Positions 1 through 51,746 of a DNA stretch of 51,746 nt are shown here, one piece after another; positions within the stretch are counted from its first letter, which is position 1, and the number at the start of each line of letters is the position of its first letter. The position numbers and the translations under genes are program-made. The notes under the pieces were generated by a model. It was not told the origin of the DNA and did not search any database. It saw only the letters and a list, made by a program, of their open reading frames with translations. The DNA comes from Scytonema hofmannii PCC 7110 (lineage in GTDB: Bacteria > Cyanobacteriota > Cyanobacteriia > Cyanobacteriales > Nostocaceae), in the NCBI RefSeq assembly GCF_000346485.2, contig NZ_KQ976354.1, forward strand, positions 6,299,510 to 6,351,255, in the 5' to 3' direction.

Positions 1-27
1 GGAGTGGGGGAGTGGGGGAGTGGGGCG
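1..27. repeat. GGAGTGGG octamer repeat at window edge
   Basis: About three copies of GGAGTGGG lie inside the reading frame of the P-type ATPase, where they encode a Pro/Ser/His stretch. The same repeat style occurs at 15398-15429 and 45377-45430. Confidence 0.8.
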
Positions 28-1271
28 TGATGTGCTGGCATTTGCATGGTATGAGACATCAGTAGGTCATGCCAAATGTGGGTGCCGAAAAAGTACCATA
101 AGATAAATGTTAATAGAGCAGCTGTCAATACACCGTAGGTAAAGTATCCTGCTACTGTATCTGCTAATTTTTGTACGGGTGCTTTGCGAGTTTGGGCTGT
201 TTCTACTAAAGCAACAATTTGAGCTAAAGTGGTATCGCTTCCAGTACGAGTTGCCCGGATTGCGATCGCACCTGAAGTATTGATTGTCCCTGCTACTACT
301 AAATCTCCCGGTTGCTTGATAACTGGCACTGCTTCTCCAGTTAGCATCGACTCATCTACAGTTGTTTGTCCATCCACAATCTCGCCATCAACGGGAATTT
401 TCTCTCCAGGAAGAACTTGCAACCATTCACCAACACGCACGACCTCAGCAGGAATTTCTACAACTCCCCCATTGGCAAAAACTGTAGGAGTCCCATCTTC
501 CTCTGCTTTTGGTTTAGCAATCAACCGGGCTACTTGCGGCTGGAGAGCAAGTAATCCTTTAAATGCTACAGCCGCACGATTCCTGGCTTGTTTTTCCAGT
601 GTGCGCCCTAGTAAGATAAAGCCCAGCATCATCACTGGTTCATCAAAGAAACACTCCCAACCAAGTTGGGGAAACAGTAAGGCAACTAAGCTGGCAATGT
701 AGGCTGTTAGCGTTCCCAGTCCTACAAGAGTATTCATATTAGGTGCATTGTGCCGCACGCCCAGCCAGCCATCTACCAGAATTGGACGACCGGGGATCAG
801 TATGGCAACAGTTGCTAAGCCACAGTGGAACCAAATATTTTGCAAACCGGACGGTATCGGTCCACCAAGACTGCCGATATGCCCGGTAATTGATAGTACC
901 AGAAGTATTGCTGCGATCGCCAACTGCTGACGTGCCACCTGCATTTCTCGACGCTGCCGCTCTTCTGGATTGGGCATTTCTTGTGTCTCGCTTGCTCCTT
1001 CTTTGCCTCGTTTCCGGGGTTGAGTCGGAAATCCAGCCGATGTCAATTTCTTTGCCAGTGCTTCTGGCTCTGCCGCACCAGTTTCTAATTCTACGACTGC
1101 TACTTCTGTCGCTAGGTTCACACAAGCGCTTTTAACTCCCGGATGTTGAGTTAGCTGACGTTCTACCGCCTTTACACAGCCAGCACACTTCATCCCCCCA
1201 ACATCCAAAGTAATTTTCTCTGTTGTTAGGGCTGGTTCTGAGGGAAGGTTAGTCTTCGAGACAAATTGCAT
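1..1271 (-). CDS. Copper-type P1B-ATPase, N-terminal part (runs off left edge)
   Basis: Reading the minus strand from an ATG at 1271 gives an open frame to the window edge (about 423 residues). It starts with a heavy-metal-associated domain carrying GMKCAGC (C29, C32), the usual Cu(I)-binding CxxC site. Several hydrophobic segments follow, then an actuator domain with LTGEAVPV (TGE at 311-313). A Met/His-rich extracytoplasmic stretch ([11 protein letters not shown]) lies just before the edge. The phosphorylation motif DKTGT and the membrane CPC motif would lie beyond the window. The family pumps monovalent copper out of the cytoplasm or into the thylakoid (PacS/CtaA-like in cyanobacteria); which one cannot be decided here. 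The last visible codons are made of a short tandem repeat. Family assignment is firm; the metal is inferred from the CxxC. Confidence 0.9.
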
Positions 1272-1353
1272 GGAAATGTTTAGATTTGCTACGAAAGAAA
1301 TATAAACGCTAAATTAAGCGCCTCTTATTTGAGCGTAGGCGAAATCCGAAGCA

Positions 1354-1368
1354 TTGACAGATTGTCAA
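1354..1368. promoter_or_regulatory. Candidate operator TTGACA-N3-TGTCAA upstream of the ATPase
   Basis: A perfect 6-3-6 inverted repeat (TTGACA GAT TGTCAA) lies 83 bp upstream of the ATPase start codon. Copper pumps are usually controlled by a metal-responsive repressor or activator, and a dyad here suits such a site. The cognate regulator family cannot be read from the dyad alone. Confidence 0.4.
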
Positions 1369-1415
1369 ATATATTAAGTTTTGTTAAGAGGGCATTGGGC
1401 ATTACCTCTGCTACT

Positions 1416-1592
1416 TCATCGATAGCAACGCCAATAAGTCACGTAAATTAACGCAAGCACCTGTAGTGGTATAAGAACAAATTCACCTTTCAAAAAAGGA
1501 TGTATTTCCAAATGAGACATAGTACTGAAATACGCCATTGCCATGAGAGCAAGAGCTATTAAGGTTAGATTTTTACCTTTGAGAGCTAACAT
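1416..1592 (-). CDS. Doubtful small hydrophobic protein (58 aa)
   Basis: An ATG at 1592 opens a 58-residue frame with two predicted membrane spans (roughly residues 8-24 and 35-53) and a basic end (WRCYR). A GTG two codons upstream is an alternative start. There is no clear ribosome binding site and I recognise no family. It lies between the ATPase and the TM2 gene on the same strand. The hydrophobic composition in two clean helices is the only support, so it may be a chance frame. Confidence 0.35.
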   Translation of the reverse strand: MLALKGKNLTLIALALMAMAYFSTMSHLEIHPFLKGEFVLIPLQVLALIYVTYWRCYR

Positions 1593-1710
1593 AAACACAA
1601 CTATAGTGTGGGACTTCTAACGGGAAATAGTTGAATTTTGAACAAGCATCCTGAAAGGGATGAGATAGTCGAGAAATAATATATTATGTTAGACGGCAAT
1701 AAAAGATTGT

Positions 1711-1747
1711 CAGTGACTGGTCACTGGTCACTGGTCACTGGTCACTG
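1711..1747. repeat. TGGTCAC heptamer array
   Basis: About five tandem copies of TGGTCAC, a short tandemly repeated repetitive (STRR) sequence. It ends directly against the stop codon of the TM2 gene on the minus strand. The same heptamer recurs at 4443-4489 and 16559-16632. Confidence 0.9.
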
Positions 1748-1748
1748 A

Positions 1749-2024
1749 TTAGAACCAACCTTGCCTATTCAGGAAATAGGTGCTCACAAACTCATCGTGT
1801 GATTTGTTTAAATAAATCATTCCTTCGATTAAACCAACAAGCTGCATAATGAGTAATGTCAAGCCATAGGTAAAATAACTACCGACCAACGAAATGATTA
1901 GCATGGCAAATCCTTCTGGAGCATACCCAAGAATGAATTTGTGGATACCAAAACCTCCAAAAATAATACCGCAGTATCCAGCTAAAAGTTGTTTGGTAGC
2001 ATGACTGGGGCTGAGTTTAGCCAT
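1749..2024 (-). CDS. TM2-domain membrane protein (91 aa)
   Basis: The protein has two hydrophobic segments separated by a short turn. The pattern GGFGIHKFILGY followed by a second helix ending LVGLIEGMIYL is typical of TM2-domain proteins (Gly-rich first helix, H-K/R-F-Y/I-L-G motif). The start is supported by AAAGGAA upstream of ATG GCT AAA. Small bacterial TM2 proteins have no settled function. The stop codon abuts a TGGTCAC heptamer array. Family call good, role unknown. Confidence 0.75.
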   Translation of the reverse strand: MAKLSPSHATKQLLAGYCGIIFGGFGIHKFILGYAPEGFAMLIISLVGSYFTYGLTLLIMQLVGLIEGMIYLNKSHDEFVSTYFLNRQGWF

Positions 2025-2722
2025 GGGTTTAGTTCCTTTGCTTTATGAGTGATTGATAAGTAAGACCTATAAGTTGAAGCTAGTTAAGGATTTTGGTGAC
2101 TTAACGAGCGATCGCGGCAGAAGCACGGATAAAAATAGATATGCAGAAATAGCGTGACACCAATGCATAGTGAACGCTAAGAACGCGAAAAACTAACAGT
2201 CCTCAGGCATAGCTGAAACTGCACTCCTTCGTGACTCTCCTATCTTTACTTTAGCTAGAAAATCCGGCAAAGCGGCTTGACAGCACTATATGCTGGAAAA
2301 TTCTTTGATAGAGAGCGATCTATAAGAGTGGTAAAAATACCAGTACGCCTAGTATCTTTTACTACTCAAGCTCTGCGCTCTCCGGATTCTTTTGATATTT
2401 CTACAGTGATAAAAATACTAGTGTAGATACCTTTATTATGAAGTGATTTCCTACAAGCTAGGATACCAAGTCGATAAAAATAGCAGTAACTTTATGGTTC
2501 GCTGTCTACTCGCAGTTCTGGGATAGAACAGTGAATATGCGATCGGTTAGTTGCAGCTATTCATGCCATCAAACGTGCCTACACCTAATGAATAAGTAGA
2601 AGAAGACAACTTTAACACATTTGCTTCAAAGTAGCATTTATTGACATTAAACACCAAGGGTGATGAGTAAATTTTTGTAAAACTTTTAGCAAAGAATTTG
2701 TAAAGTTGGTAGCCCGAAAAAA
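2025..2722. other. 698-bp gap with a spaced AT-rich motif
   Basis: No convincing ORF or RNA gene is seen. A related motif, roughly GATAAAAATA followed by C/G-AGTA, recurs near 2128, 2331, 2408 and 2473; the last three are spaced 77 and 65 bp. The rest looks like non-coding drift with one HIP1-like GCGATCGC. The gap separates two minus-strand genes, so it would hold the promoter of the TM2 gene and the 3' end of the protease gene. Confidence 0.45.
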
Positions 2723-4360
2723 TCATTGACCGGGACTACCTAAGATAAACAGGCTTAGAAGAGTGCCACTATTCCAAAGGCTGTGGAGAAGCATGGGAGC
2801 AAGGAGGTTGCGCGATCGCGTATAAACGACGCCCAGCACAATACCCAAAGAGAACAGGGGGAAAATTTCCGCCAAGCTAAGGTGAGCCGCCGCAAACAAA
2901 AAACTACTGATGAGGATCGATCCCCACACGGGTAGATAACGGGTGAGAGAGGGTAACAAAAAACCGCGAAAGAGAATTTCTTCAAAGATGGGAGCTGCGA
3001 TCGCCGCCGTCGAGAAAAATATCGTCAGTGCGACAGAATCCTGGCTTTCAAGCACCAGTTGTAACAGGGGATTGCTACCGCCTTGTCCTTTCCACAACTG
3101 TTGATTAATCAAGGATACGACAACTACTACAGGCAATGCTACACAGTAGCCACCAAATCCCCACAAAAACCAATTTTCCTTAAAACGGACTCGAAACCAA
3201 TCATTTGATAGTGGGAAAAAGCGCTTGATAGCTAAATACAGTACTGACAAAGCCCCTAATGCCACGAACAAATAACTGATAAAAACAGATAGCGCTTGAA
3301 TTCGCACGCTAGAGGCGAGGGTTTTGATAGGGAGAACAGATTTGACTAAAGGCACAAGGAATGCTTTTATCGCCACAGGTACGAGGAATTGTCCCGTGAA
3401 GAAAAAACCCACGACAAAAACCACCAAAATCGTTTCAGCATCCCAAGGAGTTAACCAAGTGACATCTCCATTTTGAGCAAGTATTGCAGCTTTTCCCTTG
3501 AAAAAACGTTCTGCTAGCAAAAAGAGCAATAAGCCCACCCCAATTAGAGAAGCAATCACCGGGACAGTACCTATCAGTGATAATCTCAACATTGCTGTTT
3601 CAGCGACTTCCTGTTGAGATGCTTTTAAATTTGTGAGGGCATCTTGTCGTTGCTGGAGTTGATAGAGTTTTTCCAAAGCAATATATTTAAACCAGCCATC
3701 TAAATTAGGTTGAATCAGTGGTTCAGAATCAGGCAAAAGACGAGGGGGATCGCTCCACAGCCCCGCTAAAACTGCTGCAACCTTGCCAAATTCAGAATCA
3801 CTTCCCAAACTTTGCTGCATTTCATTCCACGTTTTAAAAGCAGCATCCGTTTTTCCTTGCTGTGCTTGTAAAATTCCCAATCGCAAATCTAATTCGGTAA
3901 TTAATTTTTGCACTTGCTTCAGCGACTGCTGTAACAGTTGCTGCTGTTCGGAAGTGGGGTTAGTTGCAGGAGGATATTGCGATTGAGGTTGAGAGGTTGC
4001 AGGAGCCGTTTCTGGTTGAGACTGGAGTTGTGCAAGTTGTGTTTTAATTTTCTCTAAATTACTTTGAGCCGATTTCCTTGCTTCTTGATACTGCTGTGTA
4101 GCTGCATCCAAGGGTTTAGTACCAAGGATTGCATCTTCCAAGGGCTTCAAATTTGCGCTGTCGCTATCCGACGCTTCCAAAGAGACTGCTTGCAGGGCAA
4201 GATTTGTTTGGTAAAGTTCCAAGCGACTTTGAAACTGAGGTTGCTGCCAACTCGATAATAAAGACTGACCGACAGTCAAGGTTGTTAGCAGAGTCAGAAC
4301 TATTAAAATAAACCGCCCTGCGGTTCTTACAAACGTTGAACTTGGCTGCTCGTGACTCAT
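2723..4360 (-). CDS. CPBP-family intramembrane metalloprotease with long N-terminal domain
   Basis: I start this gene at the ATG at 4360 because GGGAGGAAAA lies directly upstream; a frame upstream to 4402 has no such site. The 545-residue protein has an N-terminal membrane anchor and then a Gln/Ala-rich, helical, probably extracytoplasmic region (about 40-230). About eight membrane helices follow. The CPBP signature is complete: EEILFRG (EExxxR at 460-465), a following FAAAH, and HSLWNSG near the C-terminus. CPBP (Abi/CAAX-like) glutamic proteases cut within membranes and some serve in bacteriocin immunity or protein maturation. The substrate here is unknown. The long helical N-terminal region is the unusual part. 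Confidence 0.85.
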   Translation of the reverse strand: MSHEQPSSTFVRTAGRFILIVLTLLTTLTVGQSLLSSWQQPQFQSRLELYQTNLALQAVSLEASDSDSANLKPLEDAILGTKPLDAATQQYQEARKSAQSNLEKIKTQLAQLQSQPETAPATSQPQSQYPPATNPTSEQQQLLQQSLKQVQKLITELDLRLGILQAQQGKTDAAFKTWNEMQQSLGSDSEFGKVAAVLAGLWSDPPRLLPDSEPLIQPNLDGWFKYIALEKLYQLQQRQDALTNLKASQQEVAETAMLRLSLIGTVPVIASLIGVGLLLFLLAERFFKGKAAILAQNGDVTWLTPWDAETILVVFVVGFFFTGQFLVPVAIKAFLVPLVKSVLPIKTLASSVRIQALSVFISYLFVALGALSVLYLAIKRFFPLSNDWFRVRFKENWFLWGFGGYCVALPVVVVVSLINQQLWKGQGGSNPLLQLVLESQDSVALTIFFSTAAIAAPIFEEILFRGFLLPSLTRYLPVWGSILISSFLFAAAHLSLAEIFPLFSLGIVLGVVYTRSRNLLAPMLLHSLWNSGTLLSLFILGSPGQ

Positions 4361-4442
4361 TTTTCCTCCCTTGACTAACCAGTGCAGAGTCAATAGTCTC
4401 ACCCCTTGGGAATTATCGCAAGAAAATGCATTGAATGGTTAG

Positions 4443-4489
4443 TAACCAGTGACCAGTGACCAGTGACCAGTGACCACTAACCACTAACC
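4443..4489. repeat. GTGACCA/CCACTAA heptamer array
   Basis: Tandem heptamers of CAGTGAC type pass into CACTAAC-type heptamers. The array lies in the divergent interval between the CPBP protease gene and the Uma2 gene, within 100 bp of both starts. Confidence 0.85.
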
Positions 4490-4528
4490 TTAGATATCAT
4501 CAACTCATAAGTCTCTCGCTGTTCCATT

Positions 4529-5323
4529 ATGTTAGAGTACAAACCATTATTCAATTGCTTGCCTTCTGCAGAGGATTTACCTGATTCTGACGATATTCCT
4601 GTAGATGACGAACTGCAAGATTTAATTCCTGGTTTTCTCAAAGCAATCTTGGCTTGGATATGGGCTAGCCGTATGGATTGGTTTTTTGGTGTGGACATGG
4701 GGGTTTACTACGATCCCGACTTACCTCCTGTCGTACCAGACGGATTTTTGAGTTTGGGTGTCCGCCGGATTGTCAGCGAAAACTTACGCTTGAGTTACTT
4801 GCTGTGGGAAGAAAAGGTACTTCCTACCATGGTGCTAGAGGTTGTTTCTAAAAAACGGCGTGGGGAGTATACGAAGAAAAAAGATTTCTACGCCGAGTTA
4901 GGAATTTTATACTACGTTATTTACAATCCCATCCGTCCTAACAAACCTCCTTTGGATGTTTATCGTTTGGTAAATGGTGAATATGTTAAACACAAAGGAA
5001 ACCCAGTGTGGTTGGAAGAGATAGGTTTGGCAATTGGTTATGAAAGAGGAACTCACCTAGGCATTACTCGTGACTGGTTGTACTGGTATGACCAACAAGG
5101 AGTAAGATATTTAACACCAGAAGAACTAGCCACCACTGCTGAACAACGTGCTAGCACTGCCGAACAACGTGCCAAAAGGTTAGCAGAAGAGTTACGCTCT
5201 TTAGGAATAGATCCAGATACGCTGAGAGCACAGAGGCGAAAGATGAGGAATTACCACCTGAATCAAAATTTTATGAGTCACCTTGACAGAGCTAGCGGTG
5301 CCCACCCTACCTACTTTTATTAA
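4529..5323 (+). CDS. Uma2-family (DUF820) protein with coiled-coil tail
   Basis: The 264-residue protein shows the Uma2/DUF820 pattern of cyanobacteria: VPDGFLSLGV, then LVLEVVSKK-like VLEVVSKKRRGEYTKKKDFYAELGILYYVIYNP, the D/E-x-K nuclease-like core of the PD-(D/E)XK superfamily. A Glu/Ala/Arg coiled-coil tail (TTAEQRASTAEQRAKRLAEELRSLGIDPDT) follows. Such families are abundant in cyanobacteria and often sit among mobile or toxin genes; their function is unproven. The final ~30 residues do not look like the family and end in an interspersed repeat (CACCTTGACAG..GCTAG), so the original stop was probably lost or replaced. The gene converges with and overlaps the next by 4 bp. Confidence 0.8.
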   Translation: MLEYKPLFNCLPSAEDLPDSDDIPVDDELQDLIPGFLKAILAWIWASRMDWFFGVDMGVYYDPDLPPVVPDGFLSLGVRRIVSENLRLSYLLWEEKVLPTMVLEVVSKKRRGEYTKKKDFYAELGILYYVIYNPIRPNKPPLDVYRLVNGEYVKHKGNPVWLEEIGLAIGYERGTHLGITRDWLYWYDQQGVRYLTPEELATTAEQRASTAEQRAKRLAEELRSLGIDPDTLRAQRRKMRNYHLNQNFMSHLDRASGAHPTYFY

Positions 5324-5724
5324 GCTACTGCTAACGATTTATCTTCTTCCCAAGAAAGTAATGGATCGAGTTTTCCTAATTCTGTAAAAGTTCTAGCGGC
5401 TAGCAAACAACGTAACAAATCAACACACATCTTTGCCGGATAAATTCCTTCTTGTCCGCCAACAACTAGCTTTTCTGTTATATTGGGCTTAGATGAATCA
5501 ACTAAGCTATAAAAGCTTAAGTTATCAAAAGTTACAGTAACAATATATTTTTCTGACTCACCACCTCCAATACTCATATACATTTCATCATCAGCACCCA
5601 GTGTCACTAAAGTTTTACTTTTACCATTTAATTCGCGGATAGCTGTTTCTATATGATTCCAGCTTGGATTTTCAATTAATTCCCCTTCATTTTTGTTTCC
5701 AACAGACATATCTAATACAAACAT
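5320..5724 (-). CDS. Imm1-like immunity protein (134 aa)
   Basis: The start is ATG 5724, with AGAGGGAG four bases upstream. The N-terminal half has the Imm1 pattern: a PSWNHIETAIRELNGK helix, then a strand with MSIGGGESEKYIVTV (the M-x-I-GGG signature). Imm1 proteins neutralise toxins delivered by polymorphic-toxin or contact-dependent systems. No cognate toxin gene is visible nearby, so this would be an orphan immunity gene in the TA/Uma2 islet. The assignment rests on the GGG and Trp motifs, not a search, and is tentative. Confidence 0.6.
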   Translation of the reverse strand: MFVLDMSVGNKNEGELIENPSWNHIETAIRELNGKSKTLVTLGADDEMYMSIGGGESEKYIVTVTFDNLSFYSLVDSSKPNITEKLVVGGQEGIYPAKMCVDLLRCLLAARTFTELGKLDPLLSWEEDKSLAVA

Positions 5725-5770
5725 TTTCTCCCTCTTAAACTGCAAGCATTATAGAGTTCTCAGTCTACAA

Positions 5771-6001
5771 TCAAACTTGATTTAGCAACTGGAAATAATT
5801 GTCTCTAGAGATTTCGGCTGTTTTCAAATTATTTTTGATGATTGAGACGGGAATTTCATCGTATGTAGGAATTACAATTGGTCTTGAGATGCCTGGTTTG
5901 ATGTAGCAACGATGACTTCCTTCTTGCCTAGCAAATGTAAAACCAGCAGCAAGAAATACCTTTTCTAGTCGTTGCCAGGAAATGGGTGTTATTCTTGGCA
6001 T
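5771..6001 (-). CDS. hicA: HicA-family toxin (mRNA interferase)
   Basis: This 76-residue protein has the HicA/YcfA layout: a short helix (ISWQRLEKVFLAAGF), then strands containing RQEGSHRCYIKPG with the catalytic-type His at position 30, and a C-terminal helix (IIKNNLKTAEI). HicA proteins are double-stranded-RNA-binding-fold RNases that cleave mRNA when free of antitoxin. The gene lies 2 bp downstream of the HicB gene on the same strand, antitoxin first. Both the motif and the pairing support the call. Confidence 0.85.
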   Translation of the reverse strand: MPRITPISWQRLEKVFLAAGFTFARQEGSHRCYIKPGISRPIVIPTYDEIPVSIIKNNLKTAEISRDNYFQLLNQV

Positions 6002-6003
6002 CG

Positions 6004-6273
6004 TCAGACACCTACTGTCATAGAATGCCTTTCAATTGCTACCCAATCAGGGCTTATCCAGTTTCCATCTTGTAGTTTGTAACCTGTTTCTTGAAGAATT
6101 TCCTCTAAAGTATCCATGTCAGCAGCAGTAACTAGAAAAAGATGGACTGCTTCGTCTAAAGCAATTCTCGCCTTTTCTTGTGTTTCTCCTGAACTCATAA
6201 TGTCTAGCGGCATCGCGTGAGCTACAAATTGCGAGTCTTCTATCCAAATTTGGACTGTATAGTTGATCTGCAT
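6004..6273 (-). CDS. hicB: HicB-family antitoxin
   Basis: The 89-residue protein has the degraded RNase-H-like fold typical of HicB: an opening beta-strand pair (YTVQIWIEDSQFVAHAMPLD), then SSGETQEKARIALDEAVHLFL (the G-x-T-x-x-E-A helix). It precedes hicA by 2 bp. HicB binds and blocks HicA. No separate DNA-binding domain is obvious in the C-terminal tail (WVAIERHSMTVGV), so promoter autoregulation is uncertain. Confidence 0.82.
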   Translation of the reverse strand: MQINYTVQIWIEDSQFVAHAMPLDIMSSGETQEKARIALDEAVHLFLVTAADMDTLEEILQETGYKLQDGNWISPDWVAIERHSMTVGV

Positions 6274-6431
6274 TTTTTATCCTATCTTTACGACTCAATT
6301 CTCTCACCACTGCTTGTATTTATACTTGTGGTGAATTTTCTCGTACTATCCTAATTTCAGCGATTGCATTTAGACAAATAAATTTTATACTATAGTGATG
6401 ATAGCAACCTGATAACTTTCTAACGCTCTAG

Positions 6432-7049
6432 CTACAAAGCAGAATCAAAAATTTGCTGGGCTGTCAGATTGAGTTGAGGGAAAGTAGGGGATACGATTGA
6501 AGTGTTGCCCCTAAACAGATTCATTTGATATTCCCCATTAAGTAACTGGCATACAAAAATGGCAGGTTGTTTGGGGTTACCAATAAAGTTGCGTCCCCCT
6601 AATGCAGCATAATCAGCAATCCAAAACTCAGGAATACCCATTTCTTCATAATCGGCGAACTTTTTATAGTAGTCATCTCGCCAATTAGTTGAAACAACTT
6701 CAACGACTAAGGGAATAGATGCAGGTTGAGAAACAGTTGACTCGTTTTCCCATAGCGGTTCATTTGGGAGATTGTCGCGATTTATTAATAAAATATCTGG
6801 AGAGTAGGCTGATTCTTGGTTCGGTGGTTTAACTAATGCAGTTTTAGGAATGTGGTAGGGAAGGTTGAGCCGATCGAACTCTACAGTTATTTTACGTGCT
6901 ATGAACCCAACAACATTTTCATGCTTCCCGGTTGGTTGAGCCATTTCGACAATTACTCCATTGTGCAGTTCGTAGCGTCCACCTTCAGGACGCCATGCTG
7001 TAAATTCTTCAAAAGTTACTAGTTTGGGTGAGACTGGTGCAGTAGTCAT
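6432..7049 (-). CDS. Uma2-family (DUF820) protein
   Basis: A typical 205-residue cyanobacterial Uma2 protein: opening FEEFTAWRPEGGRYELHNGVIVEM, SPDILLINRDN, then IPLVVEVVSTNWRDDYYKKFADYEEMGIPEFWIADY (nuclease-like core with D, E-V-V and Y-x-x-K), and a C-terminal SPTFPQLNLTAQQIF. Unlike the family member at 4529 it keeps the normal C-terminus and has no coiled-coil tail. Biochemical role unproven. It stands alone between the HicBA pair and the suf operon. Confidence 0.85.
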   Translation of the reverse strand: MTTAPVSPKLVTFEEFTAWRPEGGRYELHNGVIVEMAQPTGKHENVVGFIARKITVEFDRLNLPYHIPKTALVKPPNQESAYSPDILLINRDNLPNEPLWENESTVSQPASIPLVVEVVSTNWRDDYYKKFADYEEMGIPEFWIADYAALGGRNFIGNPKQPAIFVCQLLNGEYQMNLFRGNTSIVSPTFPQLNLTAQQIFDSAL

Positions 7050-7197
7050 AAATTCTTCTGATGATATGAGTCCCTATCAGTCATTAGCGATCGCATTCAT
7101 ACGAATAAATTCTATACAAACAAGCATAGCCTGCGTAGGCAGGCTTCATTCCATAGCTCTATAATTCTATTTTGCGGGGAGCATAAACCTCCAGAAT

Positions 7198-8460
7198 TTA
7201 ACTTCCAAAACTGCCAAAGAAATCCAAAGTTTCCTTCAGTGCTTTCACAAAAACATCAATTTCTTCACGAGTATTGTAGAAAGATAAACTTGCTCGTGCA
7301 GTTGCTGCAATACCTAAATGACGGTGTAATGGTTGAGTACAATGGTGTCCGGAACGAATGGCAATCCCTTCTTGATCTAATAATGTAGAGAGATCGTTAG
7401 CATGGACATCTTTTGCAGTGAAAGCAGCAAGGGCGGCTCTCCCCAAACCTGCGACTTTAGGTAATGGTCCGAATAGACGAATTTCAGGAATTTGTACTAG
7501 CTTCTCAAAGAGAAAGCCAGTCAATTCTGATTCATAAGCATAGATTTTATCCATACCAATATTGCTTAGGTAATCCACTGCTGCACCTAGAGCAATTGTT
7601 TCCGCGATCGCAGGTGTACCCGCTTCAAACTTATGAGGTAAATCGGCGTAGGTTGAACGATCTAAAAACACTTCAGCAATCATTTCTCCACCACCAAAAA
7701 AGGGAGGCATTTGCTGTAGCAATTCCAACTTACCATACAAAAAGCCAATCCCAGTTGGAGCGCACATTTTATGCCCAGAAGCTACCAACCAATCACAGTC
7801 AATTTGCTGAACATTGATAGGCATATGAGGGACACTTTGGCAAGCATCAATTAAAACTTTTGCTCCATATTGATGAGCGATCGCGCAAATCTCTTTTACA
7901 GGATTAATACAACCCAAAGTATTAGAAACATGAACAACCGACACCAATTTGGTTTTATCAGAAACCAGTGTTTTAAACTGTTCCAAATCAACACTTTCCT
8001 CTGGTGTCAGTTCCACAAACTTCAGCACAGCACCCGTTTTTTGTGCCACAAAATGCCAAGGAACCAAATTACTGTGGTGTTCCATGACCGAGAGAATAAT
8101 CTCATCTCCCCGTTGCAAATTCTTCATTCCCCAACTGTAAGCCACCAAGTTAATAGCTTCAGTCGCATTACGGGTAAAAACAATTTCTTGACGCGATGCA
8201 GCATTGACAAACGCAGCTACTTTATCTCTAGCTGCTTCATAAGCTTCAGTCGCTTTAGCACTGAGAGCATGTACGCCACGATGCACGTTGGAATTGTACT
8301 GCTCGTAATAATCTCGCAAAGTATTAAGTACGAGCAAAGGTTTTTGTGACGTAGCAGCGTTATCAAAATAAATTAAAGGCTTCCCGTTGACTTCCTGATG
8401 TAATATCGGGAAGTCAGAACGGACTTTGTCAGCGAGGGTTCTTTCCTGAGTATAAGTCAT
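7198..8460 (-). CDS. sufS: Cysteine desulfurase SufS
   Basis: This 420-residue group II cysteine desulfurase is the last gene of the sufBCDS operon. The PLP-binding lysine is K231 in [11 protein letters not shown], and the active cysteine is C374 in [14 protein letters not shown], with the short loop typical of SufS rather than IscS. It takes sulfur from cysteine and passes it to the SufBCD scaffold. It is full length. The gap to sufD is about 90 bp filled with heptamer repeats. No SufE is seen nearby. Confidence 0.96.
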
Positions 8461-8462
8461 TG

Positions 8463-8567
8463 GTTGATAGTTGATAGTTGTTAGTTGTTAGTTGATAGTT
8501 GTTAGTTGATAGTGGTTAGTTGTTGGTTGAAAACTACTAACCACTAACCACTAACCACTAACCATTT
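8463..8567. repeat. TTAGTTG/CACTAAC heptamer array between sufD and sufS
   Basis: Tandem heptamers of GTTAGTT and GATAGTT type, then of ACTAACC type on the same strand, can fold back on each other. The array reaches into the 3' end of sufD and supplies its last codons (VSG) and stop. Confidence 0.88.
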
Positions 8568-9927
8568 GCATAAGATATTGTCTCACTGAAGGAATAGGTA
8601 TTTGATTGATGACTTCAGCCGCAAAGGCGTTAACCAGTAAATTGCGAGAATCATTCGCATCAATTCCCCGACTTTGCAGATAGAAGATTTCATCATCCTC
8701 CAACTGACTAACGGTAGCACCATGGGCGCATTTTACATTATCAGCCGTAATCTCTAATTGAGGCTTGGTATCAATTCTGGCTTTAGACGATAGCAACAAA
8801 TTCTGGTTTAACTGGGCTGCATCCGTCAACTGTGCGGGCTTCGGAACAAAAACCTTACCGTTAAATACTCCATGAGCGCGATCGCTAAGAATACACTTAT
8901 GCAACTGCTTGCTTGTACCATGAGGATAATTAAGAGCGATCGCACTGTGAGTATCCGCCAACTGTTCTCCCCCAATCATCGTCAATCCGTTGAGGACAGT
9001 TTCCGTTTGCTCCCCAGTTTGCAAAATCTCTAAATTATGACGTGAAAGCTTCCCACCAAAAGTTACAGCATGACAACTATACCAACTGTAACGAGCTTGA
9101 GAAACAGCCGTCTTCCCAATATGAACAGCTTCTGCACTTTCCGTCTCAATCCGAGTATGATTTACCCGAGCATTTTCCCCAACCCAAATTTCCGTAACCG
9201 CATTAGTAAAGTAAACTCTCTCTTCCTCTGCGCCCTCTGCGCCTCTGCGGTTCGTATACTCTTCAACCAAAGTCACACTACTACCAGTCTCCGCCACAAC
9301 CAAACAACGCGGAAGAGAAATTCCCGACTTCTCACCAGTAGCAAGAAATACCAAATGAATTGGAGTTTCTACAACCACATTCTTCGATACCCACACTACC
9401 GCGACATCAACCATTCCACTCGTATTCAGAGCAGTAAACAATTCATGCGCCCCCTCAGTCTGAGCCAAATATTCCTGTATGCGTTGACTACACGTAGCAG
9501 GTAGATCGGTTAAATTGCTAACTACAACTCCATCTGGTAAACCCGCAACCGAGGACAACTCAGATGCATAAACCCCGTTAACAAACACCAACCGACTGGT
9601 AGCTGCTTCTGGTAAGGAGTCTAGAGACGCGCCATTATGAGACGCGCCATGGCGCATCTCTACATTAAATTGAATTTTCCGCAAAAAAGATAAATCGGTG
9701 AAGCGCCACTCTTCATCACGAGTCGTAGGCAAAATGGATTGACGAACCCAAAAAACAGCGCGTTCCCGTAATTCCTGTAACCAAGAAATATCATCGTGAC
9801 GCGTCTCAACATCACGCACGATTTGATTCAACAAATCTATGAGATAAGCATCTCTATCCAACATAGTAGATGCCAAATCGATGGAATGCGAATTAGGAAA
9901 TGGACTCGGAGAAACAAGAATACTCAT
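8551..9927 (-). CDS. sufD: Fe-S cluster assembly protein SufD
   Basis: The 458-residue protein has the SufD features: N-terminal helical region with ERAVFWVRQ and DEEWRFTDLSFL, then the beta-helix domain, and a C-terminal KCAHGATVSQLEDDEIFYLQSRGI segment shared with SufB. SufD forms the SufBC2D scaffold and is needed for iron acquisition. The start ATG overlaps the sufC stop (TAATG). The final residues MVSG and the stop are encoded by the TTAGTGG heptamer array, so the native end was probably modified slightly. Confidence 0.95.
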   Translation of the reverse strand: MSILVSPSPFPNSHSIDLASTMLDRDAYLIDLLNQIVRDVETRHDDISWLQELRERAVFWVRQSILPTTRDEEWRFTDLSFLRKIQFNVEMRHGASHNGASLDSLPEAATSRLVFVNGVYASELSSVAGLPDGVVVSNLTDLPATCSQRIQEYLAQTEGAHELFTALNTSGMVDVAVVWVSKNVVVETPIHLVFLATGEKSGISLPRCLVVAETGSSVTLVEEYTNRRGAEGAEEERVYFTNAVTEIWVGENARVNHTRIETESAEAVHIGKTAVSQARYSWYSCHAVTFGGKLSRHNLEILQTGEQTETVLNGLTMIGGEQLADTHSAIALNYPHGTSKQLHKCILSDRAHGVFNGKVFVPKPAQLTDAAQLNQNLLLSSKARIDTKPQLEITADNVKCAHGATVSQLEDDEIFYLQSRGIDANDSRNLLVNAFAAEVINQIPIPSVRQYLMQMVSG

Positions 9928-10715
9928 TACACAGTCACCTCAACCCCATTTTCTTCCAACACCCACTCATAACCGCGAGATTCTAACTCCAGCGCCAGTT
10001 CCTTACCACCACTAGTAATAATCTGTCCTCGTGCCATAACATGAACGTAGTCTGGTACGATGTAATTCAATAACCTTTGGTAGTGAGTAATCATAATCGT
10101 CGCATTCTCAGCGCTCGTCAGTTGATTAACCCCATTCGCCACAATTTTTAGCGCATCAATATCCAAACCCGAATCCGTTTCATCTAGAATTGCCAGTTTC
10201 GGTTCTAAAAGCGCCATCTGTAGAATCTCATTGCGCTTTTTCTCACCACCAGAAAACCCTTCATTCACACTGCGGTTGAGGAAAGCAGGATTCATCTTTA
10301 CCACTTCCAGCTTTTGCTCTACCAAGTCATCAAAATCAAAAGTGTCCAATTCCTCCAAACCCCGTGCTTTCTGACGGGAATTGTAAGCCACCCGCAAGAA
10401 ATCCAAATTACTCACACCAGGAATTTCCAAAGGATACTGAAATGCCAAAAATATTCCTGTTCGGGCGCGTTCTTCTGGTTCCATCTCCAATAAGTTTTGT
10501 CCTTGGAAAATAATTTCCCCACCAGTCACCTTATAAGCAGGATGTCCAGCCAAAACTTTAGAAAAAGTACTCTTACCGGAACCATTCGGTCCCATAATCG
10601 CATGAATTTCACCCAATCGAACCTCAAGGTTTACACTCTTGAGAATTGGTGTCCCATCAACATTTGCCGTCAAATCTCTCACTGACAGCACGACTTCACT
10701 ATTCTCAATAATCAT
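9927..10715 (-). CDS. sufC: Fe-S cluster assembly ATPase SufC
   Basis: A 262-residue ABC-type ATPase: Walker [10 protein letters not shown] (42-50), SufC-specific [20 protein letters not shown] signature, Walker [13 protein letters not shown] with the D-loop, and H-loop ITHYQR. SufC energises the SufBCD scaffold and has no membrane partner. It lies 106 bp downstream of sufB and overlaps sufD by one base, so translation of C and D is probably coupled. The space to sufB carries a palindromic repeat. Confidence 0.97.
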
Positions 10716-10740
10716 GATTTTCTCTCTTCTCTCTCTTCTT

Positions 10741-10807
10741 CCTTCGTGTCCTTTGCGTCTTTGCGGTTAGACATTTTTTGAACCACAAAGACACAAAGAG
10801 CGCGAAG
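10741..10807. repeat. Palindromic interspersed repeat between sufB and sufC
   Basis: Two arms, CTTTGCGTCTTTGCGGTT and its near complement, are separated by about 15 bases. They form a long imperfect hairpin in the sufB-sufC intercistronic region. The same arm occurs at 27149, 47841, 47911 and 47948. It could act in mRNA processing or simply be tolerated. Confidence 0.8.
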
Positions 10808-10821
10808 ATAAATTGCTAAGA

Positions 10822-12261
10822 TTACCCAACACTATTTTCCAACTTCAAACTCAACAACTTATCAGCTTCTACAGCAAACTCCATAGGTAGCTGATTGAAT
10901 ACATCCTTACAGAAGCCACTCACCATCATGGAAATAGCATCTTCTGTCGAGATACCGCGTTGTGCAAAGTAAAAGAGTTGATCTTCCCCAATCTTAGAAG
11001 TAGAAGCTTCATGCTCTACCTTGGCAGCATTATTCTGCACTTGGATATAAGGGAAAGTATTGGCATGAGCATTATCCCCAATCAACATAGAGTCGCACTG
11101 AGAATAATTTCTCGCCCCTTCTGCTTTGGGATTGATTTTTACGAGTCCGCGATAGCTGTTGCTAGAGTTACCAGCAGAAATCCCCTTAGAAATAATTGTG
11201 CTGCGGGTGTTCTTACCAACGTGAATCATTTTGGTCCCGGTATCAGCTTGCTGCATATTGTTTGTCAGGGCTACTGAATAAAACTCACCTACAGAGTTAT
11301 CACCCACTAGCACGCAGCTGGGATATTTCCAGGTAATTGCAGAACCTGTTTCTACTTGAGTCCAAGAAATTTTAGAATTGATACCTTGGCACAAACCGCG
11401 CTTGGTGACGAAATTGTAGATACCACCTTTGCCATTTGCGTCGCCCGCGTACCAGTTCTGAACGGTTGAGTATTTAATTTCAGCGTTGTCTAAAGCAACG
11501 AGTTCGACAACAGCAGCGTGTAATTGGTTGCTGTCGTACATCGGCGCAGTACAACCTTCAAGGTAAGAAACATAGCTTCCTTCCTCAGCGACAATCAGTG
11601 TTCGCTCAAATTGCCCAGTTTCACCGTTGTTAATGCGGAAGTAGGTAGACAGTTCCATTGGGCATTTCACACCCTTAGGAATGTAGACGAAAGATCCATC
11701 ACTAAATACAGCAGAATTTAAGGCTGCAAAGTAATTATCTGCTCCCGGAACAACGCTACCCAAGTACTTTTGTACAAGTTCTGGATGTTCTTGCAATGCT
11801 TCTGAAATGGAGCAGAAGATAACACCATCTTGAGCGAGCTTTTCTTTGAATGTTGTCGCTACGGAAACACTATCGAAAATTGCATCAACGGCAACATTTG
11901 CCAGCCGCTTCTGTTCTGATAGGGAGATGCCTAACTTTTCAAAGGTTTCCAATAAAGTTGGATCGACTTCATCCAAGCTGTTAAGCTTTTGTTTCTTTTG
12001 TTTTGGTGCCGAATAGTAGATAATGTTTTGATAATCTATTGCAGGGTACTTGACACTCGGCCAAGTTGGTTCAACCATTTTTTGCCACTGACGGAAAGCC
12101 TTGAGGCGAAAGTTCAACATAAACTCCGGCTCGTTCTTCTTGGCGGAGATTATACGGACGATGTCCTCGTTCAGTCCACGCGGAATTGTGTCGGCTTCAA
12201 TGTCAGTAACAAAGCCGTACTTATATGGCTGGTTGACTAAGGTTTTGACAGTGGCGCTCAT
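10822..12261 (-). CDS. sufB: Fe-S cluster assembly scaffold SufB
   Basis: The 479-residue scaffold subunit begins the operon. It carries the conserved [22 protein letters not shown] opening, [37 protein letters not shown] and C-terminal [22 protein letters not shown]. The nascent cluster is built on SufB within SufBC2D. Its start lies 215 bp from the divergent sufR start, with the SufR operator between them, so the operon is expected to be derepressed on iron or oxidative stress. Confidence 0.97.
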
Positions 12262-12387
12262 CGGCTGTTACTCTTGTGTTCGCTTTCTTAATCTCTTTAA
12301 GGACGGAAGACGGAATCTTTAACCGGGCTTCCTTTTCAAGCTAGCCGAGTTGTGACTCGACTGCTATCATAATAAGTATAAGGACTA

Positions 12388-12407
12388 AAACAACATTCGT
12401 GTTGTTT
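12388..12407. promoter_or_regulatory. SufR operator (CAAC-N6-GTTG) in the sufR-sufB divergent promoter
   Basis: A perfect inverted repeat, AAACAAC-ATTCGT-GTTGTTT, lies between the divergent sufR and sufB starts. From the literature on Synechocystis SufR, the binding site is CAAC-N6-GTTG, which this matches exactly (core 12391-12404). It is expected to repress sufBCDS and sufR together. Confidence 0.88.
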
Positions 12408-12476
12408 AACATATCTTTATTTTACGCTAGATTATCCATAATTTAGCTTTGTCATGAATAAATTTTTGGGACGACG

Positions 12477-13154
12477 ATGGCGACTATCCACCAGTCCTCA
12501 ACCAAGCAAGATATTCTGGAATATCTTTTAAAACACTCACAAGCTACGGCTTTCGATCTGGCTGACGCTTTAGACGTTAGCCCTCAAGCAATTCGCCGTC
12601 ATCTTAAAGATTTGGAAGCAGAGCAACTCCTGACTCTCTTGTCATCCGTACAAGGGGGAATGGGGCGTCCGCAACATATCTATCAACTGACTCGTCAGGG
12701 CAAAGAACGGTTAAATATAAAAGTCAGCGAACGTCTCGGCGATAGCTATGGCAGGTTCGCCGTTTCTCTACTGGATACATTAGCGGAAACGGTAGGAGTG
12801 GACGAAGTCAGTTCAATTCTCAGAAAACAATGGGAACGCAAAGCGCAAGATTATCGAGAACGCGTTGGTGATGCTCCTCTATCAGAGAGAGTGGCGACTT
12901 TGGTAGAGCTGAGAAAAGCTGAAGGCTATATGGCTGAATATCATCCAGTAGCATCAGGTGAGTCATTGGACGAGCAGTTTATTCTCACCGAACACAACTG
13001 CGCGATTTCCAATGTTGCAGAGTCTTTCCCCAGTGTTTGCGGTCATGAATTAGAAATGTTTGCTGCTGTATTACCAGATTGTACGGTAGAACGTACTCAC
13101 TGGATTATTAATGGCGAACATCGTTGTGGATATCTAGTCCAAGCCAGAAAGTAA
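12477..13154 (+). CDS. sufR: Fe-S-sensing transcriptional repressor SufR
   Basis: The 225-residue protein has an N-terminal winged helix-turn-helix (residues about 9-60: ILEYLLKHSQATAFDLADALDVSPQAIRRHL). Its C-terminal domain has four cysteines at 175, 188, 202 and 217, exactly the CX12CX13CX14C spacing known for cyanobacterial SufR. These ligate a [4Fe-4S] cluster that lets SufR repress sufBCDS and itself when clusters are plentiful. Position, orientation and the adjacent operator agree. Confidence 0.96.
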   Translation: MATIHQSSTKQDILEYLLKHSQATAFDLADALDVSPQAIRRHLKDLEAEQLLTLLSSVQGGMGRPQHIYQLTRQGKERLNIKVSERLGDSYGRFAVSLLDTLAETVGVDEVSSILRKQWERKAQDYRERVGDAPLSERVATLVELRKAEGYMAEYHPVASGESLDEQFILTEHNCAISNVAESFPSVCGHELEMFAAVLPDCTVERTHWIINGEHRCGYLVQARK

Positions 13155-13398
13155 GTGCTTTTATGAGAGGGATTTCCTTTGTGAGTGATGGCTTTTCATT
13201 AAGCATAAGTCATCAAGAATAGATCATTGGTAATAGGTATTACCAAGCAAAGTAATGCCATTTTGGATTTTAGATGCGTGGATTTTGGATTGGCAAAGTC
13301 TCGCTTGGACTTTATTCCACCCAATTATCTGTCAGATTCTTTCTTCAAGCTGGTGTCTGGTTATTTTAATAAGTGTGAACTTTTTTGAATTATTTATT

Positions 13399-13656
13399 AT
13401 GAACTTACCACCGCAATCGCCGCCACAATTTTTAACATTAGAAGAATCAGCAAAGGTTGATGCTGCTTTACTATCTTCACCAGAAAAGTTCTTAACTAGA
13501 ATAACTATTTCATCCCTCAGGCTTTTGAATCATATAGCTCACGAGTATAACGTGACTATTGAGGATTTAACAGCACAACAAGTGATTGCTTGGTTTGAGA
13601 AAGACAGCAAGATTCGCCGAGAACAAGGAGTTGATGCTGCTTATTTGAAGTGGTAA
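13399..13656 (+). CDS. Conserved-looking hypothetical protein (85 aa)
   Basis: I chose the ATG at 13399 over a frame that extends upstream to 13255, because the upstream part is hydrophobic and unlike the rest. The 85-residue protein opens MNLPPQSPPQFLTLEES, then helices with VDAALLSSPEKFLTRITISSLRLL and a charged C-terminus ending in DAAYLKW. It is soluble and helical and I know no function. No good ribosome binding site is seen. It is followed by a heptamer array (13663-13684). Confidence 0.6.
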   Translation: MNLPPQSPPQFLTLEESAKVDAALLSSPEKFLTRITISSLRLLNHIAHEYNVTIEDLTAQQVIAWFEKDSKIRREQGVDAAYLKW

Positions 13657-13662
13657 GAAGGG

Positions 13663-13707
13663 TTAGTTGTTAGTTGTTAGTTGTGTGGGACAGGCGTCTC
13701 GCCTGTC
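13663..13707. repeat. GTTAGTT heptamers followed by a GACAGGCG hairpin
   Basis: Three copies of GTTAGTT-type heptamer lie just after the stop codon at 13656. A perfect 8-bp inverted repeat follows (GACAGGCG-TCT-CGCCTGTC, 13689-13707). There is no T-run, so its role as a terminator is uncertain. Confidence 0.7.
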
Positions 13708-13802
13708 ATCGTTAGTGATTAGCAATGCCACCACTTACATATTCATGATGGTGGGCATTGCAAACCCTACTAAGTGACGATCGCTATCTAATCAAATAAC
13801 TA

Positions 13803-13857
13803 AAAGTCCGCGCAGGCGGACTTTGTTTGTATAGCCTCAGACTTCCAGTCTGAAGGC
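13803..13857. terminator. Double-hairpin terminator
   Basis: AAAGTCCGC-GCAG-GCGGACTTT (13803-13824) is a perfect 9-bp stem. A second stem (CAGACT-TCC-AGTCTG, within 13834-13857) lies next to it. On the minus strand the first stem is followed by a short T-run, suiting the end of the gene that stops at 13874; it may work both ways. Confidence 0.65.
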
Positions 13858-13873
13858 TTTCTTTGGCTATTCA

Positions 13874-14506
13874 TTAAGCGTAGTTATTATTATTACGCGG
13901 ACTGCGGGTTCCTGCCGCTGCTCCAACCATTGAGGCAAGTAAACCCAACAAAGAACCAAACACAAACCACCATAAACCTCTACGCAAATTGGCTGCAATT
14001 TCAGAAGCCTCCTGAGCAGTTACATTAGGAGTATTTTGAGGTATATTCACACCACCTTGCTGCACCTGGTTAACAACTTCTCCGGCGTTAGAAGCAGCAA
14101 CACCAAAAGCGCCTGATACTCCACTTGCTAACAACCAAGAACTTAATGCCAATGTTGTTGCCCACAGTATTGCACCATTGAGAAGAGCTGTATTGCGGTT
14201 CATTGGACCGCAAGCACGAGCCATTACCCAACCACCAGTAAATAGTGAAATTAATAAAGCAATGGTTGACCAAATTCCCACATTGCCTGCAACATTAGGT
14301 GCAATAGATCTGGGTGCGCCTGAACCCTCAATTGTTCCAGCCCCAATTGCTGCAAATATAGAACTTAATATTAATTGAGTTGCTAATGCAATAAATAGAC
14401 CGGAAATGATAGGACCCCAACGAACGCGATCGTGGTAATCGGCAATTCGACCTACTACAGCCGATTCGGTAATAACCTCGTCACCTACTCGATTTGTGTA
14501 TGACAT
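13874..14506 (-). CDS. Four-helix integral membrane protein (210 aa)
   Basis: The 210-residue protein has a short polar N-terminus and four clear membrane spans: GPIISGLFIALATQLILSS, IWSTIALLISLFTGGWVMA, ALLNGAILWATTLALSSWLL and the C-terminal WFVFGSLLGLLASMVGAAAG. A polar loop rich in Asn/Gln lies between spans 3 and 4, and the tail is SPRNNNNYA. Spans are Gly/Ala-rich. The start has GGGGA upstream. I recognise only a general similarity to small conserved membrane proteins of unknown function. It is a single-gene unit with a terminator downstream. Confidence 0.75.
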   Translation of the reverse strand: MSYTNRVGDEVITESAVVGRIADYHDRVRWGPIISGLFIALATQLILSSIFAAIGAGTIEGSGAPRSIAPNVAGNVGIWSTIALLISLFTGGWVMARACGPMNRNTALLNGAILWATTLALSSWLLASGVSGAFGVAASNAGEVVNQVQQGGVNIPQNTPNVTAQEASEIAANLRRGLWWFVFGSLLGLLASMVGAAAGTRSPRNNNNYA

Positions 14507-14957
14507 ACTTTATTTTCCCCTTACCACTCCAGTAATGTTTTTAGTTTATAATAGTCAACTAGTTACTAGAATTAAATTACTTTTTTGTATTTTCAATATC
14601 TACCACTAGAAATACTTGTATGGTCTATCTTTGGTGAGAAAAATTTTCTTGATTTTGTCATGTTTTTTTAAGATATATTAAGTTTTAAGTATTCACTAAC
14701 TTGCAATGAGAATGACTGCTTTTACCAAGCAAACAACTAAATTTGATTTTTAGAATATTTCTAAATTTTTATTGAAATATATCAGAGCTAATTTCTATAG
14801 GAATCATAAATGATTTATGAAAAAATCTCAGTACTGTAGGGTGGGCAATGCCCACCCTACATAGATTTCAAAAATCAAATAGGATGGCTATATAGTTTAT
14901 TCTATCAACTTAATTTTTATTGAAAAATATTTTTTTGGTTATTTAATAACATTTTTG
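14507..14957. other. AT-rich gap with dispersed repeat and hairpin
   Basis: No ORF is supported. The segment 14795-14839 is identical, in inverse orientation, to 18950-18994 (45 bp). A strong hairpin overlaps its end: GTAGGGTGGGC-AAT-GCCCACCCTAC (14836-14860), a common cyanobacterial intergenic palindrome. The promoter of the membrane-protein gene should lie at the left side. Confidence 0.7.
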
Positions 14958-15013
14958 TTAGTGGTTAGTGGTTAATAGAACTACTAACCACTAACCACTA
15001 ACCACCAACCACT
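14958..15013. repeat. TTAGTGG/CACTAAC heptamer array forming a foldback
   Basis: TTAGTGG heptamers, a short spacer, then four CACTAAC-type heptamers make a foldback. The array abuts and partly overlaps the stop codon of the YbjQ-like gene on the minus strand. Confidence 0.85.
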
Positions 15014-15338
15014 ATCGCAATTTCACAGCTGTCCCTGTGGCGGTAATAAGTATGAGAACGCCTGATTGGTCAACATTGATGGTACCAGTATCAATTTCAA
15101 TACCAATAACAGCATCCGCACCCAAACGCCTTGCTCGTAGGGATAATTCTTCTATTGCTTTCTGTTGACCCTGCTCAAATAGCCGTTCGTAACTTCCAGT
15201 GCGTCCACCAATGATGTCTCGGATACTCGCAAAGAAATCTCGCAGGAAATTGCTTCCGTAGACAACTTCTGCGGTCACAATGCCTAAATATGAATCAACG
15301 ATAGACCCCTGAATGACATCAGTTGTAGTCAAAATCAT
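15012..15338 (-). CDS. YbjQ/UPF0145-family protein
   Basis: The 108-residue protein matches the YbjQ (heavy-metal-binding domain, DUF74) family over its whole length: ILTTTDVIQGSIVDSYLGIVTAEVVYG, the FFASIRDIIGGRTGSYE turn, then ARRLGADAVIGIEIDTGTI and an ITATGTAV end. Members form ring-like oligomers; their role is unclear. It has the expected size with no extensions and is a single-gene unit. Confidence 0.88.
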   Translation of the reverse strand: MILTTTDVIQGSIVDSYLGIVTAEVVYGSNFLRDFFASIRDIIGGRTGSYERLFEQGQQKAIEELSLRARRLGADAVIGIEIDTGTINVDQSGVLILITATGTAVKLR

Positions 15339-15800
15339 AAATCGAACCTCAATTCCATTTGATATGCTAACGTTCTGCTCCCCTTAATTTGAAACCAGGG
15401 AGTGGGGAGTCGGGAGTGGGGAGTCGGGAAAAATTGGTATCAGAAAAACTTCCTGAGGAGGCAAAAAGCTTATCGAATAGCTGAATTGAGGTACACACTT
15501 GTAGGAAAATAGTTTTTGCCCGTTCATAGGGTTCATCTCAACGGGTAGCAATGCTGAGGCTGCGATTGAGTTAGGTCAGCCCCTTAAGCATGACTACCAG
15601 TTGTCTTTTGTTGCTCGTCCAAACAAATTGTATTAAATCAAACAAGGCTTTTAACGTACTTTTACAGACCAATGAAAATTCTTCATAAATCTTGTACAAA
15701 AGTCAATACAAGCTGTTTGCAAAATCGGATATTTTTGTTTTAATGGACAAGCAATCAAGGAAACTTTGAAAAAGTTGCAAAAAATATCAGGAAAATTACT
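15339..15800. other. 462-bp gap with GGGAGTGGGGAGTC repeat
   Basis: At 15398-15429 there are two copies of a GGGAGTGGGGAGTC unit, related to the repeats at both window edges. The rest has no credible ORF. The last ~100 bp, AT-rich, should hold the promoter for the secreted TPR protein gene. Confidence 0.6.
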
Positions 15801-16481
15801 GTGTACAAGCAAACATCTTTTATAGTAAGTATTTTCATTATTGGCAGTATCGCAGCAACAATACCATCAGTGGCTCGCGCTCAAAACATTTTGCCACAAC
15901 AGAGTTCTCAGGAGTTGAAAGAACTTCTAGATGAAGGGCGGCGACTTGTGGATACAGGTGATTACGATAATGCGATCGCAGTCTATCAAAGAGCCACAAC
16001 TTTAGAGCCAAAAAATGCCACAATCTACGCTGGCATTGGCTACCTCTACGCCCAGCAAGGAAATTTGCCTGCAGCATTAACGGCGTATCGGCGTGCTGTA
16101 GCGATCAACCCCAACAATGGGGATTATCAATATGCTTTGGGCTACGTAAGTGGTAATTTGGGAGATAACAAAACAGCTAAAGACGCTTACAGACGTGCAA
16201 TACAAAGCAATCGGACTAATGCCAATGCTTACATAGGGTTATCAACAGTACTTTTGCGTTTGGGAGAGTACGTAAATGCCAAATGGGCGTATGAACAAGC
16301 AGTCAACCTAGACCCCAAAAATCCACAAGTGTATGAGTTGCGGGGTAATATATTGATGAAGCAAGGAAAATCGAAAGATGCGATCGCAGTTTTCAAAAAA
16401 GCTAGAGAATTATACGAACGGCAAGGTAAGTCAGAAAGCGTGGTTAGACTAGAAGCCGTGCTCCGTAATTTAGGAGTTTGA
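15801..16481 (+). CDS. Secreted tetratricopeptide-repeat protein
   Basis: The start is GTG 15801, with AGGAAA six bases upstream. Residues 1-28 form a signal peptide (basic start, FIVSIFIIGSIAATIPSVA core, cut after ARA). The mature part has about five TPR units (residues 35-215), visible as repeated G-D/E-Y-x-x-A, A-Y-x-R-A and P-x-N patterns. It should act as a periplasmic protein-protein adaptor, but no partner is apparent from neighbours. TPR family and export are well supported; function is open. Confidence 0.85.
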   Translation: MYKQTSFIVSIFIIGSIAATIPSVARAQNILPQQSSQELKELLDEGRRLVDTGDYDNAIAVYQRATTLEPKNATIYAGIGYLYAQQGNLPAALTAYRRAVAINPNNGDYQYALGYVSGNLGDNKTAKDAYRRAIQSNRTNANAYIGLSTVLLRLGEYVNAKWAYEQAVNLDPKNPQVYELRGNILMKQGKSKDAIAVFKKARELYERQGKSESVVRLEAVLRNLGV

Positions 16482-16558
16482 TCGGTGAGCAATTATGCAG
16501 TTACCAGTTATCAGTTACAGAATGACTTCATCTTATTATTATTGACTTTTTATTATTT

Positions 16559-16632
16559 ACTGGTCACTGGTCACTGGTCACTGGTCACTGGTCACTGGTC
16601 ACTGGTCACTGGTCACTGGTCACTGGTCACTG
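16559..16632. repeat. TGGTCAC heptamer array (about ten copies)
   Basis: The longest perfect heptamer array of the window, ten uninterrupted TGGTCAC copies. It directly abuts the stop codon of the ABC ATPase gene, in the same arrangement as the array beside the TM2 gene. Confidence 0.95.
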
Positions 16633-16633
16633 A

Positions 16634-17509
16634 TTAATCCAACTTCCTTCCTGTAAGTTCTACAAAAATATCTTCTAAGTTCGAGGGACGTGCCATCATC
16701 CCTGTTTTATTTTGTTGTTGATTGAGGTAATCGTTGGCATCTTCTACAGTTGGGAAAAAGAGATACTCCCAACGATCTTGCAACTGCTTCATGACCAAAC
16801 CTTTGCCATGAGTAGTGCGTAGTTCTTGTAGAGTGCCTAGAGAAATTAACTTTCCACCATCCATAATTCCAATGCGTCCTGACTTGCCAGAGCCAAAGGC
16901 ATCGCATAAATATTCAACCTCATCCATATAATGAGTTGTAAGCAGCATTGTCATTCCCTGTTTGTTCAAATCTCGAATAATTTCCCAAAGACGTCGCCTT
17001 GTTTGGGGGTCTAATCCCACAGTCGGCTCATCTAAAAACAGAACCTGCGGTTGATGTAACAAAGCTCTTGCTATCTGTAGACGCCGCTTCATCCCACCAG
17101 ATAAGGTTTTTACCAAATCATTACGTCTGGATGCAAGTTCAACATAATCCAGCCATTGATTGATAAGTCGTTGTCGGTTGGGGTTGGGAATATGATGCAG
17201 TCTCCCATGCATTTCCATATTTTCCCAAATAGTTAGATCTCCATCTACGCTCACTTGTTGCAACACCACACCGATATTCTGCTTTGCGAGCATTGGTTGG
17301 CGAACCACATCATAACCTGACACTTCTATTTTTCCTTGTGTAGGTTTAGTCAAAGTGGTTAGCATCCGAATTGTGGTGGATTTACCCGCACCATTGGGAC
17401 CGAGTAAGCCAAAGATTTCGCCTGCGTTGATCGTAAATGAAAGGTCATTCACCACAGGAGTCTTATCGTAAACCTTATAGACGTTTTCTAAACGAACAGC
17501 AGCAGTCAT
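16634..17509 (-). CDS. ABC-2-type transporter ATP-binding protein (DrrA-like)
   Basis: The 291-residue ATPase has Walker A GPNGAGKST (37-45), signature LSGGMKRRLQIA, Walker B VLFLDEPTVGLD and H-loop TTHYMDE. The C-terminal extension (SNLEDIFVELTGRKLD) is typical of DrrA/NodI-type exporters. These pair with an ABC-2 permease to export lipids, drugs or polysaccharides. No permease gene lies beside it in the window, so the partner is encoded elsewhere or shared. The stop codon is followed immediately by the ten-copy heptamer array. Confidence 0.92.
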   Translation of the reverse strand: MTAAVRLENVYKVYDKTPVVNDLSFTINAGEIFGLLGPNGAGKSTTIRMLTTLTKPTQGKIEVSGYDVVRQPMLAKQNIGVVLQQVSVDGDLTIWENMEMHGRLHHIPNPNRQRLINQWLDYVELASRRNDLVKTLSGGMKRRLQIARALLHQPQVLFLDEPTVGLDPQTRRRLWEIIRDLNKQGMTMLLTTHYMDEVEYLCDAFGSGKSGRIGIMDGGKLISLGTLQELRTTHGKGLVMKQLQDRWEYLFFPTVEDANDYLNQQQNKTGMMARPSNLEDIFVELTGRKLD

Positions 17510-17990
17510 GGGAAGGATTCAGTGGGTCGAATAAAGTATAATTACTTAATTTTTACTGAAATTAGTCAAAATTGAAAAATTATTCTTTATGAGTGGAAAC
17601 CATTCCCCAGATTAATCGTCACTGGAAGAAATGTATCTATCAATTTAAAACTCAACCTCTAAACTATACGCTCACGAGCGATCGCCAACTATACCGGAGG
17701 CAATCGCTCACAAAGTTAATGTTGGAAAATAATTCTTTTCTCAATGCCCTATGCCCCATAGAAGTCAAAACTATGCTGCAAAAACAAATTCCCTTGACCC
17801 AGTACAAGGGGGTCAAGGGTACATAACTTTGTGCCAATATCATGAAAAACGACCTGAACGTACTTGAACTCTAGCGTATAAGCGTATATAATTACGCTCA
17901 ACCAAAAAATTAATATGTAAGACTAGCCACCGGGAGACTCACCCCCTTGCCGATCGGACTTGTTTCTACAGTCTTTTTTAATGACATTAG
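17510..17990. other. 480-bp gap without a convincing gene
   Basis: An open frame at 17593-17826 (GTG start, 77 codons) has no recognisable family, no ribosome binding site and unremarkable composition; I do not call it. The right part is AT-rich and leads into the 3' end of the small ORF below. Confidence 0.5.
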
Positions 17991-18128
17991 CTACTTTTTT
18001 TTAGGCAACTGTTGTATGGGCTGAGATGGTTCAAGTAATTTGAGGCGATTGGTGTTGCTAGAAGAATCGACTCGGGAAATGAGTTCCTGGAGGCGATCGC
18101 TGCTGCCATTCTGTTTTTGTCTAGACAT
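17991..18128 (-). CDS. Small basic protein, 45 aa, unknown
   Basis: An ATG at 18128 is preceded by a strong AAAGGAGC eight bases upstream, better than many larger genes here. The 45-residue product starts MSRQKQNGSSDRLQELISRV, has a helix-prone middle, and ends PIQQLPKKK. It is soluble, Ser/Gln-rich and basic at both ends, with no signal peptide or membrane span. I recognise no family. The ribosome binding site and sensible composition are the case for it; no neighbour suggests a role. Confidence 0.5.
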   Translation of the reverse strand: MSRQKQNGSSDRLQELISRVDSSSNTNRLKLLEPSQPIQQLPKKK

Positions 18129-18406
18129 AAGTTTTAGCTCCTTTGTGGTAGATACCCTAATAGAAAATCGAAGAAATTAAAATTATACATCAAATACGGT
18201 TTTTTTAGCAAGACCCGGAATTAATATTGGATCTTCCTACTTATGATGTATCATCATTTGTGCATTTGGCGATGGTACTCCCGATACTATTTTGTGAAAA
18301 AAAGATGAAGAAAATGTGATGATTTGAATTTGTACGCAAATTTTACTACGTTTTCGTCACACATTAGGGATTTCCAGGAAATAAATTACCCCATGTTGTA
18401 GGATGG

Positions 18407-18505
18407 GCGTCAAGGCCCGTCTTATATATAGTGGCGTCAAGGCCCGTCTTATATATAGTGGCGTCAAGGCCCGTCTTATATATAGTGGCGGGCCTTGACG
18501 CCCGC
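18407..18505. repeat. 27-bp tandem repeat (three copies) plus inverted copy
   Basis: Three perfect copies of a 27-bp unit (GCGTCAAGGCCCGT followed by CTTATATATAGTG) occupy 18407-18487. They are followed by an inverted, modified half-unit (GGGCCTTGACGCCC, ending near 18503). The last unit and the inverted part can form a strong G+C-rich hairpin. Confidence 0.92.
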
Positions 18506-19430
18506 ACCACAAGAAATTTTGGGATATTTTTTTATTTGGAAGTCCCTTATCTATTGAGTGGCAGAAAGCCCGATCTTCGTAGCATAGCTCGGTTTTTCAA
18601 CTCAGAGTATGCCTTAACCAATGGACTCCAGTTAGAAACTGTATGACGAGCGGGGAACATTTTTGGTTACCTTTATTTTTAATAAAAATCATTTTTTGGT
18701 AAGTAAATATAGCTAATTCTATAGGACTCCTATTTAATTATCGAAGAGACGCGGGACGTAGCGACTCTCCGCGTCTCCGTGCTCTCTGCGCCAGAGCGGT
18801 TTAAAAGTAATTTATTTAACCGCCGAGACGCAGAGTACGCAGAGGTAAGAGGAGAGAGAGCTATTGATTGCTTGAAGTTTTTATCCACCTTGACAGGGCT
18901 AGTAGGGCTAAAGCCCACCACAAGCTTTATGTGTGCGGCATAGCCCTATCTACAGTACTGAGATTTTTTCATAAATCATTTATGATTCCTATAGTTTTTT
19001 TGAAAAACTGTATCTTTGATCTCCGTGGTTTCTTTAAATTATCATTAATGATGTTATCTTTACTTAAGTATTTAAATCGACTATCGTAATTATACGGTGA
19101 AATGCATTAAAAAGACGTCTTTAATAGAACTTATTTTTAATCAAAAATTTATGTAAATATCTATTTTTCCTATGCTATTACTGTATTAAGCAATCTACAG
19201 TGTAGGTTAAATAAAAATGCAAGAACTGCTCGACAAAGCTTGATTCAATGAAATATATAGAAGTAGCCACCAACAGAAAATGATGAGTTAAAAGTCGATC
19301 GCTTAAGGTAAATACTGAGTCTCTAAAGCTTGAGAATGCAGTATAGACTTCACAGAAGAAACAAGAAAATTCAGAAGATAATTGTGGCATCCCTATATTG
19401 CACGCAGATAGTAAGTACAGGGTAATTTTG
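18506..19430. other. Repeat-rich gap upstream of the polysaccharide cluster
   Basis: No supported ORF. It holds an imperfect palindrome with GACGCGGAGA/CGCAGAG-type arms (about 18745-18850), a CCACCTTGACAGGGCTAG repeat near 18886 also found at the 3' end of the Uma2 gene at 4529, and the 45-bp repeat 18950-18994 (inverse copy of 14795-14839). The last 250 bp, AT-rich, should contain the promoter of the polysaccharide cluster. Confidence 0.6.
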
Positions 19431-20672
19431 ATGCGTAAGCCTGTTTTGACCATTTTCTACCAATTTAATCCTTGGAATAGCACTATCGGTGGTATTCAAA
19501 CACTCATTAACACCTTCATTAAATATGCACCTAGCGAATTTGAAGTCAGACTTGTAGGGACAGGATGCGATAAGCCGGGTACGGCTTGCGCCAAAGGCGA
19601 TCGCCATCAAACTATTGGTCAATGGGAAGTGAAAGAATTTGCTGGTAAAAAAATTCGTTTTTTGCCTTTATTAGCATTGCAAAACGATAACGTGAGAAGT
19701 CGAATACCAACAACATTCAAGTATACAGCAGCTCTTTTAAGACATTATTGTGACTCCGACTTTCTACACTTCCATCGACTAGAACCAACGCTAGCATCGC
19801 TTCAGTGGCGGGGAGAGAAAACCCTGTTTATTCATAATGATATTCAAACACAAATGCAAGGAGTCGGTGACGCAAAAGCAATACTGTGGCGGAAATTTCC
19901 GACTGCTTATTTTGCCCTAGAAAAGTTGTTAGTACGTCAATTTAACCAAATCCTCTCATGCAACACTGATGCAACAGAGTTATACAAAGAGCGTTATCCA
20001 AAGATTGCAAATCGTGTTGCGTATATCAAAAATTCATTTGACAACGAAATTTTTTACCCCTTGAATTCCACAGAACGAGAAGTTCAAAGACGCGAACTAG
20101 CTACTAGGTTGGGGTTATCGGAAAACACGCGGTTTGTTTTATTTGCAGGGAGACTGCATCCACAAAAAGATCCCATTTTGCTAGTTCGTGCGATTTCTGC
20201 TTTAAGAGAAGCCAATATTCACCTACTTATAGCTGGAGATGGGGAGTTAACAGCAGAAGTCAGTGCGGAAATTGAGCGATTAGGTGTGTCTGATAGAGTC
20301 ACGATGTTGGGCGCACTGACTCAGAGTGAGTTAGCACATTTACATCGTATATGTCAAGTTTTCGTTCTAACGAGTGCTTATGAAGGTTTACCTTTGGTAG
20401 TTCTAGAAGCGCTTGCTAGTGGAACCCCAGTCGTGACAACTGAATGTGGTGATACTCCAAAATTACTGAAGCCAAATAGCGGAATTGTATGTTCTGAACG
20501 TACCCCAACTTGTATTGCGGATGCTTTAAACAACGTGCTCCTGCATCCAGAAAACTATCCTATCGATGCTTGCGTGCAGAGTGCAAACCCCTATGCTGCA
20601 AGTACTGTAGTCACTCAAGTTTTTCACCAGATGTGGCAGCGCTGGGAAGAGCGATGTCTTGCAGCTGGCTAA
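19431..20672 (+). CDS. Glycosyltransferase family 4
   Basis: I start at ATG 19431 (MRKPVLTIFYQFNPW); a TTG 33 bp upstream is less likely. The 413-residue protein has two Rossmann domains. The C-terminal half carries RFVLFAGRLHPQKDP and the nucleotide-sugar EX7E motif in EGLPLVVLEALASGTPVVTT, as in retaining GT-B family 4 enzymes. It is first in the exopolysaccharide cluster and probably adds a sugar to the lipid-linked repeat unit. In the N-terminal domain, residues about 46-58 (DKPGTACAKGDR) are an in-frame insertion of a 30-bp interspersed repeat in a surface loop. Donor and acceptor cannot be read. Confidence 0.9.
   Translation: MRKPVLTIFYQFNPWNSTIGGIQTLINTFIKYAPSEFEVRLVGTGCDKPGTACAKGDRHQTIGQWEVKEFAGKKIRFLPLLALQNDNVRSRIPTTFKYTAALLRHYCDSDFLHFHRLEPTLASLQWRGEKTLFIHNDIQTQMQGVGDAKAILWRKFPTAYFALEKLLVRQFNQILSCNTDATELYKERYPKIANRVAYIKNSFDNEIFYPLNSTEREVQRRELATRLGLSENTRFVLFAGRLHPQKDPILLVRAISALREANIHLLIAGDGELTAEVSAEIERLGVSDRVTMLGALTQSELAHLHRICQVFVLTSAYEGLPLVVLEALASGTPVVTTECGDTPKLLKPNSGIVCSERTPTCIADALNNVLLHPENYPIDACVQSANPYAASTVVTQVFHQMWQRWEERCLAAG
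19567..19605 (+). repeat. In-frame 30-bp hairpin repeat, one copy
   Basis: One unit starting GCGATAAGCCGGGTACGGCT and ending in the HIP1 octamer. The stem AAGCCG-GGTA-CGGCTT is fully paired. It encodes DKPGTACAKG inside the GT4 protein. Related copies lie at 22883 and 39124. Confidence 0.9.
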
Positions 20673-20760
20673 TCATTTTTTTGCCTAAAATTGCTGCATT
20701 GAGAGGCAGATAGGCACTTTATCTTCACGTACACCTAACAAATAATTTGGAGCAATACAA

Positions 20761-21951
20761 ATGAGTTTGAAAATTGCTGTTATTGGGGCAAAAGGACTGC
20801 CTCCCAAGCAGGGCGGTATCGAGCATTATTGTGCAGAAATTTATCCTCGCATGGTGGCACGAGGCAATGATGTCGATTTATTTGCTCGGTGTTCTTATAC
20901 TGAGAGTGGTTGGGCTGAACGTTACGAATTTCAAGGTGTGAGAGTTATCCCTCTACCTGGTTTGCAAATGAGAGGAATCGATGCCTTTGTGACATCGGCA
21001 TTAGGAGCGATCGCAACTTCGGGAAAAAAATACGATATTGTACATTTCCACGCTCTCGGTCCATCTTTATTTACCTTTTTACCCAAACTGGTTACCCCGG
21101 CAAAAGTTGTTGTCACCTGTCAGGGCTTGGATTGGCAACGTGCAAAATGGGGCAAATTTTCGACTCGGATGATTCAAATGGGAGAGAAAGCAGCCGTTCG
21201 GTTTGCTGATGGGCTGGTAGTAGTTTCTGATGCACTTCAAAATTATTTCTTACAAACTTACGATCGGGAAACAGTTTACATTCCCAACGGTCCTGCAACC
21301 TACGGTGAATCTGATCCAAAATTTACCTATGGCACTTCGCTGGGTTTAGAGCCAGAACGTTATATCTTATTTTTAGGCAGAATTGTACCGGAAAAACGTC
21401 CCGATCTACTTGTTGAAGCTTTTAGTCGCCTAAAACCTGCGGGATGGAAACTGGTATTAGCTGGAGGCGTGAGCGATACCAAAATATTCACTTCCCAAGT
21501 TCTGGAAAAGATTTCCAAGAATCACAATATGGTATTTGCAGGAGAACTTCAAGGTTCTCGACTATGGGAAATTGTCCGTGGAGCGGGTTTATTTGTTCTT
21601 CCTTCAGATTTGGAAGGATTACCTCTAGCTATGTTAGAAGCAATGCAGCAAGGAGTACCTGTAGTAGCCAGTGATATACCACCTCACCAGCAATTGATTG
21701 GTGAAGATCGGGGAATGTTGTTTGAAGCAGGAAATGTAGATTCTTGTATTCGTTCCCTAGACTGGGCGATTCATCATCATGACAAGATAAAGCTCATGGG
21801 TAACAAAGCACAAAAGTACGTGCAACAAAACTATAGCTGGGAACGGATTACAACCGAGAACCTCAAACTTTATGAAACTCTTTCTGGCTTACCTGGTGGA
21901 TACTTAAGCGAGAAAAACAAGAGTTTCCAGTTAAAACCAGCGAATACCTAG
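20761..21951 (+). CDS. Glycosyltransferase family 4
   Basis: The 396-residue GT-B enzyme opens with KIAVIGAKGLPPKQGGIEH, a marker of a cyanobacterial and actinobacterial GT4 subgroup (DUF1972-like N-terminus). It has GLVVVSDALQNYF, FLGRIVPEKRPDLLVEA and the EX7E motif in EGLPLAMLEAMQQGVPVVAS. It follows the first GT4 by 88 bp and precedes the GH74-like gene by 12 bp. Probably a second sugar-adding step on the cytoplasmic side; substrates unknown. Confidence 0.9.
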   Translation: MSLKIAVIGAKGLPPKQGGIEHYCAEIYPRMVARGNDVDLFARCSYTESGWAERYEFQGVRVIPLPGLQMRGIDAFVTSALGAIATSGKKYDIVHFHALGPSLFTFLPKLVTPAKVVVTCQGLDWQRAKWGKFSTRMIQMGEKAAVRFADGLVVVSDALQNYFLQTYDRETVYIPNGPATYGESDPKFTYGTSLGLEPERYILFLGRIVPEKRPDLLVEAFSRLKPAGWKLVLAGGVSDTKIFTSQVLEKISKNHNMVFAGELQGSRLWEIVRGAGLFVLPSDLEGLPLAMLEAMQQGVPVVASDIPPHQQLIGEDRGMLFEAGNVDSCIRSLDWAIHHHDKIKLMGNKAQKYVQQNYSWERITTENLKLYETLSGLPGGYLSEKNKSFQLKPANT

Positions 21952-21963
21952 TGGTGTACGCAG

Positions 21964-24327
21964 ATGTCGGTCATTAACTCAAGCATTTCACTGATGAAAG
22001 AAAGACAGCGTACATTATCTTTGAAAAGGTTGCTTTTACTGCTTCAAGCAGCCAAGATAACGGATGGGCAAGGTTTTTACGGAAAATCGAAAACACAAAC
22101 TGTATACTGGCTTTGCTTGTTTTTTACTGCTCAAATTTTCATATTATTATCAGTGATTTTTCTGAGAACAATAGTAGTGAAGAGTGCTAGTTTTGATAGT
22201 AAGACGAGATTGCAAATTCTTAAACCAAAGGTGACTTCTGAGTGGAAAAACGTTGCTATAGGAGGAGGAGGTTATGTCACTGATATCTATCTCCACCCCC
22301 AGGAATCAAGTTTGGTTTATATCAGAACAGATAATGGAGGATTCTTTCGGTGGAATCTCAAGGAAGAAAGCTGGATACCTCTGACAGACCATCTAACTTC
22401 TTTGGACATTAATTATTCTGGTGGAGAAGCATTAGCTGTCGATCCTAAAAATCCAAATGTTGTGTACATAGCTGCGGGTAAATATTTAGGGTCTCCAGGT
22501 GCAATCTTTAAGTCTCAAGATCGGGGTAAGACTTGGATAAAGTCAAATTTGCAAATACCAATGGGGGGTGATCTCAATAAGCGATGGACGGGGAATAGAT
22601 TGGTTGTTAGTCCAAGGGATTCCAATATCTTGTTATTTGGTTCCCGACAAAACGGTTTGTGGCGATCTAACGATGGTGGAACAAATTGGTTTCAAGTGAA
22701 GAGTTTACCCGCAAAACCTGACCCCAAAATTGGAATTTTAGCGATCGCTTTCGATCCAAAAGTACCCAATCAGGCTTACTTAAGCGCTTACGGAGATGGG
22801 GTATACCAATCCCAAGATGGGGGAATGAACTGGAGCAAAATACCTGGTAGCCCCGAAAAAGCTATGAAGTTAGCAGTCAGTTGCGATAAGCTCGGTACGG
22901 CTTGCGCCAAGGGCGATAAGCTGGGTACAGCTTGCGCTAAGAGCAAACGCACTTTGTATGTTACGAGTGCAAGTACTCCTGGTGTCAGCAAATTTGTCAA
23001 TGGAGCATGGCGCGATATCACCCCACCTTGGCTTACCCATAAGGTTTTCAATGGTTTGAGCACTCATCCAAAAAACCCTCAAGAAGTATTGGTTGCTTTA
23101 GGGGAAACTGGTTCTGCCAAAATCTTTCATTCCCACAATGGAGGAAACTCCTGGACGGAAAAAAGAGCCAAGATTCACAATACAGTGTCTTGGTGGTCTG
23201 AAAAATTTTTTAGCGACCATACCTCAGCCATTGAGTTTAACCCCCAAACCCCAAATCAAGTTTGGTTAACTGATTGGTTTGGAGTGTGGCGCACGGAGAA
23301 TATCAACACTGACCCCACCCTTTGGAAAAACTACACAAGAGGACACGAACAAGTTGTGACTTTCACTCTTGTTTCACCTCCTTCTGGGGCTTTGCTCTTA
23401 AGTGGGATTGCAGATGTAGAAGGGTTTTACCACAACTCTTTGTACGCTTATCCTAGAAAACGCCTTGAATATACTAAAGTAGGCTTTTTTCAAGAACACT
23501 TTCAAGATACTTACAGCATTGCTTACAGTGCTAATCAGCCAAAGTCTTTAGTCCGAGTAGGAGGCGATCGCTGGAACTCTAATTATGGTGGAGCGACTTC
23601 CAAAGATGGAGGCTTGACATGGCAGCAATTTCCTAAATTCCCGGCTAACACCATACCACTACGAGTCTCTAGCTCAGCAAACGATCCTAAAAACTTTGTA
23701 GTTGTTGTCAAAGAAGGGAAACCCTTGCAAACAAGAGATGGTGGGAAGTCTTGGCGAACAGTGTCTGGTTTACCAAATGGTTTCCCCGGACGTAAATTTC
23801 CCGGTCCTTGGATTTGGTCTCAACCCTTAACGGCTGATGGAGTCAAAGGAAATAGGTTTTACTACTACGCAGACGGTAAGTTTTACCGGAGTGATGATGG
23901 AGGTTTAACCTTTAGCCCCATTAATACCTCCTTACCAAAAGCAAATCATTTTTCAGTAAAAACTATGCCCCATGTTGAGGGAGAAGTTTGGGTTGGTTTA
24001 GACGAAAAAGGACTGTATCACTCTACAAATGGAGGTAAGACTTTTCACAAAATTCCTCAAGTTAAAAGAGCAAAACTGATCTCTTTAGGCAAAGCACCTC
24101 AAGATAGCTCTACCTCTGTTTTGTATCTTTACGGAACTGTAGCTAGCCAAACTGAAGGAATTTTCTCCTCTTTAGATAGGGGAAACAGTTGGAGAAGTAT
24201 CGCGGAACCTTCTACCCCTGTTGGAGAACAAGTGAATGTTTTAGAAGCCAGTCAACAACAATTTGGTTTAGTTTTTATTGGTACTAGTGGTAGAGGAGTT
24301 TATTTCCGACAAGTTTCTCACAAATAG
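21964..24327 (+). CDS. Membrane-anchored GH74-like beta-propeller protein
   Basis: The 787-residue protein has an N-terminal membrane anchor (about 41-68), then two seven-bladed-propeller-like regions. BNR/Asp-box patterns recur (S-x-D-x-G-x-x-W, e.g. SQDRGKTW, SNDGGTNW, SQDGGMNW). The opening of the extracellular part, GGGGYVTDIYLHP...YIRTDNGGFFRW...WIPLTD, follows the GH74 xyloglucanase signature. Both catalytic-type aspartates seem present: D123 in RTDNGG and D484 in SGIADVEGF. In this locus it probably trims or remodels the exported polysaccharide. An insertion of two 30-bp repeat units sits at about residues 308-327. Family placement is by motif; activity is inferred. Confidence 0.75.
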   Translation: MSVINSSISLMKERQRTLSLKRLLLLLQAAKITDGQGFYGKSKTQTVYWLCLFFTAQIFILLSVIFLRTIVVKSASFDSKTRLQILKPKVTSEWKNVAIGGGGYVTDIYLHPQESSLVYIRTDNGGFFRWNLKEESWIPLTDHLTSLDINYSGGEALAVDPKNPNVVYIAAGKYLGSPGAIFKSQDRGKTWIKSNLQIPMGGDLNKRWTGNRLVVSPRDSNILLFGSRQNGLWRSNDGGTNWFQVKSLPAKPDPKIGILAIAFDPKVPNQAYLSAYGDGVYQSQDGGMNWSKIPGSPEKAMKLAVSCDKLGTACAKGDKLGTACAKSKRTLYVTSASTPGVSKFVNGAWRDITPPWLTHKVFNGLSTHPKNPQEVLVALGETGSAKIFHSHNGGNSWTEKRAKIHNTVSWWSEKFFSDHTSAIEFNPQTPNQVWLTDWFGVWRTENINTDPTLWKNYTRGHEQVVTFTLVSPPSGALLLSGIADVEGFYHNSLYAYPRKRLEYTKVGFFQEHFQDTYSIAYSANQPKSLVRVGGDRWNSNYGGATSKDGGLTWQQFPKFPANTIPLRVSSSANDPKNFVVVVKEGKPLQTRDGGKSWRTVSGLPNGFPGRKFPGPWIWSQPLTADGVKGNRFYYYADGKFYRSDDGGLTFSPINTSLPKANHFSVKTMPHVEGEVWVGLDEKGLYHSTNGGKTFHKIPQVKRAKLISLGKAPQDSSTSVLYLYGTVASQTEGIFSSLDRGNSWRSIAEPSTPVGEQVNVLEASQQQFGLVFIGTSGRGVYFRQVSHK
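22883..22942 (+). repeat. In-frame 30-bp hairpin repeat, two copies
   Basis: Two tandem units encode DKLGTACAKG and DKLGTACAKS in the GH74-like protein. The first has a stem with one T-G wobble and one mismatch; the second has a perfect AAGCTG-GGTA-CAGCTT stem. They lie between two propeller strands, so probably in a surface loop. Confidence 0.9.
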
Positions 24328-24393
24328 ATTCTGTTCGTAGTAGCGCTTTAGCGCATACATCGCAATAAAAACAACTACAAACATCCCACTAGC

Positions 24394-25800
24394 ATGACTA
24401 AGACTGTAACAATTCCTAACTTTCATACCCCTTTAATTTCCAAAAAAATATTAAGTTTAATATCTTTTTGGCTGCTCGCAAACGTAACGATATGGGGAGT
24501 GGCTTTACTATACTTAAAACAAAAATCTCCTAGCTATAAAAGCCAGTGGACTATCTCTTTACCTGCTGCTAAATCATCTACAAAAGTTTCTGTACCTGGA
24601 ATTGGTGAAGCTTCTTCTTCCAGCGATTCTCCATTTGCAAGCCAGTCATCAGATCCCAGAGAAAACTACAAATTTATTGCTCAAACTGAAGAAGTTCTCA
24701 CAGCAGCAGCTCGCGAACTCAAAATACCTCCTAAGAAGTTTGGAAAACCAAAGATTAAAATTTTAGATAATACAACTCTCATACAGTTTGAAATCGAAGG
24801 AGATAGTCCAGAAGAGGCTCAAAAAAAGGCAATTGTTCTTCAAAAGACTTTGGAAGACCAATTAGACGAATTGAGAAAAGTAGAAATAGCCAAACAAGAC
24901 CAAAATTTGGAGGTTGTACTGGGTACAGCAGAGAAAAAATTGCAAGCAGCACAGCAACGCCTTGCTGAATATCAAACTCGTTCCCGTCTCAGTTCCAACG
25001 AACAGCTACAAGATCTATCTCAAAATATTGAAGCATTACGTCGCCAAAGAGCAGAAACTTTTGCTCAATTACGACTTGTCAGTGCTAGATTGAGACAACT
25101 TTCTGTAAGTTTAGGTTTATCGTCACAACAAGCAGTTGATGCTTTAACACTGCAATCCAATCAGGTATTTCAGCTTTACTTAACTGATTACGGCAAAGTC
25201 AGTGCAGAGTTAACTCATTTAAGTGCTAAATATTTAGTTTCTCACCCTGTAGTGATTACCAAGGAAGAAGAAAAAAACGCTGCTTTAACTGCACTGTTGC
25301 AGCAAGCAAAATCTTTGTTGGGACGCTCTGTTTCTTTATCATATCTACAACAATTAAATATTAGTGGTGGTGCTTCAGGAAACTCATCTGCACAAAGAGG
25401 GACGCTTTTCCAAGAATTAATTTCACTACAGACACAACAACAAGGACTGCAAGCCCAAGCTCAAGAGTTTGAAGAACAGATTAAGCAGCTCGAATCTAGA
25501 CTAACAATACTCACTCAGCAAGCTTCAAAATTAGACAATTTGCAACGGAATACCAAAATAGCAGAAGCTGTTTTTTCTTCTACTTTAACAAGATTGGATG
25601 TCAGCAAATCTAATATTACGGCTTCCTATCCACAAACTGTAGTTTTATCAAAGCCCAATTTACCAGAAGACGCTAGCGGACCTAAAGATAAAATTGTGCT
25701 GCTAGGTACAGTTATAGGCTCTCTATTTTTAACAACGGGAACAATATCTCTAGGATTAATTGCTAACAAAAATCAACGCATTAAACCCAGAAAATTGTAA
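24394..25800 (+). CDS. Wzz-like polysaccharide co-polymerase (no kinase domain)
   Basis: The 468-residue protein has two membrane spans, near residues 22-42 and at the C-terminus (IVLLGTVIGSLFLTTGTISLGLI). Between them lies a long periplasmic domain with extended coiled coils (about 155-390, rich in Gln/Leu/Glu). A proline-rich segment before the second span (KPNLPEDASGPK) matches the Wzz/GumC class. Such proteins set chain length and help export. No Walker-type tyrosine kinase domain follows, so regulation by a fused BY-kinase is absent. It precedes the polymerase-like gene. Confidence 0.85.
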   Translation: MTKTVTIPNFHTPLISKKILSLISFWLLANVTIWGVALLYLKQKSPSYKSQWTISLPAAKSSTKVSVPGIGEASSSSDSPFASQSSDPRENYKFIAQTEEVLTAAARELKIPPKKFGKPKIKILDNTTLIQFEIEGDSPEEAQKKAIVLQKTLEDQLDELRKVEIAKQDQNLEVVLGTAEKKLQAAQQRLAEYQTRSRLSSNEQLQDLSQNIEALRRQRAETFAQLRLVSARLRQLSVSLGLSSQQAVDALTLQSNQVFQLYLTDYGKVSAELTHLSAKYLVSHPVVITKEEEKNAALTALLQQAKSLLGRSVSLSYLQQLNISGGASGNSSAQRGTLFQELISLQTQQQGLQAQAQEFEEQIKQLESRLTILTQQASKLDNLQRNTKIAEAVFSSTLTRLDVSKSNITASYPQTVVLSKPNLPEDASGPKDKIVLLGTVIGSLFLTTGTISLGLIANKNQRIKPRKL

Positions 25801-25840
25801 ATCAAAATATCTATTTTTTTCATATAAAAAAGTCAAAAAA

Positions 25841-27097
25841 GTGAATCCCAACCCAATCAAGCCACAAAATTTACCTGAAGCTCTCATTTGGTACTACATT
25901 CTATTTACTTATCTTATATATTTACTGGGAGCGCAATTTTTAATAGCTCCAATTTTAGCTTCTTTTTTAGCCTTTTGCACATTTAAAAAATGGTGTCAAC
26001 AAAATGAGAATACTCCCTTAGAGGAAAGAGTAGAAATTTCAACTATCGTATGGATTTGGTTAATTGCTGTATTCATTATTGAAGTAGCTTTGATTGTTGG
26101 ACAATCCAATTTTGATTTGGGGATGGGACAAATTTTGAAATCCTCATTGAATTGGTATAGGACTTGGATGCTATTAGTTTTATTTCTAATCGCCGGTCAT
26201 CTTAATATCAGACCACAACTAGTTTATCGCTCTATTTGTATACTTGGATTTCAAACCTTAATTATAGTTTTTGTTGCCAATATCGCTAATCTTTTACATT
26301 TGCCTGATTTCTACTATCTTTCTCCATTAAAAATTTTTGGAGGTGTGCGAACTAGCTATGAAGTTTACTTATTTTATATTTTTGATGATGGTGAAAGACG
26401 CATGCAATTATTTGCTCCTTGGCCTCCTGCTTTAGGTATGATTGGTAATCTATATTTTTTTATTGCCTTACAAGAAAACAATAAAAAGTGGCGATTGGCT
26501 GGTATGGCTGGTAGCATCGCTATGATTGTTGTATCTGTATCTAGAGCAGGCTTTTTGTGCCTTCCCTTGGTTTTAGGTGTCAGGTGGTTATTAACAAATT
26601 TTCTACGTCCTTGGGTACAGTTAGCTACAGGTTGTGTGAGTACTGTAGCAACTATAGCTGCACCAACTTTAATAAATCTAATAACTACTTTTAAAGAAGA
26701 TTTGAGTAAGGCTCGTGCTGGTTCTTCAAAAGTACGCGAAACTCTACAACGCATGGCAATAGAACTTTGGTGGAATGAAGCTCCTATTTGGGGACATGGT
26801 CGTTTGGAAGAATCCGGTCCAGCACTTGTAGGGAAAATGCCAATTGGTTCTCATCATACCTGGTTTGGAATTTTATATGCTCACGGATTGGTTGGGTGTA
26901 TCGCCTTAGTCTTAGCTTTAATATCTAGTTTTGTTTACTTACTGATTCAGGTTAGAAATCACCATTTGGCTATGTTAGGACTGAGTATTCTTATAACTAT
27001 GATTTTCTTTAGTTTTGGAGAAAATATTGATGGTTTTACGTATGTATATTGGCCGGCATTACTAATTTTAGGTATGGCTTATGGTAAAAGCTCATAA
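25841..27097 (+). CDS. O-antigen polymerase/ligase-like membrane protein (Wzy/WaaL type)
   Basis: The frame is open from 25760, overlapping the previous gene; I favour the GTG at 25841 (VNPNPIKPQN), which avoids the overlap, though no clear ribosome binding site supports either. The 418-residue product has about ten membrane spans. A large extracytoplasmic loop holds GHGRLEESGPALVGKMPIGSHHTWFGILYAHG, the H-x-T/N-W/Y motif seen in O-antigen ligases and polymerases. It should join repeat units on the outer face of the membrane. Assigned by topology and this loop; Wzy versus ligase is undecided. Confidence 0.8.
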   Translation: MNPNPIKPQNLPEALIWYYILFTYLIYLLGAQFLIAPILASFLAFCTFKKWCQQNENTPLEERVEISTIVWIWLIAVFIIEVALIVGQSNFDLGMGQILKSSLNWYRTWMLLVLFLIAGHLNIRPQLVYRSICILGFQTLIIVFVANIANLLHLPDFYYLSPLKIFGGVRTSYEVYLFYIFDDGERRMQLFAPWPPALGMIGNLYFFIALQENNKKWRLAGMAGSIAMIVVSVSRAGFLCLPLVLGVRWLLTNFLRPWVQLATGCVSTVATIAAPTLINLITTFKEDLSKARAGSSKVRETLQRMAIELWWNEAPIWGHGRLEESGPALVGKMPIGSHHTWFGILYAHGLVGCIALVLALISSFVYLLIQVRNHHLAMLGLSILITMIFFSFGENIDGFTYVYWPALLILGMAYGKSS

Positions 27098-27102
27098 TAT
27101 GG

Positions 27103-27215
27103 CGTTTTATATAGCAGTGCTATTTGAGTTTTAAAAGTTTTCAACCGCAAAGACGCAAAGAGCGCAAAGAAAAGAGAGAGAAGAGAAATTTAAATTTTGT
27201 TTTGGATTGCTATTT
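27103..27215. repeat. Interspersed repeat with CCGCAAAGACGCAAAGAG arm
   Basis: A single-arm copy of the palindromic repeat family seen at 10741-10807 and 47841-47970. It is flanked by the ends ATATAGCAGTGCTATTTGAG and GGATTGCTAT, which resemble the ends of the 47.8 kb copy. It separates the polymerase gene from the next glycosyltransferase gene. Confidence 0.75.
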
Positions 27216-27263
27216 TTTTTGAAAAAACTTAGTTAAAAAGAAAATGTTTGGAGATTTAAAAAA

Positions 27264-28229
27264 ATGTGTAAAGTTTCTGTAGTTATTCCTGCTTATAATG
27301 CTATGCTTTATCTTGAAGAGACAATGGCAAGTGTTCTTAATCAAAGTTTTGATAATTTTGAAGTGATAGTTGTTAATGATGGAAGTTTAGATGAAACAGA
27401 ATGTTGGGTTTCTCAAATTCAAGATTCTAGAGTCAAACTGATTTCACAAGAAAATCAGGGTTTAGCTGGAGCTAGAAATACAGGAATTCTATATGCAAAG
27501 GGTGAGTATATAGCATTTCTAGATGCAGATGATATTTGGGAACCAACAAAATTAGAAAAACAATCTCATATCCTTGATGAAAATCCAGAAGTTGGTTTAG
27601 TATATAATTGGGTGACTTACATCGACGAACAAAGTGAATTTACTGGAAAAACCTTTAAAAATCAGGTAGAGGGTGATGTTTGGAAACAGTTGACCGAACA
27701 TAATATTGTGGAGTGCGGTAGTGTTGCAATGGTACGTCGCACCTGCTTTGAAGATTGTGGCGTGTTTGATAAGAATTTAGGGTCTTATGTAGAAGACTGG
27801 GATATGTGGTTGCGTATAGCTTCTAAATATCCTTTTAAGGTTGTAAAAGAGCCTTTAGTTTATTACCGTCAGCGATCGAACAGTGCTTCTAAAAATTGGG
27901 AAGCCATGGCAAAAAGTTTTCAAATGGTGATTGAAAAAGCCTTTGCTAATGCTCCGATTGAGTTACAGGCTTTAAAGAACAAGAGTTATGCAACATCTCA
28001 CCTTTGTTTAGCTTGGAAACCACTACAAAGCCAGCACAAAGATTATAAAAAATCGATTTATTTTCTTAAACTAGCTTTAGCGTATTATCCTCAAATACGC
28101 TTTGGTAAAGAATATTGGCGATTGAGCATAGCAATAATCGTTATGCAATGGTTCGGACTTAATGGTTATCAGCGCTTCTTGAGCTTGTTTCATTTCTTAC
28201 GCCGACAAACAGTCGCGATCGGACGTTAA
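27264..28229 (+). CDS. Glycosyltransferase family 2
   Basis: The 321-residue GT-A enzyme has the family 2 opening VSVVIPAYNAMLYLEETMASVL, VIVVNDGSLDET, a metal-binding DAD in AFLDADDIW, and a C-terminal ED-W motif (YVEDWDMWLRIA) with the catalytic-base aspartate. The last ~80 residues are helical. It is one of three closely similar GT2 genes in this cluster (with 28305 and 31942), which suggests local duplication and divergence of sugar specificity. Cytoplasmic, acting on lipid-linked intermediates. Confidence 0.92.
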   Translation: MCKVSVVIPAYNAMLYLEETMASVLNQSFDNFEVIVVNDGSLDETECWVSQIQDSRVKLISQENQGLAGARNTGILYAKGEYIAFLDADDIWEPTKLEKQSHILDENPEVGLVYNWVTYIDEQSEFTGKTFKNQVEGDVWKQLTEHNIVECGSVAMVRRTCFEDCGVFDKNLGSYVEDWDMWLRIASKYPFKVVKEPLVYYRQRSNSASKNWEAMAKSFQMVIEKAFANAPIELQALKNKSYATSHLCLAWKPLQSQHKDYKKSIYFLKLALAYYPQIRFGKEYWRLSIAIIVMQWFGLNGYQRFLSLFHFLRRQTVAIGR

Positions 28230-28304
28230 GACTGGGTTTTTGGGATTTGATAAAAACTATCAACCAAAAATCGAATAAAAAAGAATAAAATAGGATAGAA
28301 AAAT

Positions 28305-29357
28305 ATGCCAGAAATCTCTGTAATTATACCTGCATACAATGCGGAACTTACTATTGGTGAAACGATAGATTCAGTTTTACAGCAAACATTCAAAGATTTT
28401 GAAATCATTGTCATTAATGATGGCTCTCAGGATAGGACTTTAGAAATTCTTCAGAGTATTCAAGACGATCGCTTGAAGGTTATTTCTTATGAAAATGGCG
28501 GATTGTGTGTGGCTCGCAATCGTGGTATTGCTCGTGCAAGTGGAAACTTTATTGCTTTTCTTGATGCGGATGATGTGTGGACGCCTGATAAGTTAGAACT
28601 ACAATTAGCTGCTTTTGAAGAACATCCAGAAGCGGGAGTTGTCTATAGCTGGACTTATTTCATGTATGTCAATGAACAAAGAAAAGCTATCTCTTTTATC
28701 CCATCACCTCAACATTCTTGCACGGGTAACGTTTATAAAACGTTATTAGTTGATAATTTTATTCACAGTGGCTCTAATACTTTGATTCGCAAACAAGCGA
28801 TCGACTCAGTAGGAGAGTTCGATCCAGCGTGTACGGGTTCTGCTGATTGGGATTATTGGCTAAGATTATCACTTCACTGGCATTTTATTGCCGTACCAAA
28901 GTATCAAGTGTTTTATCGTAAAGCTAGTGGCTCAATGTCAACAAAAGTAGAAGTCATGAGAAAAGAAGCTTTGATAGCTCTGGAAAAGGCTTATAAAACA
29001 GCACCACTAGAACTGCAATATCTTAAAACTTATACTCTAGCGAACCTTCACAAGTATTTTGCAGATATGTACTTGCATTACAGTTCAGATACCAAAGATA
29101 TTCAGCGAGCTGGAGAAGATTTGTGGTCAGCAATTTATATGCGACCTCAAACTTTACTTGAGGAAAGAACACAAAAATTACTGATCAAGTTTTTGTTAAA
29201 ACGTATCTTTCCAGTCAGAGTTGCTAGCTATTTTGTTCAATTAATGAAAAATCCTACTTATAGGAACGACCCAAGACTTGAACTTAGGACTTACGCACGC
29301 TCTACAAATTCTTGGCGCTCTTGGCGTCTTGGCGGTTCAATAAATCAAGGTTTCTAG
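28305..29357 (+). CDS. Glycosyltransferase family 2 with repeat-derived C-terminus
   Basis: The 350-residue enzyme is a paralogue of its neighbour: EISVIIPAYNAELTIGETIDSVL, IIVINDGSQDRT, AFLDADDVW (DxD), SADWDYWLRLS. The last ~24 residues and the stop are encoded by a 91-bp MITE-like repeat (29286-29376), so the native end was near residue 327 or shortly after. The added tail (basic, Trp-Arg-Ser-Trp) probably does little to the fold. A GATAGAA element lies before the start. Sugar specificity unknown. Confidence 0.9.
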   Translation: MPEISVIIPAYNAELTIGETIDSVLQQTFKDFEIIVINDGSQDRTLEILQSIQDDRLKVISYENGGLCVARNRGIARASGNFIAFLDADDVWTPDKLELQLAAFEEHPEAGVVYSWTYFMYVNEQRKAISFIPSPQHSCTGNVYKTLLVDNFIHSGSNTLIRKQAIDSVGEFDPACTGSADWDYWLRLSLHWHFIAVPKYQVFYRKASGSMSTKVEVMRKEALIALEKAYKTAPLELQYLKTYTLANLHKYFADMYLHYSSDTKDIQRAGEDLWSAIYMRPQTLLEERTQKLLIKFLLKRIFPVRVASYFVQLMKNPTYRNDPRLELRTYARSTNSWRSWRLGGSINQGF

Positions 29358-29376
29358 CAATTTTTGCGTAAGTCCT
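29286..29376. mobile_element. 91-bp MITE-like element with 12-bp terminal inverted repeats
   Basis: Perfect 12-bp terminal inverted repeats AGGACTTACGCA (29286-29297) and its complement (29365-29376) enclose a CTTGGCGTCTTGGCGGTTC-type core related to the palindromic repeat family. It contains no gene. It supplies the 3' end of the preceding glycosyltransferase. Confidence 0.75.
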
Positions 29377-29455
29377 GGAACTATCAAAAATCTCTTAAGC
29401 TGACATCTTGAAGTCTACTTAATCAAACTTAAAATGATGATGTCAAGAATATTAA

Positions 29456-30727
29456 ATGCTGAGCAACAAATTAAAACTTAATAAATTCAAGCAGACGTTA
29501 TCCAGCCAATATATTCGTAATGTTGGCTGGCTCGGAGGAGCAGAGTTAGCTAATCGTGTCTTCCGCTTGGCAACTACAGTCACTCTCGCTCGTACATTTA
29601 GCCCTCAAGAGTATGGTTTAGTCGCCGTTATCTATACTACTATTGAATTTGCGAGAGTTTTTACCTTAAGAGGCGGAATTGGGGGCAAAATTATTCAAGC
29701 AGATAGCCAAGATGTTAAAGCTATTTGCGATACAGCCTACTGGTTAAATTGGATTTTATGCGGAGCCGTTTTTATTTTTCAATGTCTCGCTGCTTTTCCA
29801 ATTGCTTGGTTTTATGGAGATGACCGTCTCATTTTGCCCTTAAGTGCAGTAGCTTTGAATTACTTAATGCTACCGCTTTTTCTGATTCAGTCTGCTCTAC
29901 TCGAACGAGAAAATCGATTGAAGATTTCAGCTGCGTGCAATGCTATTCAATCTTTAGTCAGTAATACGATCGCTGTGATTCTCGCTTTTTTAGGCATGGG
30001 AGTTTGGGCTATAGTCTTACCAATGATACTCTCAACTCCATTTGTAATTATTATTACTTGCAGAAATCACACTTGGAGACCACCAAAAAGTTTTAGTTTT
30101 AAGCAATGGCAAGAAATTACTCGTTTTGGTGGTCATTTAGTTGTCGTTGAATTATTGAACAAATTAAGGTCAAATATAGACTATTTGATTGTAGGAAAAT
30201 TTTTAGGTATTGAAGCTTTGGGAGTTTATTATTTTGCTTTTAATGCTGGGTTGGGAATCACTATGAATGTGATGAACTCATTTTCTACTGCTTTATTTCC
30301 CTATCTTTGTGAGGTTCGTAATGATATCAATAAGTTAGAAGATCGGTTTTTAAATTCTTTGAAAAAAACTTGCACATTTGTTATTCCACTTGTTATATTA
30401 CAGTCAAGTTTGGCACAATTTTATGTACCAATTGTATTTGGGGAAAAGTGGATCTCAGCAGTTCCTATTTTAGTTATTATCTGTCTTTCTGCTTTACCAC
30501 TTCCCTTGAGCTACTCTGTTTATTATCTATTAAACGCCGTAGATAAAACTCGGATCAATCTCTACTACGCTTTAACGTACACAGTTGTCTTTGCGATGTG
30601 TGTGTTGGTGAGCGTGAACTGGGGAATATTTTGGGTAGCTATGTCGGTACTGATATGCCGAGTGCTCGCTTGCGTTTTTCAAATGTGGGCGATCGGATAT
30701 GTATTTGCAAAGAAAAATTACCAGTAG
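29456..30727 (+). CDS. Polysaccharide flippase (Wzx-like, MATE/PST family)
   Basis: The 423-residue protein has about twelve to thirteen membrane spans and the PST pattern: an amphipathic N-terminus (YIRNVGWLGGAELANRVFRLATTVTLARTFSPQEYGLVAV), VQSALLERENRLK in the middle, and VGKFLGIEALGVYYFAFNAG. It should flip lipid-linked repeat units across the plasma membrane before the polymerase acts. With the co-polymerase and polymerase-like genes it completes a Wzx/Wzy-type pathway. Confidence 0.88.
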   Translation: MLSNKLKLNKFKQTLSSQYIRNVGWLGGAELANRVFRLATTVTLARTFSPQEYGLVAVIYTTIEFARVFTLRGGIGGKIIQADSQDVKAICDTAYWLNWILCGAVFIFQCLAAFPIAWFYGDDRLILPLSAVALNYLMLPLFLIQSALLERENRLKISAACNAIQSLVSNTIAVILAFLGMGVWAIVLPMILSTPFVIIITCRNHTWRPPKSFSFKQWQEITRFGGHLVVVELLNKLRSNIDYLIVGKFLGIEALGVYYFAFNAGLGITMNVMNSFSTALFPYLCEVRNDINKLEDRFLNSLKKTCTFVIPLVILQSSLAQFYVPIVFGEKWISAVPILVIICLSALPLPLSYSVYYLLNAVDKTRINLYYALTYTVVFAMCVLVSVNWGIFWVAMSVLICRVLACVFQMWAIGYVFAKKNYQ

Positions 30728-30854
30728 TTTAATTTCCAACTAAATACCTGTCTTGGTAATTTTTAAACAGCCTCTTTAAATCGAGTTGTTCTTCTCAAGA
30801 AATAAACCAAAAGAACACAGCCAAAATTTTTTAATGTTTTTTCATGGAGCTATC

Positions 30855-31799
30855 ATGTCAGAAGCACAAGTCACAATTGTTGTTGTCCCTCGCGAACGCT
30901 TTAGCTATACGCAGCAGTCACTAGAAAGTATATACGAGAATACTAACTGTCCCTTTAAGCTAGTTTATATTGATGGGAACTCACCGAATCACATCAAAGA
31001 ATATCTTAAGAAACAAGCACAACAAAAGGGTTTTAAACTCATTCGTACCGAACATTTCTTGACTCCCAATAAAGCTCGTAATATCGGTCTTTCACATGTG
31101 GATACTAAATATGTCATATTAATTGACAATGATGTGTTAGTTAAGCCAGGTTGGGTAGAAGCATTAGTTCGATGTGCAGAGGAAACTGGGGCTTGGGTTG
31201 TGGGTCCTCTTTGTCTTGAAGGAAAAGACTTCAAAACCATTCACATGGTGGGCGGAACATCCATGTTCAAAGAGAAGGGGAACCGTCGTTGGTTAGTAGA
31301 GAAACGTCCTTTTATGAAATTACCGCTAGAAAAAGTAGCATCCAAACTACGGCGTCAAGCAACTGAGATTTTAGAGCTTCACTGTATATTTGCTCGGACA
31401 GAAACTTTTGAAAAGCTGGGTAAATTAGATGAAAAGTTAATGAGCATGGGAGAAGAAAGCGATTTTTGTATGACCGTTACCAATGCTGGAAAGCTAATTT
31501 ACTTCGAGCCAGATTCTGTCATTTCCTACGTACCACCACCACCATTAGCTTGGTCAGATTTACCCTTCTACTTTGTTCGATGGAGTAAGGCTTGGTGTCA
31601 ACAAAGCGTTAAACACTTCCAGGAGAAATGGAACTTAACTGATGACTCTCCTACACTCAAACACTATGAGGAGTTTGTAGACAGACACCGTTATATAGCT
31701 TACACAACATCTCGAAAGGACTTAGTTTATATCGCTAAACGGGCAATTCTCGGTCTTATTAATAGATTCATGAATTGGAGAGCATCTAGCGTTTCGTAA
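30855..31799 (+). CDS. Glycosyltransferase family 2-like protein
   Basis: The frame is open from 30786, but I start at ATG 30855 (MSEAQVTIVVVPRERFSY), where GGAG lies five bases upstream. The 314-residue protein has the GT-A features of family 2: LVYIDGNSPNHIKEYL, NKARNIGL, a DND (DxD) in VILIDNDVLV, and GEESDFCMTV near the expected catalytic base. It differs from the other GT2 enzymes in having VVPRERF in place of IPAYNAE, so it probably belongs to another subgroup. Confidence 0.82.
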   Translation: MSEAQVTIVVVPRERFSYTQQSLESIYENTNCPFKLVYIDGNSPNHIKEYLKKQAQQKGFKLIRTEHFLTPNKARNIGLSHVDTKYVILIDNDVLVKPGWVEALVRCAEETGAWVVGPLCLEGKDFKTIHMVGGTSMFKEKGNRRWLVEKRPFMKLPLEKVASKLRRQATEILELHCIFARTETFEKLGKLDEKLMSMGEESDFCMTVTNAGKLIYFEPDSVISYVPPPPLAWSDLPFYFVRWSKAWCQQSVKHFQEKWNLTDDSPTLKHYEEFVDRHRYIAYTTSRKDLVYIAKRAILGLINRFMNWRASSVS

Positions 31800-31825
31800 G
31801 AGAGATCTCTTAACAGAAAATGCAA

Positions 31826-31856
31826 GATACCCGACTTCTTGAAGAAGTCGGGTATC
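31826..31856. terminator. 15-bp perfect hairpin, terminator-like
   Basis: GATACCCGACTTCTT, one base, then its perfect complement. It follows the GT2 gene by 26 bp. No T-run follows, and this palindrome is a common cyanobacterial intergenic repeat, so termination is only possible. Confidence 0.5.
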
Positions 31857-31941
31857 TGAGCAAACTTACCCATCAAAACTTATGAGATAGACTACTAATC
31901 GAACACCAAAAAAAATTCTGTTGTTGAATATTTTAAGAATT

Positions 31942-32928
31942 ATGGCTACTATATCTGTTATTATCCCTGCTTACAATGCAGAACACACAATTCGTGAAAC
32001 AATTGCTTCCGTACAAAATCAAACTTTTTCCGATTTTGAAATTATTGTTATTGATGACCAGTCACGCGATCGCACTTTAGAAGTACTGCACGCTATTCAA
32101 GATGAGCGACTCAAAGTATTCTCCTACGAAAATGGAGGAGCCTCAGTTGCACGCAATCGTGGAATTGATCATGCTACAGGAGAATTTATAGCCTTTCTTG
32201 ATGCTGACGATTTATGGACTCCCAACAAGTTAGAGCGACAAATTGAAGCTTTACAAAAAAATCCTGAAGCAGGCGTTGCTTATAGCTGGACTTACTACTT
32301 CTTCAAAGATGAAAAATCTTCTTATATCGAAAAGTCGAATTGTTTTGAAGGTAATGTCTACGCTAATTTGCTTGTCACCAACTTTTTACATAATGGTTCT
32401 AATCCACTAGTTCGGCGAAAGGCAATAGATTCTGTTGGGTTGTTCGATCCTAACATTAGATCGGTTGAAGACTGGGACTATTGGCTGAGATTATCAGCTA
32501 AGTGGAACTTTGTTCTGGTACGCGAACCACAGATAATTTACCGCCAGCACTCCCAGTCAGTATCGGAAAACATTGAAGCAATGGAAAAAAATTGTCTGGC
32601 TTTAGTAGATAAATCTTTTCAAACAGCGCCACAAGAGCTTCAATTTCTTAAAACACGGACTTTAATTGTTATCTATCAATATTTAGCACAAAAGTATTTA
32701 AACCGTGCATCCCACAGTTATAAAGATGTAAATTTTGCCGGACAGAAACTTTGGGCAGCTATTTGCTTGCAACCCAAAATTCTGTTAGAACAGTATACTC
32801 AAAGTTTAATCCGAGGCTTTCTTAAAAAATGGATTTTTACACAATTACTCCCTTCTCGCCAGAAGATTACTTATGAAAAACCAATACCCGTGAATGAAAT
32901 TGATTCAAATCGGGAAACCTTTGTTTAG
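31942..32928 (+). CDS. Glycosyltransferase family 2
   Basis: I start at ATG 31942 (MATISVIIPAYNAEHTI); a TTG 21 bp upstream is unlikely. The 328-residue enzyme is closely similar to the one at 28305: IIVIDDQSRDRT, GGASVARNRGIDHATGEF, AFLDADDLW (DxD) and SVEDWDYWLRLS. It is the last gene of the exopolysaccharide cluster. The strong likeness across the whole length points to a duplication within the cluster; distinct variable middle regions suggest different sugars. Confidence 0.92.
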   Translation: MATISVIIPAYNAEHTIRETIASVQNQTFSDFEIIVIDDQSRDRTLEVLHAIQDERLKVFSYENGGASVARNRGIDHATGEFIAFLDADDLWTPNKLERQIEALQKNPEAGVAYSWTYYFFKDEKSSYIEKSNCFEGNVYANLLVTNFLHNGSNPLVRRKAIDSVGLFDPNIRSVEDWDYWLRLSAKWNFVLVREPQIIYRQHSQSVSENIEAMEKNCLALVDKSFQTAPQELQFLKTRTLIVIYQYLAQKYLNRASHSYKDVNFAGQKLWAAICLQPKILLEQYTQSLIRGFLKKWIFTQLLPSRQKITYEKPIPVNEIDSNRETFV

Positions 32929-33282
32929 CAAGGGATACAAGTTTTAAGTTCAGACGGTAATGATTAACCCACAGAACCCAATATTACTCGGATAAGCAGA
33001 AATTAGAACCCCAATAAATCAGTGCGAAACAGGGGTTCAAGATAGACCCCCATGGGCGATCGCCTCCGGTACGCTTCGTGATCGCTCACCACTAAGTGTG
33101 AAAATTCCTCTTCCCTATCCCCTAACCCACCCCCAACGCCTCTCCCAGTTTAGGGAGTTGGGGGTGACAAATGTCAGGAGCGCAAAATAAGGACTGTACG
33201 TTCGCTCATTTTTGAAGGGTGAGAGGAATTAATGCCTGACAGGGTAAGGAAAAACCTCATAAGGAATGAGATTGTGCTGATA
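32929..33282. other. Non-coding spacer with HIP1-type repeat
   Basis: No ORF is supported. At 33055-33090 a GCGATCGCC...GGTACGCTTCGTGATCGC sequence is a non-coding relative of HIP1-rich repeats. A second palindromic stretch lies near 33130-33170 (CCCCAACGCC / GTTGGGGGTG). This spacer separates the polysaccharide cluster from an accessory islet. Confidence 0.5.
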
Positions 33283-33366
33283 CCGTGTAATACGTGGTAA
33301 AGGGTAGAGGGGAGTAACGGTGTAATACATGGAAAAAGAAAATGAGAGGTTCCGTGTATTACATGG
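33283..33366. repeat. Three iteron-like palindromes (CCRTGTAWTACAYGG type)
   Basis: CCGTGTAATACGTGG (33283-33297), CGGTGTAATACATGG (33318-33332) and CCGTGTATTACATGG (33352-33366) are nearly palindromic 15-mers spaced 35 and 34 bp, roughly three helical turns. Regular phasing suggests protein binding sites such as plasmid iterons or a multi-site operator. Confidence 0.7.
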
Positions 33367-33384
33367 TGTATGAGAACAAAAAAG

Positions 33385-33444
33385 CCTTACACTGAACAAT
33401 AAACTCGTACCCTAAACAATAAAGTCCTACACTGAAACCCTACT
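33385..33444. repeat. Three ~20-bp direct repeats
   Basis: Three degenerate direct repeats follow one another without spacer: CCTTACACTGAACAATAAAC, CGTACCCTAAACAATAAAGT and CCTACACTGAAACCCTACT. They start 19 bp after the last palindrome. Together the two arrays resemble an origin or control region rather than coding DNA. Confidence 0.65.
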
Positions 33445-33483
33445 AAAAAAGACACTGCTCCGCTGCCTTTGGGTATCCGAAAG

Positions 33484-33710
33484 AGCGATAAGCCGCAAAC
33501 TTAACGGCTTACGTCGTATCGCTTCTTTTAAAGTATTAAAGAGCAGCTATTGAGGTCGGCAAACTTTGAGATACTAAGACCGTAAGGCTCTCAATACTGC
33601 AAGGGCTGAGAAAATTGTCGCGTGAGACAGGCACCTTTGTGCAGGGGAGGAAAAAACGGCTTAACCGACGAGTATTGGTAAGGCTCTAAAAACTCCTCCT
33701 TAGGATTAAC
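33484..33710 (+). ncRNA. Candidate structured RNA, unknown class
   Basis: Several hairpins follow one another. AGCGATAAGCCG pairs with CGGCTTA and TATCGCT (33484-33523). TTGAGA pairs with TCTCAA (33566-33594). GCAC-CTTT-GTGC is a short stem, and GGAGGA near 33647 can pair with TCCTCC near 33694. No ORF covers it. I do not recognise a known family (not tmRNA, 6S or RNase P RNA). Strand and limits are guesses. Confidence 0.3.
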
Positions 33711-33713
33711 TAA

Positions 33714-33796
33714 TCGACTATGTCAGTAATCGACTATCAAAGTATTCGATGTAAGTTGTATAATTACATAATAAATGCTAATATTCGACTAGTCGA
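33714..33796. promoter_or_regulatory. TCGACTA sites upstream of the XRE gene
   Basis: TCGACTA occurs at 33714 and 33730 (16 bp apart). A perfect 12-bp palindrome, TCGACTAGTCGA, lies at 33785-33796, 38 bp before the XRE start codon. This looks like an operator set for autoregulation by the adjacent XRE protein. Confidence 0.55.
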
Positions 33797-33833
33797 GTAT
33801 TCTGCTACTATTTGATATGTCAATTTATTAGAT

Positions 33834-34049
33834 ATGAATAAGGTAATGTTTTGTAAATTAAAACAATACATGGATACGGAAGGGTTAAATATAGCTCAAC
33901 TATCTAGAGAGATAGGTGTTACAGAAAATGCTATACGCGGTTATGTTAAAAACTCTTTTAGCCGTATTGATTGTCAAGTCGCTATGAAAATATGCGATTA
34001 CTTTCAAGTAAATGTAGGTGAAATGTTTGTCATTAAGGAAAATATATAA
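33834..34049 (+). CDS. XRE-family helix-turn-helix regulator (71 aa)
   Basis: This small protein is almost only a Cro/C1-type helix-turn-helix: LKQYMDTEGLNIAQLSREIGVTENAIRGYVKN, then IDCQVAMKICDYFQVNVGEMFVIKE, the typical fifth helix of short XRE regulators. An ATG at 33846 is an alternative start. Palindromic TCGACTAGTCGA sites precede it, suggesting autoregulation. It lies 2 bp upstream of the coiled-coil gene, so the two form an operon. Such regulators are common on plasmids and phages. Confidence 0.85.
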   Translation: MNKVMFCKLKQYMDTEGLNIAQLSREIGVTENAIRGYVKNSFSRIDCQVAMKICDYFQVNVGEMFVIKENI

Positions 34050-34051
34050 CA

Positions 34052-34453
34052 ATGACTAACGCTAACAACGGTAACAACAATAACAGCCAAGAAATTTACG
34101 CCATATTAGCCGAACTAGCTAGAAGACAATTACAGACAGAAAATAATTTACAACGCACTCAAGAACAAATCGAACGCACCCAACTGCAAATAGACGCTAC
34201 TCAACAGCAGTTAAGCGCTACTCAATATGAAGTAGAATCGCTGACAAACGACGTTACCCGCATATTGGGACGTAGCGCTATTTTAGATGACGTACTGTTA
34301 GAAATGCGTAATAGTAACCAAGCTATGCAAGCTAATTTTGAGCGTCATATAGAAAATTATGAAGAGCATAAACGAACTACTAACGCGGCATTAAATAGCC
34401 TTGAAGCTATCAATATTAGGCTTATTCAAATCATTACAGGCGACCAAAACTAA
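34052..34453 (+). CDS. Coiled-coil protein of unknown function (133 aa)
   Basis: After an Asn-rich N-terminus (TNANNGNNNNSQ), residues about 14-75 form a long Gln/Glu/Thr-rich coiled coil with a repeated RTQ/QIxxTQQQ pattern. A short linker (RILGRSAILDDVLLEMRNSNQAM) and a second helix follow. There is no signal peptide or catalytic motif. It is co-transcribed with the XRE regulator (2-bp gap). Similar small coiled-coil proteins occur on cyanobacterial plasmids and beside regulators, but I cannot name a family. Confidence 0.7.
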   Translation: MTNANNGNNNNSQEIYAILAELARRQLQTENNLQRTQEQIERTQLQIDATQQQLSATQYEVESLTNDVTRILGRSAILDDVLLEMRNSNQAMQANFERHIENYEEHKRTTNAALNSLEAINIRLIQIITGDQN

Positions 34454-34475
34454 TAAGGAGGAAAATTAAAAACTA

Positions 34476-34556
34476 GTGCCTATAACAGAACAACTAAAAA
34501 CCTTTTTTCGTATCTGCATTCACCTTAGAGAAACTATCAATTTTTGCAAGGTTTAG
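34476..34556 (+). pseudogene. Possible 5' remnant of a third operon gene (26 codons)
   Basis: A strong AAGGAGG follows the coiled-coil gene by a few bases, and a GTG fourteen bases later opens MPITEQLKTFFRICIHLRET before a stop at 34556. The ribosome binding site without a real gene suggests a truncated downstream gene. It runs into the abnormal 3' end of the convergent FGE-like gene. Confidence 0.25.
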
Positions 34557-35227
34557 TGCAATTCGTAGTAGGATTCGCGTCCTAAATGCTGTACGTATGT
34601 TTCCACCAAGTTTTGAAGAGTATCGGGAAGCCCGATATTAATCCAGTCATCAACTGAACCCAAAAAACAGTATCTTTGCAGCTCGAAAAGTCCAAAAGAA
34701 TTAGCAACTTGAAAGTATCCAACTTCTGTTGTTTCTTCACGGTAGAAGCCTTTGGGACCTCTGCCATAGTAACCGGGGCGGAAAATTCCATTAATGAATC
34801 TACCCGTCCCATCATAATTTGCTAAATCTGTTGTGATAGTTGCACCAAAGTGAAATGGTGTGGTTGTTCCTCCACAGCAAGCATACTCCCATTCTGCTTC
34901 AGTTGGTAATCGATAGGGTTTACCAGTTTTGTTGGTTAATCTGGCACAAAACTCATTCGCATCTTCCCAAAATGCACACTCAATTGGTCGATTTACTCCT
35001 TTAAAGTTGGCTATGTCAGATTCTAGATCGATATTAATTTTCGGTAAGTTAGTAACAGCTATCCATTGAGCTTGAGTCACTGGAAATTTACTGATAAGGA
35101 AGGATGAAATCGTAACGCGGTGCTTTGATCCCTCTGTTTCTATCCACTCCGGTTCTCCCTGAGGTGAACCCATGAAGAAAGTATCGCCGGGAATCAAAAC
35201 CATTTCTAAAGCAATTTCATTCCCCAC
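34553..35227 (-). CDS. Formylglycine-generating-enzyme-like (SUMF1) protein with abnormal C-terminus
   Basis: The GTG start at 35227 has AGGAG about 11 bases upstream. Residues 1-175 follow the FGE/SUMF1 fold: LEMVLIPGDTFFMGSPQGEPEW, HRVTISSFLISKFPVTQAQW, NRPIECAFWEDANEFCARLTNKTGKPYRLPTEAEWEYACCGGTTTPFHFG, and TTEVGYFQVANSFGL. The family should continue with a GNVWEW segment and a RGGSW block; instead about 45 unrelated residues follow (LFELQRYCFLGSVDDW...YYELH). Neither other frame restores GNVWEW, so this is a replaced or deleted C-terminus rather than a single frameshift. Probably inactive. Confidence 0.7.
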   Translation of the reverse strand: MGNEIALEMVLIPGDTFFMGSPQGEPEWIETEGSKHRVTISSFLISKFPVTQAQWIAVTNLPKINIDLESDIANFKGVNRPIECAFWEDANEFCARLTNKTGKPYRLPTEAEWEYACCGGTTTPFHFGATITTDLANYDGTGRFINGIFRPGYYGRGPKGFYREETTEVGYFQVANSFGLFELQRYCFLGSVDDWINIGLPDTLQNLVETYVQHLGRESYYELH

Positions 35228-35516
35228 AACAACAAAATCTCCTATTTTGCCGAAAGATTATCTCTGTCCGATCGCTTTCAGAATTCCTAGACTAGTAATT
35301 GAAGTCAATGAACAAGCAACCAACTGAAGTGAGAAGTGTCAACTTACCTCACCTGTAAAGGGATGAGGTATGAAGAGATCGCGACATTGAAAAGAACTTT
35401 GATCGGGTGTTCAATAACGACTCATTGCCACATATATTGACTGCATCTTTTAGATAAAGTTCCACTTGATAATTGTAATGCAATCAAAACCATAAGTAAA
35501 CTAGGAGTATATAAAA

Positions 35517-38500
35517 ATGGATCGAAATATTTCCCAAGAACAACCTCAGACTGAGAAGCCATCCTCTTATCAACGACAACAAGTCCCCATTGCGATCGTT
35601 GGAATGTCTTGCTTCTTTCCCAAAGCTAAAAATTTGCAGGAATATTGGAATAATATTGTTGGTAAAGTAGATTGTATCACCGATGTACCCCCTTCCCGTT
35701 GGGACATAAAAGACTACTACGATCCAGACCCCAAAGCTCCTGATAAAACCTACTGCAAGCGGGGTGGCTTCCTTCCGGACATCGAATTTAATCCAATGGA
35801 GTTTGGATTGCCTCCCAGTATACTCGAAGCAACTGATATCGCCCAGTTACTCTCGCTGATCGTTGCAAAAGCAGCAATGGAGGATGCGGGTTACGGTGAA
35901 TCTCGCAATTTTAGTCGAGAACGCACTGGAGTTGTCCTAGGTATCGTCGGAGGATGCATGCAATTGATTGTTCCTCTGACGACACGATTGCAATATCCTG
36001 TTTGGGAAAAAGTTCTGAGTAGCAGTGGTCTATCGGAAGAAGATACGCAAAAAATTATTGAGAAAATGAAACTGGCGTATGTGGGCTGGGAAGAAAATTC
36101 TTTTCCAGGTTGGCTGGCTAATGTGGTTGCTGGACGTATTGCTAACCGCTTGGATTTGGGAGGAATGAACTGTGTTGTGGACGCCGCTTGCGCCAGTTCG
36201 CTGGTATCTATCAAAATGGCGATGAGCGAGTTGATTGAGGGTCGCAGCGACATGATGATCGCAGGTGGGGTTGAAGCTGATGCTTCTGCTTTCAACTATA
36301 TGTGTTTTAGCAAAACGCCTGCTTCATCTAAAAAAGAGTTTTTGAATCCCTTTGATGTCACATCAGATGGCATGATGATTGGTGAAGGGATCGGGATGTT
36401 AGTGCTCAAACGTCTTGAGGATGCTGAACGGGATGGCGATCGCATTTATGCTGTCATCAAAGGCGTAGGTACTGGTAGTGACGGTCGATACAAGAGTATT
36501 TATGCTCCTCGTCCGGAAGGACAAGTCAGAACTTTGCGTCGCGCCTATGAAGATGCAGACATTTCCCCGACAAGTGTTGGTCTGCTCGAAGCTCACGGTA
36601 CGGGAACCCCAGCCGGTGATTTGTGTGAAGTCACTGCTCTCAAAGAAGTTTTCAGCGAAAACAACCCCAATCAACAGCACATTGCGCTTGGGAGTGTTAA
36701 ATCCCAGATAGGACACACTAAAGCAGCCGCCGGAGCCGCAAGTTTAATCAAAGCTGCTCTTGCTCTACATCACAAGATTCTACCACCAACTCTAAATGTC
36801 ACCCAACCCAATCCCAAGTTTAAGCTTGAGGAATCTCCATTTTACCTCAACACAGAATCTAGACCTTGGTTCCAAACAGAACCAGGGACACCAAGACGTG
36901 CGGCGGTGAGTTCATTTGGTTTTGGTGGGACAAATTACCACGTGGTTTTAGAAGAGCATACTAGCGAACATCAAGATGCTTACCGCCTACACTCTGTTCC
37001 TCAGTCAATCCTACTTTGGGCTGAAAGTCCAGAACAGTTGTTAGAAAAGTGCGAAACCGTCTACTCGCAGCTAAAATCCGATCGGAGCGATCGCTATTAC
37101 ACCGAACTTCTTAACTCTTGTAAATCCGTCGCTCCCGTCGCCTCAGCCAGAGTGGGTTTTGTTGCAACATCACAGGATGAAGCAGGTGAATTGCTACAAA
37201 CAGCGATTCATCAGCTGAAAAAACAACTGCACTCCGCGTCTTGGGAACATCCTCGTGGTGTCTACTACCGCAAAACGGGTTTATCCCTCCAAGGAAAAGT
37301 CGTAGCTCTCTTTCCCGGACAGGGTTCCCAATACTTAAATATGGGGCTGAAATTAGCAAATAACTTTCCCGTCCTGCGCCAAGTTTACAACTCTTTGGAC
37401 AATCTTTTCATTCAAGATGGTTTGCAACCCCTCACTCAAGTCGTGTTCCCCAACCCTACATTTGACAGCGATCGCAAAGCCAGTGACATTCAAAAGTTGC
37501 AGCAAACAGAAAATGCTCAACCAGCCATTGGTGCGTTAAGTGCGGGTCTATACAAAATCTTAAAGCAAGCGGGATTCCAACCAGACTTCGTTGCGGGACA
37601 TAGCTTTGGAGAACTAACGGCTCTTTGGGCTGCTGAGATTTTAAGTGATGCAGATTACTGTTACCTTGTTAAAGCTAGAGGTCAAGCAATGAGTAGCCCA
37701 CACAATGGTGCTGATTGCGATGCAGGAACTATGCTAGCTGTCAACGGGGATGTTCAGTCTATCTTAAATATCATCAAACCCCTGTCCCATCTCAGTATTG
37801 CCAACTATAATTCTCCAAATCAGGTCGTGCTTTCTGGAGCCAAACCAGAAATCGCAGTCATACAACAAATTCTAACCAAACGCGGGTTTTCTGTCACGCC
37901 ACTCCCCGTATCAGCAGCATTCCATTCCCGGTTTGTCAATCATGCGAGCAAACCATTTTCTAAGGCTATTGAATCCGTCACCTTCAACAGCCCTAAAATC
38001 CGAGTGTATTCCAACACCACAGGAGAAGCTTATGCAAGCGATTCGGAAACAATTAAAACAACACTAGAAGCTCATCTTCTCAAATCGGTTCGGTTTACAC
38101 AAGAAATTGAAAATCTTTACGCTGCGGGTGGTTACTGCTTTGTAGAAATCGGTCCCAGACAAATTCTGACCAATTTTGTTAAGAGTATTCTTGGCGATCG
38201 CCCTCATCTTGCTATAGCCTTAAATCCCAGTCGAGAAAAAGACAGCGACCTACAATTGCGACAAGCAATGATGCAGTTGCGCGTAGCTGGATTACCTTTA
38301 CAAGATTTAGACCCCTATCAAATTGAGCCTTCTACCGTTGGAACTGCTAAAAGCAGCCCATTAAACATAGTCCTTAGTGGAAGTAATTATGTTAGTGAAA
38401 AAACAAAAACAGCATTTGAGCAAGCTTTGCAGGATGGTCATAAGATTGGAGCGCCTGTTGCTCATCCCGAAATGATTCCTGTCGCTGCAAATCTCAACAC

Positions 38501-39701
38501 AGAAGAGATCATTTCTTGGGAAATACCCGAAGCCACTCCTTCAGCAACAAAAATAAATGCAGAGATAATTTCCTCAGAAATATCCGAAATCGACCATGCT
38601 GAATGTGTAGCTATAACTATCAATAAAGATGTGATGTCCTGGGAGTTACCCGAAGCTACAGATTCCGACACAGACGCAATACTCACTCAAACTATTGCTA
38701 CAACATCTCAGTACGCCTTCGCGGATACTCCCAACTCAACAAATTTTCAAACCATTGTTCCTATAATCGAGACAAACAATATGTTGCAACCTATGACTCA
38801 ACCTTCTTCTAATCTGCAAGGTACAAACGGTACTGTAGAGAAAATCCTGCTTCATTTTTACAGTCATCAATCAGACGTGCTGCGGGTACACGAACAATAT
38901 CTTCAGAGCCATGCAGAATCTTCTCGCTCGTTTTTCCAGTTGATGCAACAATACAATCAACCTCAATTAACCAGTCACAACAACTCCCATTGGGTAGAGT
39001 TTGCACCAGAGGTAACACCAACTAACGCTCCTCAAGCTAACCTAGTTGCTAACGAAGTCTCCAAAACAGATGCTCACTCAGCTGTGACTCAAACAATTGA
39101 GCAAGACAACAAACCCCAGACAAGCGATAAGCTGGGTACAGCTTGCGCCAAGGGCGATAAGCCGGGTACGGCTTGCGCTAAGAGCGATAAGCTGGGTACA
39201 GCTTGCGCCAAGGGCGATCGCACTTTGGCTTTTACCGCACCAGTTGCTCAACCACAGGCTACCCCAGTCAAGACATCAGACACTCTACTGACACAGCCAG
39301 ATAGAGAACCAAAGTCTCCTTCCACAACAGTTGCAGCACCTGTTGAGTACATTCCTACCCCGGTTCCACAAACCAGTCCATCTCCTCAAGTCGAGACCTT
39401 AACCCCATCATCAGTAGAGTCTGGCGATGACCCTTCCGTCACCCAAGCCCTCTTAGAAACAATTAGTAACAAGACAGGCTATCCAACAGAAATGTTAGAG
39501 ATGGAAATGGACTTAGAAGCAGATTTGGGTATTGACTCCATCAAACGAGTAGAAATTATCGGTGCAATGCAGAACCAATTCCCCAACTTACCCCGGTTAA
39601 GTCCAGATGAATTGGGAGAACATCTCACCATCGGTAAGATTGGAAGTTATCTAAGCAAAAAGCTCGCAGAGGCTAAAAAAAAATGCCTCAGTCACGCCTG
39701 A
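35517..39701 (+). CDS. PfaA/HglE-like synthase: KS-MAT-ACP (1394 aa)
   Basis: An AGGAG lies about ten bases before ATG 35517. The ketosynthase (about 20-480) has a complete triad: C225 in DAACASS, H360 in EAHGTGTPAGD, H400 in SQIGHTKAA. The malonyl-type acyltransferase (about 600-930) starts LFPGQGSQYLNMG and has S696 in GHSFGELT. After a long Ser/Thr/Pro-rich linker comes a single ACP with S1341 in DLGIDSIKRVE. This is the first part of PfaA-like secondary-lipid synthases (PUFA and heterocyst-glycolipid type), which normally carry several ACPs and continue into KR and DH; here those parts are separate genes. The linker contains three 30-bp repeat units (about residues 1203-1235). The DSIKRVE motif is diagnostic of Pfa-type ACPs. 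Confidence 0.92.
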   Translation: MDRNISQEQPQTEKPSSYQRQQVPIAIVGMSCFFPKAKNLQEYWNNIVGKVDCITDVPPSRWDIKDYYDPDPKAPDKTYCKRGGFLPDIEFNPMEFGLPPSILEATDIAQLLSLIVAKAAMEDAGYGESRNFSRERTGVVLGIVGGCMQLIVPLTTRLQYPVWEKVLSSSGLSEEDTQKIIEKMKLAYVGWEENSFPGWLANVVAGRIANRLDLGGMNCVVDAACASSLVSIKMAMSELIEGRSDMMIAGGVEADASAFNYMCFSKTPASSKKEFLNPFDVTSDGMMIGEGIGMLVLKRLEDAERDGDRIYAVIKGVGTGSDGRYKSIYAPRPEGQVRTLRRAYEDADISPTSVGLLEAHGTGTPAGDLCEVTALKEVFSENNPNQQHIALGSVKSQIGHTKAAAGAASLIKAALALHHKILPPTLNVTQPNPKFKLEESPFYLNTESRPWFQTEPGTPRRAAVSSFGFGGTNYHVVLEEHTSEHQDAYRLHSVPQSILLWAESPEQLLEKCETVYSQLKSDRSDRYYTELLNSCKSVAPVASARVGFVATSQDEAGELLQTAIHQLKKQLHSASWEHPRGVYYRKTGLSLQGKVVALFPGQGSQYLNMGLKLANNFPVLRQVYNSLDNLFIQDGLQPLTQVVFPNPTFDSDRKASDIQKLQQTENAQPAIGALSAGLYKILKQAGFQPDFVAGHSFGELTALWAAEILSDADYCYLVKARGQAMSSPHNGADCDAGTMLAVNGDVQSILNIIKPLSHLSIANYNSPNQVVLSGAKPEIAVIQQILTKRGFSVTPLPVSAAFHSRFVNHASKPFSKAIESVTFNSPKIRVYSNTTGEAYASDSETIKTTLEAHLLKSVRFTQEIENLYAAGGYCFVEIGPRQILTNFVKSILGDRPHLAIALNPSREKDSDLQLRQAMMQLRVAGLPLQDLDPYQIEPSTVGTAKSSPLNIVLSGSNYVSEKTKTAFEQALQDGHKIGAPVAHPEMIPVAANLNTEEIISWEIPEATPSATKINAEIISSEISEIDHAECVAITINKDVMSWELPEATDSDTDAILTQTIATTSQYAFADTPNSTNFQTIVPIIETNNMLQPMTQPSSNLQGTNGTVEKILLHFYSHQSDVLRVHEQYLQSHAESSRSFFQLMQQYNQPQLTSHNNSHWVEFAPEVTPTNAPQANLVANEVSKTDAHSAVTQTIEQDNKPQTSDKLGTACAKGDKPGTACAKSDKLGTACAKGDRTLAFTAPVAQPQATPVKTSDTLLTQPDREPKSPSTTVAAPVEYIPTPVPQTSPSPQVETLTPSSVESGDDPSVTQALLETISNKTGYPTEMLEMEMDLEADLGIDSIKRVEIIGAMQNQFPNLPRLSPDELGEHLTIGKIGSYLSKKLAEAKKKCLSHA
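39124..39221 (+). repeat. In-frame 30-bp hairpin repeat, three copies
   Basis: Three tandem units encode DKLGTACAKG, DKPGTACAKS and DKLGTACAKG and end with GCGATCGC. Stems alternate AAGCTG-GGTA-CAGCTT, AAGCCG-GGTA-CGGCTT and the first again, so stem pairing is kept by paired changes. They lie in the MAT-ACP linker of the synthase. Confidence 0.92.
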
Positions 39702-39753
39702 CAGTCAGCAGTCTCTAGTAAACCATAACATTCGGCGCTGTCTGGTCAAACTT

Positions 39754-40458
39754 ATGCCTTTATCGACACCTGATTTTTGGGAATTTACTCTACCTGAGTC
39801 TCGTACTTGCTTGCTCACTGATGACGGTTCCTCTACTACCAGTCAGTTAGCTCAGATGTTAACTAAACGAGGTTGGCAAGTCGTTGTTTTAAGTTTTCCT
39901 CAGAACATTATAACAACCCGTCAACCTCTGGGTCAAGGAGGCGATCGCATCGAGCTTAACGATCTAAGCGAAGAGCACTTGCAACAGCAACTGACAATTA
40001 TCTCTAATACTTACGGTTCCATAGGCTCTTTCATCCATCTACACCCTGTAAGTCAACAGTTGCAAACAGATAAGGTCGTTTATTCCAAATCAGAAAAGTC
40101 CATTCTCAAGCATGTGTTTCTTTTAGCCAAACACCTGAAGCGATCGCTTAACAGCGCAGCACAAACAGGACGGAGTAGTTTTTTAACAGTTGCTCGTCTT
40201 GATGGTGAGTTTGGACTCGGAGCAAGAATGGACTTCAGCGCTCTGAGTGGTGGTTTGTTCGGTCTGACAAAAACTCTCAATCTAGAGTGGGAAGAGGTAT
40301 TTTGCAGAGCTATTGACCTGAGTCCTGAATTAAATGCGGAAGCAATGGTAGATTGCATCTTTAGTGAAATGCACGATCCTAATTCTCTGATCTTGGAAGT
40401 TGGGTACAACTTACGAGGAAGAGTGACTCTAGCGCGTGAAATAGCATCAGTCGCTTAG
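39754..40458 (+). CDS. Detached KR structural subdomain (PfaA-like, 234 aa)
   Basis: The 234-residue protein resembles the non-catalytic half of a type I ketoreductase: a degenerate Rossmann fold (CLLTDDGSSTTSQLAQMLTKRGWQVVVLSFP), then IGSFIHLHP and FLTVARLDGEFGLG...SALSGGLFGLTKTLNLEW, the conserved GLTKTL-x-LEW segment that precedes the catalytic half. No Tyr/Lys active site is present. It begins 52 bp after the KS-MAT-ACP stop in a different frame and is followed by the catalytic half. Probably it assembles with that protein to form a working KR. Confidence 0.8.
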   Translation: MPLSTPDFWEFTLPESRTCLLTDDGSSTTSQLAQMLTKRGWQVVVLSFPQNIITTRQPLGQGGDRIELNDLSEEHLQQQLTIISNTYGSIGSFIHLHPVSQQLQTDKVVYSKSEKSILKHVFLLAKHLKRSLNSAAQTGRSSFLTVARLDGEFGLGARMDFSALSGGLFGLTKTLNLEWEEVFCRAIDLSPELNAEAMVDCIFSEMHDPNSLILEVGYNLRGRVTLAREIASVA

Positions 40459-40550
40459 TTTTTACGGGGTTAACTTTGATAGATTCTACGATGGGTTAAA
40501 ATTGGGTTTCTTGTTGAATAAAGAAACTCACCATCTAAATCTTTTTAAAT

Positions 40551-40588
40551 TAAGGAACCGCAGATGAACGCAGACGAACGCAGATGAA
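40551..40588. repeat. AACCGCAGATGAACGCAGA interspersed repeat (single arm)
   Basis: A single arm of a palindromic repeat family also seen at 49898-49932 (inverse) and as a full palindrome at 50344-50419. It lies between the two KR-half genes, just before the KR-DH start. Confidence 0.8.
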
Positions 40589-40613
40589 CAAGTGAGAACT
40601 GCTGTAAAAAACA

Positions 40614-42359
40614 ATGAATACTAACACAACGATTAATTCATCATCAGTGATTCTGATAAGTGGTGGGGGAAGAGGGGTTACGGCGCAATGTGCAATTAAA
40701 TTAGCTGAGGAGTATCGATGTAAATTTATTTTGCTTGGTCGCTCTGAACTTACTGAATCTGAACCGACATGGGCTAAAGGATGCTTTGATGAAGCTCAAT
40801 TGAAAAAGCGGATTATGCAGGATTTAATGACTCAAGGTGATAAACCTACGCCTGTAAAAGTCCAAAAGGACTTCAATTCTTTACTAGCTCAACGGGAAAT
40901 TAAGTCAACCATTTCTGCAATTCAGCAAGTAGGCGGACAGGTGGAATATCTCAGTACGGACATTACCAACAAGTCTAGTTTACAAGCTCTAGCGTCGGTG
41001 GTTCAAAGTATTGGACAGATTACGGGAATTATTCATGGGGCTGGTGTTTTAGCGGATAAGTTGATTGAAAATAAAACAGAGCGAGATTTTGATAGTGTTT
41101 ACGCTGCTAAGATTGAGGGTTTAGAAAACTTACTGAGTTGTGTAAACGTCAATCAATTAGATTTCATTGTTTTGTTTTCCTCTTTCGTAGCTTTTTACGG
41201 TAACGCAGGTCAATCTGATTATGCATTAGCCAACGAGATTCTTAATAAAACAGCTTATCTGCTCCAACGGAAATCTCCCTCTTGTCGTGTTGTCTCCATT
41301 GGTTGGGGACCCTGGGATGGTGGTATGGTGACACCAGAATTAAAAAAGGTCTTTTCTCAACTCAACATGGAACTGATTCCTTTGGAAGTTGGTGCTCAAA
41401 TGTTAGTTGATGAACTTAAGCCTTGCTATCATGGAACCGCACAAACTCTGGTCATGAGCAGTGCGATCGCTGCTTTACCCCAGCCTCTGTATTCTAAATC
41501 ACAAACATTTCGGTTTCGCCGTAAATTAACCCTAGCAGCCAACCCTTTTGTTTGCGATCACGCGTTTGGTGGCAAAGCCGTTTTACCAGCCATGTGTAGC
41601 ATAGCATGGATTGTTAATGCTTGCGAGCAAATCTACCCCGGTTACAAATTCTTTAGTTGTAGCAACTACAAAGTTCTGAAAGGGATTGTTTTCGACCAAA
41701 GTCTATCCACAGAATACGTTTTAGACATCAAAGAAGTTAATCAAGTGAATTCTGGCGAAATAGATTTTGAGGTATTGGTATGGAGCGAAAGTCCAAAAGG
41801 AATACCTTATTATCATTACAGCACTCAAGTTAAACTTCTCCAGGAATTTCCCCAAGAAAGACATTTTAAATCTTTGAATATCACGCAAGACCCAGCACTT
41901 CTCAGTCTTTTTCCTTATCAAAATGGAACTTTATTTCATAAACGCAAATTTCAAGGAATAAAGCAAATTCTCCAGATTACTTCTGACAGAATGATTGCTC
42001 GGTGTAAACTAGACAAGATTGATATCAGAACACAAGGTCAATTTCCAGTAAAAACATTTAATCCTTACACATCTGATATTTTATTTCAATGTTTGTTAGT
42101 TTGGGTCAGGCATTTTTATAATTTAGCAAGTTTGCCCTTACAAGTTAAAAAGCTTGAACAATTCCGAGAGATTTCTTTTGAGCAAGAATTCTATGTTTCT
42201 TTAGAAGTTACCTCAAATCAGGAAACAAATTTCTTTGCTAGCGGTACACTGTACGATTCTCAAGGAGAAATCTATATGAAGATTTCTGATATGCAGGTGA
42301 CCGCCAGCGATCGTCTTAATCCTTTGTTTTTGAATAATTCTTTGAGTAGGTTGGGTTGA
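40614..42359 (+). CDS. PfaA-like KR-DH protein (581 aa)
   Basis: Residues about 10-300 form the catalytic half of a ketoreductase: NADPH loop SGGGRGVTAQ, then IIHGAGVLADKLIENK, FSSFVAFYGNAGQ and the Tyr of SDYALAN (Y203). Residues about 300-570 are a PKS-type dehydratase: H316 in VCDHAFGGKAVLP (HxxxGxxxxP) and D488/Q492 in SDILFQ (DxxxQ). This matches the C-terminal half of PfaA and HglG-like proteins. The last few codons and the stop lie inside a MITE-like inverted repeat starting at 42345, so the native C-terminus was probably trimmed. It should reduce and dehydrate the growing acyl chain. Confidence 0.88.
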   Translation: MNTNTTINSSSVILISGGGRGVTAQCAIKLAEEYRCKFILLGRSELTESEPTWAKGCFDEAQLKKRIMQDLMTQGDKPTPVKVQKDFNSLLAQREIKSTISAIQQVGGQVEYLSTDITNKSSLQALASVVQSIGQITGIIHGAGVLADKLIENKTERDFDSVYAAKIEGLENLLSCVNVNQLDFIVLFSSFVAFYGNAGQSDYALANEILNKTAYLLQRKSPSCRVVSIGWGPWDGGMVTPELKKVFSQLNMELIPLEVGAQMLVDELKPCYHGTAQTLVMSSAIAALPQPLYSKSQTFRFRRKLTLAANPFVCDHAFGGKAVLPAMCSIAWIVNACEQIYPGYKFFSCSNYKVLKGIVFDQSLSTEYVLDIKEVNQVNSGEIDFEVLVWSESPKGIPYYHYSTQVKLLQEFPQERHFKSLNITQDPALLSLFPYQNGTLFHKRKFQGIKQILQITSDRMIARCKLDKIDIRTQGQFPVKTFNPYTSDILFQCLLVWVRHFYNLASLPLQVKKLEQFREISFEQEFYVSLEVTSNQETNFFASGTLYDSQGEIYMKISDMQVTASDRLNPLFLNNSLSRLG

Positions 42360-42664
42360 GGAACGAAACCCAACTAATATTCGAGACCCCTGGCAGTATT
42401 GAACCAATAACAATATTTAAAGGAGTCAATTTTAGAGCGCTAAATGTATTGTGTAGGTTGGTCAGAACAAAGACATCCAATAATTCGATTAAATGTTGGG
42501 TTTCGTTCCTCAGCTAATATTCGAGACCCCTGGCAGTATTGAACCAATAACAATATTTAAAGGAGTCAATTTTAGAGCGCTAAATGTATTGTGTAGGTTG
42601 GTCAGAACAAAGACATCCAATAATTCGATTAAATGTTGGGTTTCGTTCCTCAAGCCAACCTACT
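42345..42664. mobile_element. 320-bp MITE-like element with 30-bp inverted ends and internal 140-bp duplication
   Basis: The ends 42345-42374 and 42635-42664 are complementary over 30 bases with one mismatch (core GAGGAACGAAACCCAAC). Inside, a 140-bp unit is tandemly repeated (42374-42513 and 42514-42652), each copy ending in a right half-terminus. There is no ORF for a transposase. The left end supplies the stop of the KR-DH gene; the right end lies 21 bp before the next start codon. Confidence 0.85.
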
Positions 42665-42685
42665 AACTAATAAGGAGCATAAATC

Positions 42686-45600
42686 ATGGTTAAGCTTGCA
42701 ATTGTTGGCATGGAAACTTTTTTCGGAACGTGTTATGGATTGGATAACTTTCAGCATAGTGTTTATGAGGCAAATCAAAATTTTACTCCTGTTCCTTATA
42801 CACGAGTTCAAGACATACAATCAACGCACCAAACCGAGCAAATCTCATTGGGAGCCTACATTCAAGACTTTGAAATCGATACCTTTTATTTCAAAATTCC
42901 ACCTAATGATTTAGATAAATATGACCCCCAGCAGCTGTTACTGTTGAAGGTGATTGACAATGCTTTGAGGGATGCTGATTTAGATGAAAAGGGTAAATTA
43001 CTGCAAAATATTGCTATTGTTACAGTCCTAAAAGATGGACCTGTTCTAGAAATTGCGTCTGGCTCTGATTCTAGTGACAAAAGCTTGCTCAAACAGCAAA
43101 GAAATATTGTTTATAGTAAAATTTCTAGTCTGTGGAATGTTTCAGGACCTAATTTCAGTGTATGTGTTGAAGAAAATTCCGTCTTTGATGCTCTGGAAAT
43201 AGCAAAAAGACTTTTGACAAATGGTTCTGCGGATACTGTTGTTGTGGGTGCTGTGAACTTGGCAAATGACTCGGCTTTGTGGCACGATCGCTTAACAAGT
43301 ATGGGTACTGGTACGCCAACTTTGAGTTATGACCGCAATGCTAATGGTTCGGTGTTGGGGGAAGGTGCTGGAGCGATCGTTTTAAAGCGCTACCAAAAGG
43401 CTCAGCAAGATTGCGATCGCATCTACGCTGTCATTGACTCTGTTATTGTCACCCATAAAGCTTCGGTTACCCCTAGTGAATCCGTCCGCCAATGCTGCTT
43501 CAGGGCTTTTGATGAAGCAGATGTGGAACCAACAGAGATTGGTTATCTGGAAGTTTTTAGCAGTGGGATTGAAGAGCAAGATGAGGCTGAAATTAATGGC
43601 TTACTCCAAGCGTATCATGTTCCTGGTGCAGAATTAAGTTGTGCAATCGGCAGTGTTAAATCCAACATAGGAAACACTTATGTTGCTTCTGGTATTGCTA
43701 GCTTAATCAAAACTGCTCTCTGTCTTTATCATCGCTATATTCCTGCAACTCCGCAATGGTCGGGTCTCAAAAAACCAGAGATTTGGCAAAACAGCCCTTT
43801 CTATGTCCCCACGGAGTCAACACCTTGGTTGTTGACAGAAAAACAAACAAAAAGGGTAGCTGCAATTAATAGTTTAGATAAAAACTCTAATTTTTCACAC
43901 GCGATCCTCTCAGAAGACCCAAGTCAAGAAAACCGTAGCAATAAATCTTTACAAGAAAGCGATTGTTATCTTTGTCCCATTGCAGCAAACGAGATATCGG
44001 CTTTACTCGAGCAACTTGATGCATTAGAACAGACGATTAAAAACAGTTTCTCTTTATCTGCGACAGCTAGCGAAATATGGAGCGCTTTTCAAAAAAATTC
44101 CCAAGCTACCTATGCTTTAGCAATTGTGGGACATAACAAAAAGGAATTGCTGCGGGAAATCGAGCGCGGACGAAAGGGGATACCAGATGCGTTTGCTCGA
44201 GGTAAAGAGTGGAAAAGTCCTTTAGGGAGTTATTTTACTTCTAAGCCTTTGGGTAAAAAGGGTACTGTCGCCTTTGTTTATCCAGGTGCTTTTAATTCCT
44301 ATATTGGGATGGGTCGAAAACTTTTCCACTTGTTTCCTAAAACTTGCGATCGCATTCCCAGTTTTGTCAGCGATCAAAGCCAATTTTTTAGAGATAAACA
44401 GCTTTATCCCAGAAGTTTACATCCGTTGTCCAAACGACAACTCGAAGAACTCGAAACACAATTCCTCAGCGATACCTTAGGATTACAAGTCTCCGGAACG
44501 GGTTTTAGCTGGCTGTGGACGTTCATCATGAAAGAATATTTCCAAGTGCAACCTCAAGCAGCATTTGGATATAGTATGGGCGAAGGCAGTATGCTGTATG
44601 CCTTAGACGTTTGGGTCAATGCTAAAGATGTGAGTAAGTTCGTACATTCGTCTCCAGTTTTCCAAACGCGGTTAGCAGGTCCTAAAACTATACTTCATGA
44701 TTTTTGGAGCATATCCCAAGCCAATGTTGGCGAAGATTTATGGCATACTTATGTTCTTATGGCTCCAGCGTCTACAGTCAGGAAGTGCTTGGAACAAGAA
44801 AGTCAAGTTTTCTTGACAAATATTAACACACCAACAGAAGTTGTAATTGGTGGAGAACCTCAAGCGTGTCTGAGGGTGATTCAAGCGTTGAATTGTGAGT
44901 CCTTCCGCGCACCTGCTGACATGGTGTTGCATTGCGAACCAACAATTTCGGAATATGGTGAGTTAGTGAAACTGAACACCACAGATGTAAATCATGTAAA
45001 GAATATCAAATTTTATTCTACAGCTCATTACGACCCGCTACGTCTTGAGAAAGAGTCCCTAGCGCATAGCATTAGTCAAGGATTCTCCAGGCTTGTTGAT
45101 TTTCCCCGACTTGTGAACCGAGTGTATGAAGATGGAGCGAGAATATTTATTGAGTTAGGACCGGGTAATACCTGTTCTCGGTGGATTTCTGAAAACCTTC
45201 AACAGAAAGAACATATAACGATGTCCGTAAATCGCCGGGGAGTCGATGATTGCACTGCGATCGTCAGAGTCTTAGCCCAACTTCTCAGCCACCGGGTTTC
45301 TATGGATTTATCACCACTGTACTCCCCAATACCGGAGAGTGTTCAGACAAAGAAAACTCTGATTAAAACTGTTACCCTACCCCCCACTCCCAATTCCCCA
45401 CTCCCCACTCCCAACTCCCCACTCCCCATTCTTAATGAAACTCAAGTACTAGAGTTTGCACAAGGACAAGTTTCACGCGCACTTGGTAAAGACTTTGAAA
45501 GTATCGATCCTTACGCCAAAAGAGTCCGCCTTCCGTGTCCTCCTTATTTGTTTGTCAGCAGAGTTACCAAACTTGAAGGTCAAAGAGGCGAGTATGACAC

Positions 45601-47791
45601 TGGGTTTATACAAACTGAGTATGATGTTCCTCAAAATGCTTGGTATTCCGTTGACGGTCAAATTCCCTTGGGAATCTATGAAGAAGCAGGACAGGGAATT
45701 TTACTTTTACTTGGTTATTTGGGAACTGACTTTGAGAGTCAAGGACAAAGATCATTTCGCTTATTAGATCTTACCGCCAAATTTCTTTGCGAGCCACCTC
45801 AAGAAATCAAAACACTCCGTTATGATATCAAAATTGATTCTTATGTAAGGACGACCAGCAACTTAATTGTCTTTTTTCAAGCAGAGTGTTTCGTTGGGGA
45901 AAAACCGATTATCAAAATCTCTGGAGGCTGTGCTGGGCTATTTTCTGAGGAAGAACTCGCCCAAGGTCAAGGGATTATTGTCAGCGATCGCGAAGAGAAA
46001 GCAAGAAGTCGCATTCAAAAGAAGACATTTCAACCCTTACTGTTGTGTCAAAAATCTACTTTTGAGAAAGAAGACTTACTTCACTTAAGCCAGGGCGATC
46101 TTGCGACTTGCTTTGGAGATAATTACGAACAAAATGGCTTAAATCCGTCACTCCGGTTACCCTCAAAGATGCTGACAATGGTCGATCGCGTGGTATCTGT
46201 CGATCCTAAAGGAGGAGTTACAGGATTAGGTCTAGTCATGGCTGAAAAAATTGTAGAGCCAAATGACTGGTATTTTCTCTGTCACTTCAAAAACGATCCT
46301 ACTATGCCTGGTAGTCTCATGATTGAAGGAAGTTCCCAGTTATTACAATTTTACACTCTTTTCCTGGGACTACAACAGTGTACTTCAAATGCTAGGTTTC
46401 AGCCAATTCCCCAACGTCCTCAAGTGTCACGTTTTCGCGGACAAGTGACTCCGACTTCCGGAAAATTGATCTACCGATTGGAAGTTATGGAAATCGGTCT
46501 GTCCCCAACACCTTACATTATATGTAATGTCGATATTATCTTTGGAGACAAAACAATTGCGACTGCTCAAAACTTGGGATGGCAATTATCTGAAAAGCCA
46601 GAACAACCCTTATTAACACAACCAAATTTGCTTCAAAAACCAGTTTTATTTAATGAATCGCAAGTTCAAGAACTGACTAAAGGCGCTGTTGCTAGCTGTC
46701 TGGGTCCAGAATACCACATTTATGACAATCGTCGTTCGGTGTGTCTGCCAAATAGAGATTTATGCTTGGTCAGTCGTATTGTAGAATTTGAAGGTAAACG
46801 ACACGATTTGACAAAAACTGCCAATCTGGTCACAGAATACGATGTTTCTCCAGACGCCTGGTTTTTCCGTCATAATTCTTATCCTTATTTACCCTACTGT
46901 ACGTATATTGAAATAGCCGGTCAGCCTTGTATTTTCTTGGGCGTTTACCTAGGAGCACCTCTATTATTACCAGAAGAAAACCTTCATTTTCGCAACCTTG
47001 ATGGTAAAGGTACAATTCTCAAAGATGTAGATGTCCGTGGTAAAACTATTACCGACAAGGTACACATAAAATCATCAACTGTAGTCCAAGGAGCAATTAT
47101 TCAAAAATTTGATTTTCAATTATTGTGTGATGGCGAAGTTTTTTATCAAAGTGAGATGGTATTTGGTTATTTTAGCGACCAAATGCTAGCGAATCAAGTA
47201 GGATTGGATAGCGGAAAAATTGTACGTCCTTGGTATGAAGACAAGAAGAACTTATCAGCGATCGTGATCGATCTCAAAAATCCCGTCCATCAAGAGAAAT
47301 TTTATCAAGTACCACTGAGCCAACCATACTACCATTTAGCTCACAGTCAGTTAAACTTTCTCAATGAAGTTTTGATTGTTGAAGCAGGTGGAAAATATCA
47401 ACAAGGCTACATTTATAGCAGTAAAGATATTAGCCCAACAGACTGGTATTTCCCCTATCATTTTCATCAAGACCCAGTTATGCCAGGATCGTTAGGTATT
47501 GAAGCTATTATGCAAGCCATGCAAGTTTATGCATTACAACTTGACTTGGGAAGACAGTTTAAATCTCCTCGATTTGGACAAGTCCTTAACCATGAGATGA
47601 CCTGGAAGTATCGCGGTCAAATTACTCCTGAAAATCGCAAAATGTATCTTGAGGTTCATATTTCAAAAATTGATGTTAAAAACGAACAAGCGATCGTTGT
47701 TGGTGATGCAAGTTTGTGGAAAGACAATATGAGAATTTACGAAGTAAAAAATGTAGCAATTTCTTTATCTGAATCCGATATGGCTTTTTAA
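42686..47791 (+). CDS. PfaB/PfaC-like fusion: inactive KS - AT - DH - DH (1701 aa)
   Basis: Residues 1-410 have a KS fold, but all three catalytic positions are changed. By alignment to the active KS in this cluster, the cysteine is E163 (in CVEENS), the first His is replaced in EVFSSGIEEQD, and the second is Asn in NIGNTYVA. An AT follows (about 525-880) with YPGAFNSYIGMG and a nucleophile Ser in GYSMGEGS (about 630), the PfaB signature. Two FabA-like double hot-dog dehydratases follow, with WYFLCHFKNDPTMPGS (about 1200) and WYFPYHFHQDPVMPGS (about 1592). This combines PfaB (KS-like + AT) with the DH-DH end of PfaC. A Pro/Ser-rich heptamer-repeat linker (about 900-917) joins AT and DH. It should provide dehydration and isomerisation for the chain. 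Confidence 0.88.
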   Translation: MVKLAIVGMETFFGTCYGLDNFQHSVYEANQNFTPVPYTRVQDIQSTHQTEQISLGAYIQDFEIDTFYFKIPPNDLDKYDPQQLLLLKVIDNALRDADLDEKGKLLQNIAIVTVLKDGPVLEIASGSDSSDKSLLKQQRNIVYSKISSLWNVSGPNFSVCVEENSVFDALEIAKRLLTNGSADTVVVGAVNLANDSALWHDRLTSMGTGTPTLSYDRNANGSVLGEGAGAIVLKRYQKAQQDCDRIYAVIDSVIVTHKASVTPSESVRQCCFRAFDEADVEPTEIGYLEVFSSGIEEQDEAEINGLLQAYHVPGAELSCAIGSVKSNIGNTYVASGIASLIKTALCLYHRYIPATPQWSGLKKPEIWQNSPFYVPTESTPWLLTEKQTKRVAAINSLDKNSNFSHAILSEDPSQENRSNKSLQESDCYLCPIAANEISALLEQLDALEQTIKNSFSLSATASEIWSAFQKNSQATYALAIVGHNKKELLREIERGRKGIPDAFARGKEWKSPLGSYFTSKPLGKKGTVAFVYPGAFNSYIGMGRKLFHLFPKTCDRIPSFVSDQSQFFRDKQLYPRSLHPLSKRQLEELETQFLSDTLGLQVSGTGFSWLWTFIMKEYFQVQPQAAFGYSMGEGSMLYALDVWVNAKDVSKFVHSSPVFQTRLAGPKTILHDFWSISQANVGEDLWHTYVLMAPASTVRKCLEQESQVFLTNINTPTEVVIGGEPQACLRVIQALNCESFRAPADMVLHCEPTISEYGELVKLNTTDVNHVKNIKFYSTAHYDPLRLEKESLAHSISQGFSRLVDFPRLVNRVYEDGARIFIELGPGNTCSRWISENLQQKEHITMSVNRRGVDDCTAIVRVLAQLLSHRVSMDLSPLYSPIPESVQTKKTLIKTVTLPPTPNSPLPTPNSPLPILNETQVLEFAQGQVSRALGKDFESIDPYAKRVRLPCPPYLFVSRVTKLEGQRGEYDTGFIQTEYDVPQNAWYSVDGQIPLGIYEEAGQGILLLLGYLGTDFESQGQRSFRLLDLTAKFLCEPPQEIKTLRYDIKIDSYVRTTSNLIVFFQAECFVGEKPIIKISGGCAGLFSEEELAQGQGIIVSDREEKARSRIQKKTFQPLLLCQKSTFEKEDLLHLSQGDLATCFGDNYEQNGLNPSLRLPSKMLTMVDRVVSVDPKGGVTGLGLVMAEKIVEPNDWYFLCHFKNDPTMPGSLMIEGSSQLLQFYTLFLGLQQCTSNARFQPIPQRPQVSRFRGQVTPTSGKLIYRLEVMEIGLSPTPYIICNVDIIFGDKTIATAQNLGWQLSEKPEQPLLTQPNLLQKPVLFNESQVQELTKGAVASCLGPEYHIYDNRRSVCLPNRDLCLVSRIVEFEGKRHDLTKTANLVTEYDVSPDAWFFRHNSYPYLPYCTYIEIAGQPCIFLGVYLGAPLLLPEENLHFRNLDGKGTILKDVDVRGKTITDKVHIKSSTVVQGAIIQKFDFQLLCDGEVFYQSEMVFGYFSDQMLANQVGLDSGKIVRPWYEDKKNLSAIVIDLKNPVHQEKFYQVPLSQPYYHLAHSQLNFLNEVLIVEAGGKYQQGYIYSSKDISPTDWYFPYHFHQDPVMPGSLGIEAIMQAMQVYALQLDLGRQFKSPRFGQVLNHEMTWKYRGQITPENRKMYLEVHISKIDVKNEQAIVVGDASLWKDNMRIYEVKNVAISLSESDMAF
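45377..45430. repeat. In-frame TCCCCAC/TCCCAAC heptamer repeat
   Basis: About seven heptamers of TCCCCAC type encode a Pro-Ser-Leu-Asn-rich linker (PPTPNSPLPTPNSPLPI) between the AT and DH parts. The array has no stop codon in this frame. The complementary GGGGAGT version occurs at 15398 and, with stops, at 49712. Confidence 0.9.
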
Positions 47792-48026
47792 TATAGCAAT
47801 CCTAAATCATTTGTAAAATCTCTTATTTCCTTTCTTTGCGCTCTTTGCGTCTTTGCGGTTAATAATTTTTATAACTCAAATAGGACTGCTATAGCTCTCT
47901 CATGTCTTACCTCTGCGTCTTTGCGGTTAAATAAATAATTTTTTGAACCGCAAAGACGCAAAGAGCGCTAAGAAAAGAGGGGAAGAAGAGAAGTGAAAAA
48001 CGTAGGAATTTCTTTATCTGAATCAT
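47741..48026. repeat. Duplicated gene tail flanking palindromic repeats
   Basis: A 35-bp stretch from the 3' end of the previous gene (47741-47775) recurs at 47992-48026 with 32 identities. Between them lie three arms of the GCGTCTTTGCGGTT repeat family (47841-47862, 47911-47930, and inverse 47948-47970). The second copy still encodes EVKNVGISLSES followed by a stop just before the next gene's AGGAG. Confidence 0.9.
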
Positions 48027-48038
48027 AGGAGTTTTAAA

Positions 48039-49721
48039 ATGTTAACGAATGGTAATGGAAAAAAAGCACAAAATCTGTCTACATCTCTTCTAGAGGGTGG
48101 CGGTGATGCGACAAATTATTTCAACAGTACAAACAAAGCTTGGAAAGGTTATTTAGACTTAATTTCCTTTGATGAAGTTGGAATCAAAGCACGACTGCTG
48201 AATTTGCACCAACCTTGTTATATCCTTAAAGATAGAGAGAGAATTGGTATTGCTAACCATGGTTCTTCCTACAACTTTGACAACAGCCAAGGCGGGTTGA
48301 TAGAGATTTTGATGGTAGCGCCACCAATGCTACCTCAACAGTTAGGCGATCGCGACTTCTTAAATTTTCATGGCGTCAAGTACGCCTATGCTGCTGGTGC
48401 GATGGCTGGTGGTATTGCGTCAGCAGAATTAGTCATTGCTCTGGGAAAAGCAGGCTTTCTGGCTAGTTTTGGTGCTGCGGGCTTAGTTCCTGCTCGAGTT
48501 GAAGCAGCCATTCAGCAAATCCAGCAAGCCCTTCCCAATAGACCTTACGCATTTAACCTCATTCACAGTCCTAGTGAAGAAGCTTTAGAACGGCGAGCGG
48601 TAGATTTGTACCTAAAATATGGTGTAAAAACTGTAGAAGCTTCTGCATTTATGGATTTAACACCCCATATTGTTCGTTACCGAGCTGCGGGTTTAAGTGT
48701 CAATGCACTCGGTCAAATTGAGATAAAAAACAAAATTATTGCTAAAATTTCCCGCCCAGAAGTCGCATCGCAATTTTTACAACCAGCGCCTGCAAAAATT
48801 CTCAAACAGTTAGTTGAAGAACAACTGATTACAGAGTTACAAGCCAATCTAGCTCAAAAAGTTCCTATGGCGGATGACATCACGGTAGAAGCCGATTCAG
48901 GCGGTCATACAGATAACCGTCCGTTAGTGTGTCTGCTTCCTTCCATCATCTCCTTACGCGATCGGATGCAACAAAAGTACTGCTACGAAAGACGGGTGAG
49001 AGTTGGCGCAGGAGGAGGTATTGGAACACCAGAATCAGCATTAGCCGCCTTTATGATGGGAGCTAGTTACATAGTGACAGGGTCTGTCAATCAAGCCTGT
49101 GTGGAAGCCGGTACCTCTGCTCATACAAAACGTTTATTAGCCCAAGCTGGAATAGCAGACGTTATTATGGCTCCATGCGCCGATATGTTTGAATTAGGAG
49201 TAAAGGTACAACTACTCAAGCGCGGGACTCTTTTCCCGATGCGAGCACAAAAATTGCACGATCTTTATAAAAACTATAACTCCATCGACGAAATTCCCAC
49301 CACAGAAAGACAAAAATTAGAAGAACAAGTCTTTGGAAAACCTTTAGAAACAGTTTGGCAAGAAACAGTGAGCTTCTTCACCGAACGAGATCCAGAGCAA
49401 ATTGCTAGAGCGGACAACAATCCCAAACGGAAAATGGCCCTAATTTTCCGGTGGTATCTAGGACTCTCCTCACGCTGGGCTAGTTCCGGCGAAAAAAACC
49501 GAGAGATGGATTACCAAATTTGGTGCGGACCTGCGATCGGTGCTTTTAATGAATGGGTACAAGGAACTTACCTAGCCCCCCCAGAAGCGCGACACGTAGC
49601 AGACGTTGCTTATCATATAATGACCGGAGCCGCCTACTTATATCGGTTGCAAAACTTAAAACTGCAAGGCTTGCAATTACCAGCCCACTTTAGTTATTAC
49701 CATCCAATTTGTGGGGAGTAG
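48039..49721 (+). CDS. PfaD-family enoyl reductase / nitropropane-dioxygenase-like
   Basis: The start is ATG 48039 with AGGAG seven bases upstream. The 560-residue protein has a short N-terminal region ending LHQPCYILKDRERIGIAN, then a TIM barrel with GAMAGGIASAELVIALGKAG, LASFGAAGL, NLIHSPSEEALE and AGGGIGTPESALAAFMMGASYIVTGS (phosphate-binding loop for FMN). This is PfaD of PUFA and heterocyst-glycolipid synthases, which reduces enoyl intermediates in trans. The last residues GE and the TAG stop come from a GGGAGTA heptamer array, so the end may have been altered, though the length is normal. Confidence 0.93.
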   Translation: MLTNGNGKKAQNLSTSLLEGGGDATNYFNSTNKAWKGYLDLISFDEVGIKARLLNLHQPCYILKDRERIGIANHGSSYNFDNSQGGLIEILMVAPPMLPQQLGDRDFLNFHGVKYAYAAGAMAGGIASAELVIALGKAGFLASFGAAGLVPARVEAAIQQIQQALPNRPYAFNLIHSPSEEALERRAVDLYLKYGVKTVEASAFMDLTPHIVRYRAAGLSVNALGQIEIKNKIIAKISRPEVASQFLQPAPAKILKQLVEEQLITELQANLAQKVPMADDITVEADSGGHTDNRPLVCLLPSIISLRDRMQQKYCYERRVRVGAGGGIGTPESALAAFMMGASYIVTGSVNQACVEAGTSAHTKRLLAQAGIADVIMAPCADMFELGVKVQLLKRGTLFPMRAQKLHDLYKNYNSIDEIPTTERQKLEEQVFGKPLETVWQETVSFFTERDPEQIARADNNPKRKMALIFRWYLGLSSRWASSGEKNREMDYQIWCGPAIGAFNEWVQGTYLAPPEARHVADVAYHIMTGAAYLYRLQNLKLQGLQLPAHFSYYHPICGE

Positions 49722-49745
49722 GGAGTAGGGAGTAGGGAGTAGGGG
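49712..49745. repeat. GGGAGTA heptamer array carrying the stop codon
   Basis: Four GGGAGTA copies. The first supplies the TAG stop of the enoyl reductase gene. Because the unit contains TAG and is seven bases long, the array puts a stop in all three frames. Confidence 0.9.
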
Positions 49746-50067
49746 GAAGGGGGACAAGGAAGAAAGACCAATCCTCAATCCAAAATCCCCACTCCCTAAA
49801 TAAAGTTTTTGTAAAGTTCGCGAAATTACAGTTTTTCGATGTGAAGAATTTAATAACAGTTAGCTATAGCGTTTTTCATCTGGATGAAGTACAAATTCAT
49901 CTGCGTGCATCCGCGTTCATCTGCGGTTCCTTAACTCCTTAATATATTGCACCCAATTGAAAACTGCTACATTCCACAAAGCATCAAAAAATTAACGCTT
50001 AAGACTTAACTCCAGAAACTTCACTTAATAAACTTTCACCTCAAATCATATTCAAAGGAATCGGTGC
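49746..50067. other. Spacer before the ACP gene
   Basis: Contains an AATCCCCACTCCC stretch and a single arm of the AACCGCAGATGAACGC repeat family in inverse orientation (49898-49932). No ORF is supported. A CAAAGGAATC ribosome binding site lies before the ACP start. The promoter for ACP and PKS may lie here. Confidence 0.55.
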
Positions 50068-50322
50068 ATGGCTATTTCAAATAAGCAGTCTCAAACAGCA
50101 GAAACCATTCAATCTTGGTTAATCAATGAGTTTGCTGAAAGACTTGAACTTTCGCAAGATGAAATCGACGTGAATGAACCATTCGATAACTACGACCTGA
50201 CTTCTGCTGAGACAATGATTCTACTTGGAAAACTAGAAAAATGGTTGGGAATCAAACTGAACCCCACCCTGATCTTCAACTATCCAACTATTGCAGAACT
50301 TGGCGATCGCTTGGCTGAGTAA
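50068..50322 (+). CDS. Free-standing acyl carrier protein
   Basis: The 84-residue protein is a four-helix ACP with the phosphopantetheine site Ser46 in FDNYDLTSAETMILLGKLEKWLG, and the closing FNYPTIAELGDRL helix. D-L-T-S rather than D-S-I marks it as the PKS/NRPS-linked type, unlike the Pfa ACP in the big synthase. It precedes the type I PKS by 127 bp. It probably receives the acyl chain and presents it to the PKS, or loads its starter. Confidence 0.92.
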   Translation: MAISNKQSQTAETIQSWLINEFAERLELSQDEIDVNEPFDNYDLTSAETMILLGKLEKWLGIKLNPTLIFNYPTIAELGDRLAE

Positions 50323-50343
50323 ATTAATATAGCGTTTCCCAGT

Positions 50344-50419
50344 ATCAGCGTTCGTCTGCGTTCATCTGCGGTTAAATAAATTATTTTTGAACCGCAGATG
50401 AACGCTGATGGACGCAGAT
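50344..50419. repeat. Palindromic interspersed repeat before the PKS
   Basis: Two arms of about 30 bp, of CATCTGCGGTT / AACCGCAGATG type, separated by about 16 bases of AT-rich loop. The right arm lies within 31 bp of the PKS start and includes an in-frame ATG at 50408. Confidence 0.85.
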
Positions 50420-50449
50420 AAAAAAGATAATGAAAATGGTAGATTAAAA

Positions 50450-51746
50450 ATGGAACCAATTGCAATTATAGGTATTAGCTGCCGATTTCCGGGAGCAGAT
50501 AATCCAGAAGCTTTTTGGCAACTCCTGCGTGATGGAGTCGATGCTATTACAGAAATACCCTCCAATCGCTGGGATATCCGGCAATTTTACGACCAAGATC
50601 CAGAAGTTTCTGGTAAGATGAATTCTCGCTGCGGTGGCTTTTTGCAGCAAGTAGACCAGTTTGACCCTCAGTTTTTTGGCATTTCACCGCGAGAAGCGGT
50701 TTCTATGGACCCCCAACAACGACTCTTGCTAGAGGTGGCTTGGGAGGCGTTGGAAGATGCGGGACAGGTACAGGAACAGTTGTCTGGTTCGCAAACTGGT
50801 GTGTTTGTTGGTATTTCTACGAATGATTATACTTTGATTCAGGGGGAGGAATATTCTCAGCGACCTCAGGGTTACGATTTAACTGGTAATGTATTGAGCA
50901 TTGCGGCTGGTCGGATTTCTTATCAGTTTAATTTGAAGGGACCGAGCATGGCAATTGACACTGCTTGTTCTTCTTCACTGGTTGCTGTTCACCTCGCTTG
51001 TCAAAATCTCTGGAATGGAGATGCGACCATGGCTTTGGCTGGAGGGGTGAACGTTATTGTTTCGCCTACGGGTAATGTTGGTCTGACTAAACTGAAGGCT
51101 TTGTCTCCTGATGGGCGCTGCAAAACTTTTGATGCGGGTGCTAACGGTTATGTTCGGAGTGAGGGAGTTGGTTTTGTTATTCTTAAACCCTTATCAAAAG
51201 CTTTGGCGGATAAAGACCGGATTTATGCGCTGATTCGAGGGAGTGCTATTAATCATGATGGTCGTAGCAAGGGATTGACTGTACCTTTCGGTCCCGCTCA
51301 AGAAGCACTCATTCGTAAAGCATTGGAGAAAGGCGGGGTAGCACCTGCTGACGTTAGTTACGTCGAATTGCATGGTACGGGAACTCCTTTAGGGGATCCA
51401 ATTGAAGCGATCGCACTGGGAAGCGTGCTTGCTCAAGACCGTTCTCCCAATAACTACTGTACTGTAGGTTCTGTTAAAAGCAATATTGGGCATTTAGAAG
51501 CCGCTTCTGGGATCGCTGGTTTAATTAAAGTTGCATTATCCCTCAAGAACAAACAGATACCACCAAATCTGCATTTTCACAACCCCAATCCCTACATTCC
51601 TTTTGAAACCCTACCAATACGCATATCGCAAGCTTTAACACCTTGGTCTACATCAACCCCAGCCTTTGCTGGTATTAGCTCTTTTGGTTTTGCTGGAACC
51701 AATGCTCATGTTGTCCTAGAAGAAGCACCCCCCTCCCCCCCTCCCC
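50450..51746 (+). CDS. Type I polyketide synthase, N-terminal ketosynthase (runs off right edge)
   Basis: I start at ATG 50450 (MEPIAIIGISCRFPG), the normal KS opening; an ATG at 50408 inside the upstream repeat would add 14 residues. The visible 432 residues are a complete modular-type KS: DPQQRLLLEVAWEALEDAG, C173 in DTACSSS, H308 in ELHGTGTPLGDP, H348 in NIGHLEAASG, and the ending SSFGFAGTNAHVVLEEAP. The frame continues into a Pro/Ser-coding repeat at the edge. The following AT and other domains are outside the window. It differs clearly from the Pfa-type KS at 35517 and probably extends a chain delivered by the adjacent ACP. Confidence 0.95.
   Translation, partial: MEPIAIIGISCRFPGADNPEAFWQLLRDGVDAITEIPSNRWDIRQFYDQDPEVSGKMNSRCGGFLQQVDQFDPQFFGISPREAVSMDPQQRLLLEVAWEALEDAGQVQEQLSGSQTGVFVGISTNDYTLIQGEEYSQRPQGYDLTGNVLSIAAGRISYQFNLKGPSMAIDTACSSSLVAVHLACQNLWNGDATMALAGGVNVIVSPTGNVGLTKLKALSPDGRCKTFDAGANGYVRSEGVGFVILKPLSKALADKDRIYALIRGSAINHDGRSKGLTVPFGPAQEALIRKALEKGGVAPADVSYVELHGTGTPLGDPIEAIALGSVLAQDRSPNNYCTVGSVKSNIGHLEAASGIAGLIKVALSLKNKQIPPNLHFHNPNPYIPFETLPIRISQALTPWSTSTPAFAGISSFGFAGTNAHVVLEEAPPSPPP
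51727..51746. repeat. C-rich CCCTCCC repeat at the right edge
   Basis: The window ends in CCCCCCTCCC-type units that follow VLEEAP in frame as Pro/Ser codons. It mirrors the GGAGTGGG repeat at the left edge. Confidence 0.7.

Follow-up and report, generated by a model that had tools for sequence, protein, structure and literature searches.

A small hairpin repeat in three genes

The window, the whole stretch of 51,746 nt from Scytonema hofmannii PCC 7110 that was analysed, contains six units of a short repeat within three genes, and each array closes on the octamer HIP1 or a decayed form of it. The features are as follows.

19398..20672, + strand: GT4 glycosyltransferase gene (PF00534), host of unit 1, with 10 added residues after about residue 57
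19567..19596, + strand: unit 1, 30 nt, C:G in hairpin 1, CAAAG module, within the GT4 gene
19572..19587, + strand: hairpin 1 of unit 1, AAGCCG-GGTA-CGGCTT, from fold and covariation
19589..19599, + strand: hairpin 2 of unit 1, CGCC-AAA-GGCG, holding the second covarying pair, from fold and covariation
19597..19604, no strand: HIP1 octamer GCGATCGC, closing unit 1
21964..24327, + strand: propeller protein gene matching Sortilin-Vps10/PSII_BNR, host of units 2 and 3, lengthened by about 20 residues from residue 307 on
22883..22912, + strand: unit 2, 30 nt, T/G at the covarying pair, one stem mismatch
22913..22942, + strand: unit 3, 30 nt, T:A stem, TAAGA module
22943..22950, no strand: decayed HIP1 GCAAACGC, closing unit 3
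35517..39701, + strand: ketoacyl synthase–acyltransferase gene with a long linker, host of units 4 to 6, which add 30 residues to the linker
39124..39153, + strand: unit 4, T:A stem, CAAGG module
39154..39183, + strand: unit 5, C:G stem, TAAGA module
39184..39213, + strand: unit 6, T:A stem, CAAGG module
39214..39221, no strand: HIP1 octamer closing the triple array

The units begin with GCGATAAGC at 19567, 22883, 22913, 39124, 39154 and 39184, exactly where they had been predicted, and the translation of each is DKxGTACAK(G/S). This starting sequence is expected 0.29 times in the window by chance, and its seven matches were reached in none of 100 shuffles; the seventh, at 33485, is the start of a different hairpin. 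As had been reported, five of the six reading frames are open, and the sixth contains TAA. The stem ascribed to every unit is fully paired in five of the six and is mismatched in the first unit at 22883 (AAGCTC/CGGCTT). The terminal HIP1, a second hairpin in the units and the predicted three-way junction that HIP1 halves close in single units were not part of the original prediction, which also called the propeller gene GH74-like. No match to Rfam was obtained in the window at gathering score.

Relatives without the insert had been suggested for comparison, and the motif is absent from the examined relatives of all three host proteins: from all 19 GT4 relatives fetched, from the eight propeller relatives examined of 29 fetched, and from the ketoacyl synthase–acyltransferase relatives L265–L276. 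Two of the GT4 relatives, L155 and L163, have an exact empty HIP1.

Amplification within one genus

Among the genomes sampled, amplification of the repeat is confined to one genus. The repeat core has 174 matches at ≤2 mismatches in its own 12.3-Mb genome (reversed-pattern control, 0) and 63 matches at ≤1 mismatch in the genome of a congener; in 424 further genomes sampled from the order, the count per genome is zero to two. Exact copies in the own genome number 130, of which 129 fall within the stretches analysed, and our list of 146 units includes at least one chance match. Nostoc punctiforme was not among the five named organisms matching the pattern, in a collection that may not contain its genome. 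A plasmid search returned 13 weak matches, none in cyanobacteria, and an exact match was not found in IMG/VR. There is no clear strand signal from GC skew, for which 62 of 113 arrays show a positive value on the strand of the element.

Insertion at HIP1

The mobile piece, typically 28 or 30 nt, consists of AAGCYGGGTACRGCTTGCGC, a short module and GCGAW, and its target is the cyanobacterial octamer HIP1, in which it is placed at GCGAT^CGC. The left G of HIP1 is kept in 104 of 113 arrays and the left C in 112, neither being imposed by the search, and GCGAT flanks many units on both sides. At the right, GCGAACGC is found at 19/91 element ends vs 28/488 free sites (p=1.6e-5).

Comparison of filled and empty alleles supports mobility, as inferred from exact presence and absence at HIP1 between related sequences. 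The own and congener genomes differ by exactly 30 nt at five sites. Exact 30-nt gaps occur at 3442976, 887703, 6420263 and L210, and the gap at 11523860 is split into 8 and 22 nt; at 887703 and 6420263 the congener has exact empty HIP1 sites. An exact empty HIP1 is likewise present in L298, whose 98.7%-identical counterpart L167 is filled; the right end in L167 is GCGAACGC, and the empty allele reads GCGATCGC. When 15 own sites were compared with the congener by alignment, three (329406, 6146254 and 8055786) proved too diverged to judge, and at 3438668 the element is absent from the congener with no clean junction. Seven sites are filled in both congeners, a number enriched by the choice of congener stretches mostly around the congener's own copies. 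Several units at these shared sites differ in type, which replacement could explain; at 299037 the two genomes differ in the module together with both bases of the stem pair.

In a short-chain dehydrogenase gene, the own genome and those of three named genera share the same 28-nt unit at a single HIP1 site, and searches of those three genera's genomes found this copy only. The frame downstream of the unit is conserved (dN/dS 0.07–0.27), and in a 98.7%-identical allele the site is cleanly empty and the gene intact. We consider it very doubtful that loss of the element is as precise as its gain, with the 28-nt copies acting as reversible frame switches.

Two hairpins and their arrays

The claim that the stems are kept by paired changes is supported, in that neither covarying pair was matched by any of 10,000 shuffles. 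Hairpin 1 has its compensatory change at a single base pair, and each hairpin has a single alternating pair, almost always C:G or T:A, with few intermediates. Variants of the two hairpins are independent in the own genome (p=1.0) and weakly linked in the congener (p=0.05). A single unit together with the HIP1 halves is predicted to fold into a three-way junction closed by those halves, about equally well on either strand. The double array at 22883–22950 folds no better than its shuffles (z −1.22, 28 of 200).

All 34 adjacent unit pairs are head-to-tail. Units within arrays alternate in type; the array test used a unit list compiled by hand, kept one of three paralogous arrays and took in spacings of up to 40 nt. 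Although HIP1 is a palindrome, no opposite-strand neighbour was found within 120 nt.

Copies within genes

The original prediction envisaged a mobile coding repeat and took its constant frame as suggestive. Mobility is supported, as is a tolerance within genes like that of Rickettsia palindromic elements (RPEs), but the constant frame is not general: of 100 arrays tested, 67 lie outside called intact genes, and those in genes use all five open frames. The DKxGTACAKG frame is favoured in genes (15/32 vs 6.4 expected, p=0.002), though not exclusive, and among these 32 arrays 18 are sense and 14 antisense. A constant frame maintained by peptide selection is rejected on the genome-wide use of frames.

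Array lengths fall into two classes, multiples of three (52) and frame-breaking (48); these tests left out the 13 of 113 own arrays whose right HIP1 is not recognisable and 13 of 56 congener arrays with no right HIP1-like end. With the element in place, still-intact genes are found at 32/52 multiple-of-three arrays vs 1/48 frame-breaking arrays (p=4e-11; congener, 15/24 vs 1/19), a count inherently biased towards multiples of three, because a frame-breaking insertion shortens the open reading frame. The contrast is weaker in a fair count, for which the element was removed in silico: genes lie at 30/52 multiple-of-three vs 7/48 frame-breaking arrays (p=9e-6), and in the congener at 15/24 vs 3/19 (p=0.004). 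By the same count, multiples of three match free HIP1 sites, of which 260/460 are in genes (p=1.0), whereas frame-breaking arrays do not (p=2e-8). Since frame-breaking copies are scarce in genes and multiples of three resemble free HIP1, insertion appears to be blind to genes and the coding copies to be what has survived it. Part of the frame-breaking shortage could reflect decay instead of removal, since a gene disrupted long ago may have become unrecognisable. No host gene is claimed to be essential: the own genome has two ileS copies above the family cut-off, one of them being the copy that holds two arrays.

Discussion

The repeat is probably a non-autonomous, very small mobile element of the SDR5 kind. 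Elhai and colleagues reportedly described SDR5 as a small dispersed repeat in 2008, with hairpins bearing compensatory changes in SDR4–6 and sizes of 21–27 nt. Like SDR5, the present repeat has a structure kept by compensatory changes, here with one covarying pair per hairpin; it differs in size, its units being mostly 28 and 30 nt long when measured up to the terminal HIP1, although boundary conventions may differ. We call it a new, genus-amplified variant of this kind, likened to SDR5 by description and not by sequence. Three features reported here from our own data may already be in the SDR literature: the effect of the two lengths on the reading frame, the GCGAA right end and the alternation of units within arrays. 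According to the account in PMC4390886, SDR5 is inserted within HIP1 between nucleotides 3 and 4, so that both are very small repeats placed precisely in HIP1, at the same point as GCGAT^CGC on the other strand. Our empty and filled pairs have this insertion point except at L210, where the target is not a full HIP1 but only GAAGATCGC.

RPEs, as portrayed in PMC3767692 and PMC10969869, are also palindromic repeats within genes that leave the frame unbroken, as do the multiple-of-three arrays in called intact genes. They are 100–150 bp long (PMC3767692), however, and those accounts describe no fixed octamer target for them; here units are 28–30 nt, sit in HIP1 and mostly lie outside called intact genes in variable frame. 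REP/REPIN sequences with RAYT transposases resemble the repeat, in the description of PMC3116915, in being short DNA hairpins that have multiplied within a lineage, and that source suggests SDRs as amenable to the same style of study; the present copies differ in lying in HIP1, often inside genes and partly in tandem arrays. MITEs, as characterized in PMC10969869, are likewise non-autonomous and multicopy, but the present repeat is much smaller and lacks their usual terminal inverted repeats, and target duplication is doubtful.

We propose that the element inserts into GCGAT^CGC of HIP1 either sense or antisense to genes, that a putative trans-acting factor of the genus would copy it, most likely via a folded single-stranded three-way-junction DNA intermediate, and that copies may swap sequence through conversion. 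Within genes it would be a tolerated passenger adding 9–40 residues, with selection probably behind the shortage of frame-breaking copies. Replication template switching, in which a hairpin-arrested polymerase jumps to any HIP1 and back, would need no dedicated enzyme and would use 5–8 nt of microhomology, the element being bounded by GCGAT repeats. The flanking GCGAT, the strictly head-to-tail arrays and the varying unit types at shared sites all fit such a process; the lack of amplification in genomes with one copy and the right ends GCGAACGC, which interrupt the microhomology, make it unlikely. An RNA intermediate, reverse-transcribed or reverse-spliced, has reportedly been proposed for SDRs and would suit the stable predicted fold of the unit, yet the absence of sense bias in genes and the similar fold on both strands leave it less likely still.

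Whether nucleic-acid selection maintains the stem pairs is a separate matter. Arm-to-arm copying (quasipalindrome correction) or conversion between copies is a serious possibility, if slightly the less probable one, given that the one variable pair of each hairpin is almost always C:G or T:A and that stem and module change jointly at 299037; whole-unit conversion alone would not yield hairpins that vary independently, as they do in the own genome. Finally, a functional peptide motif DKxGTACAKG under protein-level selection in the three window proteins could account for the over-represented frame, but it is scarcely credible when genes also contain the repeat in its four remaining open frames, most arrays lie outside called intact genes and examined relatives lack the motif.

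To our knowledge there is no explanation for the movement of sequences as small as 30 nt. With a mobile element of the SDR5 kind as the probable reading, this genus offers an amplified family alongside a congener with both empty and filled sites, and within genes the two length classes serve as an internal control. Single unamplified copies in related genera should aid the search for a putative mobilising factor, and the repeat is a source of in-frame 10-residue insertions in cyanobacterial proteins.

Hairpin units at HIP1 sites

The six 30-bp hairpin units of the original prediction were found at the positions it gave, well above chance expectation, and the stem of hairpin 1 (AAGCCG/CGGCTT, or its T:A version, around a GGTA loop) is perfectly paired in five of them. 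Their host genes are:

19398-20672, GT4 glycosyltransferase gene
21964-24327, propeller protein gene, with matches to Sortilin-Vps10 and PSII_BNR
35517-39701, ketoacyl synthase-acyltransferase (KS-AT) gene with a long linker

HIP1 closes two of the window arrays (single units or runs of adjacent units), and a decayed HIP1 closes the array at 22883; across the window there are 34 HIP1 octamers, against 0.21 expected. The view that the units are insertions is supported by relatives that lack them. The motif is absent from all 19 fetched GT4 relatives, 18 of which have a gap of about 10 residues, the other (L159) having other residues and a shorter gap; two of these relatives, L155 and L163, read GGATGCGATCGCCAGCAAACT at the site, the window counterpart being GGATGCGAT-insert-CGCCATCAAACT. 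Of the 29 propeller relatives fetched, eight were examined: the extra residues are missing from seven, and the eighth is too divergent. A six-frame scan did not find the motif in the 12 fetched KS-AT relatives; the gap is clear in the best of these (L265), the linker aligning poorly in several others.

Comparison with G397, a genome of the same genus, gave 15 alignable S. hofmannii sites. Seven are common to both genomes, four (3442976, 11523860, 887703 and 6420263) are filled only in S. hofmannii with a 30-nt difference, one is absent from G397 with an unclean junction, and three are not judgeable. Conversely, the site in L210 carries the element in G397 and lacks it in S. hofmannii. At the five differing sites the gap is a single block of 30 in four and is split 8+22 at 11523860. 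Two empty sites are perfect HIP1 octamers; the target in L210 is GAAGATCGC.

In Cyanocohniella, Tolypothrix, Hassallia and S. hofmannii, a short-chain dehydrogenase gene carries an identical, frame-breaking 28-nt unit at the same HIP1 site:

L167, L237, L238 and L300 (S. hofmannii, C1:5856988), filled alleles
L298 and L299, empty alleles

The intact allele matches PF13561/PF00106. L298 is empty with an intact gene and is 98.7% identical to L167. Frame break aside, both halves of the Cyanocohniella, Tolypothrix and Hassallia alleles appear largely intact, and the upstream half of the S. hofmannii copy is degraded; downstream of the unit the frame is conserved, with dN/dS of 0.07-0.27. Because the gene tree, weakly supported in parts, intermixes filled and empty alleles, and the region appears mosaic, recombination, repeated insertion or precise loss could each have produced this pattern. 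The empty L298 reads GCGATCGC and the filled L167 GCGAT...GCGAACGC; from this comparison and that of L210, the right-end GCGAA seems to arrive with the element. Element ends read GCGAACGC more often than free sites do (19/91 versus 28/488).

Family size and distribution

The S. hofmannii genome (12.3 Mb, 39 contigs, the window lying on the 11.6-Mb contig) contains 92 forward and 82 reverse core matches at up to two mismatches, and a reversed-pattern control gave none. The exact copies listed are 49 T:A-type and 80 C-type units, and a combined exact pattern found 130. The 11.6-Mb contig (C1) has all 129 listed exact copies and the other 38 contigs none; contig C3 has one module-plus-HIP1 match. 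The flank set, window included, comprised 95 stretches (756 kb) with the 129 exact copies, 146 matches at up to three mismatches, and 113 arrays at up to two: 86 single, 23 double, 3 triple and 1 quadruple.

Among 388 genomes of the order, exact matches were confined to S. hofmannii (130) and G201 (1). In 38 further family genomes, at up to one mismatch, six matched: G397 had 63 matches and the remaining five one or two each, among them G399, whose match does not look like the element. The search of a named-genome collection, from which S. hofmannii and near genomes may be excluded, used a longer exact pattern and so passes over some variants; it gave one stretch each in Tolypothrix campylonemoides, Hassallia byssoidea, Scytonema sp. 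NIES-4073, a Cyanocohniella MAG and Brasilonema sp. UFV-L1. No IMG/VR contig had an exact match, and a plasmid search gave 13 weak matches, none cyanobacterial. Within the sampled genomes, amplification of the element is therefore confined to one genus.

Predicted structure and covariation

Together with the HIP1 halves, a single unit is predicted to fold into a three-way junction (z -3.75 on one strand and -4.14 on the other), with a GCGAT/ATCGC closing stem, a 6-bp hairpin 1 with GGTA loop, and a 4-bp hairpin 2 with a 3-nt loop. The predicted fold of the window triple array is more branched (z -5.67); that of the double array is no better than shuffles (z -1.22). The paired stem changes noted in the window recur among units of both genomes. 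At hairpin-1 pair 9/16, 217 units of both genomes have C:G in 116, T:A in 86 and other combinations in 15 (3 still paired); at hairpin-2 pair 25/29, the 121 30-nt units have C:G in 79, T:A in 33, G:T in 4 and unpaired bases in 5. None of 10,000 shuffles, a control that ignores relatedness, equalled the covariation at either pair. In S. hofmannii the states of the two hairpins vary independently (p=1.0), and in G397 they show weak linkage (p=0.05). In a scan of the stretches, perfect 6-nt hairpins after GCGAT belong to the element family in 77/80 cases in S. hofmannii and 25/27 in G397; the others include one GCTCCC-type two-hairpin relative per genome.

A seventh GCGATAAGC in the window opens a related-looking relic (33485-33522), which has the GCGAT/ATCGC closing stem and an AAGCCG/CGGCTT hairpin with a 9-nt loop; the second hairpin is absent from it.

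Reading frame and host genes

Short modules make most units 30 or 28 nt long. Elements were removed by script, and a gene was scored as an ORF of at least 150 aa, codon score at least 0.1, spanning the site. In S. hofmannii such a gene was present at 30/52 arrays of multiple-of-three length versus 7/48 others (p=9e-6). Genes contain 260/460 free HIP1 sites, a proportion that the multiple-of-three arrays fit (p=1.0) and the others fall far below (p=2e-8). In G397, where the ORF minimum was 100 aa, the counts were 15/24 versus 3/19 (p=0.004). With the element present, genes are intact at 32/52 versus 1/48 arrays, a contrast that arises partly by construction. Two of three 87-nt arrays, in which 29- and 28-nt units sum to a multiple of three, lie inside long intact genes. 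These data suggest that the element inserts without regard to genes, and that copies breaking the frame are removed or decay.

The constant reading frame seen in the window did not hold. Intact S. hofmannii genes use five frames (+1 in 15 of 32, +0 in 3, -0 in 7, -1 in 3 and -2 in 4), and none uses the closed frame +2. The preferred frame is +1 (DKxGTACAKG; p=0.002), perhaps because its peptide is hydrophilic. Pfam matches among 20 host proteins include P450, aldo/keto reductase, RND pump, peptidase M50 and ABC ATPase; three gave no match. The isoleucyl-tRNA synthetase gene ileS (L072:3194-6586), one of two ileS genes over the cut-off in S. hofmannii, carries two in-frame arrays, one double and one single, both at sites common to G397.

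Array dynamics

All 34 adjacent unit pairs are arranged head-to-tail, and no unit has a neighbour on the opposite strand within 120 nt. In S. hofmannii neighbours differ in stem type in 22/25 pairs, the expected number being 12.8-13.7 (p 1e-4 to 3e-4); slippage loss of identical neighbours could explain this alternation. A general rule of unlike neighbours is spoken against by G397, where stem types are alike in 6/7 pairs and unlike in 1/7. Because array sizes differ at common sites (between the two genomes, 4 versus 1 at 4850926 and 2 versus 1 at 5867477), as does unit type at 299037 (C:G, 28 nt versus T:A, 30 nt), the sequences suggest that copies replace one another there. G397 also has another small hairpin repeat (GCGATGCTGCAAAGCAGCCGCTTC), which lies within the element or alternates with it (L199 near 9658; L231:9678-9840).

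Relation to known repeats and possible mode of spread

Elhai et al. in 2008 reportedly described small dispersed repeats SDR1-8, of which SDR5 is said to sit inside HIP1 only. The SDRs reportedly share secondary structure with compensatory changes, and RNA intermediates are said to have been proposed for them. Beyond that work, no paper among those listed by our literature searches was recognised as a description of such elements. Passages of PMC4390886 and PMC3116915 mention small dispersed repeats, and the former places SDR5 insertion between HIP1 bases three and four. The point found here, GCGAT^CGC, read on the other strand, is that same third/fourth-base point. We class the element, by description, as a new SDR5-like variant that is not necessarily SDR5 itself.

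The element is precisely placed, differs in presence and absence between genomes, and has a frame effect. Template switching is a possible means of its spread, as is an RNA route. In the mechanism that we propose, a trans factor specific to the genus would act on folded single-stranded DNA at HIP1.
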